From Rhizophagus irregularis (taxonomy: Eukaryota; Glomeromycota; Glomeromycetes; Glomerales; Glomeraceae): a stretch of 64,000 bases of DNA. The translations under genes and the position numbers were made by a program. The stretch lies in assembly GCF_026210795.1 (NCBI RefSeq), contig NC_089439.1, positions 2,046,001 through 2,110,000 of the forward strand, read 5' to 3'. Under the pieces are notes generated by a model. That model was not told the DNA's origin and ran no database searches. It saw nothing but the letters and a program-made list of their open reading frames with translations. Below are positions 1 to 64,000 of this stretch, one piece after another. The number at the start of each line of letters is the position of its first letter. Positions within the stretch are counted from its first letter, which is position 1.

Positions 1-206
1 TTTTTTTTTGGACATTTTTTATGAAAATCGTTAACAATTTCTTCTATTTTATTTAGTTTATTAGAAAAGAGTTTGATACAATCGTCTGTTTCTTTACAGT
101 CTGGGCAATATTTAGCTTGCCTTTTCCTAGTTTTTCTGTTATCGGTAAGTTTTATTTTTTGAACTTGATACGGATGTGTTTTCGGTTCATAACTTTTCAA
201 TGGCAT
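1..206 (-). CDS. CxxC small-protein family, copy 1 (cut by window start)
   Basis: Reading leftward from the ATG at 204-206 gives about 68 residues open to the window edge. They begin MPLKSYEPKTHPY, continue with a basic stretch (DNRKTRKRQ), then CPDC, then the helix-like segment IKLFSNKLNKIEEIV. Order and spacing match the complete copies at 7.4, 18.5, 29.4 and 37.6 kb, so this is the N-terminal half of the same family. The C-terminal FNAKFTLNN block lies outside the window. There is no signal peptide or membrane segment. The function is unknown. The basic patch plus CxxC could suggest nucleic-acid or metal binding, but that is inference. It is one of the more divergent members (MPLKSY instead of MSSKNY). 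Confidence 0.75.
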   Translation of the reverse strand, partial: MPLKSYEPKTHPYQVQKIKLTDNRKTRKRQAKYCPDCKETDDCIKLFSNKLNKIEEIVNDFHKKCPKK

Positions 207-2823
207 TTTTTTTATTAAATAAAATGAAGGAAAATATCTTACGTATCTTAGAGAAATAAATATGTAATATGCATGAATTTTTTTTTTTGTTCTTGTTTTT
301 TTTTTTTGTCTTTTTTTTTCTTTTCTCGACGCATTTTTATGAAATATCGGAAATGAAAAATAATGACATAATTTATACCACCATTTTTGTTTTTGTTGTA
401 AATTTTCAAAACAAAATATTTACAGGTATTGCAATTTTAAGAAAAAAGCTTATATCATCATTTATACACGAGAATAGATTATCCTTTGTTCGATAAAATT
501 AGGAATTTTTAAATATTAAAAATGTATCCCTTGGGTATTTATTCACTATAAAAGTTCAAATAATAAGTATTTATACATTTTATAATAAGGATCTATCTTC
601 TAATTAAGAATTAAAACCAATTATGTACAATACAACTTAAACGTGTCCAAATAAAATTTATTACAGCAGAAAGATCGATTCATAATGACATTATCTTATC
701 ATGGGAAAATCAATAATCAATTGTTTATTATTACCTAAAGATAAGATCTTTCCACAGAATCTTATCTATCTTGTAGCATCGAAGATCCATTTACGACGTT
801 TTTGTATCATGTGTATTATTTTATTATTAATTTTATTTATCTTCGTGGGATGGTAAATTTGAGTTTAAAAATTATTGTACTGCCTGTACTACAAATTATA
901 ACACGAATAAAATTGCATAGTGTTTTAATCCGTTTACCCGTCTTATATATATGTGTATATGTATATATGTATATATACTTCCGGTTTTTTAGACGGAGTT
1001 TTGATACATTAATAAATCCGATGTTATCTGTCGGCTATTATTTTTTATAACAATCCGTTTATTCGGCGGATCCGTGCAATGTCGAAATGTACATCAAACA
1101 AAATTGGTATCGAAAGTAGACTATCTAAAATCTAAAGTTAAAACTGATCGACAATCTCGCTACATAGCCCTTTTGTCGAGGAACCTCTAACTCTTATGGA
1201 CTTGCGACTCTAGTAGTAGTCACAAATGATCGGCAATTTTTTGGCCAACTTTTCAGGGCCAGAATTACGTAAAATGACAATAAAATTCTGGTCGCATTAT
1301 CTAAAAAAAGAAAGATCTGCATTAAAATGATCCTTATATGTATTTTTCGGGTCTACTCCAGCGAATCAAGAATGGGTTATTTAAAAAATTTCTCGTGTAT
1401 GATATGATACAATAATTAAAATAGTGCTACATCCTCCATCCGGGGATATACTGTAGTATGAATATCCGTAAGTGTTATATTGTAAAAAGATCAACATCTG
1501 TTGTGAGAAATTTTAATGCATGAATAATTAAAAAATTGAATATAAACAAACGCATTGACAGACATTAGTATTATTTTAGAGGGTGGAAAATTACACAAAA
1601 TTAAAAAAAATTTACTTACCGCCCTTATAAAATGTCATTTTGGCAAAAAAAAGCAAAGAAAAAATCACGTCATATAATAACCGTCTTACTATATAACGTT
1701 AGAAAGAATAATTAACATGCATTATTGATATCCAGTAAATTACAAACTAAGTTATATGATTAATCACAAAAAGGAATTTGCGTTAATAAAATTCATATAT
1801 TTATCAGTTCGTACAAATCATAAATAAACAAAGAAAAATCAGATTATCAGTTAAAATTAATAACAAACCAATATATGTATGTTATTTTTATTTTATTTAC
1901 CTTGAATTAACGGTTAGATATCTTATCTGCATATTGTAGTGTCTAACTAAATACCATTTAGAAAATTCCCGTAACATAAAGGACAAGCAATTAATAATAA
2001 TAATTTTTTTTTTTTAGTGGAGACCTGAGAACAGTAAATTATATGGGTCAGAACGATTCAGCTGAGTCGAGTTTTGTACTCGAAACAAGCGAACCAACTC
2101 GAATATGAAGTTCTGAAACAATAAATAAATTAACAATTCTTAAATACTACTCTTTAACTCTACAAAATCTTCTGATTTCCGAACGAATTTGATCATTTGT
2201 TTTATAAGACAACAGATCAATATATTGATGTATTTAGTATACAATTTAATTGATCCGTCCTATCAAGTGTACACAGATTTTGACTTGAGTCGCGAGAATA
2301 ATATTTAATTCTGGTCAACATTATGCCTCTTCTGTCCCCGGTAAAATTACGGACGGTCGAATTTACTTTGCCAAAAATTCTTGGCTCTGTCTAACCTGAA
2401 ACTTAAATATTGTCTTTTGGACATCATAATCTTAATTTATTTAATCCAAAACATCATTTCAGTTATATATAAAAATAAAATAACTAGCAAAGAATATATG
2501 TAAGGAATTTTTATTATTTTGCAAGTAATGATAGTGACTAAATATTAAAAAATAAGTGACTATTTTTATCATGGATATAAGATTCCTCGTCAATAAAAAA
2601 CTTTAACAATTGAGTTTGACGATAAAGATAATGTTTATAAATCGTTGCAAAATATAACACCAATAAGATTTCACTTTGGAAAACGAAAAACGTGACGCCC
2701 GCTTCGGACGTTTAACGGTCACCGTTACCTAGTATAATAAATTAGAAGAAATTTTAATTTACAACTTTAATAACTCTAGCAAATTTACTTAGTCCGGGTG
2801 ACACTATAAATTTGGCCCAGTAA
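207..2823. other. Intergenic, no supported gene
   Basis: Apart from the hAT relic at 1248, I see only A/T-rich sequence, a TATATG run near 955 and open frames of under 90 codons with no recognisable protein. Confidence 0.6.
1248..1317. mobile_element. Relic of the hAT-like MITE family
   Basis: CTTTTCAGGGCCAGAATTAC and, 30 bases on, AAATTCTGGTCGCATTATCT then AAAAAAAGAAAGAT follow the order of the interior of the 43.7 kb element. Neither end is present. Confidence 0.5.
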
Positions 2824-2901
2824 CCCTATAAATAATTTTTCAGAAAAATGATCACATGTCTGAATAAAAATTAAATTTTTTTCCAGAATTTTTTTATGGG
2901 G
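2824..2901. mobile_element. MITE family A, short copy
   Basis: Runs from CCCTATAAATAATTTTTCAG through AAAAATGATCACATGTCTGA to TTCCAGAATTTTTTTATGGG. Same ends and order as the copies at 20.4, 22.4 and 43.3 kb, but with an internal deletion. Confidence 0.7.
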
Positions 2902-3996
2902 ATAATATAAGCAAATGTAACAAAACTATTTAATAAAGAAAAAATTTTTTTTTTCTCGGAGTTGACAAGAAATAATAGCTAACCTATTTAGTTAAGTAAT
3001 AAACTTTTAAAATTTTAGGTCATTATTTAAAATTGCACTCCTATTATTTTAGACCCTGCATGAATGTTTATTTTTAATATTTCGTATGATGAACCAATAA
3101 ATACTGTAGTTAATCACATAGTATTTTTCTTTTAAATAATATAAAGTTAGATAGCAGTACTTTAACAATATAAATTTTATATATAATACTATTTTATTAT
3201 ACAGTATATAATCCGAATATTTTATTGCTGATAAATAAAAAACAACGCCAAAGCTCAAATATGGTTATATTATTGTATAAATGGCTTTCATGAAACATAT
3301 TGGTCTATTTGTAACTTCTCTTTCTCCTTCAACTCATGATAGCGGTATTATCCATATTAAGTACAATTTAAAAGGGTACTTTTTCGAAATTTTCTTTGTT
3401 TGAACAATATCTTGTCATAAATGAAACGCAATATCCATGCATATATTTTTTACTTTGCTTACGAATCATATGTTCAATGGATAATAGTAGTCATCTAACT
3501 ATTTCATAAATATTGTTTATTAATCAACGCCAATGAATCTTCTATACAGAATTTCAACTTACGATACTCATCAATTATAATAATAAGGTTTTTTCCGTAT
3601 CATTACGAACTTTTAAGTAATAACTTCAATCGTCACAAATCACGATTTAAAATATAATATTTAGGAATAAATTCCTATTATAGCCGGTAAAATTTCGTTA
3701 ATACTGAGTATAAAGTTACCGAGTATTAACTACATTGTCCCATTTATGTTTAATGATTCATATCGTATCGCTAAATTATAGTGAATCGGTCAACGGTAAA
3801 CTTATAAGTTTAAGTCTATTAAAGATTCGATATTGTTAAATAATGTGTTATTTGTTTCTAAATAAATAAAATATTTATGAGTCATTATTACATTTGTATA
3901 TTTAGATTACTAATTAAAAAATCGATTTATTAATGCAATTTATTGAGGAAGATTTGCAATAAATGACTCTACCTTATATATTATCGAATACGAACC

Positions 3997-4087
3997 GTAA
4001 AAAATTTATTTTGTTTTTTTTTATTCCATATTATTTCGTAAATGTATCATCATATTTACGGAGTTTTTACATAAAATGTTTACAGGG
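3997..4087. mobile_element. MITE family B relic
   Basis: TTCGTAAATGTATCATCATA, TTTACGGAGTTTTTAC and a terminal TTTACAGGG match the right half of family B (compare 30.7 and 39.2 kb). Confidence 0.55.
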
Positions 4088-4102
4088 CTTAGACTAATTA
4101 TT

Positions 4103-4127
4103 GTCACGTGCTTTGTCTGCACGTGAC
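4103..4127. repeat. Short hairpin GTCACGTGC
   Basis: GTCACGTGC and GCACGTGAC are separated by seven bases, just upstream of the LINE target site. Confidence 0.6.
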
Positions 4128-4165
4128 ACTGCATATTTGCACAAAATTCTACCTTTCGTGTGATT

Positions 4166-4414
4166 AGTTTTATTAGATCCCCCATAGACCATTCATATTT
4201 TTAACATCCCCTTAGCCTTTTCCTAGTGGTAGGTGGGTGGAAATGCTTCGGCTGATCCCCCACGGTTCTTCTTATTTTCGCACCAGGGTGACGCTGTCTT
4301 CGGGCGGTTTGATTCCAGCATAGTTTAGATAACGTTTGGCTTTTTTTTAAAAATTAGTTCTTGTTTATCTTTCTGTAATCTTGTTCACATGGATATTAAA
4401 AATAAAAATAAAAT
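4166..4414 (+). mobile_element. 5'-truncated LINE 3' end with 22-bp target duplication
   Basis: A 249-bp insert rich in G+C for this window (TGGTAGGTGGGTGGAAATGC, GGGTGACGCTGTCTTCGGGC) ends in a TAAAAATAAAAATAAAATAA-like tail. It is bounded by perfect 22-bp direct repeats at 4144-4165 and 4415-4436 (AAATTCTACC...GTGTGATT). A long target duplication, an A-rich 3' tail and 5' truncation are the marks of target-primed reverse transcription by a non-LTR element. The perfect duplication implies a recent event. Confidence 0.85.
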
Positions 4415-4436
4415 AAATTCTACCTTTCGTGTGATT

Positions 4437-7215
4437 CTGCTATAAGGCTACTTCAATTCTAATGAATTGAGCCAACAAGGACAATGGTTTGCTAATGATG
4501 AATAAAAAAATGGAATGGAAAAGAAGATAAATTTCTTATAAATTATTGCAAATAAGAATCTAATAATCTAAAACAACACTTACTTAATAATGAATAGAGG
4601 CAATTTATTATGACACAAAATTGAATATAAATCATAATTTGGTAAAGTAAATAAGTAGAAGGAATTATAAATCTAAAAAAGAAAGCTTCAATGTAGGCTG
4701 AATACGCTCTCTATTGCTCAGTAATTGGGCCATAAAAATATCAAAGTTTGCCTTAGAAAATTTATCAAAATCAAAAAAGTAGTGTAGTTAATGATCGTTC
4801 AACATTCATAGGTAAATTCAAACTTTTACGATCAATTAAAGGATTCTTTAAATTTTATTCGTCGTTTCTTTTCATAAAATCGTTAGTTCTCTTTAAAAAT
4901 GATTCAATAACTTATAATAACTAAAGAAATTTAAACTTTTTTCTAACAGATAAGTATGATAGGAACGACAATAATGATCTGAAAGTTTAACAGGTAAATT
5001 TGAAGAATCGAATTTATTATCATTGTTAAACTTGTAGTTTAGTATTTGTAATTTGCGGTGTAAGAAATATGAAAGATTTGGTTAATTGTCCACCAAAAGA
5101 GGATTGAAAAGAAGTTATTGGTGAATATTGCGCAAAGAACTCTAGAGAATTACAAGTTTACTATAATTTTAATCTCATTTATAATTGATTTCATCCTGCA
5201 TATTGGTAACTAATGATTTTTTTCTCTTTAGACCAACATTATCAATCAAACATATCTATAAGGCACGGTTGTGGTTTCGTGACGCCCACGCGTTCTTCGT
5301 ACAAAATTTCTTGGTATACTGGAGTAAAAATAGTTGTTTCTCTTCTTTCACTAATGTAATGTATAAGTTTTTGAGTAAACTTACAAAAGGACTAGATAAG
5401 AACTTAGCATTATAATAATTCTAGCAATTCTATTCAAAAACTACAAAATGACAATTTTCATTTATTCAATTATAAACACAAAAACGTTAATTATAACAGA
5501 GAAATGGATATGGTGATTGGAGAATATTCTTCGGAAAGAGTTCTTGTGAAAAATAATTCGAAAAATCGACTTATATTATTAGCTTTGATGATTTTATTCA
5601 CAAATTAATCTTTTATCATCTTTTAAAGTATCTCATCCAAATAAATAGCATAATACTATCAAAGAATTCCTTTTTTCGATTTAATTATAACATAAATCGC
5701 TGATAAACTAATAACATAATCTATATACTTTGGGCACAACCTATACAATAAAATTTCTCGAGATAAGAATAATTTCCGAAACGTAAGCGCAGGACATTTC
5801 CGTTTGATCTTATATCATGCATAATTTGACTGGTTAAATTAATACCGTTTACGCTCTAACGATCCCCGTTAGTAATACAATTTATGCTGTGAGTTTGAGT
5901 ATTAAAAATTTATTTCAGGGATCTAGTGTCACTTTTTACAAAATCCCCTGGAATACAAATCGAAAAAATTTCACATTATTATTAATTAAAGACATGAAAA
6001 AAAGATACAAAAATGAAGAAATTTAAAAATAAATGAAAGAATATAGTGGAAACAATAAGAATATAATAAAAACAATAGTGAACAAGAAAAACAGCATGAA
6101 CAATAGAAAAAAGTTTGAATTATATAAAACTATTTTTAGTGAACATTGTAACAATTGCTTATAATAAATAGTATCATATTCTTATATAAATTAGAAGCAA
6201 TTTTGTTGATTTCAAAAGGTCATATATTTAATTAAAACATACAGCCTTAGACTTGCGTCAGGGTCTTTTAAAATCCTCAAATTAATCAAAAAATCATATA
6301 TGAGAAGGATATTCAAGAATCCTCCACTAAAAAAATTGATTATGAAAGGCTTATAAATAACATAATAGCTGAACTAAATTACGATTATTTATTTTAAAAT
6401 ATTTTTTAATAGATACTAAAGTCTATGTATAATCTGTAAACCAATCTAATTAAAAAATTTTTTTTTTTTTTTTTTCCTAGAAGCAATTTCTATTTGTACG
6501 TGTGTTTCCAAATTTTTATGCCAATCATTTAATGTTGCCCGGAATTAAAAAAAAAAAGATTCGTCTTAGACACTTTAACAGTTAAACAGTTGAGTATAAA
6601 ACTTACAGAACAGGCAAAATACACTTACTGTAAATATTTTTTTTTTTTACATTATGTTATTTTCTGTCGATGAAACGCCCGTGTATATTAAGAAATCTTC
6701 TCATCTTAATTAGTATTAAATCAAAAGCAACAATTTCTTTTAGATCATTATTGTTGATCACTTGTCATTTGACTTCGGAATTCGGGTCTTTCCGCCCTTT
6801 ATTGAGAACATTACATTATTGAGGTAGAGTCTCTTGATTTAATTGTTTTGTTTAACGTAGTGCAAATGATCAACATGATAAAATCGACTAAATACTTTTA
6901 ATTTAAGCTTTTACTTTTTTATTAACTTTGAAACACAGATAAATTAAAAAGTTTCACGATTTGGCTGAATTTATTTTAATTTATTTTTTAATAGGATCAG
7001 TTCATTGTTATTGGAATAAAGATCGAAACATATCTCCGTATACGCTTAAACTAAACCGGATGAAATTTTTACGAAATCCGTTTGTTAAAGGTTTTGGCTT
7101 GTTTTTGTTTTGTAGATGATTATCAACCAATAAAATTTAAATCTTATTTTTTATATTATTGTTCATATAAATCTTAAACAACTATATCTTATAATTAAAT
7201 CTTAAAAATAATAAT
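4437..7215. other. Intergenic, no supported gene
   Basis: A/T-rich. The 76-codon frame at 5185 has a slightly more protein-like middle (ARLWFRDAHAFFVQNFLVYW) and could be a gene relic, but nothing around it supports a gene. Confidence 0.5.
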
Positions 7216-7226
7216 TTGTGTTTGTG
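7216..7226 (-). promoter_or_regulatory. Conserved 3' element CRCAAACACAA, copy 2
   Basis: Reads CACAAACACAA on the gene strand, 137 bases past the stop of the 7.4 kb gene. The same 11-mer follows all six family members whose 3' side is visible. A role in mRNA 3' processing or stability is inference. Confidence 0.5.
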
Positions 7227-7362
7227 AAAAAAGGTAAAAAAAAAAAAATATTTTCCAAAATGTCAGTAATTTAGAAATATCAAAACCGTGATTTTTCGAT
7301 AAAATTTTTTTGGTATATAATAAACTTGAAGTTTTCGATGTATAATAGAATTCCGAGAGATT

Positions 7363-7791
7363 TCAGTCGTTAGAAGATGTAGAAGAGGCAGAAGGGATAG
7401 AAGATTTAGAATGTATAGAAGATGGATATTTATTATTTTCGTTATTATTATCGCAATTTTGTGTCGTAAAAATTACTAATTTTTGTAAATTCTCTAAAGT
7501 GAATTTTGATAGATCATAGTCCACTTCACATGGAACATTATTTAAAGTAAATTTTGCGTTGAAAGTAGAAATTTGTCGAATGCTCTTTTTAGGTAAATTC
7601 GTGTAAAAATTGTTAACGGTCTCTTCAATTTTATTTACTTTACTAGAAAAAATTTTAACGCAATCGCTTGTCTCTTTACAGTCAGGACAGAGCTTGGGAG
7701 GTTTTCTCCTAACTTTCCTATTGTTATTGCTGTTAAGAACGATTTTCTGAATATATGGATGCGTCCCGCGTGTCCTTATTTTGTTTGACAT
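7363..7791 (-). CDS. CxxC small-protein family, copy 2 (intact, 142 aa)
   Basis: This is an uninterrupted single-exon frame. I prefer the ATG at 7789-7791 (MSNK) because the sister genes begin MSSKNY; an upstream in-frame ATG at 7798-7800 would add three residues. Layout: basic stretch RKVRRKPPK at about 25-33, CPDC at 35-38, an extra Cys at 44, amphipathic KIFSSKVNKIEETV at 46-59, the conserved block FNAKFTLNNVPCEV at 77-90, and LVIFTTQNC ending at Cys113. A Ser/Asn-rich tail of about 29 residues follows. The four family cysteines are 35, 38, 88 and 113. I recognise no named domain. It has the longest Ser-rich tail of the set. Unlike its sisters it has an A-rich leader and no clear TATA box nearby. 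The family 3' motif is at 7216-7226. Confidence 0.85.
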   Translation of the reverse strand: MSNKIRTRGTHPYIQKIVLNSNNNRKVRRKPPKLCPDCKETSDCVKIFSSKVNKIEETVNNFYTNLPKKSIRQISTFNAKFTLNNVPCEVDYDLSKFTLENLQKLVIFTTQNCDNNNENNKYPSSIHSKSSIPSASSTSSND

Positions 7792-7800
7792 ATTTTGCAA

Positions 7801-9559
7801 ATAACGAGTTGCAATTTATTGAAGTATTTTATTTTTTATTTTTTATTTTTTTTTTGTTTTTTGTTTTTTGTTTTTTCTCTTAGTGCATAAGGTTAATCGG
7901 TTTTTTAAAAATTACATTCATCAAAGAAAATTTCAGTGATTTAAATATATAATCGTTTGTGTGTTATTGGTTCTTTGGTGCAAATTTTTTTTTCCAGATT
8001 AGATACCGATCGGCATCACACATAATCGGGTAATAAGTTTTTATTATTGATTCCAAATTTTTATACAGTCAAAGCTTTTGGATTTGAAATAACTGGATGT
8101 TTATTTATGTAATAGGTGAATGGTCAATAAATGTAAATAAATAATATATTAATATATTATAATGAACCTATATAGTGAATTGGTCTTAAGTAAATGCAAG
8201 ATTTTATTACCAGAAATCTTTGATGGATTTTATATTATAAAAAATCAATAGAAAGTCTCTTAATGAATTACTTTTTTAGTACTTGATGACGCTATTGACA
8301 TAAGAATAAAAGAGTGAAAAATTAAATGAGTATTCATAAATTATTCGTGGAAATTGGGTATTTAAAAAGATTAAATCAAAATCTATGTTTAGAGGTATAA
8401 ATATAGATGGCGATGCCGAAAAATAGCTCGTACCCCTGTTACAGATTAAATTTATTATTTTCAAAAACAAATAAATAAAGAATTTATGAGAAATCTGATA
8501 GGTTAGATCATTGAATTGGTTGACCATTTTTATTTTTACCCTTATATATATTTTATTGTTTTGCTAATATATCGGATGACACATTGACTTCAGGACAATG
8601 AGAAATGTTTTCTTTGTTATCAAAGATGAAACAAATGTGTGACTAATTAAAGTTTATTCAATAAAATTAGTTGTCATATAATTGATTGCTTTTAACATCC
8701 ACGAAATATACTATAATGAGTACACGTCACCTTTTTTTTTAGTTATATTAATTAAATCTCATACAATCTAAAGCGTCCTATAAAATATACAGCAATTTGT
8801 GATACGCGCACTATTGATCTTCTAATAATAACGCGTAAATATCCAAAAGTTATTTAATTTGGTTATATCAATCATAATACGCTTGAAATTATTACAATCT
8901 CCGAAATAAAAAATAAACCAAATCTAACTGCTTTGAGACTTATTTATTAGTATTCGACCTTAATGCACAAATAAGACTGACCTTGTGTTATTCCCTTGTT
9001 TCAATATGTTTATAGCCGAAAAAAATCATTAAAAAATTAAAAATCGTTTATTTATAGAATAATTAAAAATTCTCACTTATCAAATATTATAAATTAAAAT
9101 TTTTTTAAAAAAATGGAATTCCTTGTAAAGTACCAACTCATTTAATAAAGAAAGCAGAATGAAACTGAATGAATGAATGAATAACCTTGTAAGCAACGTG
9201 CATGTGCATATGATTATATAATTTGAATCAAAATTATTTTTCAAAATATTTTTTTATTAATCGGTATTCGGTTTTTAGTTTGATAGATGTTTCATTTATC
9301 AGTTCCTACATATACTTCTCAAATAAGGATATTACTATGAAAGATAATAATCACATTCATTTGACCGTTTTAGTAAGATCGCACATATTAACGGTATAGT
9401 TATGGCAATTGATGCAGTCATAAATTCAAAATAACGATAGGTTAGCTAATCAATGAGAATTTTATTAGAATTATTGTCAATGAAATATTAACATGATTGT
9501 ATATAATCAAATGAATATTATTAAGTAATTACGTACTATATTATTGCAAATAATGTAAT
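7801..9559. other. Intergenic upstream of copy 2
   Basis: TTTTTGTTTTTTG runs at 7840-7880, then plain A/T sequence. No gene, RNA or inverted element recognised. Confidence 0.55.
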
Positions 9560-9561
9560 TA

Positions 9562-9657
9562 CTGCATATAGTATCCCCCTTTGAGCGTACCCCATCTAAA
9601 AGACCCGGGTATTCTACTAAATACAATTGTACAATACCCAGGTACTACTATATGCAG
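9562..9657. mobile_element. MITE family C, short copy with TA duplication
   Basis: CTGCATATAGTATCCCC to GGTACTACTATATGCAG, flanked by TA on both sides, with CCCGGGTATT inside. 96 bp. Ends and interior word match the 26.7 kb copy. Confidence 0.75.
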
Positions 9658-10079
9658 TACTAGATGGTACATATGCTAAGAACTCGGTCAATTATTCGCG
9701 TCCGTCTTCATTCTCCTTAATTGATACTTATTTAGGTTTCACTCACTAAAATCCGTTATAAATTGCGGAAATTCCTATTCCCGATGTGTTATTGCTTGTT
9801 ACATCAAATTTATTAATTTCAATTTTTATCTATTTGTATGAAATATTCTAGAAAGGTTTTATCTATAAGAACAATTAAATAAATACTACAAATACATGTA
9901 TACTCGATCTACGACGTAAGTTTTATTTTTTTGATTATAAATTTCTTTTCAATTAATCGTCAATTACAAAAAAAAGGCGTAAAAGTTATTTTTGCTACTC
10001 TATTGTTTGTCGTGATCGTTTTAGAATAAGAAATTTAATTGTCAGATGCTCATTGCCCAAAATCATAAGATTATTTTGT

Positions 10080-11520
10080 AATATATAATTTCAATTTATA
10101 ACTACATTCGGGTTCTTTCATAATATATAGTCCAGTTTACAAATCATTTTATCCCCGATAATGATATTATCTAGTGCTTAAATGTATAAAAATATATGAT
10201 GAAAAATTCACTTAATAAATATTTTATTTTTGCATAAGTTCATTCAGTTGCGATAGATTTGTATATTTATATTATCGATATAAGTGTAATTATCCTTCAC
10301 GTTAAATGCCTGGAAAGTAGATTGATAATCTCCTGAGTCCTGACGCATCCAGATATTTGATATTTTCAGTTCACTCATTTTTTGAATTTAATACACTAAT
10401 TTTGTTGTCAATATAGATATCGTCATAACGATAACCGATGCTTCATATAAAATAAACTACTTATAGGACGACTATTCATCACATTATATTAACTTGTAAA
10501 ATAATAATTTTTCTGAATATTTCTGTTATATTTTCAAAAAAAAATTAATGAATCTGTTACATGGTCGTCATAATCTAAGCAAGTCTATTTGCTGAATTTG
10601 TAACCTCAACACAAATTTAACACATCATTTTTATAAGGGCGCGCATTGAATATTTTTAGATCGCTATCATTTCGGTGAAACTTCCATTCGGCGGCAAAGA
10701 GTCCTTCGGCGAAATGTCCATTCAGCGAATTGGAAATTCGATGAAATGACACTTCGGTGAAATTTCAAGATACAGAAGAAAATTCATATTGAAACCAAGA
10801 TAAAAATTCTTGTTCGAACTTTATGGTTTACGCAAATGCCTAATGAAATATGCATTTACTGTACTTAATAAAAAATATAGTATTTGTATATATAATATAT
10901 TATGCGTTAAAAAAAGAGTGATACAGCTGCGCCAGTGATCAAGCAACTACCAATAAAATAGACGACATAGTTCTTTCATGTCTTTCATGATAGTAATTTC
11001 ATAAAATGTTCCATAACAACATACGATATAATTGCGCGGTTGGTTATTTATTTATTGCGATAGTTAAAATGATCAGCATATTTGCTGAATTTCGTAACGA
11101 TTCATATAAGGATAAATATAAATATTTGTGTGTACAGTAATTTTTCAGTAAATTACATAGAAAAAATACTAGAATAATAATGCCAAATATTATTATGTAT
11201 TTAAACACTAAAAAAATTGAAGAAATAATTTTTTGACATGAAATAACCCATGCCAACGTGATCGGCAAATCTAAGCTGAATGATTTTATTCATTATTAAT
11301 TCCACTTTATCTGCGGAGGAATGGTAGAATATAAACATGGATTGATATTTATGATGACAATGGAATTAAAGTTCTGGCTTGGTTCACACAATTTACCCTA
11401 ATGAACAATCGTTTGTGAGAAAAATCGGTCAATGCTTGAAAAGGTAGAGGGCTATGCGTAACACCGATCGTCATAAACGTAACGCCAAAAATGAATTAAT
11501 TGACCAGGAGTACAATATTT
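10080..11520. repeat. Segmental duplication, unit 1 (paired with 14890-16530)
   Basis: Colinear matches with unit 2 include TTACAAATCATTT and CTTAAATGTATAAAAATATATGA, then GGAAAGTAGATTGATAAT and CTGA, TTTGATAT. Later come TGGTCGTCATAATCTAAGCA and ATCGGCAAATCTA with GGATTGATATTTAT. Unit 1 alone has the TTCGGYGAAATG cluster. Confidence 0.7.
10660..10772. repeat. TTCGGYGAAATG repeat cluster, copy 1
   Basis: TTTCGGTGAAACTTCCATTC, CCTTCGGCGAAATGTCCATT and ACTTCGGTGAAATTTC repeat in one orientation. The related inverse cluster is at 46.0 kb. It could be a subterminal repeat block of a transposon. Confidence 0.55.
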
Positions 11521-12358
11521 TAACGATTCAGGCGAATTCCAAATACAGCAAACAAGAGGATAAATTGAAATAATTTTTTTGAATATCATTTCAGGATGTA
11601 GCTAGGCCAAAACCTCCTCGTTACCATAAATATATAATAATAAACAATTTGCACCGTTGGCTCGGCAATATCCGTAATAAAACAGAGTACAGTCAACCCG
11701 AATGGAGGGTTTCATCTCAAATTCGTTAAATTCGTTATAAGATTATAGTAAAGAATTCAATTGGCTGATAAATGTCACGTGATCTAAGTATAAAAATTGT
11801 AGTTTTTATTTCTGTTAATGTAACGGCAGATAATATAATGTTCTTTAATTAAATAATTTATTTAATTTCAGTAATTACGAATCTTGCATCTGATGGTAGC
11901 TTACTACTTGCGCCATGTAATTTCTTGAGTAAAAGGTTAGGATTCGATTTTACAACGAAAAATATCCGTCAAAAATCTAGTATGCCCAAATAATAAGATT
12001 ATATGTTGTTGTTAATTATACTTAAAGTCCAAATATCTTAAATTTGTGATTAACAAATTACGCTTTTTTTTGCGACTTATTTTTCTTTTTTGAAATAAAA
12101 AAAAATTAAAATTACGTAAGAATTATTTACGCACTCATGTATGGTTTTCTCATTAGTTTTTTTTAGAAGCATTATAAAAGTTTTTTTGTGAAGTGCTAGT
12201 TAAATTTTATGGCCGCTTAAAAAGAAGATTTTTCTTGTATCATCAATTGATATTTGAGGGATTACTTTTATGTAGTTTTTATGTTTGGCATTAGTTTAGT
12301 GTTTTTTCTATGTAATTTACTGGAATATTACTGTACACACAAATATTTATATTTATCT
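11106..12358. repeat. Inverted repeat with arms of about 90 bp
   Basis: Left 11106-11200 and right 12268-12358 are reverse complements with few mismatches (GATAAATATAAATATTTGTG, TGTACAGTAA, AGTAAATTACATAGAAAAAA). The 1.1-kb interior has no open frame of note. It could be an element with long ends or a fold-back duplication. Confidence 0.65.
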
Positions 12359-13489
12359 CGGATAATTTCCTTGATTTGATCATGTGTAAAAAAACGTCAA
12401 AAAAGCACCATTTTGTCCGATTTATGTCTTATTATAAAAAACAAAAATTAAACAATAAATTTGTGATTGTTTAGACATCTATTACACATAGCACAAATAT
12501 TAAGCAAATTTAACTCATTTCGTTTTTATAGGGCGCGATAAAATAAATGAAAATTTAACAATATATAGAGAAGTTAAAAAAATGTAATGTTTATAGTGTC
12601 GAGTGTTATTTTTATTTTAAAATATATTTTTTTCGGAGTATTATCACTTTAACATTATATTAATTGTTACATAAAAAATAAACTTATTTGATAATCATAA
12701 TCAGTTTTTTTTAAAAAAAGAAAAAATATTGAATAAATTCTTAAATATACTATATACAATATTCTTGGTATATAGTATATTTTATTACAGAAAACCATAA
12801 ATAATATCCATCATCTAAATGCATATGTGAAAATAAAGTGAAATTACAATAATCATTAAACATAAGAAGGCTATATCATAAATAAAAAAAATTAGTAGGA
12901 TCTTATAGTGACTTGTATAGTGGATGGAATAGGAAAATCAGAAGAATATATACTGTACATACAATGCGCAATACAAAATTTTTGAAAAAGAAACAATTTT
13001 TATAGACAATAACAAATAAAGTATTCCAAGTATTATTATATTATAAATGAAAAAATTTTGATTAATAAATTTCTTGCCAAAATTAATTCATTTTAAAATC
13101 CGTTGAAAAATTGAGTAATTAATAAAACACTTGTACTTTGCTGTGGAAGGTTCGCGATAAGCCTTAATGTGTTTCCATTATTAATGGATATGTTAGGTCG
13201 AAAATGTCTTCTTATAATTCTTTGTCTTCTTAATTGTTTCAGTCTTTTTTGAGAAGGCATTTCGTTTGTATAAAGAGGAGATAAAAATAATATGCGTATA
13301 TTTAGGAGGAAATAAAAAAAAGATACAAAAAAACGACGTATTTATATAATATTTAAATATTTAATATTACACAAAACTACATATAAATAATGACAGATAA
13401 TCGATACAATAAACATTCATTTATACATACTATTAGTGTATATAAAGTTACTTTTTATATATTACTTATAGTGTATCGGTTCACGTATA
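12359..13489. other. Intergenic, nothing recognised
   Basis: A/T-rich with short homopolymers. No supported feature. Confidence 0.55.
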
Positions 13490-13880
13490 TTTAAAACAGA
13501 AGACGTGAATGACGCATTGTTTTTGCGCCTATGATTTTATTATTATACAAACAGCTATTAAAAATTTTTGAAGAAATAATTTAAATAAACTAACTCTGTT
13601 GGCGTTTAAACAGAAAACGTGAATGGACGCGTCAAAAATTGGGGTATTGCTTAGTAATTGTTTTTGCGCCTATAATGTTATTATTTTATAAACATCTATT
13701 AAAACGTTTTGTAAAAGGAAATAATTGACTATGTTGATATTGTAGTATTTTGAAACAGAAAACGTGAATGGACGCGTTAAAATTGGGGGCATTGCTTAAT
13801 TGTTTTTGTTTGCGCCTATAATTATTTATTATTATATAAATGTCTATTAAAATTTTTTGTAAAAGGAATAATCTGCCTAA
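13490..13880. repeat. Three imperfect tandem repeats of 115-145 bp
   Basis: Units start AACAGAAGACGTGAATGACG (13495), AACAGAAAACGTGAATGGAC (13609) and again at 13753. Each continues with TTGTTTTTGCGCCTATAAT and TCTATTAAAA. The first unit lacks a block present in the others. The 75-codon minus frame here is a by-product. Confidence 0.8.
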
Positions 13881-14180
13881 CTCGCGTCTTTCATGAAAGT
13901 AAATCTTGGTCACATTTACACAAAATTAAGCTACCAACTTTGTTATCTTTGTTTATATTGCACAACCCAAATTGCGTCTTTTTCCGAAATATAAAATGAA
14001 AATTTATCTCTATAGAAAGTGAAACGTATGATTGAGATATAAGTAACAGGGAACTGTGGATATCAATGATTTTCACTATTCCACAATGATTCCGTGAAAT
14101 AACCTGATTTATATCACGGTTCCGTCCTGTAAGTTTATTTATAGTTTATTTGATCAGTAAATTTATTTATAGTTTAGAGT

Positions 14181-14470
14181 TTTGCTAACTTGCCCCCTGG
14201 ATTAAATAACCTGGGTTAAATCACCCCTTAAAATTTATCAATCATTTTTTTTAAAAAAAATTATTTGTGTTATTATTCATTTTACTTTATATAAATTTTA
14301 TTTATTTGAACATTATAGAGTATAATGACCAAGTTTTCTTACATTCTTGATAATGTCGCTTGTTTTTGATTGTGACCATAATTTACATTTTTTTGAAAAT
14401 TTGGGCAAAATTATATAATTAAATGAAATTTACTAATAGGTTAAATCACCCAGGGTTAAAATTAGTCTTA
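14181..14470. mobile_element. Small relative of the GGTGATTTAACC-ended element
   Basis: TTTGCTAACTTGCCCCCTGG and CTGGGTTAAATCACCCC on the left; GGTTAAATCACCCAGGGTTA then AAATTAGTC on the right. The end words match those at 59738 and 61070. About 290 bp with an A/T core. Confidence 0.6.
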
Positions 14471-14541
14471 TACTATAGTTTATTTTGACTATTATTAAAG
14501 TTTATAGATAACATTTTACTATTTCTCTTTTTTTTCAAACC

Positions 14542-14865
14542 ATGATTAAGAAAAATTCCTTTTTTCACCTATCAATAATACTTGCTATGATCAATTTAAA
14601 TCAGATGGACATAATGGTTTGCAATTTTTTCATTATATATTCAAAAATTAACCAACGTGGATTCAAGGAGGCAATGCACACATTATTTCATCAATACCTG
14701 CCGATGATAATGAAGATATTAAATAAGCGTCCAGATTTAGCTGATGATGACTTTTATTTGCAACCTAATCCATCTTGGTTAAAATATGGAATTTGGTACA
14801 GAACTACCCATGTAAGAATAAATAGATTTATGCAAAATATTGAAAATATTGGACGTGATGTCTAA
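14542..14865 (+). CDS. Possible small gene or exon, unknown product (up to 107 aa)
   Basis: I do not recognise this protein. The second half of the frame, from about residue 37 (INQRGFKEAMHTLFHQYL) to the stop, looks coding. It uses a mixed, less A/T-biased codon set and charged residues, with a Trp/Tyr-rich end (NPSWLKYGIWYR). The first 35 residues are hydrophobic and low in information and may be intron or leader. An internal start or an upstream exon is therefore possible, and the ATG at 14542 is only the first available. The stop is followed within 10 bases by an AATAAA signal. It lies between two tandem-repeat and duplication zones with no partner gene. It could also be the last exon of a decayed gene. 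Confidence 0.4.
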   Translation: MIKKNSFFHLSIILAMINLNQMDIMVCNFFIIYSKINQRGFKEAMHTLFHQYLPMIMKILNKRPDLADDDFYLQPNPSWLKYGIWYRTTHVRINRFMQNIENIGRDV

Positions 14866-14889
14866 AATCATGAATAAATATAAGGACAT

Positions 14890-16530
14890 TCATTATTTTG
14901 TAATAGATATATAACACCATCTTATAACTACATCAGTAATATGTCCGAGTTCTTTCAGTTTACAAATCATTTATTTTTGATAATAAAAACATCTAGTACT
15001 TAAATGTATAGAAATATATGAAAAATTACTTAGAGCGTTCTCAATCACCTATTGATATATTGATGAGTGATCTAGTTGGTCAAAAAAAAAAATCAGAAAG
15101 TTTCAAAGAGTTTCGGAAAGATTTCCTATTTTGATGAACAACAAACGAGCTAAAAACAACCTTTTTTTAAATGATCAATTGATAGAAACGCATTTTTTTT
15201 CAATTTATTTTATTTTTAGTATAACAAAAATGAGTTCTCAACAAGATATAGAAAATTATTGTTTACTTTTAATGAAGAAATTTTTAAATAAATAGTAGAG
15301 AATTTGATACAAATATGCATTGCCCTTTATTTAACTTTCACTCAAGTTATCATTATCATAAGTAAGTCATTGCTTAAAATTTATGTCAAATTATAAAAAA
15401 AGGCATGCTCAAGCTTATGATTCTATTGATCCCGTCATTGGTTGTGAAATTGAAATCTTATTTATGCATAAGGTCATTCAATTACAATAAATTTGTGTTT
15501 ATATTATCAATCAATGCAAGTGACAAAGTTTAAATGTCTGCTGGAAAGTAAATTAATAACCTCCTGACATATCTAAATATTTGATATTTCAGTTTACTCT
15601 TTTTTACTTATAAAAATTTTATCTAAAGATTTTTGTTATATTTTCAAAAATATCAATGAATATGTTCAATGGTCGTCATAATCTAAGCAAGTCAAGTAAT
15701 TTCCTTGATTAAGGCTACTGACCTTTACAGAATAACATGAAATATATATACCGTATAACACGGATCAACTTTTAGGATAGTAATTATATCTAAAGTCTAA
15801 ACTGGTACATCATTTGTGAAGAATACTTTGTTCCTAACGATATTCTACTTCTATTAGCATACAAGATAAATTAAAATATTCAATATTATATCCATTCCGA
15901 AATTAAACAACCCCGAAAATAAGCAACCTTAACCCGCATTATGGAGATTTTGACCAGAATTATGACTGCTTTGGCTGGAATAATTAAGTTCAAAAAATGG
16001 TTGTTTAATTTCGGAATGGTACGGTATTCCAAAGAAATGGTTAAGAGAAAAATAAGTCTTACCTAGAAGCTTACACGAAAATTTTGTCATGATGAAGACT
16101 GGAAGAAGATGAGAAAGTAAGTTTCAGTATTGTTGGAAGGAGAATGTAAACAATCAGATTAGCGATTATAGTATAATGTATGACGAAAGGGGTTTGCAGC
16201 TGAACTGACTTTCGTTTGATTGAAGGTGATTAATGGAATTGTTAACTTCTGATGACCTTATGACATCTCAACTGAAGAAACAATTTTTGGACACGATAAT
16301 GACCCTAAATATGCTGCAAAACTCACCAACCCTGTAAAATTTTAATGTTTCTATATGATCGGCAAAATCTAGGTTTTATTATTAATTCAGTGAATATTAG
16401 CATGGATTAATATTTATAGCCAATTGAATTACCGTTCTGACTTACCCATACTAACAATCTCTAAAAATGAAGAAACGTATTTGTTTAAAATTAATCAGCA
16501 GTTTATGCTCGAAAGGTAACGACCCTAACG
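14890..16530. repeat. Segmental duplication, unit 2 (paired with 10080-11520)
   Basis: Carries the same order of blocks: TTACAAATCATTT, ACTTAAATGTATAGAAATAT, CTGGAAAGTAAATTAATAAC, TGGTCGTCATAATCTAAGCA, GATCGGCAAAATCTA. Divergence with small insertions suggests an old tandem duplication. Confidence 0.7.
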
Positions 16531-16582
16531 AATCCATATTTGCGTAATATCACCGCATATGCAACGCCAAAAAAAAAATGAC

Positions 16583-18110
16583 CTTATCATACGCATTATA
16601 TTACTATTCGGCTGGCTTACTACTTACTATATAGTATTTTATTATACACTGGTGAACTTATTTAAAACAGTATTATCATATATAACATCTAAGTTATGAC
16701 AGTGATGACAAATGACCCCGAATGACCTTTGAATGACCTAGTCATTTGGGTCACTTGCTATCACTGAGTTATAATAGATTTAGCTAATAATGCAGCAGAA
16801 ATTAACAAAAAAAAACATGACGTATATTCAGTATATCGTTAACAATAATTTATAATATCTCAAAAGATTAGATTTTGAAATTACGATAGGATGCAATTTA
16901 TATGTGACGACATAAATCAGATATACTGTAGTTTGAAAAATCTACGAACATCCTTTTTAAGAGTTTTAAGCCTCAAATCCAATATCGATATGACAATATT
17001 CGAAAAATCCGTTATCGAAACACTGAACACTGCAGAAAATTATTTAACTCATTAAATTTAAAATTTATTACATTTAACCGATGTATGTAAGATACCGAAA
17101 TTAAAAATTAAGAAATCGATAGATAAAATATCATCCGAAATCAAACTGCATCCAAACTGTCAACCCATTCCGAATAATCATACATGGTTTGTATGACTAT
17201 TTTTTTTTGTTCTCGGTCAACTATGCTTATTAGAATGTTACATGGTACAACAGTTTCACGCAGATATTTACGAAAAAGTTTAACAATTGGTAAAATGGAA
17301 TGCTGTCATACGTTTAAATAATAACAAATTGAGATCACTGACAGGAAATTCTAAACTCAAATTGGTTAGAAGTCATTACCTTAACCCTGTAGATGATCGT
17401 CAGGTGTTAAAAATAGACTATTATTTGAATGAATATTTATATTGTAATAATGTATTTAACGATTTGAACTAAATAAAGATGCATAATATGTAAACAATGT
17501 TTTAATAGTAATAAGTTTATTAATTCTAATCTTATTATTTGCTCCAAATCACAAAATACCGCTGTTCAAATACTCATCACAACGTAAGAATAACCAAATG
17601 TTTTTCTAGTTGTGAAGAAACAAAGCCACTCTAATACTCCATTAGTGAATGATAGAAGTTATGAATAAAAACTTTAAAAATTTACTTTGGAAAGATTACG
17701 CATTAACATATCAGTTAATTAGTTATTACGTCTCACCATTCGTCATCACTGTCATAACTTAGCCGTTATATATGATAATACTGTTTTAAATAAGTTCACC
17801 AGGACCCCGAGCTATATATATAGAGGTAAGGTGCAACCAAAAAAAAATTACTATTAGCTCTACGCATTTTTTCAGGGCCGGAATTATGATAATTCCAGTC
17901 AGCGTCTAGAAAAGGAAATATATTCCGGCCGGCATTATATATAAAAGGAATGATCTACATGATTATTTTAGTCAATTTTACGCGATCCCTTACTACCTTT
18001 TTATGTATAGCTCGGGGTCCTAGTTCACCAGTGTATAATAATAAAATACTATATAGTAAGTAGTAAGGCCAGCCGAATAGTAAATATAATGCGTAATTGC
18101 GTATGATAAG
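16583..18110. repeat. Long inverted repeat around a 1-kb core
   Basis: The left arm (16583-16709) and right arm (17742-18110, interrupted by the hAT MITE) are near-perfect reverse complements over about 125 bases. Examples are TTACTATTCGGCTGGC against GCCAGCCGAATAGTAA, and AAGTTATGACAGTGATGAC against its inverse. The core holds a 61-codon frame at 17287 (MVKWNAVIRLNNNKLRSL) of unknown meaning, preceded by AATGACC repeats. It may be a non-autonomous DNA transposon with long terminal repeats. No target duplication was found. Confidence 0.7.
17801..18021. mobile_element. hAT-like MITE, same family, with empty-site control
   Basis: A 221-bp element with ends AGGACCCCGAG and CTCGGGGTCCT and an internal ACTATTAGCTCTACGCATTT block shared with the 43.7 kb copy. 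The 8-bp duplication is AGTTCACC (17793-17800 and 18022-18029). The opposite arm of the surrounding inverted repeat (near 16655) has a single AGTTCACC with uninterrupted sequence, the pre-insertion state. Confidence 0.88.
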
Positions 18111-18305
18111 TACTACAGTATATCTATTAATACTACTTACCATATTTTGCAATATATGTTATTAAAATAAATGCAGAATATTTTTTAATATTTAGCCATT
18201 GGCTTAAATTAGTTGCAGTGAAACACTTGTTGTATTTATTGTAAAATTAATGAATCTTATATCTTAAAATCTTAGTAATTATTCCTTAACATAACGATTA
18301 CGAAA

Positions 18306-18316
18306 TTGTGTTTGCG
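18306..18316 (-). promoter_or_regulatory. Conserved 3' element CRCAAACACAA, copy 3
   Basis: Reads CGCAAACACAA on the gene strand, 176 bases past the stop of the 18.5 kb gene. This is the largest spacing in the set. Confidence 0.5.
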
Positions 18317-18491
18317 AATTTTTCTCGTACTATTAAAATTGTATTTTTTGTACTAAAGCCCTCGGATAAAAAATATAAAATAAAATAATAAAAGCATAAT
18401 TTAAAAAACTAATTTCTATTAATTGAAAATGCTTACATTGGAAAAAAAATCTTAATAGAACTGAATATTCAATTTAATATTCGAAAACGCG

Positions 18492-18872
18492 TTAATCATT
18501 CTTTTTGGAAGGTTTGTTATTAATACCTTTGTTGTCATTATTGCAACTTTGAGTTGCAAAGTTAGCCAATTTTTGTAAACTTTCTAACGTGAAATTCGAT
18601 AAATCGTACTCTAATTCACAAGGAATATTGTTTAAAGTAAACTTCGCACGGAATATGGAGATTCGATTAGTCTTCCTGGTAAAGTTCTTATGAAAGTTAT
18701 TGACTATTTCTTCTATCCTATTCACTTTATTAGAAAATATCTTGACAGAATCGTCCGTTTCTTTACAACCAGGACAAAGCTTTTGAGGTTTTCTTTTAAT
18801 TCTCCTGCTGTTTGTATTTAGACCGATTTTCTGCATGTATGGTGTTCTTTGTTCATAATTTATTGACGACAT
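18492..18872 (-). CDS. CxxC small-protein family, copy 3 (intact, 126 aa)
   Basis: Single-exon frame with start MSSINY. It is the shortest intact member. Layout: basic stretch RRIKRKPQK at 23-31, CPGC at 33-36, KIFSNKVNRIEEIV at 44-57, FRAKFTLNNIPCEL at 74-87, and a C-terminal ATQSC ending at Cys110. A short Asn/Lys tail replaces the Ser-rich tail of other copies. All four family cysteines are kept. The substitutions (LANFATQSC against LVIFTTQNC, CPGC against CPDC) are conservative and there is no stop or frameshift, which suggests the gene is constrained. No signal peptide or membrane segment. Function unknown. A TATA-like box lies 61-67 bases upstream and the 3' motif 176 bases downstream. 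Confidence 0.85.
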   Translation of the reverse strand: MSSINYEQRTPYMQKIGLNTNSRRIKRKPQKLCPGCKETDDSVKIFSNKVNRIEEIVNNFHKNFTRKTNRISIFRAKFTLNNIPCELEYDLSNFTLESLQKLANFATQSCNNDNKGINNKPSKKND

Positions 18873-18932
18873 TAGTTACATATGTATCTTAGAAGTTTTT
18901 ACTTTTTTCCTACTAGAGCGACATGGTATAGT

Positions 18933-18939
18933 ATTTATA
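18933..18939 (-). promoter_or_regulatory. TATA-like box of copy 3
   Basis: TATAAAT on the gene strand, 61-67 bases before the ATG at 18872. Similar boxes precede copies 4 to 7. The window is very A/T-rich, so the shared position carries the weight, not the word itself. Confidence 0.4.
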
Positions 18940-20380
18940 TAATATACTAGATTTTATATTTATTTATAAGAAACGCCATTTATATGATACAGCAGGCGGA
19001 GTATATACACATGAATTATTAATATTCACGATATGTTATCACGCCCGTGAAACTGCACTGGCGTTTAGCTATTACCATATTAATAGTTTACCACTCCCAT
19101 TGGAACGTTACTTAACGTCTTAGTTTAATTCAATTTATCGCTGCACTTTGCGCCAAATTGATCTCAAATATTTTTTGTTAAATAAATTACCAAGTTCAGC
19201 CCGCTTCTTATTCTATACTTTCGTAATTGAAATATGGAAAATATTACTAATAGAATCATCAACCATTAATTACAGTATATGAATATAACAAATTGACCAT
19301 TTGTCCATTTATACTAACTAAAATATTTATTATTGATGGAATACTCTTAAATTTATTTTGGATATCCAATACTATGTCCTTTTTTCTTTTTTTAACATTA
19401 GTCTTAAAAATAAAAGTAAATAAAACATTGATTCATTATTGCCGCATTAAAATGGTGTACGAAAACGGAATTGTATCAAAATAATCTTAAAAGACTAATA
19501 AATCTATTATGTAATGTGTATGAGATTGATGCTAGTCATTATTTCATATATTCATAGTAATACTCTGATGAGTACAACTAATTTAGCAGGTAGTTGCCTA
19601 ATTTGTATACGGTATATAGAAAATATAAGCGATTAAAAACCGGTTCTATTTTGATTTGTTTGGTTTGTTTACTAATATCCATCTCAGTTTTTTAAATAGG
19701 AAACACCACTCAGTTATTTTATTCCAAGTATTTCTTTTATAAAATAAAAAATAAACAATCATCATAGACCGATATTGTTTATTTAGGCATACATGATTAT
19801 ACATACAATGTAGCAGCTATTTATTACGTAATTCCTAAAATTAGTAACGGTTTCCTTTTTTAATCCAATTAGCTGGCTGATTACTTTCAGTATTTAAATT
19901 TTCACAATAAAGAAATTATTGATAAAATCAATACTGGAATTATTCTATATAAACATTAAAAAAAAAATCGAAAAGTTAGTCAATTTTTTGTCATTTAATC
20001 GCCGTGAGTCAACAATTTCTTGGAAGCGTAAAATTTGGGTCCTCTTGGCAAGAAATTCTTCTTGTGTATTGCGCTATGTATTTTACTTATTCAGGGCCGA
20101 GACCCATACCTCTAATATTATAATATAAAGTGTCCAAATAAACAAAAAAAAATTTTAAGGTTATACTCTATAATTGCATAATTTTTTTGACGATCCATTA
20201 AATTACCTTGAAAATCTTACGAGTTTACTATCTTTATCATAAAATTATGTTGGGGTTTCTTCTTTTTTGTAAGATATTTATTTATATAAATATTCTGACA
20301 ATTATTTTTATAAATAATTATACATAAATGGTCTTAAACTAAATTGTATAAAATCAATAAATAATCATTTTATTGAACGT
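18940..20380. other. Intergenic upstream of copy 3
   Basis: No clear gene. At 19990-20110 G+C rises; the minus strand there reads QEEFLAKRTQILRFQEIVDS in one frame, a possible relic too short to name. Confidence 0.45.
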
Positions 20381-20483
20381 CCATATAAAAAAAATTCTGG
20401 AAAAACTCCGATAAATAGTTTTTATTTCGAACTCCGAAGAAACTCATACACGTGATCATTTTTCTGAAAAATTTTTTATAGGG
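20381..20483. mobile_element. MITE family A, full-length reference copy
   Basis: About 103 bp from CCATATAAAAAAAATTCTGG to AAAAATTTTTTATAGGG, with CATTTTTCTGAAAAA near the right end and AAAAACTCCGATAAATA near the left. It shows the uninterrupted form of the element that is split by LINEs at 43.3-45.2 kb. Confidence 0.75.
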
Positions 20484-20485
20484 AT

Positions 20486-20625
20486 ATGTCTAGAAAACAT
20501 ACAGAAGCAACAGAATATATGCAGGAGTTAATTCGTCAACATTCAATAACAGCGCCTCAATCGCCTCATGTTCCTGCTGACATTGTCGCGATTCCCGCTG
20601 AAAGCAACGTCAGCCTAATAGAACA
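20486..20625 (+). pseudogene. Relic of a coding segment beside a MITE
   Basis: Starting two bases after the GGG end of the MITE at 20381-20483, the frame reads MSRKHTEATEYMQELIRQ and continues with APQSPHVPADIVAIPAESN. The segment has normal codon mix and higher G+C than its surroundings. It ends in low-complexity A/T sequence (frame open to 20746). No family recognised. It is most likely a fragment of a larger gene cut by the MITE or by deletion, since neither side continues it. Confidence 0.35.
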
Positions 20626-21108
20626 CTGCATTTTACAAATTTACAAACAACTAATTGTTGTTTGTTTACACTGTACAAGAATGTACAAGAAGATCTACAT
20701 GAATTATATAGAAGCGAACCTGCATAATTTTAATTTTTATGTTTAATTTGTTTAATTACAAAAATTTTGTCATCCAGCTCCATATTTTTAGAAAAGGATT
20801 TATACTGTATACACAAAAAGCTGGACTATACAGTAAAGTAAAGTGATATATATATAAATCAAGTGTAATTATGAGTTACAACAATGAATTTCCTTTATTA
20901 AGTATTACAAATTAATGATCGCCCTTTATTTAACAAGTTTTTTTATATTGTAAAATTTATAAACTCCGAATTTATTGTAATAGGGGTTGACTTCCTAGGC
21001 TGGTTCTTATTCAGTATATAAAATATGAATATTTGTAATTTGTTTAACAATATGAAAATAAATTTCTTTGTTTATGAAATGCAAGAAAGCCAACGAGTCA
21101 CATTTAAG

Positions 21109-21248
21109 CCCTATAAAAAAGGTTTGTGCCTAAATTTGTGCCAAAAGGGCTAACCATACAACATTTATTCGAAATTTGTACTAAAAAATAATATAAAATT
21201 CGAACAAATTCATTTGGCATAAATTTGGCACAAACTTTTTTTATAGGG
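21109..21248. mobile_element. MITE family D with CCCTATAAAAAA ends
   Basis: 140 bp. Left CCCTATAAAAAAGGTTTGTG then CCTAAATTTGTGCCAAA; right is the near-perfect inverse (TTTGGCATAAATTTGGCACA, AACTTTTTTTATAGGG). The interior is unrelated to families A and B. Confidence 0.8.
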
Positions 21249-22429
21249 AAGGGCTAAATTTTAAGTTGATTCAGCCATATTTGTTTTATTATTGCCTGAT
21301 CCGATATGGAATAGCAAAATCAATGATTCTGTGAATGATTGTTAGTATTCGCTTTAACTAAATGTAATTATTAATTTATCGTAAATACTTCAGCCTACTT
21401 ATTATCATACTTTTTGTTTTTGGATAAGAATGAACCTAAATGTATGAAATTTGATTCGTACCGCAACGTATTTGTATAGTAATCCCGCTAAAAATAGCTT
21501 CTTGATAAATTTTAGGAGAAGCCCTTTTTGTCAAACGATGCGTCATGTTACACGCATTAATTATGTGATAAATCTATTTAAGTGTAATTATGTAATATTT
21601 TATGTCTAATACTATGTCTAATATCGCGGTATATATTAATACCGTTAAAATAATTAATCATTTTAAGCTATTATTAATTTCGATTGATTTGATAGTAAAT
21701 AAAAAAAAATACATACAGTATATAGGAATATTAAGAACGAATCAATAAATTCGAGCCAGCATATTTTTAGAAAGTAATCAGATTATCGGTCCGAACGATA
21801 TTTTTTTATGAATACCTTATGTATCGATTTATTGAATGGCTTTAAAAAACTTCTAAATATAACATAACCGCGATCTACGGGAATTTGACCAGAAATGATT
21901 ATGTTAGTTTACACGAAATTTCAATAAATTTGTGTATTTTAACATCTTATTATTTGGTAAAGTAAAATTATACTTACCAAAAGCTGAGTAGAATTTAATT
22001 ATAGTATTTTACAAAAGTGGATTTAATATCTCCAAAAGAACGGTAATAACGAATTGTTATTTTTAGGCAACAATTTGGATCATTTATACATTTCCAGATT
22101 TTATATTTGTAAAGATGTTACGCAAAGAAATAATCATATTTATGATTTTAATTAAAATTGGAAGAAAAGGATGTATCAGAAACTGTCGCAAAACATCTAT
22201 CACAAAATTTCTTGTGAAATAAAATCATAGATAATTAAAATAAATGTTATCTATGTTAACAATATTAAAAGATATTTCCGTTAATAGAATTTTAATTTCG
22301 AGAGTCGGCAAACACGCGAACGTCAATTATTACGAAATTTCAGATGATAATAAATGCTATTGTTTTTTATTATTATTAATACACGTTTTGTGATAATAGT
22401 GTCTCTAGGGAAACCGTTATTTAAATTTA

Positions 22430-22530
22430 CCCTATAAAAAATATTCTAGAAAAAACTCCGTTAAATGATAGTTTTTATTCCGAAGAAACTCAGACACGGG
22501 ATCATTTTTCTGAAAATTTTTTTTATCGGG
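22430..22530. mobile_element. MITE family A copy
   Basis: Runs from CCCTATAAAAAATATTCTAG and AAAAAACTCCGTTAAATGA to ATCATTTTTCTGAAAATT and TTATCGGG. About 101 bp, same orientation as the 20.4 kb copy. Confidence 0.75.
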
Positions 22531-22535
22531 TTCCT

Positions 22536-22641
22536 TAACGTACACTGGGGGGCGTACGATATTAACGTACGGAACTGGCCGGAATTAACGCACGTGCACG
22601 TGCATAACTCCTAAATTCGGGCCGCCAGGTGTACGTTAAGA
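22536..22641. repeat. Inverted repeat TTAACGTACAC with a CACGTGCACGTGC core
   Basis: CTTAACGTACACTGG at the left and CCAGGTGTACGTTAAG at the right. Between them are CGTACGATATTAACGTACGG and ACGCACGTGCACGTGCAT. It starts just after the MITE at 22430-22530. The G+C-rich stretch 22642-22790 that follows is unexplained and ends in an A/T tail like a LINE 3' end, but no target duplication was found. Confidence 0.5.
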
Positions 22642-23629
22642 TTGTACACCCCTGTAAGATAAGGACGCCAGGTTTAAATCAGCTAGCGTGCTTTTGAAAA
22701 GTGCACGCGGAGTAGTTTTCAACTTTTAGGTCGAAGTTGGAAGAACCTTCCCCGTCCTTTTTTTTAAGCAGCGACTGAAGTTGCGTATTATAAATAAAAT
22801 ATTTTATAATTTCCTGATATATTTTCATCTTTATATAATTATATCTCTATAATTCTACCTATATTAATTTATATAATAAATAAAAGTCCTACAGCATTTA
22901 TTTTACTTATAATTTATTTTTTATTATTCCAACTTATTACAACTTATAAAGTTACTTAAATTCCTCTAACCTTCATGTATTTATAGTCCTTCGTACTTTT
23001 TTAAATGAAATGTAAAGTGGTAATTGTGATCTGAGGCACAATTTAATATAACATAATTAATTTAACAGTAGATAACGATTTGGTTTTTGTCAATTAAAAA
23101 TCTTTCTTAAATTTTTTCCATCACAAGCACAATTTATCTTACGAATTAAGAAGATATACCCAAGAACACCAAAAAATTATCGGTAACGTAAAATAATATT
23201 TTTCATTATAATATAATTTATTCGTATTTTATTTCGTTATGAAAAAAATGCGTTTTTTTATATATTATAAAAATTTTTTGCAACCTTGGGAGTATAAAGG
23301 TGAACTATCAAATTTTGAAAAGAATTTTCTATTTAATACATTATAAAATTATCTTTTTATTACAATTATTATTAGATTATATATTGTTAAATTTCTAAAA
23401 TGACAGAATAGTTTATTCAGTTTATTTTAATAAAATAAATTTTATGAGGTAAAAAATAAGAATCGGGGAATTAAGAAACTAAAAAAATACAATCAAAAAT
23501 TGTATATAAATTTCCTTTTTCGTGAGAAACAATTTATTTGAAATACAATATTAAACTATAAACTTATACACTCATAAATCAAAGTTTTTATATTAGCAGG
23601 ACTATAATAATATAAAAAAGAAAACCCAG

Positions 23630-24140
23630 TAATGACAAAAAAAGATAAATAAGTATTAAAAAAAAGAATTGAATGATAAAGAATGAAGGTTGATAAAAGA
23701 ATTTAAAAAAATAAAAAAAAATGAAAAAGATGAAAAAATGATAAGAAATAAAGGAAATGAGAATATGAAAAAGTAACAAAAAAGATAAAGGACGAAAAAT
23801 AAGATAAAGAGAAACAAAATGTGGTATAAAAAAATAAAGAACGAAATGTAATGGAAAAGATAAAGAGAAATGAAAACATGATGAAAAGACAACAGGCAAT
23901 GGAAAAAATAAAGGGGATGAAAAGGTGATTACAAAACAATCAGGAAACCAAATAAAAAAAATAAACCCATAAAGAAAATTAGAGAAAAAAATAAAATTAA
24001 GTTAGTAAGTAGAGAAATATAAAAAAAAAAGGAAACCAAAAAGAACGAAAGAAAATCATACCTTGATTATACTGTATAACTAGATAGAAGTACTTCATCG
24101 CAGAGTTAACAGAAATAAATAAGGGAAGAACAAAAATAAA
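23630..24140. repeat. Purine-rich low-complexity tract
   Basis: A and G dominate on the plus strand, with loosely repeated AAAAGATAAAGAGAAA and AATGAAAA words. Read on the minus strand it resembles the 59.9-60.8 kb tract and likewise leaves several frames open at once. Confidence 0.75.
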
Positions 24141-24289
24141 ATAAAAAAAATATGACGCGACTATTATTATTTGTTAAAGGTGCTGCAGTGAATAAAATTA
24201 TAAAATTTTTTCTATTAATAATTAATCTTATTCTAAATATTGTTTTAATATTAAATAGTTATAGCATACTTAATAGGATTACCCGAATT

Positions 24290-24590
24290 CCGATATTATT
24301 TGCCGCACAGATCTTATTTTGATTGGTATAAAAAAAAATCAAAAATTTGAATTGGATAATAAAATAATTTCCTATTTTGTGACATCATTTAATTAATAAA
24401 AAATGTGACGTATGATCAATTTTCTAAAAAATTTTTTATAGGGATAATTGGTTATAACTCTGGAGGTACACTTTTCTTAATAAAAGTCGATTGAGCGTTT
24501 CTTTACTAAAACAATATTCGGCAAAGAGCGAGAATAACAATTAACCTATAATATTTTATCGGATGAGTTATTCACGCAATTATATTACAT
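24290..24590. repeat. Dispersed duplication paired with 28680-28990
   Basis: GTGACATCATTTAATTAAT, GGCAAAGAGCGA and GATGAGTTATTCACGC correspond in order to GTGACACTATATAATTAAT, GGAAAAGAGCGA and GTGAATTAGTTATTCATGC at 28.7-29.0 kb. The MITE end at 24413 is an extra insertion. Confidence 0.5.
24413..24443. mobile_element. MITE family A, one end
   Basis: ATGATCAATTTTCTAAAAAA followed by TTTTTTATAGGG is the right terminus of the family. The other end is not recognisable. Confidence 0.45.
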
Positions 24591-25557
24591 AGAATATTCA
24601 CAAAAAGAAAAGAAAAAATTGATTTTTATTTTGATTTTTTTTAACCCATAAATTCGAAATTTCACTAGTCACAGTATATTCGACGTAAAAAAAAAAGAGA
24701 AAGAAAATAAATAATAATAAATAAATTAAAAAAAAAAGCGACCAAGTTTGTTGTTTATAAATTTTATAAATCGATCTGGGTGAACACCTATTTGACTGAC
24801 CGCTGACCGCATCAGCAACCAATTATCTAAGGGTGCAAATTTACGATAAATCCGATCTATTGAACAGGGCTAGAGAACTTCGTCTGACTATAATTTTGGA
24901 TCGAATTATAAATTATTTGGCTAGAATTAAAGGTTTAAAAATCGAAAACAAGAAAATTTTGTAAAAATAAATATCGCTAAATTTTAAAGAACATATTTTA
25001 TTTACAATAATGAAAATAATAAATGACATAAAATGAGCACTAATTTCAGGTAAAAGATTGCTGATTGATATAATTGTATATATATTGATCTTACATTTAA
25101 AAACATTTTTAAGAAATACATACTTGCCAATGAGGGAATCAGGGAAAAAACTATAATAAATACTATAGTAAAGTCTCCCCAGTTTTCACGAATTAAATAA
25201 ATTTTTTCTTATTAAAAACTACAAGTATTTTAAGATAAATGTTCCTTCACTTTTTTTTTTGCAAAATTTTCTGATTGTCATACAATATAAATCTGACCAA
25301 TAAATTCGTACAGATGAACTAGCCTTATATGGCACGTCTGCGTCTATAACATATTATGAATAATATAGCCAATCCGATCATCAAAAAACTGTGCTCAATT
25401 GTAACTATTATCTGATTGGTTATACATTTTTTCGGTCAATCCGATACGATCAAGAATTGAACAGGTTCTTATTATATAGTTCATTGAATAAGCCAGTGGC
25501 CACATGTTCAATAAAAATAACAAATTAGTAATCAATATTTAATGTAATAAGTATTAA

Positions 25558-28466
25558 TAAAATGGTAACTTTGGCGTTTATTTGTGCTCCACAGGCGCCC
25601 CAAATTTTTTTATCGTAAATTTTGACCCGTCCCGATCGGTTCAGATTTTATATTTTGATTAATATTATTAAAAAAGTTAAAGTAGATGTAATACTGTCTT
25701 ATTTTTTTATTCTGAAAGTTAAAATTGGCGTGCTGTTGCAATCTTATTTGTTTTGGGCCTTCACCGATTTAGGTGCCAATTTATCATGTCGATCATTAGT
25801 AATTTTCTTAAATAATGCTCCTTATGTAATATTTTCAAATAGCTTCCTATTTTCTGCAGATCCTCTTGTGCTAAGCCAAAATTTTTGAGTAATTTAACTA
25901 ACTTTGTTCGTGATCAGAAAAGTGAACCAATAAAAAAAAATTTTTCCAAAATTTGGATTTTTGTTTTCTAATAATAAGGTTTCTTTGTCATTCTTATCTC
26001 CGTATATTCCGAAATGACTAAGGATAAATGAAAATACTTGAAAGAAACGCGATTTTAAAACCAATCGGCGGATGTAGTAAGGACAAATACGAAAATACCT
26101 ACTTTTATTATTATACAGATAAAAGATAATACTGTGTATCACTTTTGTCGTATAATGACAGAATAATATAATTTAAATTTTATTTTGTTTCTGCATTTTC
26201 CATTTAATAATCGATGCACAGATTATATCATAAATCTTAATTTTCTCCGATTTCGGCCGAATTAACACCAACAGTTAGATCCTTGGCGCAAAGTCTTTCC
26301 ATAAATAACATTACGCTTTCCTCGGCTGATTGTACGTAATTAGTTACCCTGCATTTTATCTTTTACAAGCTACTACTACTAGTAATTATTAATAATGAAA
26401 CAAAGAGGGGATAGTTCATAATACATTTTTAGTTAAAAGAACGGATTCAAATGATAATGCAATATATTATAAGTTCTGATTTGTGCTAATATTTGATTGA
26501 TATTATTGCACATACTTGTTTGATTATTCGTATCCGTAACATGAATATTTTTTTTACGCGACTTTTTTACTTACCAGAAAGTGAACAGCATGGACGCAAA
26601 TGGTTAAATATAGATATAAAATAGCAGATGAATAGATATTATTAATTAATGCACATCATTACGATGGTATATTACCGTTGGCCACTGCATATAAAAATAG
26701 TACCCCATGATTAAGGCCCGGGTATTGTTCATTACCCATGCTACCTAGTTCTTGAATAATACCCGGGTATAACCTCTAATAATTTATTACTTTTCATATA
26801 ATTTATATCCAAATATAGTACCCGGTGCACCTGCGGGTACTATTCAATTAAAATATCGAGTTCTTGAATAAGCCCCTGGGTACTAGATGCAGTGGCCAAC
26901 GGTAGTTCTTATTTAGGTTTAATTACAATAGATTTATACAAATTACATAATGACGCGCAAAAGATCTTTTGATAACATTGACAATATTCTTTTATTGACT
27001 GGCATTTGTAATACCTAGTGTCTTGATTTTTTATTGTAAACATCAATGTCCAATTTTTATTTTTCATTTGTAAGATCTGCCCAAATAAGATAATTTAATG
27101 ACAGATTAATAAGTGTTGACGGAACAATCGGAAACATTGGATTTGACTCACTTGATGATCGGAATGTCGATCATTTTAGCCAAAAATAACGTAGGATTAT
27201 AAATTAAAAAAAAATATATTCTCCAAACTTACAAAAGAGCCACAATATTCCAAGATAAATGTTTTAGTGAAAACATTTATTTTTAATTTCAATTTGTATT
27301 GTTTTACCTTTGAATTTTATACTAGTAAATAAGTTATGCGAATAAATAAACATATTTATGATTTTTAAATTCTTCGTCACATGTTTGAAGAAAGTGTCGC
27401 GAAATATTTGTAAAAAATTAATATTTGTAAAAAAGATCTTTGTAGATTAAAGTCACATATTCAGAAGGTAATTTATTAACAATTTGTCATCAATATCCAA
27501 CTTAAAAAAAAAAAATTGATGAAATATTATTAATAAAATTTTTATTTTGATTCCACAAAAATGTATGACATTAAAGATAAACCTTGGTAAATATCAAGTT
27601 ATAATGCTGCCATACTAATATTATTTACTTCTTTTGTACTACCATAATATAGAATTTTCTTAATGATTGCTTATTTTTCATATTCCTTTTTGCGTTTTTC
27701 TTTTGAATCTTAACAATTTATCAAATCGAATAAATAAAATATGACGATAATGTCAGATATCTAAATTGTATTCATAGTCGAAAGTGTTTTTACCGAAAAG
27801 AAAAATAGTTACTTTCTAGTATAATGACAAAATTAGAGTTTGATTCCGTTATCCGTTCGAATATTCAACAAAATTGTTAATTACAGTTACGAATAAGTGA
27901 CTGAAATAAAAAACTTTAGAATAAACATTCTTACAAAATTAATACTTTTTCATTTAGATTTGTAGATATAAATAAGCAAAAAATATTCTTAACAAAGAAA
28001 AAATATTAAAATTCAAACAGAAAAAAGAAAGAAAATAACTTTGATAATTTTTTCACATAATTCAAACTTTAAAATGAATTAGACTGAAGTTATTAATATC
28101 CGTTCAACAACGGATCCAAACTAAGTATTTTTTAAAAATTAATTCATAAAGTATTTTTATTACCGATAATTTAGCTGCTAATATGTAAAATTTAAAAAGC
28201 TTGATGAATCTAAGAGATTGTATGAAAGTATTCCCGACCTAACACATGTGACATCCGAGGTGCGTGACAAATAGAGATCAAACTGAGAATAAATATAACA
28301 ATACGCAGTAATCACGTGAATGTGAAGCCCGTTAAAGCAAAATTTGTTTCGATATATTAATTCTCTTGTAGCAATAATTATTTTCACGGAACTTTCAGTG
28401 ACTCAAAATTTTTAATGTTTATTTATATAAGCAGAACACAAATAAACGCCAAAGTTACTATTTTAA
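25558..28466. repeat. 33-base inverted repeat pair, 2.9 kb apart
   Basis: AAAATGGTAACTTTGGCGTT with TATTTGTGCT at 25558-25590 is the inverse of CACAAATAAACGCCAAAGTT with ACTATTTT at 28437-28466. These may be the ends of a large decayed element; the interior shows no transposase. Confidence 0.45.
26675..26902. mobile_element. MITE family C, long copy with TA duplication
   Basis: 228 bp with 16-base perfect ends CCGTTGGCCACTGCAT and ATGCAGTGGCCAACGG, flanked by TA. The interior repeats CCCGGGTATT, AGTACCC and GAGTTCTTGAATAA words in both orientations. TA duplication fits a Tc1/mariner-type non-autonomous element. Confidence 0.82.
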
Positions 28467-29291
28467 AAAATTCACTTCTGATTGCCTGATTTATTGATCA
28501 TGAGACTACTGATAACCTCAATGAAATTGATTATATAGTAATTGTATAAATAATTAAATAAAAATTTTGCAGTATCACTCTATATAATTATTAGCATTTT
28601 ATTAAAAGAACCAATAATTCTTATTTTTTCAAATAAATAAATAAATAAATCAAATCAAATCGTTATAATTTCGTAGATTAAAATTTTTTGACCGATGATT
28701 AGTCAAAAAAAATCTCATCTAATAAAATACATTGTCTACTTTGTGACACTATATAATTAATGCACTAATGAAACTTACCACTACCTTACAAAATTGTTTG
28801 TTTGTTTAATTTGTGTTAAATGAACAAATATCCTTATAATAAGTTAGTAAATAATATTATCTTAACAACTTGATATAGGTCATATTTTGAGCGTATACTT
28901 TTTTTGGCTATAACTTACAGCCAAGTTGATTGTGCGGAAAAGAGCGAATACGTGGCAAAATCCGATAATATATGTGAATTAGTTATTCATGCGGTCAATA
29001 TCAAATAAAAATATTTTAACAGAAAAAATAATGAAAATCCAATAAATAAATTAAACTAAAAAATTTATTCATTCGGTAAATCGTAATAATTTATTAATTA
29101 AAAGTGGGAAGAGCTAAACGTAAAAAAGGAATTGAACTACTTTATATGTATTATTTATAGTTTATGGACAAATTATAATTAATGATGGAGTTAAAAAAGA
29201 TAGTATTATTAGTTAGACTATTTCCTAATTAGTTAAAGTCGATCATATGAATCTTAAGTATATAATATAATTTCTTAATGCATAAAATAAA

Positions 29292-29302
29292 TTGTGTTTG
29301 CG
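29292..29302 (-). promoter_or_regulatory. Conserved 3' element CRCAAACACAA, copy 4
   Basis: Reads CGCAAACACAA on the gene strand, 98 bases past the stop. TATGCATTAAG lies just beyond it and is also found beside the element of copies 5 and 6. Confidence 0.55.
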
Positions 29303-29399
29303 ATAAATCGTCTAGTAAATTAAAGTAATTTTTATTTTCTGTTTGTCCGATTTGTCATTCGTCGATTTTGCCTTGATAAGTTGTGAATATCGATAGTGA

Positions 29400-29831
29400 T
29401 TATTTATCATCACTTTTATCAAGATTCTCGTCGGATGAGATAGAAGATGGATTTTTATTATTGGTATCATTGATATTGCAATTTTGTGTTGTAAAAATTA
29501 CGAGTTTTTGTAAATTTTCCAAAGTAAATTTAGATAAATCGTATTCTAGTTCACATTGTATATTATTCAAAGTAAACTTTGCGTTAAAGATAGAAGTTTT
29601 ATTGTTTTTGTTCTTATTTAAAGGAGTTTTATAATAATTTTTAATAACTTCTTCTATTTTATTTACTTTACTAGAAAAAAGTTTGACCGAATCGCTCGTC
29701 TCTTTACAATCTGGACAAGCTTTTTGAAGTTTTCTTTTTTTTAATCTATTTGCATTATTATCGAGACGAATTTTTTGGACATGATACGGCGGTGTTCCGC
29801 GCGTTTTTTGATCATAATTTTTTGATGACAT
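29400..29831 (-). CDS. CxxC small-protein family, copy 4 (intact, 143 aa)
   Basis: Single-exon frame starting MSSKNYDQKT, preceded on the gene strand by the pyrimidine-rich leader CTTTTTTCACTTTCGTTCC. Layout: basic stretch NRLKKRKLQK at 28-37, CPDC at 39-42, KLFSSKVNKIEEVI at 50-63, FNAKFTLNNIQCEL at 82-95 (Gln in place of the usual Pro before Cys93), and LVIFTTQNC ending at Cys118. An Asn/Ser tail ends in an acidic-basic DENLDKSDDK. Cysteines 39, 42, 93 and 118 are the family set. It is closest to copy 5 in protein and flanking DNA. The stop overlaps the palindrome-like TTTATCATCACTTTTATC. The frame on the opposite strand (29383-29634) is only the reverse complement of this gene. Function unknown. 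Confidence 0.88.
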   Translation of the reverse strand: MSSKNYDQKTRGTPPYHVQKIRLDNNANRLKKRKLQKACPDCKETSDSVKLFSSKVNKIEEVIKNYYKTPLNKNKNNKTSIFNAKFTLNNIQCELEYDLSKFTLENLQKLVIFTTQNCNINDTNNKNPSSISSDENLDKSDDK

Positions 29832-29913
29832 TGGAACGAAAGTGAAAAAAGTAGGATTGGAGCTTATAAACTTATTGTCTCTAAAAATATGGATTATTGA
29901 TAAAAATTTGGTT

Positions 29914-29920
29914 TTTTATA
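29914..29920 (-). promoter_or_regulatory. TATA-like box of copy 4
   Basis: TATAAAA on the gene strand, 83-89 bases before the ATG at 29831, followed by the T/C-rich leader seen in copies 5 to 7. Confidence 0.4.
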
Positions 29921-30697
29921 CTTTTTGTTCCCAACGGCTAATTACAAAAATTTGGTGATTAAAATTACCTAATCCGAAATAAATTACCCAATCCGAAATA
30001 AATTACCCAATCTGAAATATTTGCTTTAATAAATATATTATTAGTTTAAGATTTACTTTCATCTTGAATACCATTAAAATACTAGATTTGCAATATATAA
30101 TATCAGTTTATAATTCAGATATTTTAAGTCTTCACCAATAAAAATAATCATCTATTATTAAAATATTTATTGGATAACTGCACTTGTAGAGTTTATAGAT
30201 GCTAGGGTGTGCATTTATTAGAAAGGAATACATGCATTTATGGAATATATTGAGTAATGAACTTTCAAGAACAATGTATTCTTTTCAATGTTTCAAAAAT
30301 AGATATTTTTTCATAAAATCGGTCAGCCAATTAGCCTGATTACCGTATAGCACTAACTAAAATACCCCGGGTACATTTCGTTTTGAATAAATACGAATCA
30401 CATATTACATATTTGATATATTCACTTTCAAAATGGTGTGACTCAGTATATTTAGATTATTGTATTCGACTTACCAATCAATCACTATTTTGCAAATGGG
30501 CACATTTTTCAGGTTTGTAGAAGGGTCTGATATGTCCTTTCACAAGCTAATTTAGGATCAATTTGTTTCACAAAGACATCAGCAATGTCGCAATTCTAAA
30601 AATGTAAGGAATTTATTATTATAATAATGTACTATTAAATCTTCATATAAATTAGTTGTAAATATTATGTACGCCACGAATAATTTTCTTTTGGTGA

Positions 30698-30841
30698 TTC
30701 CGTAAATGTATCACATTTACGGAATTTATAGTCTCAAAACATGGAAATTATCTAAGTTGTTTAAATTTTTAGTTATTTCTCCGTAAATGTATCACCTTCA
30801 CGGAGTTTTTACGGATATTACGGATTAAATTTTTTATAGGG
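30698..30841. mobile_element. MITE family B copy
   Basis: TTCCGTAAATGTATCACATT and later CCGTAAATGTATCACCTTCA, then TTTTTACGGATATTACGG and TTTTTTATAGGG. The left CCCTATAAAAA end is missing. Confidence 0.65.
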
Positions 30842-31465
30842 ATTTTTCTTTGTCAACTTGCTAATTTGAGTTTGATTCAATTTTGAATAGTACAAAAATT
30901 TCGACTCATAGCTGTTATTATTAATTGAAAGAATATATGACAATGTTTCATTTTACAGGATTATTAGCAATTGTTAAATCAATTTTATTGTTACGATACA
31001 TCAAACTTTCTCATGAAGAAATTGCTAACAAGCTGTCTCACCATATAGGGTATATAATTAATTTACAATAAAACGCGTAGATATCACAAATTAATTGGAT
31101 AATCATTTAAAAAATATATTATGCATTTATGTACATAAAATTTTCTTAAAGTATCACGTTCAAGAACATTCCCCAAAATTTAACTTTACATATATACTGA
31201 AAAGCAAATATTAACAACCAAAATTTATAAATATATTTACCTATAATAACACCTATTTTAGTATTACAATAATAATAGATATTCTATGATTATCTCAATA
31301 CAGGAAGTAAACCCTGCATATATTAATTATTTTATACGTGGTTAAACTTGTTAACCTACTATTAAATTTAGATCGGAATTTAGTACTACATGTTCGTATG
31401 GTATGATTTTTTTTAATCGAATCGCGTGAATAGTCATTATCTTGCTTTAATACTAGGACATTGCC

Positions 31466-31497
31466 CCATGTCTCAATCTAACTAGGTTGGGACATGA
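31466..31497. repeat. Hairpin CATGTCTCAATCTAACTAGG
   Basis: CATGTCTCAATCTAA and the imperfect inverse TTGGGACATG enclose a short loop, followed by the TTTCGGGTTTC cluster. Confidence 0.45.
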
Positions 31498-31519
31498 TCA
31501 GATTGAAATATTCTGTTTC

Positions 31520-31665
31520 AAGTTGGAATTAGTTTCGGAGTATCAGGATTAGTTTCAGGATAACCGAAACTAGTTTCGGGTTTCGGGTTTCATTTCGAGT
31601 TTCGGAAATAGTTTAGGGTTTCGGATTAGGTTTCGATTCGTATATTCTGAAACCCGAAATTTTTG
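31520..31665. repeat. GTTTCGGG repeat cluster
   Basis: GTTTCGG or its variants occur about ten times in 140 bases, with two inverse copies (ACCGAAAC, TGAAACCCGAAAT). It resembles subterminal repeats of a DNA transposon; the matching end was not found. Confidence 0.5.
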
Positions 31666-33383
31666 GAAATCCTCATAGAGGTTTGGTTGTTCACAGGTAT
31701 GGATTTGGGATATAATAGCCGAGTTTGGGCTACAAAAGGAACAGCAGTACTTAAATATATAATAAGTTTCGGAATTTCAAACCAATTAATAAAAATCTGA
31801 ATATTAAATATATAGTAATAATCGGGAATTTTCGTATGCAATGTTACATTGTTAAGGATCATCATGCAAGTGACCAAGTGACAAAATTAATCAATAATTA
31901 ATTAAATGAAACAATTTAAAATATTTCTTACAGTATATTTATTTTTATTGCGGTTTTATAAATATGGTAACATTCATTACATTTTTTTTGCAAAATTTAC
32001 ATGAATGTTTTTTAGAAAGTGTTATGTAGTAGTGAGCATAGAGACGTGAAGTAATCGTTTGACATATTTCTCAGCCCGTTCGAAATTAATCATGCAATTT
32101 ATACTTCTCGCTAAAATTGTCCGGGATGACGTGACGTAATCATGCTGATGGAACTGACGTATAATAACTTGCGTAACTCTATAAAATTCTCCGATTTATT
32201 GGATTTTTATTAATGATAATAAATCAAAATACATTGAAGCACAGTTTATTTATGCCATTACCTGATTAAGTTGTGGTTGTGTAAATAACTAGGTTATGAC
32301 ATTTATTAGTACGTAATATCCCTTTATTATAAGCCTATACCCACCCATGTAATATATATAATCTTTACGTTACTCATATAATATAAGACCTCCCCCTAAA
32401 ATATTACATAATAATGTCATGGCCATTATTATTATTCCATCATTAAGCGGATGTACTAGTAATAATATTGATTATTTGTTGAACTATAATATATCGCAAT
32501 ATATAATACCGATACTAAAAGAGAAATTAAAAATTTCAATTAAATTATACACTATTATAAAGGGACAAAAGAAAAATATCGGTACATGTTATATTGCGAA
32601 ATTCAATTATATATAATATTGAGGACATGAAAAACTATTGGCACATGTAATTATTGACTGTACGCACAATTTGAAATTTGAAATATATTTAAGTTTAACC
32701 AAAATTTAATAACCGGCGCCAGAAGAATTGTTGTGTAATACTCATTTTATTTCTATAATCCTTGAGGTTAAGTATTATACATTTTTTTGCGTTTAATTTC
32801 ATAAGTCTAGAAAAAACAAATGGACTTAATTCCGGCCGAAATTATGCATTTTCCAGGATTAACCGAAGTTTAAGAATGGACAACTCTGGCCGGAATTAAG
32901 TTTACCTATTTTAAACTTTCAATCTCCACATTATTAAAACGACTTTAATTTCAGAATGTTAGTAATCATATAAAATTGAACTCCTTATTTCCAGCAAAAG
33001 ATCATATCGGTGGATTTGATTACCCTATAATCATCGTGTTAATTTTGTATTACATAAGTCGTAGTAAGATTGGGGACGAACATTAAAAAAATTTTTATTT
33101 GGTTTTGCTATAAAATAATTTGATAAATACTTCTTTTAAGCCAAAAATATAATAAATATAATTCTGATAATATTGATAATATCCGTTATAGGATCTCACT
33201 TTGCACGATAATTTCTGGAATTTTTTTTTTTTTCATTGTAAAATTGAAAGTATGCATATATGTTTCACAATCAGTTCGAGTGCGTGTAAGTTCCTATAAT
33301 GTGTGCAATAAAATAAATGTGAATTAGTTATATGACTTGAAAAATATAAAAAATAGACAATTTTATAAAAGCTTTTTCATATA

Positions 33384-33555
33384 CAGTCAAAGTTCTCTAT
33401 AGCGAATTTTTATATAGCGAATAATTTGCTATAATGAAGAAAAGTTCAGGTACAGATCTTAGTATTTATAATAAAATGGCTTTTAGTATAGCGAATTTCT
33501 TACTATAACGAATTTTAATCTCCGGCCCGTGATTCGTTATAGAGAACTTTGACTG
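33384..33555. mobile_element. TA-flanked MITE with 24-base ends
   Basis: 172 bp. CAGTCAAAGTTCTCTATAGC and its inverse TTATAGAGAACTTTGACTG form the ends, each flanked by TA. Inner TATAGCGAA words recur. CAGT termini with TA duplication resemble pogo-like elements. It is directly followed by a TA microsatellite. Confidence 0.82.
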
Positions 33556-33582
33556 TATATATATATATATATATATATATAT
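33556..33582. repeat. TA microsatellite
   Basis: About 13 TA units directly abutting the MITE end, possibly expanded from its TA target duplication. Confidence 0.8.
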
Positions 33583-33586
33583 TTCA

Positions 33587-33690
33587 AATCACCGGGGGTG
33601 ATTATCAATTTTTACCGGCACTATATTTTTTTAATGCTGGTGATCATCATAATTTCAGTCACCGGTGATCATCACCCCAGTGATAGTTAG
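33587..33690. mobile_element. Small element with GGTGAT inverted ends
   Basis: CAAATCACCGGGGGTGATTA on the left and GTCACCGGTGATCATCACCC then CAGTGATAGTTAG on the right. The right end read inverted (CTAACTATCACTGGGGTGAT) resembles the ends of the 59.7-61.1 kb element. Confidence 0.5.
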
Positions 33691-33973
33691 AAAAATATTC
33701 TTTATAAAAATTATTATAAAAAAAATTTTTAAACAATATTCACTGAGTTTTATTTAAAATACTTTTAAAATATTCATAGCTATTATGACTATATAAATTT
33801 TCTATTTAACATTTTGTTTATTAAAGCATACTTACTTTCTATTAAAATTACTATGCAGGTGAGAAATGGGATTTTATTAGTGAAATGGGTTTTTTTTTGA
33901 GTCTACTTTATGTTGAATAATTTAAGTTTCGCAAATATAGATTTTTCTCAACTTATTATTTAGGGGTACGACG

Positions 33974-34106
33974 GAAACATGTCATGTATAGAGGTGTATG
34001 TCTGTATAGTGATCAACGTACGGTACGTATGGTCATTTTTACCGGACGTTGCCATACATTTGACCACTATACGTACATACATAGGCCTCTATACATGACA
34101 TGTTTT
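33974..34106. mobile_element. MITE with AACATGTCATGTATAGAGG ends
   Basis: GAAACATGTCATGTATAGAGG on the left and CCTCTATACATGACATGTTTTC on the right are inverse over about 20 bases. The 133-bp interior holds CATACATTTGACCACTATAC-type partial inverses. Confidence 0.7.
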
Positions 34107-34413
34107 CTATATAATCATTATTTAGCCAAATAATTGTCTACGTATCAGGTGATTTTGGTATTACAAACAATTTTGGGCAACGGAAATTATGAAATCTTTC
34201 AGGTTTAGCATTTAAAGTAATCAAATACGTCGATATGTGAATTTATAATTGTAATCGAATCAATAAAATTCATGTGCCGCCATAAATTATAGTCGGGAAA
34301 TTTTTTTTTAAATAAGTTTTTTCTCTCCGAAGATTTATTTTATTTGCGATTGAACGATAGCAAGGTATCCCAAATAATTATGTATTTTATTGTTATACGA
34401 TCCAAAGTAATTA

Positions 34414-34595
34414 AGGTTGGCTGCCATAATATTGCAACCGGGTTGCAACCATAGTTGTAACCTAATTTCAACGGTTGTAAACCGATATTTGATATATGGG
34501 TTACGTAAAGTAGTAAGGTTGTAATATTTACGACATATGGAGTTGTAAATGGTTGTAATCCGAAATGTCGTAATTATTACTTGCGGCAACCAACA
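34414..34595. mobile_element. Inverted-end element rich in GGTTGTAA words
   Basis: AGGTTGGCTGCC on the left and GGCAACCAACACT on the right are imperfect inverses. The interior repeats GTTGTAA, GGTTGCAACC and TTGTAATCC in both orientations. A related stretch (ACAACCTTTAGCGGTTGTAA ... GAGACCAACACTAG) lies at 38988-39092. Confidence 0.55.
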
Positions 34596-36513
34596 CTAAA
34601 AGTAATCAAACAATTGTACTTACAAATTTTCATAGGGAAAAGTCACTATATGAACTTCCTTCTCAACTTTTTATTATATTTCTTTAAAATTAATTATTGT
34701 TTTATCTCAAAAAATTAGACTCACACATAATTCAAGATGAAATTTTTAAAACGTTTTGTAATAGGGATTTTTTTTTTGTTTTTAAATTTAATTATCTGAA
34801 TATTAAAATAAATTTTAGTTAAAACAGTAGTGCACAATAGACGTATATTTTAAATAGTCAAATACGTAGTACCTTTACTTTATAAACTTTAAAATGACGT
34901 AATGGATATGTCGTGTTATTATCTGTTACTACAACTGAAGTCATTCAAATAAAGCTTTACAGGCAGTTTGCGCCATTGTATTTTTGTATATCCAACCAAA
35001 ATATTTATACTCCACAATTCTATATTTATCAAGCAGATCGGTTGATCCAATTATTCATGTTCATCACTAAATTTTTAGGGTATTCAATTTTGCACAAATA
35101 CTTAAATTTTGAGCAATATAGTTAACAATATTATATATGTAATTTTTTGTACAAATTTTTTACAATATATCACATAGAAAATATGCAAATAATGTGCATT
35201 TTCAGGGTGTGCAAATCAGTTTTTTCATGCACGAAATTTTGCATATTTTTCTACACAAAAAAAATTTCCTGATGATCTTATGTAACACCCCCCGAAAATA
35301 AACATTACATATTTATATTAAGATTTATTCATAAATACATTTTGTGTTGTTTTTTGACAGAAATATGTCACCTTTAGAATTAGAAATAAGATTAGATTTT
35401 TAACCCTGTAATTTATCAAGTGGCATATGACTACCCTTGTCATACACATATTTACAGAATGTTATTAAATTAGGAAATAAGGGATATGGTTCATTACACG
35501 AATTACTCACTGTTTTTTGTTTAATTATATTACGCATAGTGTCTTACGGCGTTGTGACATTTCCTTTCTTTGTATAGCACACAAATATTTTCACAATGTT
35601 ACATTTATCGAGAACCTATTCTTTAAAAGTATTCTTTACGTTCGTTGCATTAAAATAATAAGCAAATGCATTAGAGTACTATTTACATTTCAAATTTGCA
35701 ACAAATGCTAATTATATTCAGTTGAATGAGTAGTAAAACAATTAAAGCAGCTATTTATTTTTAAATGTTAGAGATATTCGAAAATCGGTCAAGGAATAGC
35801 ATAAGAATAAGATGAAATATGTAATCGATTTATGCAGTCGACATCTACTTATCTAACTAATTAATTTATTGGTGAATGAATGAGTGATTTTACTAACCAA
35901 GAAGAAACTAAATCGTGAGAGAAACGATTATTAGAACAAACTTCAGATCCAATCAAACAACCTTTCAAATACAGTTATGAAATTATTTCTTTAACACCAA
36001 CCGGGTAACAAGTTACCTGTTATCTATTAACCGGCTAAGGTTTTTTGGACCCAACATGAAACTTATACTCAATATTAGGGTTCGAATAAAGCAAATACTA
36101 TAAATCAACCCAAAACTCGAACAGTACTTGTAAAAACGAAAAATTATTGTAGCTCTTCATTTCACATCTGTCATCGGGTTATTTTTTTTAACTCTAACAA
36201 ATAACGTGCGTACAGTATAACTAATTTTTGCAATAATTGTACCATTTTAGTTACGTTTATTTATTTATTTTTATTTTCATATAAATTAAAAGTTATTATT
36301 TACGCGCCGGGACGTTTGCGTTTTTGCACAAAAACGCAAAATAGATATACAGTAGGTATTTATACAAATATCTTCAATCTTTTACTTTATTTTTGTCATA
36401 AAAGAATTTAAGTTGTGCGCGTTAACCACGTTTATTTCCTGTAGTAAAAATATTCAAAGCCTTTTAAAAAAACACATTTAACAAAAATATTTATTTATAT
36501 ATATATTAAATTA

Positions 36514-37050
36514 GGATCACCCAAAAATCTTGACACTTATAATATCGACAGTCTATAATCCCGACACCAAAATCCCGATCAAAATCCTGACAGTCACAGA
36601 ATCCTGATGATCTAAAATCTTGACAGCCAAAATCCTGGCTGAGATTCGATCAGATGAATTTGAGTTTAGTTAATTTTTTTAATATAATTGTTTCTAATTT
36701 TATAAGATAAAGAATAATATAGTTCTAGTAATATACTGTACATAATCCTTTTAACTAAGATAAAAAATTTTTTCTTTAATTTCATTAATAATATAGTAAC
36801 GTTAGTTAATTTGTATAAAATTTACAAACAATTTACATTGGTATTAATAAATTTTACAATAAATTAACCCGTTACTGCGTCATTGCATTTTTAAAATTAT
36901 ATTTAAAAAAAAAACTTTGGGATTTTGATTGTCAAGATTTTTAATTGTCGGAATTTGTGACTAACGGGATTTTATTTCAACGGGATTTGGGTTTGTCGGG
37001 ATCTTGGTGTCGGGATTGTAGATTGTCGAATTGGGATTTTGTGGTAAACC
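36514..37050. mobile_element. Element with ends made of AATCCCGACA-like repeats
   Basis: The left arm (to about 36640) carries TATAATCCCGACACCAAAAT and several AAAATCYTGACAG words. The right arm (from about 36910) is their inverse (GGTGTCGGGATTGTAGATTG). The arms pair imperfectly over about 120 bases. The 270-bp core is plain A/T sequence with no frame. Confidence 0.7.
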
Positions 37051-37520
37051 GTCTATACCTTTAACTAACATAATCCGCTGGTAAAATTTCAAATTTTATT
37101 AGTTAATTTTTAATCTTTGTTTTGATTCTAGAAACTCGAAAGATTTAAATTCGTTCAGATATTTCTATGTACTTCGTATTGCTTCGTCAAATCAACTTGT
37201 TTGTAAATTACATGAGCTTATTAGGGCCAAGGAAAGTATATCTTATTAGTTATTAACGCTTTTTAAGTTTAAAAGATGTATTAAAAATTATCAATGATAA
37301 AATTAGACCATTAAAAACTAGTGCCAAATGTTAAAAAGCGCATTTTATATATAATAAAATTTATTATTTGATTAAATAAAAAAGGAAATACGTAAAAGTT
37401 GCGGCTAAACTAACCTAGTGAGGAAAAATGAATGTACAAGCCACAAAATGATTTTTATAACGTAAAATGTTGATCATAGTAAATTTCTTAATATAGTAAA
37501 TCTTAATTAATGCATAAAAT

Positions 37521-37531
37521 TTGTGTTTGTG
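37521..37531 (-). promoter_or_regulatory. Conserved 3' element CRCAAACACAA, copy 5
   Basis: Reads CACAAACACAA on the gene strand, 97 bases past the stop, followed by TTTTATGCATTAA as in copies 4 and 6. Confidence 0.55.
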
Positions 37532-37627
37532 ATAAAATTGTTTAAATTGTGGAAATATTTAAATATTTTTTCTAATTGCTTGAGAGTCGATTTTGCCTTG
37601 ATGGATTGTAATATCGAAAGTGATTAT

Positions 37628-38032
37628 TTATTTACCATCACTTTCGTTATCAATATTTTCGATAGAAGATGAATATTTATTATTGTTATTGCAATGTTGA
37701 GTTGTAAAAATAACCAATTTATGTAAATTATCTAAAGAAAATTTTGATAAATCGTATTCTAACTCGCAGGGGACATTGTTTAAAGTAAATTTTGCATTGA
37801 AGATAGAAAATTGATTATTTTTATTCTTTTTTATGGGATTTTTATAAAAATTGTCAATAACTTCTTCTAATTTATTTACTTTATTAGAAAAAAGTTTGAC
37901 AGAATCGCTCGTTTCTTTACAATCTGAGCAAATTTTTGGAGGCTTTCTTTTTTTTATTTTATTTTCAAAACGAATTTTTGAAACATATGGCGGCGTGCCG
38001 CAAGTATTTTTTCCATAATTTTTTGATGACAT
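37628..38032 (-). CDS. CxxC small-protein family, copy 5 (intact, 134 aa)
   Basis: Single-exon frame starting MSSKNYGKNT. Layout: basic stretch NKIKKRKPPK at 24-33, CSDC at 35-38, KLFSNKVNKLEEVI, FNAKFTLNNVPCEL, then LVIFTTQHC and a short tail rich in Asn, Ser and acidic residues. The four family cysteines are present, with an extra Cys at 11. This is the best intact reference for the broken pair at 52.7 and 59.1 kb, which share its MSSKNYG start and the CSDC variant. The flanking DNA on the 3' side (37270-37600) is recognisably the same as that next to the 59.1 kb copy, so flanks and gene were duplicated together. Function unknown. Confidence 0.87.
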   Translation of the reverse strand: MSSKNYGKNTCGTPPYVSKIRFENKIKKRKPPKICSDCKETSDSVKLFSNKVNKLEEVIDNFYKNPIKKNKNNQFSIFNAKFTLNNVPCELEYDLSKFSLDNLHKLVIFTTQHCNNNNKYSSSIENIDNESDGK

Positions 38033-38101
38033 TATAATGAAAAATAGTGTTGAAGCTTATTAACTTATAATTTACTATGAGATGCTAACATAAATAGAGT
38101 C

Positions 38102-38109
38102 TATATAAG
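38102..38109 (-). promoter_or_regulatory. TATA-like box of copy 5
   Basis: CTTATATA on the gene strand, 70-77 bases before the ATG at 38032. Confidence 0.35.
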
Positions 38110-39212
38110 CATTATTTAATTTTCGGCAATTTACCAATTTAGATAATAAAATAATGGAGATTATTATTATTATTCAACTAAAATCGTTATTCATAATACT
38201 AAATTTGTAATAATTATAATGTCATTTAAAAAAAAGAAAATATCATTGAAATTACTTAATTCTGCATAGTAAAAACGCTAAGATCGCATAATATCTCTTT
38301 TAGATATGCTATTTTTATGGAAAAAAAAAGACGGAATTAAATGTATACGAAGAATTATTGAGTATGGCAAGATGTTAAAAAACTTACTCCGAACAATAAT
38401 TTGTTCCGTTTTAAATCGGCAAATGCCGAATTGTAAATGTTATTGTGAGACTAATTTGATAACGCCTTCATTTAATAATATTTGATAATAACAAAAAAAA
38501 TTGAATATAAAGTAATAATATATTGATTAACGTGTACGCCTTTTAAAGTAATCTTTTGTTTTTCTCTTTATTAATTTCCAATTTGGGTTTGATTTAATTT
38601 TTAAATAATATAAAAATGATTTTTTTTGTTCCATTTAAAATAATTAAATCAATAATCGTTACTCAAATTTATTATTAATCGAAAGGAGTTACTTTATAAT
38701 TAATATACTGTATAATAATACTATAAATAAGCTATTATATAAATTGATACGTTGAGCCATTTTAAGATTTATAATGTTGATCACTTAATTAGTAAAATTT
38801 CAAAGAAAAGTTTTTGTTTTAAATATAATATGATCATGAAAAGTCTAATTTTAGATTTTTTTGGCTATTTTCAGAAGCTTATTATTTAACCAGTTAGTTT
38901 GGTTCTTTTGTAATATAAATAGACTTTTTAGAGTTGTTTTGGATTAATAAGGTTTGTTTCCGTAAGTAACGATTATTATATATCGAATTACAACCTTTAG
39001 CGGTTGTAATATTATTATCGAAAGCCTTTTTACAAACATTCTATTTACTTGAACTTTTGGACTTACAACTATTTACGGAGACCAACACTAGATAAAATTT
39101 TTTACAGGGTTTAATGTTTTTCATTTACTAGATGAAATCATTATCCTCTTACGCGTTTTATAGTAAACATAATGGCAAAAGTCGTAAGATTTGTACAATA
39201 AACAAATTAAAA

Positions 39213-39304
39213 ATTTATTCCGTGTTTTTTATTCCATAAAATGTATCATATTCACGGAATTTTTTACAGAAATTAAAAATTACGGATAAAAATTTTTTAC
39301 AGGG
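39213..39304. mobile_element. MITE family B copy, shortened
   Basis: TTCCATAAAATGTATCATAT, TTCACGGAATTTTTTACAG and GGATAAAAATTTTTTACAGGG. It sits about 100 bases after another CAGGG end at 39109. Confidence 0.6.
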
Positions 39305-40074
39305 TGTAAGAAAGATGAAAACAAAAAAAAATCTTAATGTACGAGTGTATTACCAAAAAACTTTCTAATTTGGTGTAACTATTATTTAATGTATGTTGTA
39401 TTTAATTAAAATGTACAACGTTACATTATCGGTTATTATGTTATTAAGTTATTAAGTTGATCGTCACAAATTAAAACAATTGGTAAATATTTGTCTCATT
39501 ATTTTTTTTTTACTTTGCAACAATAAATAAAAATTCTCTTATTTTCCTTTGATTTATTATTATTTGTCCCCACTTGTATTAATAATATTAATGCTTCACT
39601 GTATTCTGAAACAAAACAAATTACTATAAAAGTATCTCTATAAAAAAAATTTTATCCGATCGAATATTGAAATGTTTCATTATTATCTAATATAAATATT
39701 AAAAGGAAAAAACTTTTTTACGTGGGCACCCTTGGTAATTTTCTCATAGTAAATATGTCGATCATTTCTTATCACGTGACATCGTTAATTTTCTGATTTT
39801 TGTTTTATGTACATATTATAGAGCTTTTAAAAGACACGTTCTATGCGTATTTTTGCTTGCTCTACAACTTTTCTTAAAAACCAAAGTATGATTTAGAATG
39901 GATATTATAAAGGGTGCGTTGCGTATAAAATTTAAACCCATATTAAAATATAATTGGTACTTTTACGGGTTTATTTGTTATTTGAGTATTTACAGCTGAC
40001 TTCAAAATAAATTAAAGTATACCCGTGAACATAATTACATTATATATCCATCACATATATATATATGTCATGTG

Positions 40075-40175
40075 TTATGTATCTTTTCTAATAACCCGAC
40101 TAGCCGAGTAACCCGAGTACCTGACAATAAAAATCTTCAAGTGTCGACTATATTTCGAATTTTGCTGTAAGCTAT
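40075..40175. mobile_element. Fragment of the 62.6 kb element
   Basis: TAATAACCCGACTAGCCGAG, TAACCCGAGTACCTGACAAT and TTCGAATTTTGCTGTAA match 63077-63161 in order, with substitutions. Confidence 0.65.
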
Positions 40176-40261
40176 ATTTTTTTTTATAGCTTAACATTTA
40201 ATTTTATTTATAAACAAATTTTTTATTATCACAAATTAACATGCATAGAGAAATTTTTCGT

Positions 40262-40361
40262 AACACTCTTCTATTTAATATGACTTTTCATCTTACAACT
40301 CTTCTATTTAATATGACTTTCATCTTACAACTCTTCTATTTAATATGACTTTTCATCTTAC
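40262..40361. repeat. Three tandem 33-bp repeats
   Basis: CTCTTCTATTTAATATGACT followed by TTTCATCTTACAA occurs three times head to tail with one base difference. Confidence 0.9.
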
Positions 40362-40562
40362 AAAATTTTAGGCATTATTTATTACGACATTAAACAAATG
40401 ATTGAATTTTAAGAATCTAAAAAAATTCATTACACGGATGATTTTATATTGGTTCTTAAAAAGTATTTAATTGGTTTGAGTATTTGAATTATTCAAAACT
40501 TTAAAATAAAATAAATTTATTCTATGCAAGAAAATAACTTTATTAAACTTTACGCGTCAAAG

Positions 40563-42735
40563 TCAGGGAAGAATATTTCTTTGATTTCCTTAATCGCTTA
40601 ATTAATGCGACTTAATTTAGAGCATACGAATAAATAAGTCCATGCATATGTAGCATCAATACTTTTATAACGAGATAAAGAACAATAATTAAATATGATA
40701 TATTATATTAGGAATAATATCATTGAAGTATAATACTAATATAGGAAAAATATATGGTACGATGCATTATATTTGTTCCTGCGTTCTTAAGATAAAAGTA
40801 AGCTATAATTTCAATTGCAAATTAATTTTGTAATTAATTGAACGAGTCAAACAACTGAAATTCGAAAGTTTTAGTCATCGCACACATTTGTTTGTAACTT
40901 TGTGTAATCTTTACGTTTTATCACAAATCGATTTTTTTTACCAATTCATCAGAAACCTTATAATTTTAGACAATAACATTTAAAACAATATTTTATTGAT
41001 TTCTTTGATATACTGTATTGTTAAAAATTTAAAATATCATTACTATTATGATATCAAAATCATATTTTGTTAATATCCAAATAATATCTTAACGACATCA
41101 TTAAAATATAGCAACAATATCATTATATCGTAACGATAATAATATTGTAGCTACAGTATATTGAATATCATCGAAGTTGACCCTTGGACGACTTGGACGT
41201 ACATGTAATAGACATTAGTAACACATAGAACGTAATATGCAGTAAAATAATTTAAAATTTCCGATTGGTTACAGATTTTCATTTCTAAAAAAGAACAACA
41301 ATAGACGTATTATCCAAAAAATGTACGTCGAATAAGGTAAGTTACTATTAAATTATTCATTCTGACAAATCGTAAATGTTGTTAAGTTCATGAAATACTG
41401 AAACACAGTTTTTATTTGATGTCATTTCTTGATTAAACTAGTACGTAAAGAGCCAGCATTTAAGCGATATATAAGGATCACTTTGTGTTTATTTAATCCT
41501 TATGACGACGTTATGATAAAGGAATCATTCTTTTCCTTATAAATATTTCCAAAGTGTTACCATTTTATTATTTAGAATTTATTCTTTTAAAGTATAACAA
41601 GGAAAGTCACATGCTACTTGTTTAATAATTTTCTGAAATTTATGTTTCATTACATACCCAACGAAAAATATGGTTGTTCTAATTTTAAAAAACTCTTCAA
41701 AAAGTATTTTTTAATAAAGTATTTTTGAATAAAGCTTTAATATAAATAGAAAATAATAATTTAATATAGTTATTTAGTATACTATAAATAAGAATAGAGT
41801 TCGAATGTTACATAGGTACGGCCGTACGAATCAGTCGGATCATTCGGATCAACGTACTTAATTATAAATAAAAAAAATGATTTATACATTTATTTTACAA
41901 ATTTTGCCAACAATAAATATTTAATTGATAAGGGATACATATTTATTTATCTTATCTCCGTTTATTTGTTTTAGTAATAATCTAGGTCATAACTGAAATG
42001 ACTTGGTCATTTGACCAATTATTTTGATCGGCTGATATTTATCACATGACAAACTTTGAGTCATGATGATATTTTGTCTTATTCTAAATAATATGAGTAA
42101 AATAAATTTTATATATAAATTCGAATTTTTTAATGCATTTTTTATAAGGATAAAATTAGAGCCTGGGATAACAAACGAGCCGAAATTGTATATTTGGCCA
42201 GAGCTGAAACCCGGGATGGGTAATCCTGGCCGGAATTAGAGGTCTGCAAACGGGACCAGTCGGGAAACCCTAACCCGGCCCAGATCCGAGTTTGGGCCGT
42301 CTCGGGCCGGCACATGATTTTTCGTTACCAAGTGCGGGCCCTATAAAAAATTTTATCCGTTATTTTGTAAAAACTCCGTAAAAAGGAGCCTTTCCCGGAT
42401 CCATTCACGGAAAATGTTAATAATCCGATAAAATGCCGTGATATAAGGTTATTAATTCCGGAAATATGAACCTCTTACGGAAAAAAAGATGGAATATAAA
42501 AACCGGATCGACTTTTTTTACAGGGGGTTGTAAAATAGGGATCAATGCAGACCTCTAGCCGGAATTACTAAAAAAATACTTAAATCAGCTAATTTTTAGC
42601 AAGTTCCAAGCTATGAATCATAAAATGACCTTTATTTCGGAACGTTAATAGCCATAACGAATAATACAATTATTATGAGCTCTTTGAAAACAAAAGATAA
42701 ACCAGAAATTGTAGCACATATCTTAATCATGAATA
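40563..42735. repeat. Tandem segmental duplication, unit A
   Basis: Matches unit B (45184-47495) in order: GAAGAATATTTCTTTG, TTAATGCGA, AAAATGTACGTCGAATAAGG, TTTTAAAGTATAACAAGGA, CCGAAATTGTATATTTGGCC, AAGATAAACCAGAAATTGTA. It contains one family B MITE (42339) absent from B. Confidence 0.8.
42339..42525. mobile_element. MITE family B, full copy
   Basis: About 187 bp from CCCTATAAAAAATTTTATCC to CGACTTTTTTTACAGGGG. Internal GTAAAAACTCCGTAAAAAGG, CGTGATATAAGGTTATTAAT and CTTACGGAAAAAAAGATGGA are shared in inverse order with the 45.8 kb copy. Confidence 0.7.
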
Positions 42736-42957
42736 ATTTGATAAAGTTTATAATCGTACAATAAGCGCCAGTTTTTATTATCGTTATAGTGAAAGTGCTC
42801 AATTTTGGGAGATATAACGACTTAACTTTTCGCGAATCTATTTAAACTTTATTTTTACGTTACCCAGAGAGTGTCAAATAAAAAAGGTCAATAAACTAGA
42901 AAAATAAAAAGCTGTTATACATAGTTCTTATTATATTAACGAAAAGCTGTAAACAAC

Positions 42958-43102
42958 ATGACTGGAAGAAACAAAAAGCGACAACTACTTCAAAATTGAT
43001 GTCCCGTGCCCAGACATTCGTTGATCATAAAGGAATTCGGGTTGGTCAACCAAAAACTAAAGCACTGAACGAGTTGATTCTGCTGGTCGAAAAGCTTTTA
43101 CG
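42958..43102 (+). pseudogene. Fragment of an unidentified gene cut by a MITE
   Basis: One frame starts MTGRNKKRQLLQN at 42958 and stops. From 42996 the overlapping frame reads SRAQTFVDHKGIRVGQPKTK and then ALNELILLVEKLL. At 43103 a CCCTGTAAAAAA element interrupts it. The lysine-rich start and the Leu-rich helix look like genuine protein, but a frameshift separates them and nothing continues beyond the MITE. I do not recognise the source gene; a transposon gene is possible. Confidence 0.3.
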
Positions 43103-43236
43103 CCCTGTAAAAAATCTGATCCGTGTTTTATCCTTCCATGTTTTTTCCGTGAATGTATCATTATCATTTTCACGGAATTTTTACGGAAGACACGGAGAAA
43201 TAATGGAAATATTCGGATAAAAATTTTTTATAGGGG
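43103..43236. mobile_element. MITE family B copy
   Basis: 134 bp from CCCTGTAAAAAATCTGATCC to GGATAAAAATTTTTTATAGG. It interrupts the gene fragment ending at 43102 and accounts for the second half of the open frame running to 43220. Confidence 0.7.
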
Positions 43237-43365
43237 CGAGACTAAGTTTAACGTAATGAAGTTTTCCAATGAAGTTTCCCTATAAAAAATTTTTCAGAAA
43301 AATGATCACGTGTCTGAGTTTATTCGGAATAATAACTAGAAAAATGATCATTTATCGGAGTTTTC

Positions 43366-43566
43366 TTCTTCTTTTTCTGGTTCGTCTGTTACTTTTTAAT
43401 CTGGCCTATGCCTAGGATTCGGTTGAATAATAGGCAGGGCGGTTCCTTTCCAGGGGATTGTATGAACTCGCATGTGCATATTTTAGTCTTGTTTTCTTTA
43501 TTTGTAATTACAGCTTACTTGCGGTTGCTTGTAATTCCAGATTCTGTATTTTAAAAATAAAATAAA
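43366..43566 (+). mobile_element. Second LINE 3' end, 16-bp target duplication
   Basis: A 201-bp insert (CTAGGATTCGGTTGAATAAT, CAGGGCGGTTCCTTTCCAGG) ends in TTTTAAAAATAAAATAAA. It is flanked by direct repeats of ATTTATCGGAGTTTTC at 43350-43365 and 43567-43582. The target lies inside a CCCTATAAAAAA MITE. Its 3' sequence differs from both the 4.2 kb and the neighbouring 45.1 kb LINE tails, so it is a separate family. Confidence 0.8.
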
Positions 43567-43582
43567 ATTTATCGGAGTTTTC

Positions 43583-45142
43583 GGCTCTACAATTCATTGA
43601 GCCAGCTCTACCAAAGCCGAAATAGTAGCTCTCATTGTTTGTCCCGCTGAAAGTACCGTCAATATTTTTACTGACTACAAAAAATTGACAACGTATTACT
43701 AGGACCCAGAAATATATATATAGGGGTCAGGTGATGAAAAAAATTTTTTACTATTAGCTGTACACATTTTTTCAGGGCCAGAATTATGATAATGTCAGTC
43801 AGATACTATAAGAGGAAATAAAATTCTGACCGGCATTATCAGAAATTATCTAAAAAAGGAAAGATTTTCATGATTTTTTTAGTTCAAAATACGCAAACTC
43901 AAACCTGACCCTTTTATATATATTTCTGGGTCCTGTATTACTTTGGCAAAGAATTAAATACGTTATCACAACTCTCAAAATTAATTAAAGTTCGCACATT
44001 CAGGCGACCCTAACCAACACAGCCAATTAACGTTCAACGACAATATTATCATTAACAGAGACATTAGAATTTATTTAGAAAAGCACTAAAAAAAACTTGT
44101 TAATTATAGAACGCTTGAACATGATTATCTTAGTCATAAACTCCTCTCACCTTTGAAGAACTTCACGTTAGATAATATCATTGACTGGGAATATAAACAA
44201 TATTGGATTAAACAAAACCCTTTAGACTGCCAACCAATCTAAAATATAGTAAAATAGTTGGTAGGCGCATTAAAAATTCGAGTCATCACCTTAGATATTC
44301 TTATCCGAAACTAGTACCCAGATCGAACAACAGCTTCAACACTTGTTTCTTTTGTAATAACTCAATCAACACCTTTGGACGTGTCCTAATGTCACAATGA
44401 AATTAATCCCGATTTTTAAAAAAACATTTTTCTATCTTCACTATTGTAATTTCAACTAACTCTGACAAATACTCAGCTTTATACAATGACGCAATTAAAT
44501 TTTGCCGTGTCTTTTCTTGGATCATATATATAACTGACCTTCTGACCATCTCGGATGCTCCGGAGCTCCATTGTATTCTACTAAACTTAATTCCAAAAGA
44601 ATTGATCCACTTGCCCCTTTTAGCCGCTGGCATTAAAAAACCTTTAATCAGAAAATTATTGTCCGAATTTCTTTTCGACCTATACCGCGATATTTACAAA
44701 ACCATTTGGCGTGAACGCTCCATCCATTGGAAAGAATGGAAGAAATCAAACAACATTACAAAAAGTTCTTTCTCAACTTACCGACGAGATAAAAGACAAC
44801 GCGATACGCTTAACGGTGATTGCACAAATAATAGACGCAACTAAATATTGATTTGTCATCATCCACTTTTACTCGTTCTGCACGTTCTAATACTGTAAAC
44901 TTATTTTATTTCTTTATATAAACCTTTTGTTTCTTTTCTTTTTTTGTAGATTATCTTGGACCTTTTTTTCATTTTTAATTTTTTCAGTAGCGTAATTTTA
45001 CTGTCAAAATAGTTACCGTCGAAGGGTGCGTGAGGTGCGCTGGGATGAATATCGATTTTCTAATTACATATTTTATGTACATACGATTATTATTGTATTA
45101 GATCCCGATAACCACTCTTTAAGAAATAAAATAATAAATAAA
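43583..45142 (+). pseudogene. Decayed LINE: RNase H and C-terminal region, 5'-truncated
   Basis: This is the 3' part of a non-LTR retrotransposon. Readable pieces in order: SSTKAEIVAL and STVNIFTD at 43600-43660 (RNase H STxAE and TD motifs), then AHSGDPNQ near 43999 in a shifted frame (the RNase H His-loop region). Next come EHDYLSHKLLSPLKNF and DNIIDWEYKQYWIKQNP around 44110-44220, and a longer open stretch at about 44415-44841 with AIKFCRVFSW, PLLAAGIKKPLIRKLLSEF and IWRERSIHWKEWKK. The reverse transcriptase is absent. Frameshifts, stops and a nested hAT MITE at 43701 show it is dead. It ends in an AAATAAAATAATAAATAAA-type tail followed by ATTTATCGAAGTTTTT at 45143-45158, matching the repeat at its left edge (43567-43582). 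Confidence 0.85.
43701..43934. mobile_element. hAT-like MITE nested in the LINE RNase H region
   Basis: A 234-bp element with ends AGGACCCAGAAATATATATA and its inverse, flanked by an 8-bp duplication GTATTACT (43693-43700 and 43935-43942). Removing it with one repeat rejoins the RNase H codons as TAT TAC TTT GGC, so it inserted after the LINE. Internal sequence has paired GGCCAGAATTATG and TTCTGACCGGCATTAT words. Eight-base duplications and short ends fit a non-autonomous hAT element. Confidence 0.85.
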
Positions 45143-45804
45143 ATTTATCGAAGTTTTTTCCAGAATTTTTTTTTATAGGGCAGAGAAGAATATTTTCTTA
45201 ACTGTTTTATTAATGCGATTAAAATACGAACATATTAAGTCTATGCATATTTAGATTATTCTCTCGAGAGAGTATGATGCCTTAGGAATTACAGTATATC
45301 TGTGAAACATAATAATACAGGAAAATTCTGCAGTACAATATAGCCAGTATATTTCCTGCGTAACTGCGTTCGTTGCATTAAATAAAAGTAAACTACAATT
45401 AATTCCAAGGCACAAATTAAATTGACCCAATTTTCGTTGAGTCCAAATAAAATGGAGCGAGAGGAATTCTAAGTTTAGTCATCTTACGCACTAATCTGTA
45501 ACATTTACGTTTTCCCACAAATCGATTGATATTAGTTATGCATAGAAACGTAAAAATAATTAAATTGTCATAATTGACGATTTATTAGGATAAACTGCTT
45601 AATAATTTAAAATGGTTATCAATATTAAAAGAAATTGTATACATCCAAAAAATATACGTCGAACAATATTAAGGTAAATTACACATTCTTACAAATTGTC
45701 AATTTCGTGAAACCGATTTTTTACGTCATTTCTTAATTAAGAGCTAGGATTTTACGCGATATAAGGATCGGGACACATTTATTTCACCGAAATTCGTCTC
45801 ACCA

Positions 45805-45969
45805 TCCGTTTTTTATATTTTATTTTTTCGTAAAAGGCTCATATTTCCGGAATTAATAACCTTATATCACGAAATTTATCGAATTATTTACATTTTCCGT
45901 GAATGGATCTGTGAAAGGCTCATTTTTACGGAGTTTTTATAGAAATAACGGATAAAATTTTTTATAAGA
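45805..45969. mobile_element. MITE family B copy
   Basis: Contains CCGGAATTAATAACCTTATA, TTTTCCGTGAATGGATCTGT and ACGGATAAAATTTTTTATA. It is inside the second copy of the 40.6/45.2 kb duplication and absent from the first. Confidence 0.6.
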
Positions 45970-46009
45970 ACCGATAATCAACTCATAGACAGTTATTTTA
46001 CGGCAGACA

Positions 46010-46092
46010 GTATTATTTCTCCTACGATTGTTTTCACCGACGGTCATTTCACCGCCGATAGGTTCATTTCATTGACAGGGTTATTTCAAGTA
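46010..46092. repeat. TTTCACCGACGG repeat cluster, copy 2
   Basis: GTTTTCACCGACGGTCATTT and CACCGCCGATAGGTTCATTT are the inverse of the words at 10.7 kb. Confidence 0.5.
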
Positions 46093-46489
46093 CTACTAAA
46101 TAATAACTTTTTACAATAAAAAGATATTTTTTGCAATATAATAAACGCTAAATACAAAATATTTAACTTATTCAACGTATAACGTATAATTTCATACATA
46201 ATACTGTTATAAACACTAAGTGCTTAATGTACTAAATAAAAAATAATGATGTATTTAATATATTATAGATAAATACTCTTTAAAATTAATTAATTATAAA
46301 AAATATTAGAAAAAAATGTCAGTATAATAAATAATTTGTGAAGCTGATCAAAGTAAAAAATAAAATTCGTAAAATGATGTTCGGTAATGCATCTGTCGGT
46401 TGACTATAAGGATCGCCTCCTGTAATTGTGAGTGGTCATAGTGTTACATTTTATGTTCTTTTAAAGTATAACAAGGACTGCATATGTCA

Positions 46490-46661
46490 CCCTATAAAAA
46501 ATTTTATTCGTAATTTCTGTAAAAACTCTGTGAATAAAATACATTTACGGAAAATAAAAGCAAACTTGGATAATTTCCATGTTTTGAGGCTATAAATGTC
46601 GTGAATATGATACATTTACGGAAATAACATGGAATAAGAAAATGGAATAAATTTTTATAGA
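46490..46661. mobile_element. MITE family B copy
   Basis: 172 bp from CCCTATAAAAAATTTTATTC to AATGGAATAAATTTTTATAG. It carries AATTTCCATGTTTTGAGGCT, found inverted in the 30.7 kb copy. It also interrupts the second unit of the 40.6/45.2 kb duplication. Confidence 0.7.
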
Positions 46662-47495
46662 GATCAATTGATAAATTAAAGTTTAATAATAATTTTAAAA
46701 TTTTTTATTTTTAAAGGCAAAAAAATATGGATGCTCTAATTTTATAAAATTCTTTATAAAGTACTTCTGAATAAAACTTTATTAAAGTTAGATAATATAA
46801 TTTTATATGGCTATTTTTTACTAAAAAAAATTAGTCACGGACTAGCCGTATATAGAAATTAGTATAAATAAATGGTTCTGTTGCAAAACAATTTTTATCC
46901 GTAATTATGCATATTTATTTATTATGACTTGTATCCATTTATTTATTTTGGTAATAATTCTTTGTCATTTAAATGACATCTTAACACATGATTTTAATTC
47001 GTTAATCTCGAATGACTCAGGTCTTGATAGAAATAACAGTAAAATAATTTTCTATTCTTTAACATTAAGAATTTGTCTGGTTATAAGTAATACGAGTAAA
47101 AATTAAATTTTTATTGAGAAACTCTCTCACGTAATGTCTTAGTCCTGAATTAAATGAAATTCCTAGCAGCACTTATTGCTTATTCATGATTGGATAAATA
47201 CTTTAATGCATTTTTTAACCTTAAATTTATATTAATTTAGAACTTTGGATAATCAACGAACCGAAATTGTATATTTGGCCAGAGTTGAAACCTGGATGAG
47301 TAATTCTGGCTGGAATTTCCCGTTTTAACTTAAAAATTCTTTAAAAATCAGCAATAATTTTAACCAGCTCCAAGCTAAAATGGCCTTTATTCCATAGCCG
47401 TAATGAATAATATCATTATTTTATAATAATTATTATTATGAGTCAATATGAAAACAAGAGATAAACCAGAAATTGTAACACAAATCTTAAATTGA

Positions 47496-50294
47496 GGCTA
47501 ATGACTTCGCAAGTCAAAAATAACAAGGTTCGAATGGTTAGAAAGGTTATCCTTATAAAATCATTATAAAGCGAAGTAAAAGTAAAATTCAATACTTCTA
47601 TAATTTTCTAGTAAATATAATTACATATTATAAAACATGAAACGACTGAAACGTTATTAATAATAAAATTTGTGTCAACCTTATAATTAAGTTTGTAGGT
47701 ATCAAACGTTAAATAAGCTTATGTAATTTAAATATTAATCAAAAAAATATTAAATCCAGGCCAATAAAATTACGTATTTAACTAAAATATTATATAATTC
47801 TTTAGATAAATAATATTAATATTAAATCGTAAGTTCATAACTTATAACCATAATAAATAAATATACATAAAATGTGATAAAAAAAAAAATTACGGTATGA
47901 AAATGACGAAATACGATATAACGAACCGATTTTGACTCATAACTTCTTAAACCAAATCCACTTATAATTAGTAATTTTATCACAATATACCGATTTTATT
48001 ATGTATAAATTTCGCGATATTAATATACCAAAGTCATGTTTATAAACCAGCCATATTTAACGATTATCCGATTTTATCCTAATTCTGGCCAGCATTAAAT
48101 TAGGTTGGCCAGCATTAAGTGCACAGCTAGCAAATCACTTGAATTTTCCTATAAATTTTAATTATTAGTAGAGAAGTTTTACAAGCATCTCTACACAAAA
48201 TATATTTCTCTTATTAATAATTTTTTTTAATAAAAATACATTTTAAAATTGAGTTCGGTGCATTAAGGACATTTGTTTTACCAAATATTCGATATAACGA
48301 TCCACGATCACATTTCATTGTAGTGATTTTTTAATTGTGATCACGTGTTCTCTAAACTACTAATAAGATATAAAAAAAATGAACAAAATAGATGCAATTA
48401 AATATTTTTTTAGTATTATTGAACTTATTATTATTATTATTATCTTCACTGGAAGCAGTACCGCATAACGGAGGCCATAGTACTACAAATTTCAGCCCTT
48501 ACCGGTTTTATTATTAGTAGATGTATAATACTTATACTGTATAATAATATGCGCAATGTCGGTCTAGGTTATTAAATTATTTTTAATAATAAAATCGGTA
48601 GAAAATGAAAGTCCTTTTTTGTTGGGGGAGAAGACTGTGGCCCGTAAATACTCGTAAAATACTGTCTCAAATTTAAATATTAATTATGGTACTCGCTCAA
48701 TATTATTATATTTAATAAATTGTTTTTTTTTTCAAGAATCGAAGATGCATATTTTCTTTGTCAACATTATAATCACCATCATTTGGTTCTGCAATAATTT
48801 CTCGAATGTAATTAATTTAGGATCGAAAATTAGTTTTTATTTAATCGGATCATTAGTTTTATTCCAAAATGGTTTTCAATGGCTAATTTAAACCGTTAAA
48901 AAAATGTTTTTTTAATATATATATATATATTTTTTTTGTGGAGTAATCAATTGCAAACAAAAATAATTGTCATGAGACAGTTACTATCTAAAATAAATTT
49001 TTTTCGATCAAATCATCGATCACGCATTGATTCATTCATTAAAAAGAACTTACAATACTTACAATTATTTTTATCAGAAGAAAATTTAGTCTTATTTGGA
49101 GATTTAAATTAAAATCTGAAGGTTCCACATTTTAAGATATGCAATGTATTATAATTTAAAAAGGGTAGAAAATATGGTAAATAAATCATATCCCGGCGTA
49201 CTAAATGTGACTTGTGATAAATATCGTAATCTGGAAATGGAAATGGATCGTTCAATATTATTCATTATATTATTAGTTTGTGACGCGTTACGTTGATAAA
49301 ACCAGGACAAGAAACTAAAAAAATTGTCAATTTAACGGTATTACTTAAACTGCTTAAAATAAATAACTTTTTCGGGTTAACTATTTAAAAGTTCTTTAAA
49401 GATTTGATTAATATTCACTTTCAGATATTAAATACGGATTATTAAACTGAAATTAATAGAATTAATTTTATTAATTTCATTCAGTTTTATTAATTAAACT
49501 TCCTCAATTAAACAATACTATTTCTAAATAATGTTTAAATAAAAATATCTGCAATAGTATTTCTTTTTTTTTTTGCGATATCAATTTTATTAATTTTTTC
49601 TTTTTTAAGAAAAAGTACACAGTAAAAAATTAAACAAGAAATTCGTCATATAATAATTATTTATTTAATACCATATAATAATCTATAAATCATAATAAAA
49701 TACCTGAATAAAAATTTATAGCCCACCATCTTATAAAAATCGTGTTTGTGATGAAAATGAAAAACATAAATTTTTAAAGAGAATCATCAAGATCCATAAA
49801 GAATTTCATAAATATTTTTTCAACATAGAAGTGAAGTTTCAAATTTGCATTATGAAAATAGATTCTAATGAAACAATCACAAAGAAGTTGCTAAACATCT
49901 AGCAGCAGGTAAAAATAAAGATTCGAACGTTATTAAAACTATCGTTGATTTACTGTACGTTGTTTTACACATAAAACACCGTTGCACTACGCGTTTTTAA
50001 ACGTTTTAAGTGGCGTTAAGATACAAAAGGTTCGTTTCCCTACATTTTTTGGTGTTGAGTAATACATGTATGGCGGTTTTCAACACTTCATACGCCCATG
50101 AAAACTTCCTGATGTTCAACGCTAATTATAGAGTATGTGTAGTTTTATTTAAACTATTGTTATCATAAAACTTGTTCCATTAAAGAAATAATTTTCAATG
50201 GAATTTTATTTGTAATTTGTGGTATGCGATTCGGTCAATAGTACTAGAATTATCTATCGTGCAACGCGATCTCAAGTAGTAGGCTATTCTGCAC
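47496..50294. other. Intergenic, nothing recognised
   Basis: Very A/T-rich, with GGCCAGCATTAA twice near 48075-48120, a TA run at 48918 and a lone CGTGTTTGTGATGA at 49741 that resembles the family 3' element but has no gene beside it. Confidence 0.5.
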
Positions 50295-50390
50295 TTATGG
50301 AAAGCCGCCATGGTCAAAAGTGCGTAGCAAAACATAGCGTGTACACGCTATGTTTTGCTACGCACTTTTGACCATGGCGGCTTTCCATAA
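50295..50390. repeat. Perfect 96-bp palindrome, no spacer
   Basis: Two 48-base arms meet at 50342/50343. The left arm begins TTATGGAAAGCCGCCATGGT and the junction reads AGCGTGTACACGCT. I found no mismatch from 50295 to 50390, and pairing stops at both outer bases. G+C is far above the surroundings. Confidence 0.95.
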
Positions 50391-50453
50391 TATGGCAAAT
50401 CCGTACCGTACTTGTCTTAGTTGATTTTTTTTTTATATGTTCAAATAAATACA

Positions 50454-50632
50454 GACATTAATGTCCAAATGACCAACATAGTTAAAATGGACATTGGTGT
50501 CCAATCAAATAACCATTATGGTCAAATGGACATTAATCAATATGCTAAATGTACCATTAATTTCCATTTTTATGTGGTTATTTGGATATCAATGTTTATT
50601 TAACTATGGTGGTTATTTGGACATTAATGTCC
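50454..50632. mobile_element. Element with GACATTAATGTCC ends
   Basis: The left end GACATTAATGTCCAAATGAC and the right end inverse GACATTAATGTCCAAATAAC, continuing to a shared CATAGTTA, form 30-base terminal repeats. Interior GGACATT and TGTCC words recur. Confidence 0.65.
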
Positions 50633-50662
50633 GTAGTTATTGGATATATAGAAAAAAATTAA

Positions 50663-50792
50663 CTGTACCGTACTGAATATATATAATATATATGGTACGG
50701 TACGGTACGGAATTTTTGAAATTTTTGGAAAATGATCAACCGTACCGTACCGTACAGGTACAGGTTTTCAATATTGTACCGTACTGAGTATC
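50663..50792. repeat. GTACCGTACC palindromic cluster
   Basis: TACGGTACGGTACGG and CCGTACCGTACCGTAC face each other, with further GTACCGTACTG words at the edges. A CCGTACCGTACTT at 50401 suggests the element once extended left and was split by the 50454-50632 insert. Confidence 0.6.
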
Positions 50793-51270
50793 TATATAAT
50801 CCGCGATTTCGATCTTTATTGACGTTATTTATATTATTTGCTACGTTGTCCACAATTTCTTGATGACATTGGAAGATGTGTTTTTGTGATACTTGTACAA
50901 AGATCGGTGAAAATTTTGCTGTATATTAAAGGCTTGATATGCTTAAAATCTTTTACCAAATCTTCAATCTTTACTATTACCAAGATTTGTGATAGCAATA
51001 AATGTTGTACTGCATTAACGAACTTTATTATTCATCTTAAACTGCCATACCTTATCCGCCTTATCCGTAAATGTTCATCCGCGAGTTTGTAAAGCATACT
51101 AGATTTACGAAAAAAAATACGGAATTAAATTACAACGCAATATGAAGATGAAGAAGAATTGACTATGCCAGTTGAAGTTGTTGAATAACTTTTTCCGTTT
51201 TTTTTAATGCATTATTTATTGACAATTGATTTGTTTCGTTTAAATTGAATTGTATTGTGTTGATTTATTT

Positions 51271-51652
51271 TAGAGGTTGGAACCGACCAAAAAAACTTAA
51301 CCGATTAATAATCGATTAACCAAGGGCCCTAATCGATTAATAATCGATTAATATTAAAATATTAAAAATTTTTTTTTTTTTTGACCGCAGATTGCACCAA
51401 ATTGTTTTTGATCATACATTTAGTTATAGGAAAGTCTTATTTATTGTTATTATCATCAAAAAATTAATACAAATTCTTCCAAGTTCGGAGAACACGTGAC
51501 CAAAAATTCACAGCTCTGGGCCGCATTAGATAATTTGACCAGAATTATGGGTCGATAATTTTAATCGATTAACCGATTTTTGAGATACCTTAATCGATTA
51601 ACCGTCTTAGTCGATTAATTAATCGATTAACCTTAATCGATTCCAAACTCTA
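51271..51652. mobile_element. Element built from AATCGATTAA words
   Basis: TAGAGGTTGGAACCGA on the left pairs with TCGATTCCAAACTCTA on the right. Between them TTAATCGATTAACC-type words occur about ten times in both orientations, around a central A/T stretch and one GACCAGAATTATGG. Confidence 0.7.
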
Positions 51653-51739
51653 ATTTATTTGATGTATAATAATATATTCGGTTAACTTTTTACATAAATT
51701 GGGATGAAAGTATTAACTAGTTATGTGTCTCTTCTCTGC

Positions 51740-52200
51740 GTAACCTGGAGCGATTTTTTGTTTTCTCTTTGTTAATTTTCCAACTTGAGTTTAATTAAAT
51801 TTTTAAATATTATTATGATTTGTTCATTTAAAAAGGTTAAATTAATAATAATTGTGACTTAAATTGTTATTATTCGAAAGAGAATATTATATAATTGACA
51901 TATATATATATCAAGTATCACAAATAAAGACACATTTGGAAAATGTTAACTACTTAAGGGTTTGTCATCTTTTTTTTTCAAAATCCCCCTTGCCTCAAAA
52001 ATTTTAACTTTAAGAGGATCCTAATCAATTATTCTAGTAACTATATAAATTCTAATTTTCAAAGATTTTATTATTAAATATTATATTTCCTCATAAAAAA
52101 TCTAATTTTATAAAGTACTAATTACTCTCCCATTTACTATTCGCCTATTAATTTTAGAAATTTATTACTTAAAATCACGCAATTTGATTTTGACTCTCTT
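51740..52200. repeat. Intergenic block shared with 30.85, 38.57 and 53.58 kb
   Basis: CTTTGTTAATTTTCCAACTT then GAGTTTAATTAAATTTTTAA recurs at 53580, 38570 and, weaker, 30850, all in plus orientation. At 38.6 and 30.9 kb it lies upstream of the minus-strand genes, so it seems to be part of the unit amplified with them. Confidence 0.6.
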
Positions 52201-52600
52201 TCAGTTTCAATTTCGTTGCGGTAAAAAAATTTAACCGTTTAGCCCGTGATCTACGTATATTTTTATATTTTACGCCACACGACTACAATTTTCACATTGT
52301 TCTGCACTTGTTATTTATCGCCGTTATCGAAATAATATATTCGGATAAAAAATGAATTTCTTAATAAAAAAATTTCGATGATACCATTGATATTTCATCA
52401 TTTTTTTTTTTCATCAAATTTTAAATACATTCCTATTTGTGCTACCACTCATGCGGATAAAGAACCACTAATGAAGCGTATCTACCTTTCAAAATTATCG
52501 TATAAGTTAATTAATTTGCTGATTTAGATAATAATTAAGTAATAGAGATATGAAGCGCTATCATTTATAGTACAATATTTACAAATGAAAACTGAAAAAC

Positions 52601-52610
52601 TATATATAAA
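52601..52610 (+). promoter_or_regulatory. TATA-like box of copy 6
   Basis: TATATATAAA, 74-83 bases before the family ATG at 52684. The leader CTATTTTTTTTTTTTACTTT resembles that of copies 4 and 7. Confidence 0.4.
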
Positions 52611-52683
52611 CCCTATTTTTTTTATAACATTTGACAACAAATAATAAGTTTTGATCCTATTTTTTTTTTTTACTTTCGTTATA

Positions 52684-52990
52684 ATGTCATCAAAAAATTA
52701 TGGACAAAAAACTTGCGAAACGCCGCAAATTCCAAAATTTTGCTCTGATTGTGAAGAAATGAGCGATTCTGTCAAACTTTTTTCTAGTAAAGTAAATAAA
52801 ATAGAAGAAGTTAATGACAATTTTTATAAAAATCCCATAAAAAAGAATAAGATTAATCAATTTTCCATATTCAATGCAAAATTTACTTTAAACAATATCC
52901 CTTGCGAATTAGAATACGATTTATCAAAAATTTTGCAACAACAATAATAAATATTCATCTACTATCGAAAATATCGACAATAATGGCGAA
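52684..52990 (+). pseudogene. CxxC small-protein family, copy 6 (truncated by deletion)
   Basis: The only copy on the plus strand. The family start MSSKNYGQKT is at 52684; an ATG at 52651 in the T-rich leader extends the frame artificially. The open frame runs 87 residues to a stop ending at 52947. Two lesions are visible. First, CETP is followed almost directly by PKFCSDC, so the protein is about 15 residues shorter than copy 5 there and lacks the basic KKRKPPK stretch. Second, after YDLSK roughly 50 bases are missing, including the LVIFTT region, and the join is out of frame (ILQQQ then stop). The displaced tail NNKYSSTIENID is still readable in another frame to about 52990. The CxxC and KLFSSKVNKIEEV parts remain. 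Probably non-functional, though a short product could be made. Confidence 0.85.
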
Positions 52991-53015
52991 ATCGACATAT
53001 TTTCCAATAATTCAT

Positions 53016-53026
53016 CACAAACACAA
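53016..53026 (+). promoter_or_regulatory. Conserved 3' element CRCAAACACAA, copy 6
   Basis: CACAAACACAA on the gene strand, followed by ATTTTATGCATTAAG exactly as beyond copy 5. It is the only plus-strand example, so the element moves with the gene. Confidence 0.55.
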
Positions 53027-53089
53027 ATTTTATGCATTAAGATTAATTAAATCAAAGATTCGTGGCTTGTACAATTATGTTTCCTTATT

Positions 53090-54100
53090 AGGTTAGTTTC
53101 AACCGATAATAAATACATAGCAACCTTTTACGTTAAATTCAATTCCTTTTTTTTATTTAAAATAATTTATTATTACGATATATATGAATAAAATGTGTTT
53201 TTTTTGGCATTAGTTTTTATGGTCGAATTTTATCATCTTAATTTATCTTTTCGAACTCCAGATGTTCAGTAATCAGTATGATAAAGCATTGTTACATCTA
53301 TTGAAAATCATACGTGTGTAATTGCACTACTTGAAGATGTTATAAAAAACTTCTCTGGACAATGATTTGTTTAAAAATTTTATCCGTTACATTACGGAAA
53401 AATAACTAAAATATGATTTCTATGTTTTGAGGCTGTAAATTCCGCGAATAACATGGAACGGAATATATTTTTTCATAAGAGTTTCTAATTAATTTATAAT
53501 TAATAAAATAAAAAAATTGAATGTAAGTAATAATATATTTCACGACGTATATGCAACTTTGAAGCAATTTTTTTTTCTTCTTTGTTAATTTTCCAATTTG
53601 AGTTTGATTTAATTTTATAAATAATATAAAAATTCTTTTTTTATCTACAAAAATGGTTAAATCAATAATTATATGAAATAGTTGTGAATTAAATTCATAC
53701 AATAAAACATTGTACTATTCAAGAATTTATTATGTTTCAAAATTAAAATTCTAACTTTACATAGTTACTAGAAAATACGGCCCCTTAATTACTATTTTCC
53801 CGTGAAAAATCTAAAATTAGATTTCCTATTCGCATACTATTTTCATAATTTAATTGTAGCACATACTCCAGTCTCAATTTTAGTACCAATAGAATGTTTT
53901 CGGTTATTTTGATCATGTTTAATATTTACCAGATAAAATCATTATCTTCTAACTTACGCGTTTCATGCGTTTCATGATAATGTTGTATATATGATATGAT
54001 TTTTTTTTTACCAATTCAGCAGCGTCAAATTTTTTGCTCAAATAGTTTCAAATTATATTATTATGCAAGTGTGCAATAGAGCACATCTTTTCGTTACACT
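53090..54100. repeat. Flank of copy 6, inverted copy of 58310-58640
   Basis: CATTAGTTTTTATGGTCGAA, CTTTTCGAACTCCAGATGTT and ATAAAGCATTGTTACATCTA are the inverse of sequence at 58420-58500, and GAGCACATCTTTTCGTTACA near 54080 is the inverse of 58338-58360. The duplication thus includes pseudogene copies 6 and 7 and 1 kb of flank. Confidence 0.75.
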
Positions 54101-54130
54101 ACATAAATTATAATTGTCAACTAATAAATA

Positions 54131-54178
54131 CACCCACTCAGGTGATCATATAAGGTTAGATGATCACCTGAGTGGGTG
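54131..54178. repeat. Hairpin with 19-base arms
   Basis: CACCCACTCAGGTGATCAT and its exact inverse ATGATCACCTGAGTGGGTG are separated by 10 bases. Confidence 0.85.
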
Positions 54179-56454
54179 ATTTTAGTTATGTCACCTGATC
54201 AAAATAAAAGGATCATTTTGCGCATCACGTTCTAAAACAAATTATTTCAATAACCGGATTTCTTTCCATTATCTAATTTTTCAGTCGAATAAAGACACAT
54301 TTGTTAAATTTTTAGGTGCATTTCACCGGGATCTACTTTGCCAAAACCCATTTTTAGAACCCGTGTCATTATTTTATTGAAGGGATATTTTACCGATATT
54401 AATTTTTTTTTAATGAAATAAAAAAAAAATAAACGTTTAATATTTATTATGTTTAAATATTATATTCGAATGATTCACTTTATTTATTATTTGATATTCA
54501 ATATAAATGAAAATGATCCGAGTCATTTGAATTTCATGAATTTATACAATAAATATAAAAAAAAATTGTTTATATAAAGGTATCAAGATGGATACATTAC
54601 ATTGAGTGCTAAGTGTTGCATGTTAATATTATCAAATTTTGCCTCAACTTTTCACTTTAATAGACCATCCGTTAAGAAACTTTTTTTTCCTTTATTTCAG
54701 AGAATGAAACCGATAATGTGATCAAAATTGAATATTAAGTCTGAACTTTCGTTTTGTCAGTTTCACTTCAAATATTTCTTTTAGAAAAATAATTTTACTT
54801 ATATTTGAAGTAATCGAATGTTTCTTCTTTTAAGTTTCATTAAAACATTTTTTAAAATTTTTTTTTTTTAAAATATACGTTAATTTTTTTTCATCATTTT
54901 TTGTAAGTATTGGTTCTGACTCTTTCAAGTTGGTCCACACGAACAAATTTTTTTTTTTTTAAAGAAACGTTGTTAGTTTTTTTTGTAGATTTTGGCTTTT
55001 TTGGGAGGATGATATGTTCCGAAGGTAAAATTTTGAGACTCTGCTGTTAAGCGTAGGTTTGACCGGACACTTCCACGAGAAGAACAAATTTTTTTAAAAA
55101 AAAGTTTAGAGGCGGATGGTAGTATATTTTTAGGTTAAAGCTTCGAAAATGTTGTAACTTTAAATTCTTATTTAATAGATGTTCACAATATTTCTTTCTC
55201 ATACATAAAAGCAATAAATGTCATAATTACATTGTATTTGTTAAAAAAAGTTAAAAAATAAATTTTCTTTTTACTTAGAATTCTTAACAGAATACTTTTT
55301 TGTAATAATATATACTCTTAACAACTGAAAATTGAGTAAATCTCCAAGCAATCCTACATTTCTTAACTAAAATTATTATACATAACTTGAATCTTTTTAG
55401 TTTTAAACTAAAAGATTAGAGACTGGATCCGTTAATCCGGATATGGATAATACAAGTGTTAATTCGGGCCAATTTATAATTCTGGCCGGAATTATCACCT
55501 AAAATGGAAATTTATTTGACGATCTTGTACAATAATTATGGCCGGCACTATAAATATGGCCCAAATTATTCTGAACGGATATTTATCCGACCCAATAAAT
55601 AAAAATAAGTAAAATTGATGCATTTATATTAATGTTAGGTTTGAATTTGGTAACAAAATTGAATTTTATCCTACAATCGAGAATCTGGAAATTTCTTCTA
55701 TATATATATTCGGTAAGCTGTTACAAAAGAAATTTTTTTGCTGATTTGTAATAATCAGTTAATCACCTGTTGCTGTGTTGCTTCAAAACAGTTCCCCTGC
55801 TGTCAATACATTTATTTAATCTGAAATGAGTTTATTTGAATACTCTAACTTAATTAGTTCTGAAAAAAGGTCTATGGTAATGTTACTATGTAGGTCATCA
55901 CATGGTAGTATATTGGTCAGTCAGCTAAAACGCGTAAGAGGCACAATCAAAAACTCGTTTAAAATTCTATACTTAAAATTACAAATTTTTAAGTAATAAA
56001 CTTTTGAAAATGGTAGGCAAATAGTAGGTGAGGACTGAGGAGTAACTATATTATAAAAAAAAAAAAAATTAGAATTTAAGGGGTCATATTTTTCTAGTAA
56101 CATGTGACAAGGGAAAGCAATAGTTGCTTCAAAAGTAAGTTACGCGACTCAGAAATAATTAATACTTAGTTACTTACATTCTCGACTTATTTGAAATATA
56201 TTATTTGTATAATAATTTTTTAATATTACTTATATTCAATTTTTTTTAGTTTATCAATTTAGAAAATGAAGGCGTTATCTAATTATTCTAATAATACCAT
56301 CTACAATTCATATGTAACGATTTTAACGAAACAACTCATTATCCGAAGATCTTCAATTCTTATTATTGTTTGTGCAAGGTTGAATAAAAACGACTGACTG
56401 ATGATATTTTCTTATACAATGATATTCAAAACTAGTATCATGCGCAAATGATAA
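54179..56454. other. Intergenic with GGCC-AATTA words
   Basis: TTCGGGCCAATTTATAATTC, TGGCCGGAATTATCACC and GGCCGGCACTATAAATATGG at 55465-55560 form a loose inverted cluster. No supported gene. Confidence 0.5.
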
Positions 56455-56668
56455 AATCTAAAAAATTTATTACACGGATTTTATATTGGTTCTTAAAAAG
56501 TATTTAATTGGTTTGAGTATTTGAATTATACAAAACTTTAAAATAAAAATGCAAGAAAATAACTTTGGTAAATTTTACGCGTCAAAGTCAGGGAAGAATA
56601 TTTCTTTGATTTTCTTAATCGCTTAATTAATGCGACTTAATTTAGAGCATACGAATAAATAAGTCAAT
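56455..56668. repeat. Third, near-identical copy of 40418-40648
   Basis: About 200 bases including TTGGTTCTTAAAAAGTATTT, GGTTTGAGTATTTGAATTAT and ACGCGTCAAAGTCAGGGAAG differ from 40418-40648 at only a few positions. This is much closer than units A and B are to each other, so a recent copy. Confidence 0.85.
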
Positions 56669-57194
56669 CTTCGCAAAAAAGACTGCAAGAAGGTTTAACC
56701 ATATTATAACTCTATTACAGTATATAGAAAAATTGTACACGCCCACCGAATAACTTAATAATTTATGCACCGATTTATATAAATTTTTATTTAAAAATAT
56801 AATGATGTTCAGCGCAAAAGAAAGAGTCCTACGCGCTAAATCTAAGATTTGCATACGAAAAATATCATTCTTTTTAATTGGTTTGATTATTTAAAAAGTA
56901 TTATAATTTTTTAATTCAACAAGTAAAGTTTTGATTACCGAAAAATATTACATCGTAGTACACTCTAATTTAACAAGATGCCATAATTGTTTCACATATC
57001 CAAGCCATATATTTATATATATACACACACTGACACACCTCATGTGATGATTCTACATGTGATTAGATACGTTCCATACTTCTTCTATGTGGGAATGCAT
57101 ATTTTATATTTAAAAAAGTTTTTTCTTATAGTTAAAAATAGTTGTGGCTGATTAATATGTAATAATTGTAATTAATAAGGAAGAAATATATCGA

Positions 57195-57290
57195 TACTGT
57201 TTGCAAATGACCAGGTCATTTTGGCCATTTGAAATGACTCCTGAATGACCTTCGAATGACCTAGTCATTAGTCATTCTAGTCATTTAAAT
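57195..57290. repeat. AATGACC/GGTCATT repeat cluster
   Basis: AATGACCAGGTCATT, CTGAATGACCTTCGAATGAC and AGTCATTAGTCATTCTAGTC. Similar words occur at 16710-16765 and 41995-42065. Confidence 0.5.
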
Positions 57291-58675
57291 ATAATGCTGT
57301 ATTAATTCGGGCCGAATTTATGATGCAGGCCAGAACTACAAATATATAATATCACGTGATATAATTTATCCACGGAATAATTTTGGCCTGAATTATGATG
57401 TAATTTATCATTAATGATCCAAATGTCACGTGACAATCCAATTGGTTTTAAAGAAATGTATATAAAAAAATGTATTGTTACAGACAGACGAGAATAATGT
57501 ATGAGTATAGATTTTTTTAGTATTATGATAGCAATAAATTTTAAAACTTCGTTTCTACTTTCTATTTTAGAAACTATACATAAACACCACATTTTAGTAA
57601 AATTTGTAACTTTTTATAGAATTGTGATCTTTACATTTATGTCTTATTATGCATGGCTTATAAAAACATTTATTGGCCTGGATTGGAACAATTCTGATAT
57701 TTGTTTTTGATTATTTAAATTATATAAACTCGATACAAACTCAATTATAAGGATTTTAATGGGATTAAAACTTGATGCGAATTCTATCTTAATAATGTTT
57801 TCATGTTTTTAGAATTTGATATTATATTTACTAGAAAATTTGTAGAAGCTTGCTATACTAATACGCAATTCTGCTACCTTATACATGTATAACTAACTGT
57901 AAAGAAGCCATCATCATTAGTGTTGTATTATGCTTACTATTTCGAAAATTAGTTTTTATTTGATAACTTTAGACAACACTATTACTACTGGTTCATACCA
58001 TGATCATGATCATTAGTTTCATTCTAAAGAGCTTTCAATGACTAATTTTAAACCGTTAAAAAACTTTTTTTTATTTGGTAGAAAATATAGTTTAAAATAT
58101 ATGTAAATAGTTATATACCGTCGCACTAAATCTGAAAACTCTGATATCCCAAGAAATTACTTATATTAATGGAGCTCTACTTGTGTCTTAAATTTGATAC
58201 ACGTAGCTCATATTTTTTTTATTAGAGCCGATGTGGAACCGAATTAGAACCGACGAACCTATTTCCATACCTCATGCGCCAAATGATTATCAGGTGACTA
58301 ACTAAAAAGGAGTGATAATATTATTTGTGTAGTGTAACGAAAGACTGTGCTCAAGTGACATTTGCATACAGTATTTTGCATGCTTGATATAATTTGAAAC
58401 ATATTAGATGTAGTAATGCTTTATCATACTGAATATCTAGAGTTCGAAAAGATAAATTATTAAAATGATAAAATAGATCATCAAAAACTAGTACCAAAAA
58501 CACATTTATTCATTGAACATATCGGAATAATAAATTATTTTTTTTTTAAAAATTAAAAGATAAAAAAGGAATTGAAGAATTAATAAAAGTTGTTCTATGC
58601 CTCTAAGGAAACATAAATGTACAAGCCATAAATATGAGCAACATCTTGACTTAATAATTTCTTAATAAATCAAAC

Positions 58676-58686
58676 TTGTGTTTGCG
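58676..58686 (-). promoter_or_regulatory. Conserved 3' element CRCAAACACAA, copy 7
   Basis: Reads CGCAAACACAA on the gene strand, preceded by TTTAT as in copies 4 and 5. It is still intact although the reading frame is broken. Confidence 0.5.
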
Positions 58687-58756
58687 ATAAATTATTAGAA
58701 AATATTTTTTTTTCTAATCGCTCTTGCCATTATAAATTGTAAATATAGTCAATGAA

Positions 58757-59105
58757 CATTTATCATTACTTTCGTTGTCGATATTTTTGATAGAAGATGA
58801 ATATTCATTATTGTTATTCCAATATTGAGTTGTAAAAGTTACCAATTTGTGTAAGTTTTCTAAAGAAAATTTTTGATAAATCGTATTCTAATTCGCAAGG
58901 GACATTGTTTAAAGTAAATTTTGCATTGAAGGTAAAAATTGATTAATCTTATTCTTTTTTATAGAAAATTGTCATTAACTTCTTCTATTTTATTTACTTT
59001 ACTAGAAAAAAGTTTGACAGAATCGCTCATTTCTTCACAATCAGAGCAAAATTTTGGAATTTGCGGCGTTTCGCAAGTTTTTTGTCCATAATTTTTTGAT
59101 GACAT
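58757..59105 (-). pseudogene. CxxC small-protein family, copy 7 (frameshifted)
   Basis: The start MSSKNYGQKT and the following 46 residues match copy 6, including the same loss of about 15 residues before CSDC. Near 58965 a roughly 10-base deletion after NDNF shifts the frame and gives a stop after 48 residues. Further single-base changes lie near 58938 (one base fewer) and 58870 (one extra A before TTTTCTTTAG). The rest of the family is readable in pieces across frames down to ESNDK near 58757, and the final family Cys codon is replaced by TGG. Because copies 6 and 7 share the first deletion but have different later lesions, the gene was damaged, then duplicated in inverted orientation, then decayed independently. 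Confidence 0.85.
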
Positions 59106-59165
59106 TATAACAAAAGTAAAAAAAAATAGGTTCAAAACTTATTATTTATTAAATGTTTCTGCAAG

Positions 59166-59172
59166 TTTTATA
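59166..59172 (-). promoter_or_regulatory. TATA-like box of copy 7
   Basis: TATAAAA on the gene strand, 61-67 bases before the ATG at 59105. Confidence 0.35.
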
Positions 59173-59737
59173 CATAAAGTGTCAAAAATGCTTTTGAATG
59201 TCATTTTTGACTTATCTGTTATAACGAATTTTTTTTCGTTAAATTTTTTATGCCGATCACTTAATGTTGGCCGGAATTAAAATTTATCTTTTTTGGAAAC
59301 CCGTGTATAAATAGAGGCCGTTCTCAAATCATACTTAGAATTTATCAATTACTACATTTCTCGAAATCTATTAAAATTATTTTAAAATAAATAGTCGTAA
59401 TAGCCGAATAAGAATTTATTTCTAAATATGTATTATATTATTTTAAATCGTGATTTGTGACGATTGAAGTTATTGCTTAAAAGTTCGTCTGGTAACACGG
59501 AAAAAATTTTAACATTTTATCATTATAATTCATGAGTATTGAAAGTTGAATGATAAAATGAAATTCTGTATAGAAGATTTCATTGGCGTTGATTAATGAA
59601 CAATATTTGATGATTACTTTTATTGAGGAGTATTCACGTATTCACACATTTAGTAACTCACGCATCCACACAGTCTCAATCACGCGATAATTATAATAAA
59701 AGGAAAATTTAAAAGTTTTTTTTTTTAAAGAAAAATA

Positions 59738-61070
59738 GATTATAACTAATTCTCCCCCGGGGTGATTTAACAATTTTTCACCTAGGGTGATTTAACCTGA
59801 TAATTTTATATAATTTACCCGGTGTTATCACCTCATTTAAATAATTAAATTTTATTGGCTAATTAATATGCCGATCATTTCTTTTTTTTAAACGTTAGAT
59901 AGCACTCAAGGTACGTTTTCTTTCTTTTTTTTCATTTTGCTTCTTGTATTTTGTTTCCTACTAACTTTATTTCATTTTTTTAGGTCCTTTGGCTCTTTCG
60001 GTTTTGCAATTAAGGTATATATATGTCCAGCACTACATGGCCGTTTCTTCTTATTTTTTATTTATTCTTATATTTCGTTTCTTACATTTTGTATTTCGCT
60101 CTTTTTATTTCGGTTCTTCTCTGCAACTATTAAGGTATGTTATTTATTTTTTTGTTTTCGTTTATTTATTACATGTAATTTCCGTTCCCTACTAACTTCT
60201 ACTTTTATTTTATGGGTTTGGTTTTTACTTGGTCCCCTGTTTATCTCATTTTTGTCCCTTCTCCATTTTTTGTTCTCTTTTCGTCTCTTCATTTCTTCTG
60301 CTTTTTTTATTCTTCCCTTCCTTCGTTTTTTCTGTTGTTTTTATTTTCTCTTCGGTCCTTTCATTTTTTTTTGTTCCCACTTTGTCTCTTTCGTTCCTTT
60401 ACACTACCCTTCGTTATTTTCATTTTTTTTCCATTCTCACTTCGTCTTTTTTGCTCCTTTACACTATCCTTTGTTGTTTTCATTTTTTTTTCATTCCCAT
60501 TTCATCTTTTTCATCATTTCTTTACACTACCCTTTATTCCTTTTATTTTTTTATTCCCTTTTGCTCCATTTCGTCCCTTCATCCTTTTCATTTTTTTCCA
60601 TTACCACTTGATCTTTTTCGTTCCTTTTGTTTCTTTCACTCCCTTCATTCCCTTTCACTCTCCCTATTTTTTTCATTCACCTTCATTCTTTTTACCTTTT
60701 TTCATTCACATATTCTCTTTTCTTTATCGTTGTAACTCATTTATTTTGTCATTCCTATCAAAAAATTTAGTATTTTGGAAAGTATGAGTTTGTTTTTTCA
60801 ATTAATAAATCATGTAATCTATTAAAAATTAATAAATTGTTATAAACTTTTAGTGCGAAAATATTTTAAACATGTTTATTATATATTTAAAAAAATTTAG
60901 CCAATCAAAAAAAATTTAAAAAATTTACAGAAGAAATTACGAAGTGAGAAATATTAAAATTTACACCAATTAAATTTAATAAATTTAATAAATTAATCGT
61001 GAGTGAAATCACCTATCTAGGTGAAATCACCTTAGGTGATCTTCACCCGGGGAGAAAGTTAGCAACAGTC
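59738..61070. mobile_element. Element with GGTGAT-rich ends enclosing a pyrimidine minisatellite
   Basis: The left end ATTATAACTAATTCTCCCCC then GGGGTGATTTAAC and TTTCACCTAGGGTGATTTAA pairs imperfectly with the right end (GTGAAATCACCTATCTAGGT, TTCACCCGGGGAGAAAGTTA, GCAACAGTC). Arms are about 60 bases. The 1.2-kb interior is mostly the C/T-rich repeat and has no credible coding sequence. Confidence 0.65.
59890..60760. repeat. Pyrimidine-rich minisatellite
   Basis: C and T on the plus strand almost throughout, with a degenerate unit of about 60 bases visible from 60340 to 60610 (CTTTACACTACCCTT ... TTTTCATTTTTTTTCATTCC). It yields overlapping open frames of up to 224 codons made mainly of Phe, Leu, Ser and Pro. 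All three forward frames are open, which is composition, not coding. Confidence 0.85.
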
Positions 61071-61833
61071 TTATTATTAAAAAATCTAAATTAAATCATA
61101 AAATTTAATTATAAATTTTTAAGAAAATTCTTTATTTCATTTCCTTTTTTTTTTCATTTATAATAGAGCATGATTAAAAAGCATGATAAAAAAGACTAAA
61201 ATAGTGATTCCGAGTGAAAAAAAAATAACAATGGTTTAACTTTTTACGTAAATCACAATCGACAATAGGTTTAATCATTTATGAACCAATAATATTCGAT
61301 TCATAGAAAAAACACCAATTAAATTACAGGAATGAAATGATATGCATTAAATTTAATTAAATCGGACACCCGACTTTTCCGACTAATTCAGCCCCGACCA
61401 AAAGAAAAAAAAAGTTACTTTTTTTTAATTTTTTTTTTACTTAATTATGATCTTTATTGTTAGTTTAAATAGGCGAACCAAATATATACCAAATATGGAC
61501 CAAATATGTGCTCACAATATGTTCTAAATATGTTCTAAATATGTTAAATGTGCGGATGTATTTCAAATAATTACAGAATGTATCAAATTATACTATGTAT
61601 GTGGCCTTAAAACAAACCTCCGGGATCGTAACTTCTGGGTATTTGAAATATTCGGTTAACGGCGCAAGCCCGCGCAACAATATTTATAATATAACCTCAT
61701 TTTAGAAATTTAAATGACTTTTTATTTAATAAGGAAACTAAAATGAGCCTAAAGTGACACAATCTTGACTTGTGAGATAAAAACAGTAAATATAATTAAT
61801 TAGTTTCGTTCTTTGGTTTTGGGGTGTTACGAT

Positions 61834-62019
61834 AACATGTAGTGTATGGATACCTATGTATGTAGGGTATGCACGCGTTCCATACGGATCTACATTGTTT
61901 ATTACCAAATAAGGAAAGGCCTAGACCGTTCTATTCTGTACCACGTATGGTCACGTGATATTTTTATATGTGATGTTTAACCATACCCTACATACATAGC
62001 CAACCATACACTACATGTT
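61834..62019. mobile_element. MITE with AACATGTAGTGTATGG ends
   Basis: AACATGTAGTGTATGG and CCATACACTACATGTT are exact inverses, followed inward by CTATGTATGTAGGGTATG and its inverse. About 186 bp. Ends resemble the 34.0 kb element. Confidence 0.75.
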
Positions 62020-62487
62020 TACTATGCTCTCTTGGTTTTGAAACATAATAAAAAGATAATGATAAAATAAGCCCACAATACTGTCAATCATACATCATTA
62101 ATCCATTATTCATTATAATGATATCACATCATGATTGTATTGTACGATTTTAAGGATTTAAAGCCCCAACGTATCAGTCGTATTATCCTAAAATAATACG
62201 TATTCTTATACTATGTATCAAAATAACAAGATTTCTTTTTTTTCCGCGTTACAAATTTAATTAATAAATAATGATAATATTACAATCACTGATTTTTAAG
62301 ATTTTATTGTTTGTTTCAAAAAAAGAAAAAGAAACTCCTTTTCGTGTAATTATGTCATTTGATTCATTTTGATTTACATTTTACTCCGTAACAAATTTAC
62401 GCCTTTTTTTTTTGTTCATACCAAAAAAGAAATAACCCTTGCCAATTACTTTATACGTGTCCTTTAACGGATAAAAAAACTTTTTTG

Positions 62488-63475
62488 TACTATAAAAGGG
62501 AAATATATTGGAAATGTTACAACAAAGGAAATATTGAAAATATTACTATGGGAGAAAATTTTAGTGTTCCGAAAGGGTCGGGTCAAACCCGGGTTATTGA
62601 CCCGACTCGTATTTAGGGGTCGGGTTGGGGTCGCATGATTTGATGACCCGTAACGGGTTATACCTTTACTTTGACCCGGCGACCCGAATCTTTCTATTGT
62701 ATTTTTACAGCTGTTTTCATAAGACCTGGAACAAAATAAATTTTTGAACCCGACCGCCGACCCGCCGATCCGGTATTTTTAGTTGGGCACGTGATCCAGA
62801 TTTGATAGTTTGATTTGTAAAATAAATAACAACTGAACCGGATCGGCGGGTCGGCGGTCGGGTTCAAAAATTTATTTTGTCCCAGGTCTTATGAAAACAG
62901 CTGTAACTAAAAATTTCAATTTTTTTATATTACAGCAAAATTCAAAATATACGGGACACTTGAGAAATTTGATTGTCGGGTTGTCGGGTAGCCGGGTTAC
63001 TCGGCGGTAGGTTATTTATTAGAAAAGTATAAATAACATGTGACATGAGTATAATGGTAGTATGTCAGATTATATAATAACCTACTGCTGAGTAACCCGG
63101 CTACCCGACAACCCGACAATCAAATTTCTCAAGTGTCCCATATATTTTGAATTTTGCTGTAAATACAACTTGACGGGTCGAACCCGAGTTATCCGAGTCA
63201 GACTATAGTCAGGTCAAGTCGAATCCGAGTCGTTACTTTTACACTCGGGTCGAGTTCAAATACACCTCAAAACCCGAACCGACTCGACCCCTTCGGAACA
63301 TTAGGAGAAATTCTTACAGAAGTATGTACTGAAGTATTACTGTAGGGGAAATAAGGAAATACTGGAAATATTAATATTACTGTAGGGGAAACCTTGCTAC
63401 AAAGGAATACTAATCTTGCAATACTGGAAATATTACTTACTATAAAGGAAATATGAAATTCGGAATTACTGGAAT
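62488..63475. repeat. GGAAATATTACT tandem repeat, split by the 737-bp element
   Basis: Words such as AAAGGAAATATT, ATTACTATGGGAGAAA, TACTGGAAATATTA and TTACTGTAGGGGAAA recur before 62563 and after 63301, so the element landed inside a minisatellite of roughly 30-60-base degenerate units. Confidence 0.6.
62564..63300. mobile_element. 737-bp element made of nested palindromes, TTAG duplication
   Basis: Ends TGTTCCGAAAGGGTCGGGT and the near-inverse ACTCGACCCCTTCGGAACA, flanked by TTAG at 62560-62563 and 63301-63304. Inside are two further large inverted repeats. Arms 62708-62775 and 62837-62906 contain GAACCCGACCGCCGACCCGC; arms 62934-63018 and 63077-63161 contain GGGTTGTCGGGTAGCCGGGT. It is strikingly G+C-rich for this window and has no coding frame. 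Confidence 0.82.
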
Positions 63476-64000
63476 TTCATACGTATGACCAATTTTACGT
63501 CACAAAGAATGATGCATAGGTGCATATGTTTCTGATCGCTATACATTAAAATAACGCCGTTTTCTTTAAACAATTTTTCTCACGATTTTTTTTTATTAAT
63601 TATTAACAAAAAAAAAACAATCAACAAAATTTCCTTTATTTTTGGAAACAATTTTTTATTAACAAAGAGATTTGGAAAAACTTATTTCCTTAAAAGGATT
63701 TCTTAATATGGCGTAGTAAATTAAAATTACTTGTTTTCCTTTTATGAAAAGCAAAATAGCTATGTAATGAATATCTTAATTGTAATACAAAAATAACATT
63801 TATAAAACTAATTAATGTGCGAAATGTTTATATTGTAATTAAACACCAAGAAATTTCTTTATAAAATTATCTTATAATTGGCTACCAATTTAATAAAGTT
63901 ACGTGATTTCAAAACGAGGGATATTCGAGATAATTCCTTTGGATATTTGACTGTAATCTGTAATTTCTTTGTGAGTAAATTCTTTTTGGATATTTACATA
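63476..64000. other. Window end, nothing recognised
   Basis: A/T-rich sequence with homopolymers; no supported feature. Confidence 0.55.

Follow-up and report, generated by a model that had tools for sequence, protein, structure and literature searches.

A clustered family of small CxxC proteins in Rhizophagus irregularis and its putative zinc-sharing coiled coil

In addition to locating a large family of small CxxC proteins in the genome of Rhizophagus irregularis, we were able to establish that its intact copies are real genes under purifying selection, with the C-terminal core the most constrained part. The best joint explanation, to which we give a probability of about 45%, is that these constrained genes form a branch derived from a single founder and encode a putative parallel homodimer whose two chains share one zinc; the dimer, the shared zinc, the contact with nucleic acid and the binding of a partner are all predictions that we infer from the features described below.

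Genetic manipulation of arbuscular mycorrhizal fungi is difficult. The superfamily delineated here comes with a physical prediction that can be tested, the shared-zinc parallel dimer, and with a history that can apparently be read from partly intron-bearing relatives, through one intron-less founder, to dozens of copies, of which many are dead. It also provides a system in which to ask whether local gene copying in repeat-rich DNA leads to working subunits or mostly to debris. Manley et al. (PMC10234402), whose main text makes no mention of 'Chromosome 11' or 'chr11', report that these fungi went through a burst in the birth of lineage-restricted genes, and no description of such a family was found among the open-licence papers listed.

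Family copies in the window and across the genome

Seven copies lie in the window, by which we mean the whole 64-kb stretch of DNA analysed, and they bear out the five readable and two broken copies of the original prediction: four are complete, one is intact and crosses the window edge, one is truncated and one is frameshifted. The complete ORFs, all on the minus strand, are P0003 (7363-7791; 142 aa), P0004 (18492-18872; 126 aa), P0001 (29400-29831; 143 aa) and P0002 (37628-38032; 134 aa), the last of which is the top row of alignment A2 and the protein used for the first structure model. On the same strand, positions 1-206 hold the N-terminal part of an intact ORF of 120 aa, whose 3' end lies beyond the left edge of the window and which was read whole in locus L006 (L006:1498-1860(-), equal to C11:2045844-2046206), and positions 58662-59105 hold the frameshifted copy, with its start at 59105. 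The truncated copy, P0005 (52684-52947, plus strand; 87 aa), is without the C-terminal helix. The spacing of 7-11 kb that had been noted is correct for the first five copies. That the family should be the only clear gene content is a fair description but not a proven one; eight other ORFs of the window gave no Pfam match above cut-off, but intron-bearing genes may also be present. Telomere repeats were absent from the window.

With one copy as the tblastn query, the 146.7 Mb genome gave 120 matches at E <= 0.001, and 89 of them fall within 428 kb, or 0.29% of its length; the family is clustered far above chance expectation. This stretch of a single contig (C11) holds 46 merged loci, 25 on the plus and 21 on the minus strand, so that the shared orientation first reported applies to six of the seven window copies but not to the cluster. 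Similarly, a count of seven members stands for the window but not for the genome, which has at least 74 merged loci. A further 19 matches are spread over 11 other contigs, and nearly all of these are broken or partial. Thirty loci were cut out and read: 20 have intact ORFs, and the remainder (L009, L012, L017, L018, L019, L022, L023, L027, L028 and L029) are broken, truncated or without a start. Because these 10 were left out of A2, the dN/dS estimates, the coil counts and the tree, the family counts apply to intact genes only; alignment A4 (31 sequences) took back L012, L017, L022, L028 and L029, together with pieces of L041, L044 and L047.

Serial duplication of a large unit of 7-11 kb, as originally proposed, is not visible. 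The longest mutual alignment of window copies, the youngest window pair included, is 793 columns, a length reached by the copy at 52.7 kb and the frameshifted copy (72% identity), and for old copies the missing long alignments are weak evidence, because neutral flanks would have decayed. In many older pairs among the 30 loci, for which the flank covered outside the window was only about 1.5 kb, alignment is confined to the coding region. Between contigs, L002 and L003 match at 89% over 401 columns, with no longer alignment and the best match within the coding region, and L003 and L004 at 91% within the coding region versus 72% downstream. The cluster would have grown mainly by local copying, in visible units of less than 1 kb to about 2 kb and with constant loss, and some of its copies would have moved to other chromosomes. 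Birth-and-death gene clusters occur in repeat-rich fungal DNA, and the family is like them in its apparent single founder, its dozens of copies, many broken, its lost flanks and its preserved core. Unlike them, it is a branch without introns in a family of which some members have one, and it includes an array of its own gene fragments.

It is also conceivable, if unlikely, that the copies travel in mobile elements as passengers or accessory genes, spread by transposition and under selection only while each element was active. The window copies sit in ORF-poor DNA with scattered short repeats, both orientations occur in the cluster, matches are found on 11 other contigs, and short shared flanks would fit as well. 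However, no transposase or reverse-transcriptase domain was found in the eight other window ORFs scanned, a scan that spliced or decayed elements would escape, and the concentration of 46 of the 74 merged loci in one 428 kb stretch fits local growth.

Relatives, known families and the origin of the cluster

Seven divergent relatives were found on three contigs: one each at 589k and 620k of C11, two on C8 and three on C21. In a profile-profile comparison, cluster and relatives matched over 80 columns with a probability of 98.5 and a P-value of 1.9e-15, which is optimistic because the relatives were picked by similarity; among the controls, reversal gave P 0.21 and 10 column shuffles gave 0.28-0.94. 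By sequence comparison, we have shown that cluster and relatives belong to one superfamily of proteins in this fungus, as yet without a name, of which the cluster is the largest branch encountered, with a predicted layout of basic N-terminal arm, CxxC, short coiled coil, linker and C-terminal helix. To the C-terminal part, the cluster branch adds a predicted beta hairpin, FNAKFTLNNxPCELEY. Other loci were set aside: L053 (C25) has no ORF of at least 70 aa; L056 (C12, E 0.35), on reading, was judged to be an unrelated ORF with a coiled coil, and L057 (C3, E 0.31) to match by chance. A further weak match lies at C7:958979 (E 0.028).

Four relatives carry a phase-0 GT-AG intron of 77-111 bp, placed 9-17 residues past the last heptad position, and these intron-bearing genes are on C8 and on C11, 1.3 Mb from the cluster. 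All 20 intact cluster copies are uninterrupted by an intron, but the three C21 relatives are likewise intron-less, and the case for intron loss in the cluster therefore rests on the tree. All 20 copies group in a single branch (81/82; present in 77% of 200 bootstrap trees) within the intron-bearing relatives, and the C8 pair stands closer to them than do the genes that share their contig, C11. The key branches, with bootstrap values of 81-89 and SH-aLRT values of 77-90, are not starred; two relatives sit on long branches, and the composition of L034 is odd. One intron-less founder probably gave rise to the whole cluster branch, by a loss of the intron whose manner we can only infer.

As the original prediction had it, no known domain is recognised in the family, and no characterized family matched it convincingly in the searches made here. 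In Pfam, the 20 members gave weak, scattered matches (best E 0.0016; cut-offs available for one member, the first), and those of six relatives (best E 0.0009) and of five window proteins all stayed under cut-off, the weak matches differing between members. Sequence searches of the PDB gave no convincing match (best E 0.27 and 0.18). Foldseek with both structure models found nothing at E <= 0.001 (best E 0.87 and 0.36), the 50 matches listed being mostly receptor-G-protein complexes of low TM; the search with the first model is nearly meaningless because the confidence of that model is low. Structural comparison with VIA-align placed 30 of 995 chains at Z >= 2, with a best value of 2.7; the tied chains include Spc24-Spc25 and AP2 domains, and no chain is outstanding. 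A viral origin was also rejected, as the 43 pattern matches in viral contigs included no relative, and neither did the 12 in prokaryote contigs. For a link to mating-type (homeodomain) genes, PF05920 was the sole model used, and both of its matches (E <= 0.001) lie on C12, with none on C11.

Coil, cysteines and the predicted dimer

The CxxC is invariant in all 27 intact sequences (20 copies and seven relatives). Counted from its first cysteine, offsets 10, 13, 17, 20 and 24 are hydrophobic in every one of them and offset 27 in 26, and lysine or arginine at offset 16 (position g) is always accompanied by glutamate at offset 21 (position e). An i to i'+5 salt bridge from g to e' is typical of parallel coiled-coil dimers, and the invariant pair fits such a bridge. 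Because offsets 12 and 23 are hydrophobic too (0.93 and 0.96 of rows), a two-chain coil is one possible assembly among others. The structure models place a helix at the coil, followed by the hairpin and then by a second helix, and the pLDDT of the second model is 83-89 across the coil and 81-88 across the hairpin. As both models are monomers of low pTM (0.22 and 0.32), the packing of chains is not predicted by them.

All four cysteines are kept in the four complete window proteins, although the third motif of P0001 reads QCE, not PCE. Genome-wide, the claim that they persist in intact copies survives in part: the CxxC cysteines are each present in 20 of the 20 copies, the PCE cysteine in 19 and the QxC cysteine in 13, and the last two have no counterpart in the seven relatives. 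Such losses speak against the four-cysteine metal site within one chain that had been suggested. With one CxxC per chain, a four-cysteine site requires two chains.

Zinc sharing of this kind has precedents. In the zinc hook of Rad50, a CxxC lies at the apex of a long coil and the zinc is shared between chains. In CtIP, the two chains of a parallel coil hold a single zinc between them through C89 and C92 of each (PMC8205527). As in these proteins, the family has one CxxC per chain adjoining a heptad coil. Unlike them, its chain is far shorter, its CxxC precedes the coil, where theirs is embedded in a long coil or sits at the apex, and a predicted hairpin and helix come after. Two PDB sequence searches, taken to E 5 and E 1, listed no chain of CtIP or Rad50, and we suggest by analogy that the family may work like these zinc-sharing coils, and do not file it as a homologue. 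Two chains would pair through the coil, parallel and in register, so that both CxxC motifs would meet at its N-terminal end, bind one shared zinc and lock the dimer. The basic arm would touch nucleic acid or take the protein into the nucleus, and the C-terminal part, including the hairpin and helix, would form a surface for a binding partner.

The basic N-terminal arm is a likeness to AT-hook and other basic-arm nuclear proteins. KRGRKA in relative L052 and KRGRKP in relative L055 are presumably AT-hook-like motifs, but the window copies, unlike AT-hook proteins, are without an RGRK/RGRP core. The Pfam AT-hook model had no match in the six relatives scanned (L055 not among these), and an NLS-like K[KR]x[KR] occurs among the N-terminal 45 residues in just 10 of the 20 copies. 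A more ambitious proposal, which we regard as speculative and improbable, is that arbuscular mycorrhizal fungi have here an undescribed superfamily of small nuclear regulators with a minimal zinc-clasped parallel coil as its basis. One intron-less branch would have expanded into dozens of interchangeable subunits, able to form dimers among themselves as well as with intron-bearing relatives, and copy number and truncated copies would tune a combinatorial dimer network.

A further reading makes the copies interfering variants. Copies, truncated ones too, could join intron-bearing relatives through the coil and block or titrate them, as the coil pattern and g-e' residues common to the 27 intact sequences would allow. 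Furthermore, repeated copying is seen in a subfamily of truncated sequences that lack both the basic patch and the C-terminal helix (L017 and L023, with L009, L018 and L027 related). However, L009, L018 and L027 are broken as well, and in full-length copies the C-terminal core is under the strongest constraint, pointing to a task beyond pairing; we consider this kind of interference rather improbable.

Selection on the intact copies

Among the 20 intact copies, the median NG86 dN/dS is 0.20 in the 161 of 190 pairs with finite dS (dS was saturated in 29), and the six least diverged pairs, with dS up to 0.65, gave 0.21-0.31; the values lie around 0.2, not near 1. By region, pN/pS as a ratio of means is 0.16 in the hairpin and helix, 0.36 in the CxxC and coil, 0.50 in the N-terminus and 0.66 in the tail, compared with 0.81-0.90, depending on level, in a neutral simulation in which single pairs at low divergence gave ratios up to about 0.52. 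The earlier picture of a fast-changing family without a recognised domain is supported.

The family shares several features that are frequent among effectors: small size, cysteines, fast-changing tails and clustered copies in DNA rich in repeats. Delivery to the plant is nevertheless doubtful, given the strong purifying selection on the core, N-termini that, on visual inspection of all 20 copies, look polar and basic and show no hydrophobic leader, and relatives that resemble coiled-coil proteins with basic arms (KRGRK in two of seven).

Many family loci are interrupted by stops or frameshifts, and L040, a 5.8 kb block, is a satellite-like array of family fragments inside the cluster, but the notion that the family consists of decaying, functionless repeats whose ORFs are open by chance is highly improbable and, for the intact copies, contradicted by 20 full-length ORFs, by their dN/dS against the neutral simulation and by a coding identity that exceeds flank identity in the young pair showing both, while for the array and the broken copies it may hold. 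Upstream of the genes, no element is common to all 20 intact copies; TATAWAW lies at -90 to -60 in seven of them, and AATAAA follows within 250 bp of the stop in six.

Copy number and selection

The family of small CxxC proteins is genuine and conserved, lies in a birth-and-death cluster and is apparently undescribed. Searches of Pfam, of PDB sequences and of folds turned up no known family that matched convincingly, no relatives were found in viral and prokaryote contigs, and none of the papers listed in literature searches describes such a family. In the window (C11:2046001-2110000, C11 being contig NC_089439.1; GC 23-34% per 2 kb), stop-to-stop ORFs and their translations gave four complete proteins of 126-143 aa, with 61-73% identity to the first. 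A fifth copy spans the left edge of the window, which also holds one truncated and one frameshifted copy. Across the whole genome (146,748,485 bases, 32 contigs), tblastn with the window protein P0001 gave at least 120 matches at E <= 0.001: 89 in the cluster at C11:1,953,787-2,382,237, another 12 on the rest of C11, and 19 spread over 11 further contigs. Merging matches on one strand within 500 bp left at least 74 loci, among them the divergent relative L034, with 46 in the cluster (25 plus, 21 minus); these counts are lower bounds.

The dN/dS between copies, proposed as a check in the original prediction, was not near 1. In a codon alignment of 20 intact ORFs (10 of 30 loci were left out as broken, truncated or startless), the median was 0.20 (NG86, 161 of 190 pairs; 29 pairs were saturated). 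By region, pN/pS (ratio of means) was lowest in hairpin plus helix (0.16), followed by CxxC plus coil (0.36), the N-terminus (0.50), the linker (0.59, from 28 pairs only) and the tail (0.66). Constraint on the intact copies is strongest in the C-terminal core, and the tails, which had been described as varying freely, are indeed the least constrained region. Neutral simulation from one ORF at the genome base composition gave pN/pS of 0.81-0.90 by divergence level, and individual pairs ranged as far as about 0.52-1.30 at lower divergence levels. The observed pN/pS is low against this simulation, so the proteins encoded by the intact copies have been retained.

Divergent relatives and a proposed founder

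The first relative, L034, a predicted two-exon gene, was reached from a weak match at C11:620 kb and led in turn to the others: the predicted, spliced L050 at C11:589 kb and, by similarity search, L049a and L049b on C8, and L051, L052 (3075k) and L055 (3061k) on C21. The profile of the 20 copies matched that of the seven relatives over 80 columns (probability 98.5, P 1.9e-15), a P-value that is optimistic because the relatives were picked by similarity; the controls gave P 0.21 (reversed) and 0.28-0.94 (ten column shuffles). Furthermore, the spliced L050 protein matches cluster ORFs across its exon junction, with E down to 3.4e-7.

Four relatives carry a sequence-predicted GT-AG phase 0 intron of 77-111 bp, 9-17 residues past the last heptad position; no intron interrupts any of the 20 copies or the three C21 genes. 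In a tree of 81 columns rooted on the C21 genes, the 20 copies form a single branch (81/82; 77% of 200 bootstrap trees), followed outward by the C8 pair (88/90), L034 (89/77) and then L050. These branches all lack a star, long branches lead to two of the relatives, and resolution inside the cluster branch is largely missing. We read the tree and the introns as pointing to one intron-less founder, which may have arisen via retroposition or intron loss and would then have been copied rapidly. Upstream of the CxxC, L052 and L055 share KRGRK and IDVTGRTHxMxVRR, an AT-hook-like arm.

Coil, cysteines and the predicted product

The CxxC is present in all 27 intact sequences (20 copies and seven relatives). 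Counting from its first cysteine, offsets 10, 13, 17, 20 and 24 are hydrophobic in 27/27 and offset 27 in 26/27, while offset 16 is K/R and offset 21 is E throughout. With the hydrophobic offsets as a/d, 16 becomes g and 21 the next e, and a g-e bridge is a classical contact between parallel in-register coiled-coil chains. Hydrophobic residues also fill offset 12 (0.93 of rows) and offset 23 (0.96), so the chains may assemble otherwise than as a two-chain coil. By analogy with CtIP, the paired CxxC motifs of such a dimer could share one zinc: in CtIP, C89/C92 are reported to hold one zinc for two chains, and these positions point outward in the Ala-variant crystal, a point discussed by the authors (PMC8205527). 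A four-cysteine site within one chain is unlikely because the PCE cysteine is kept in 19 and the QxC cysteine in 13 of the 20 copies, and neither has a counterpart in the relatives.

Mean AlphaFold2 pLDDT rose from 63.7 with 20 sequences to 75.9 with 31. Both models show helix, hairpin, helix; pTM was low, and packing is thus not fixed by them. Compared with the relatives, only the cluster branch has the hairpin sequence FNAKFTLNNxPCELEY. The predicted product is most likely a small coiled-coil protein that forms zinc-clasped dimers and has a basic arm and a conserved surface for a partner. A putative nuclear or nucleic-acid-linked role is more tentative, at less than even odds.

Duplication units and other features

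Serial duplication of a large unit had been suggested from the 7-11 kb spacing. Within the window, no colinear match spans that distance, the longest family alignment being 793 columns (52.6-53.3 kb versus 58.4-59.2 kb). Such a unit is not seen, yet neutral flanks of synonymously saturated copies would be unrecognisable now. Among 30 loci compared with about 1.5 kb of flank each, the coding region alone aligns in many pairs. Of the younger pairs, L004/L009 gave a single alignment reaching 1070 columns, and the alignments of L011/L013 and L009/L023 were fragmented but together covered about 1.9 to 2.5 kb. A 1363-bp match between L021 and L025 was rejected as a duplication, since these loci overlap on the genome and the match is the same DNA.

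Family sequence also forms a satellite-like array at L040:3312-8263 (C11:2113.3-2118.3 kb), with a 383-bp unit repeated 7.8 times and, twice, a 127-bp unit repeated five times; the latter is the part coding for hairpin and helix. The subfamily of L009, L017, L018, L023 and L027 has a basic patch like NICFENNACKIIKESK; its proteins stop before or in the C-terminal helix, and it was multiplied several times though truncated or broken. On C23, a single ORF (L031:636-1130) repeats the N-terminal segment three times and has lost some of the CxxC cysteines.

The window also contains a perfect 96-bp palindrome (50295-50390) and three longer imperfect ones (75-85%; 50426-50658, 62705-62906 and 62930-63162), all of which are possible mobile-element remnants. 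In a pyrimidine-rich low-complexity stretch (59892-60787), three long plus-strand ORFs overlap and a 60-bp unit is repeated in tandem. Elsewhere in the genome, Homeobox_KN (PF05920) matches with E <= 0.001 occur at just two places, C12:2090236 and C12:3454352, and possibly include a mating-type candidate.
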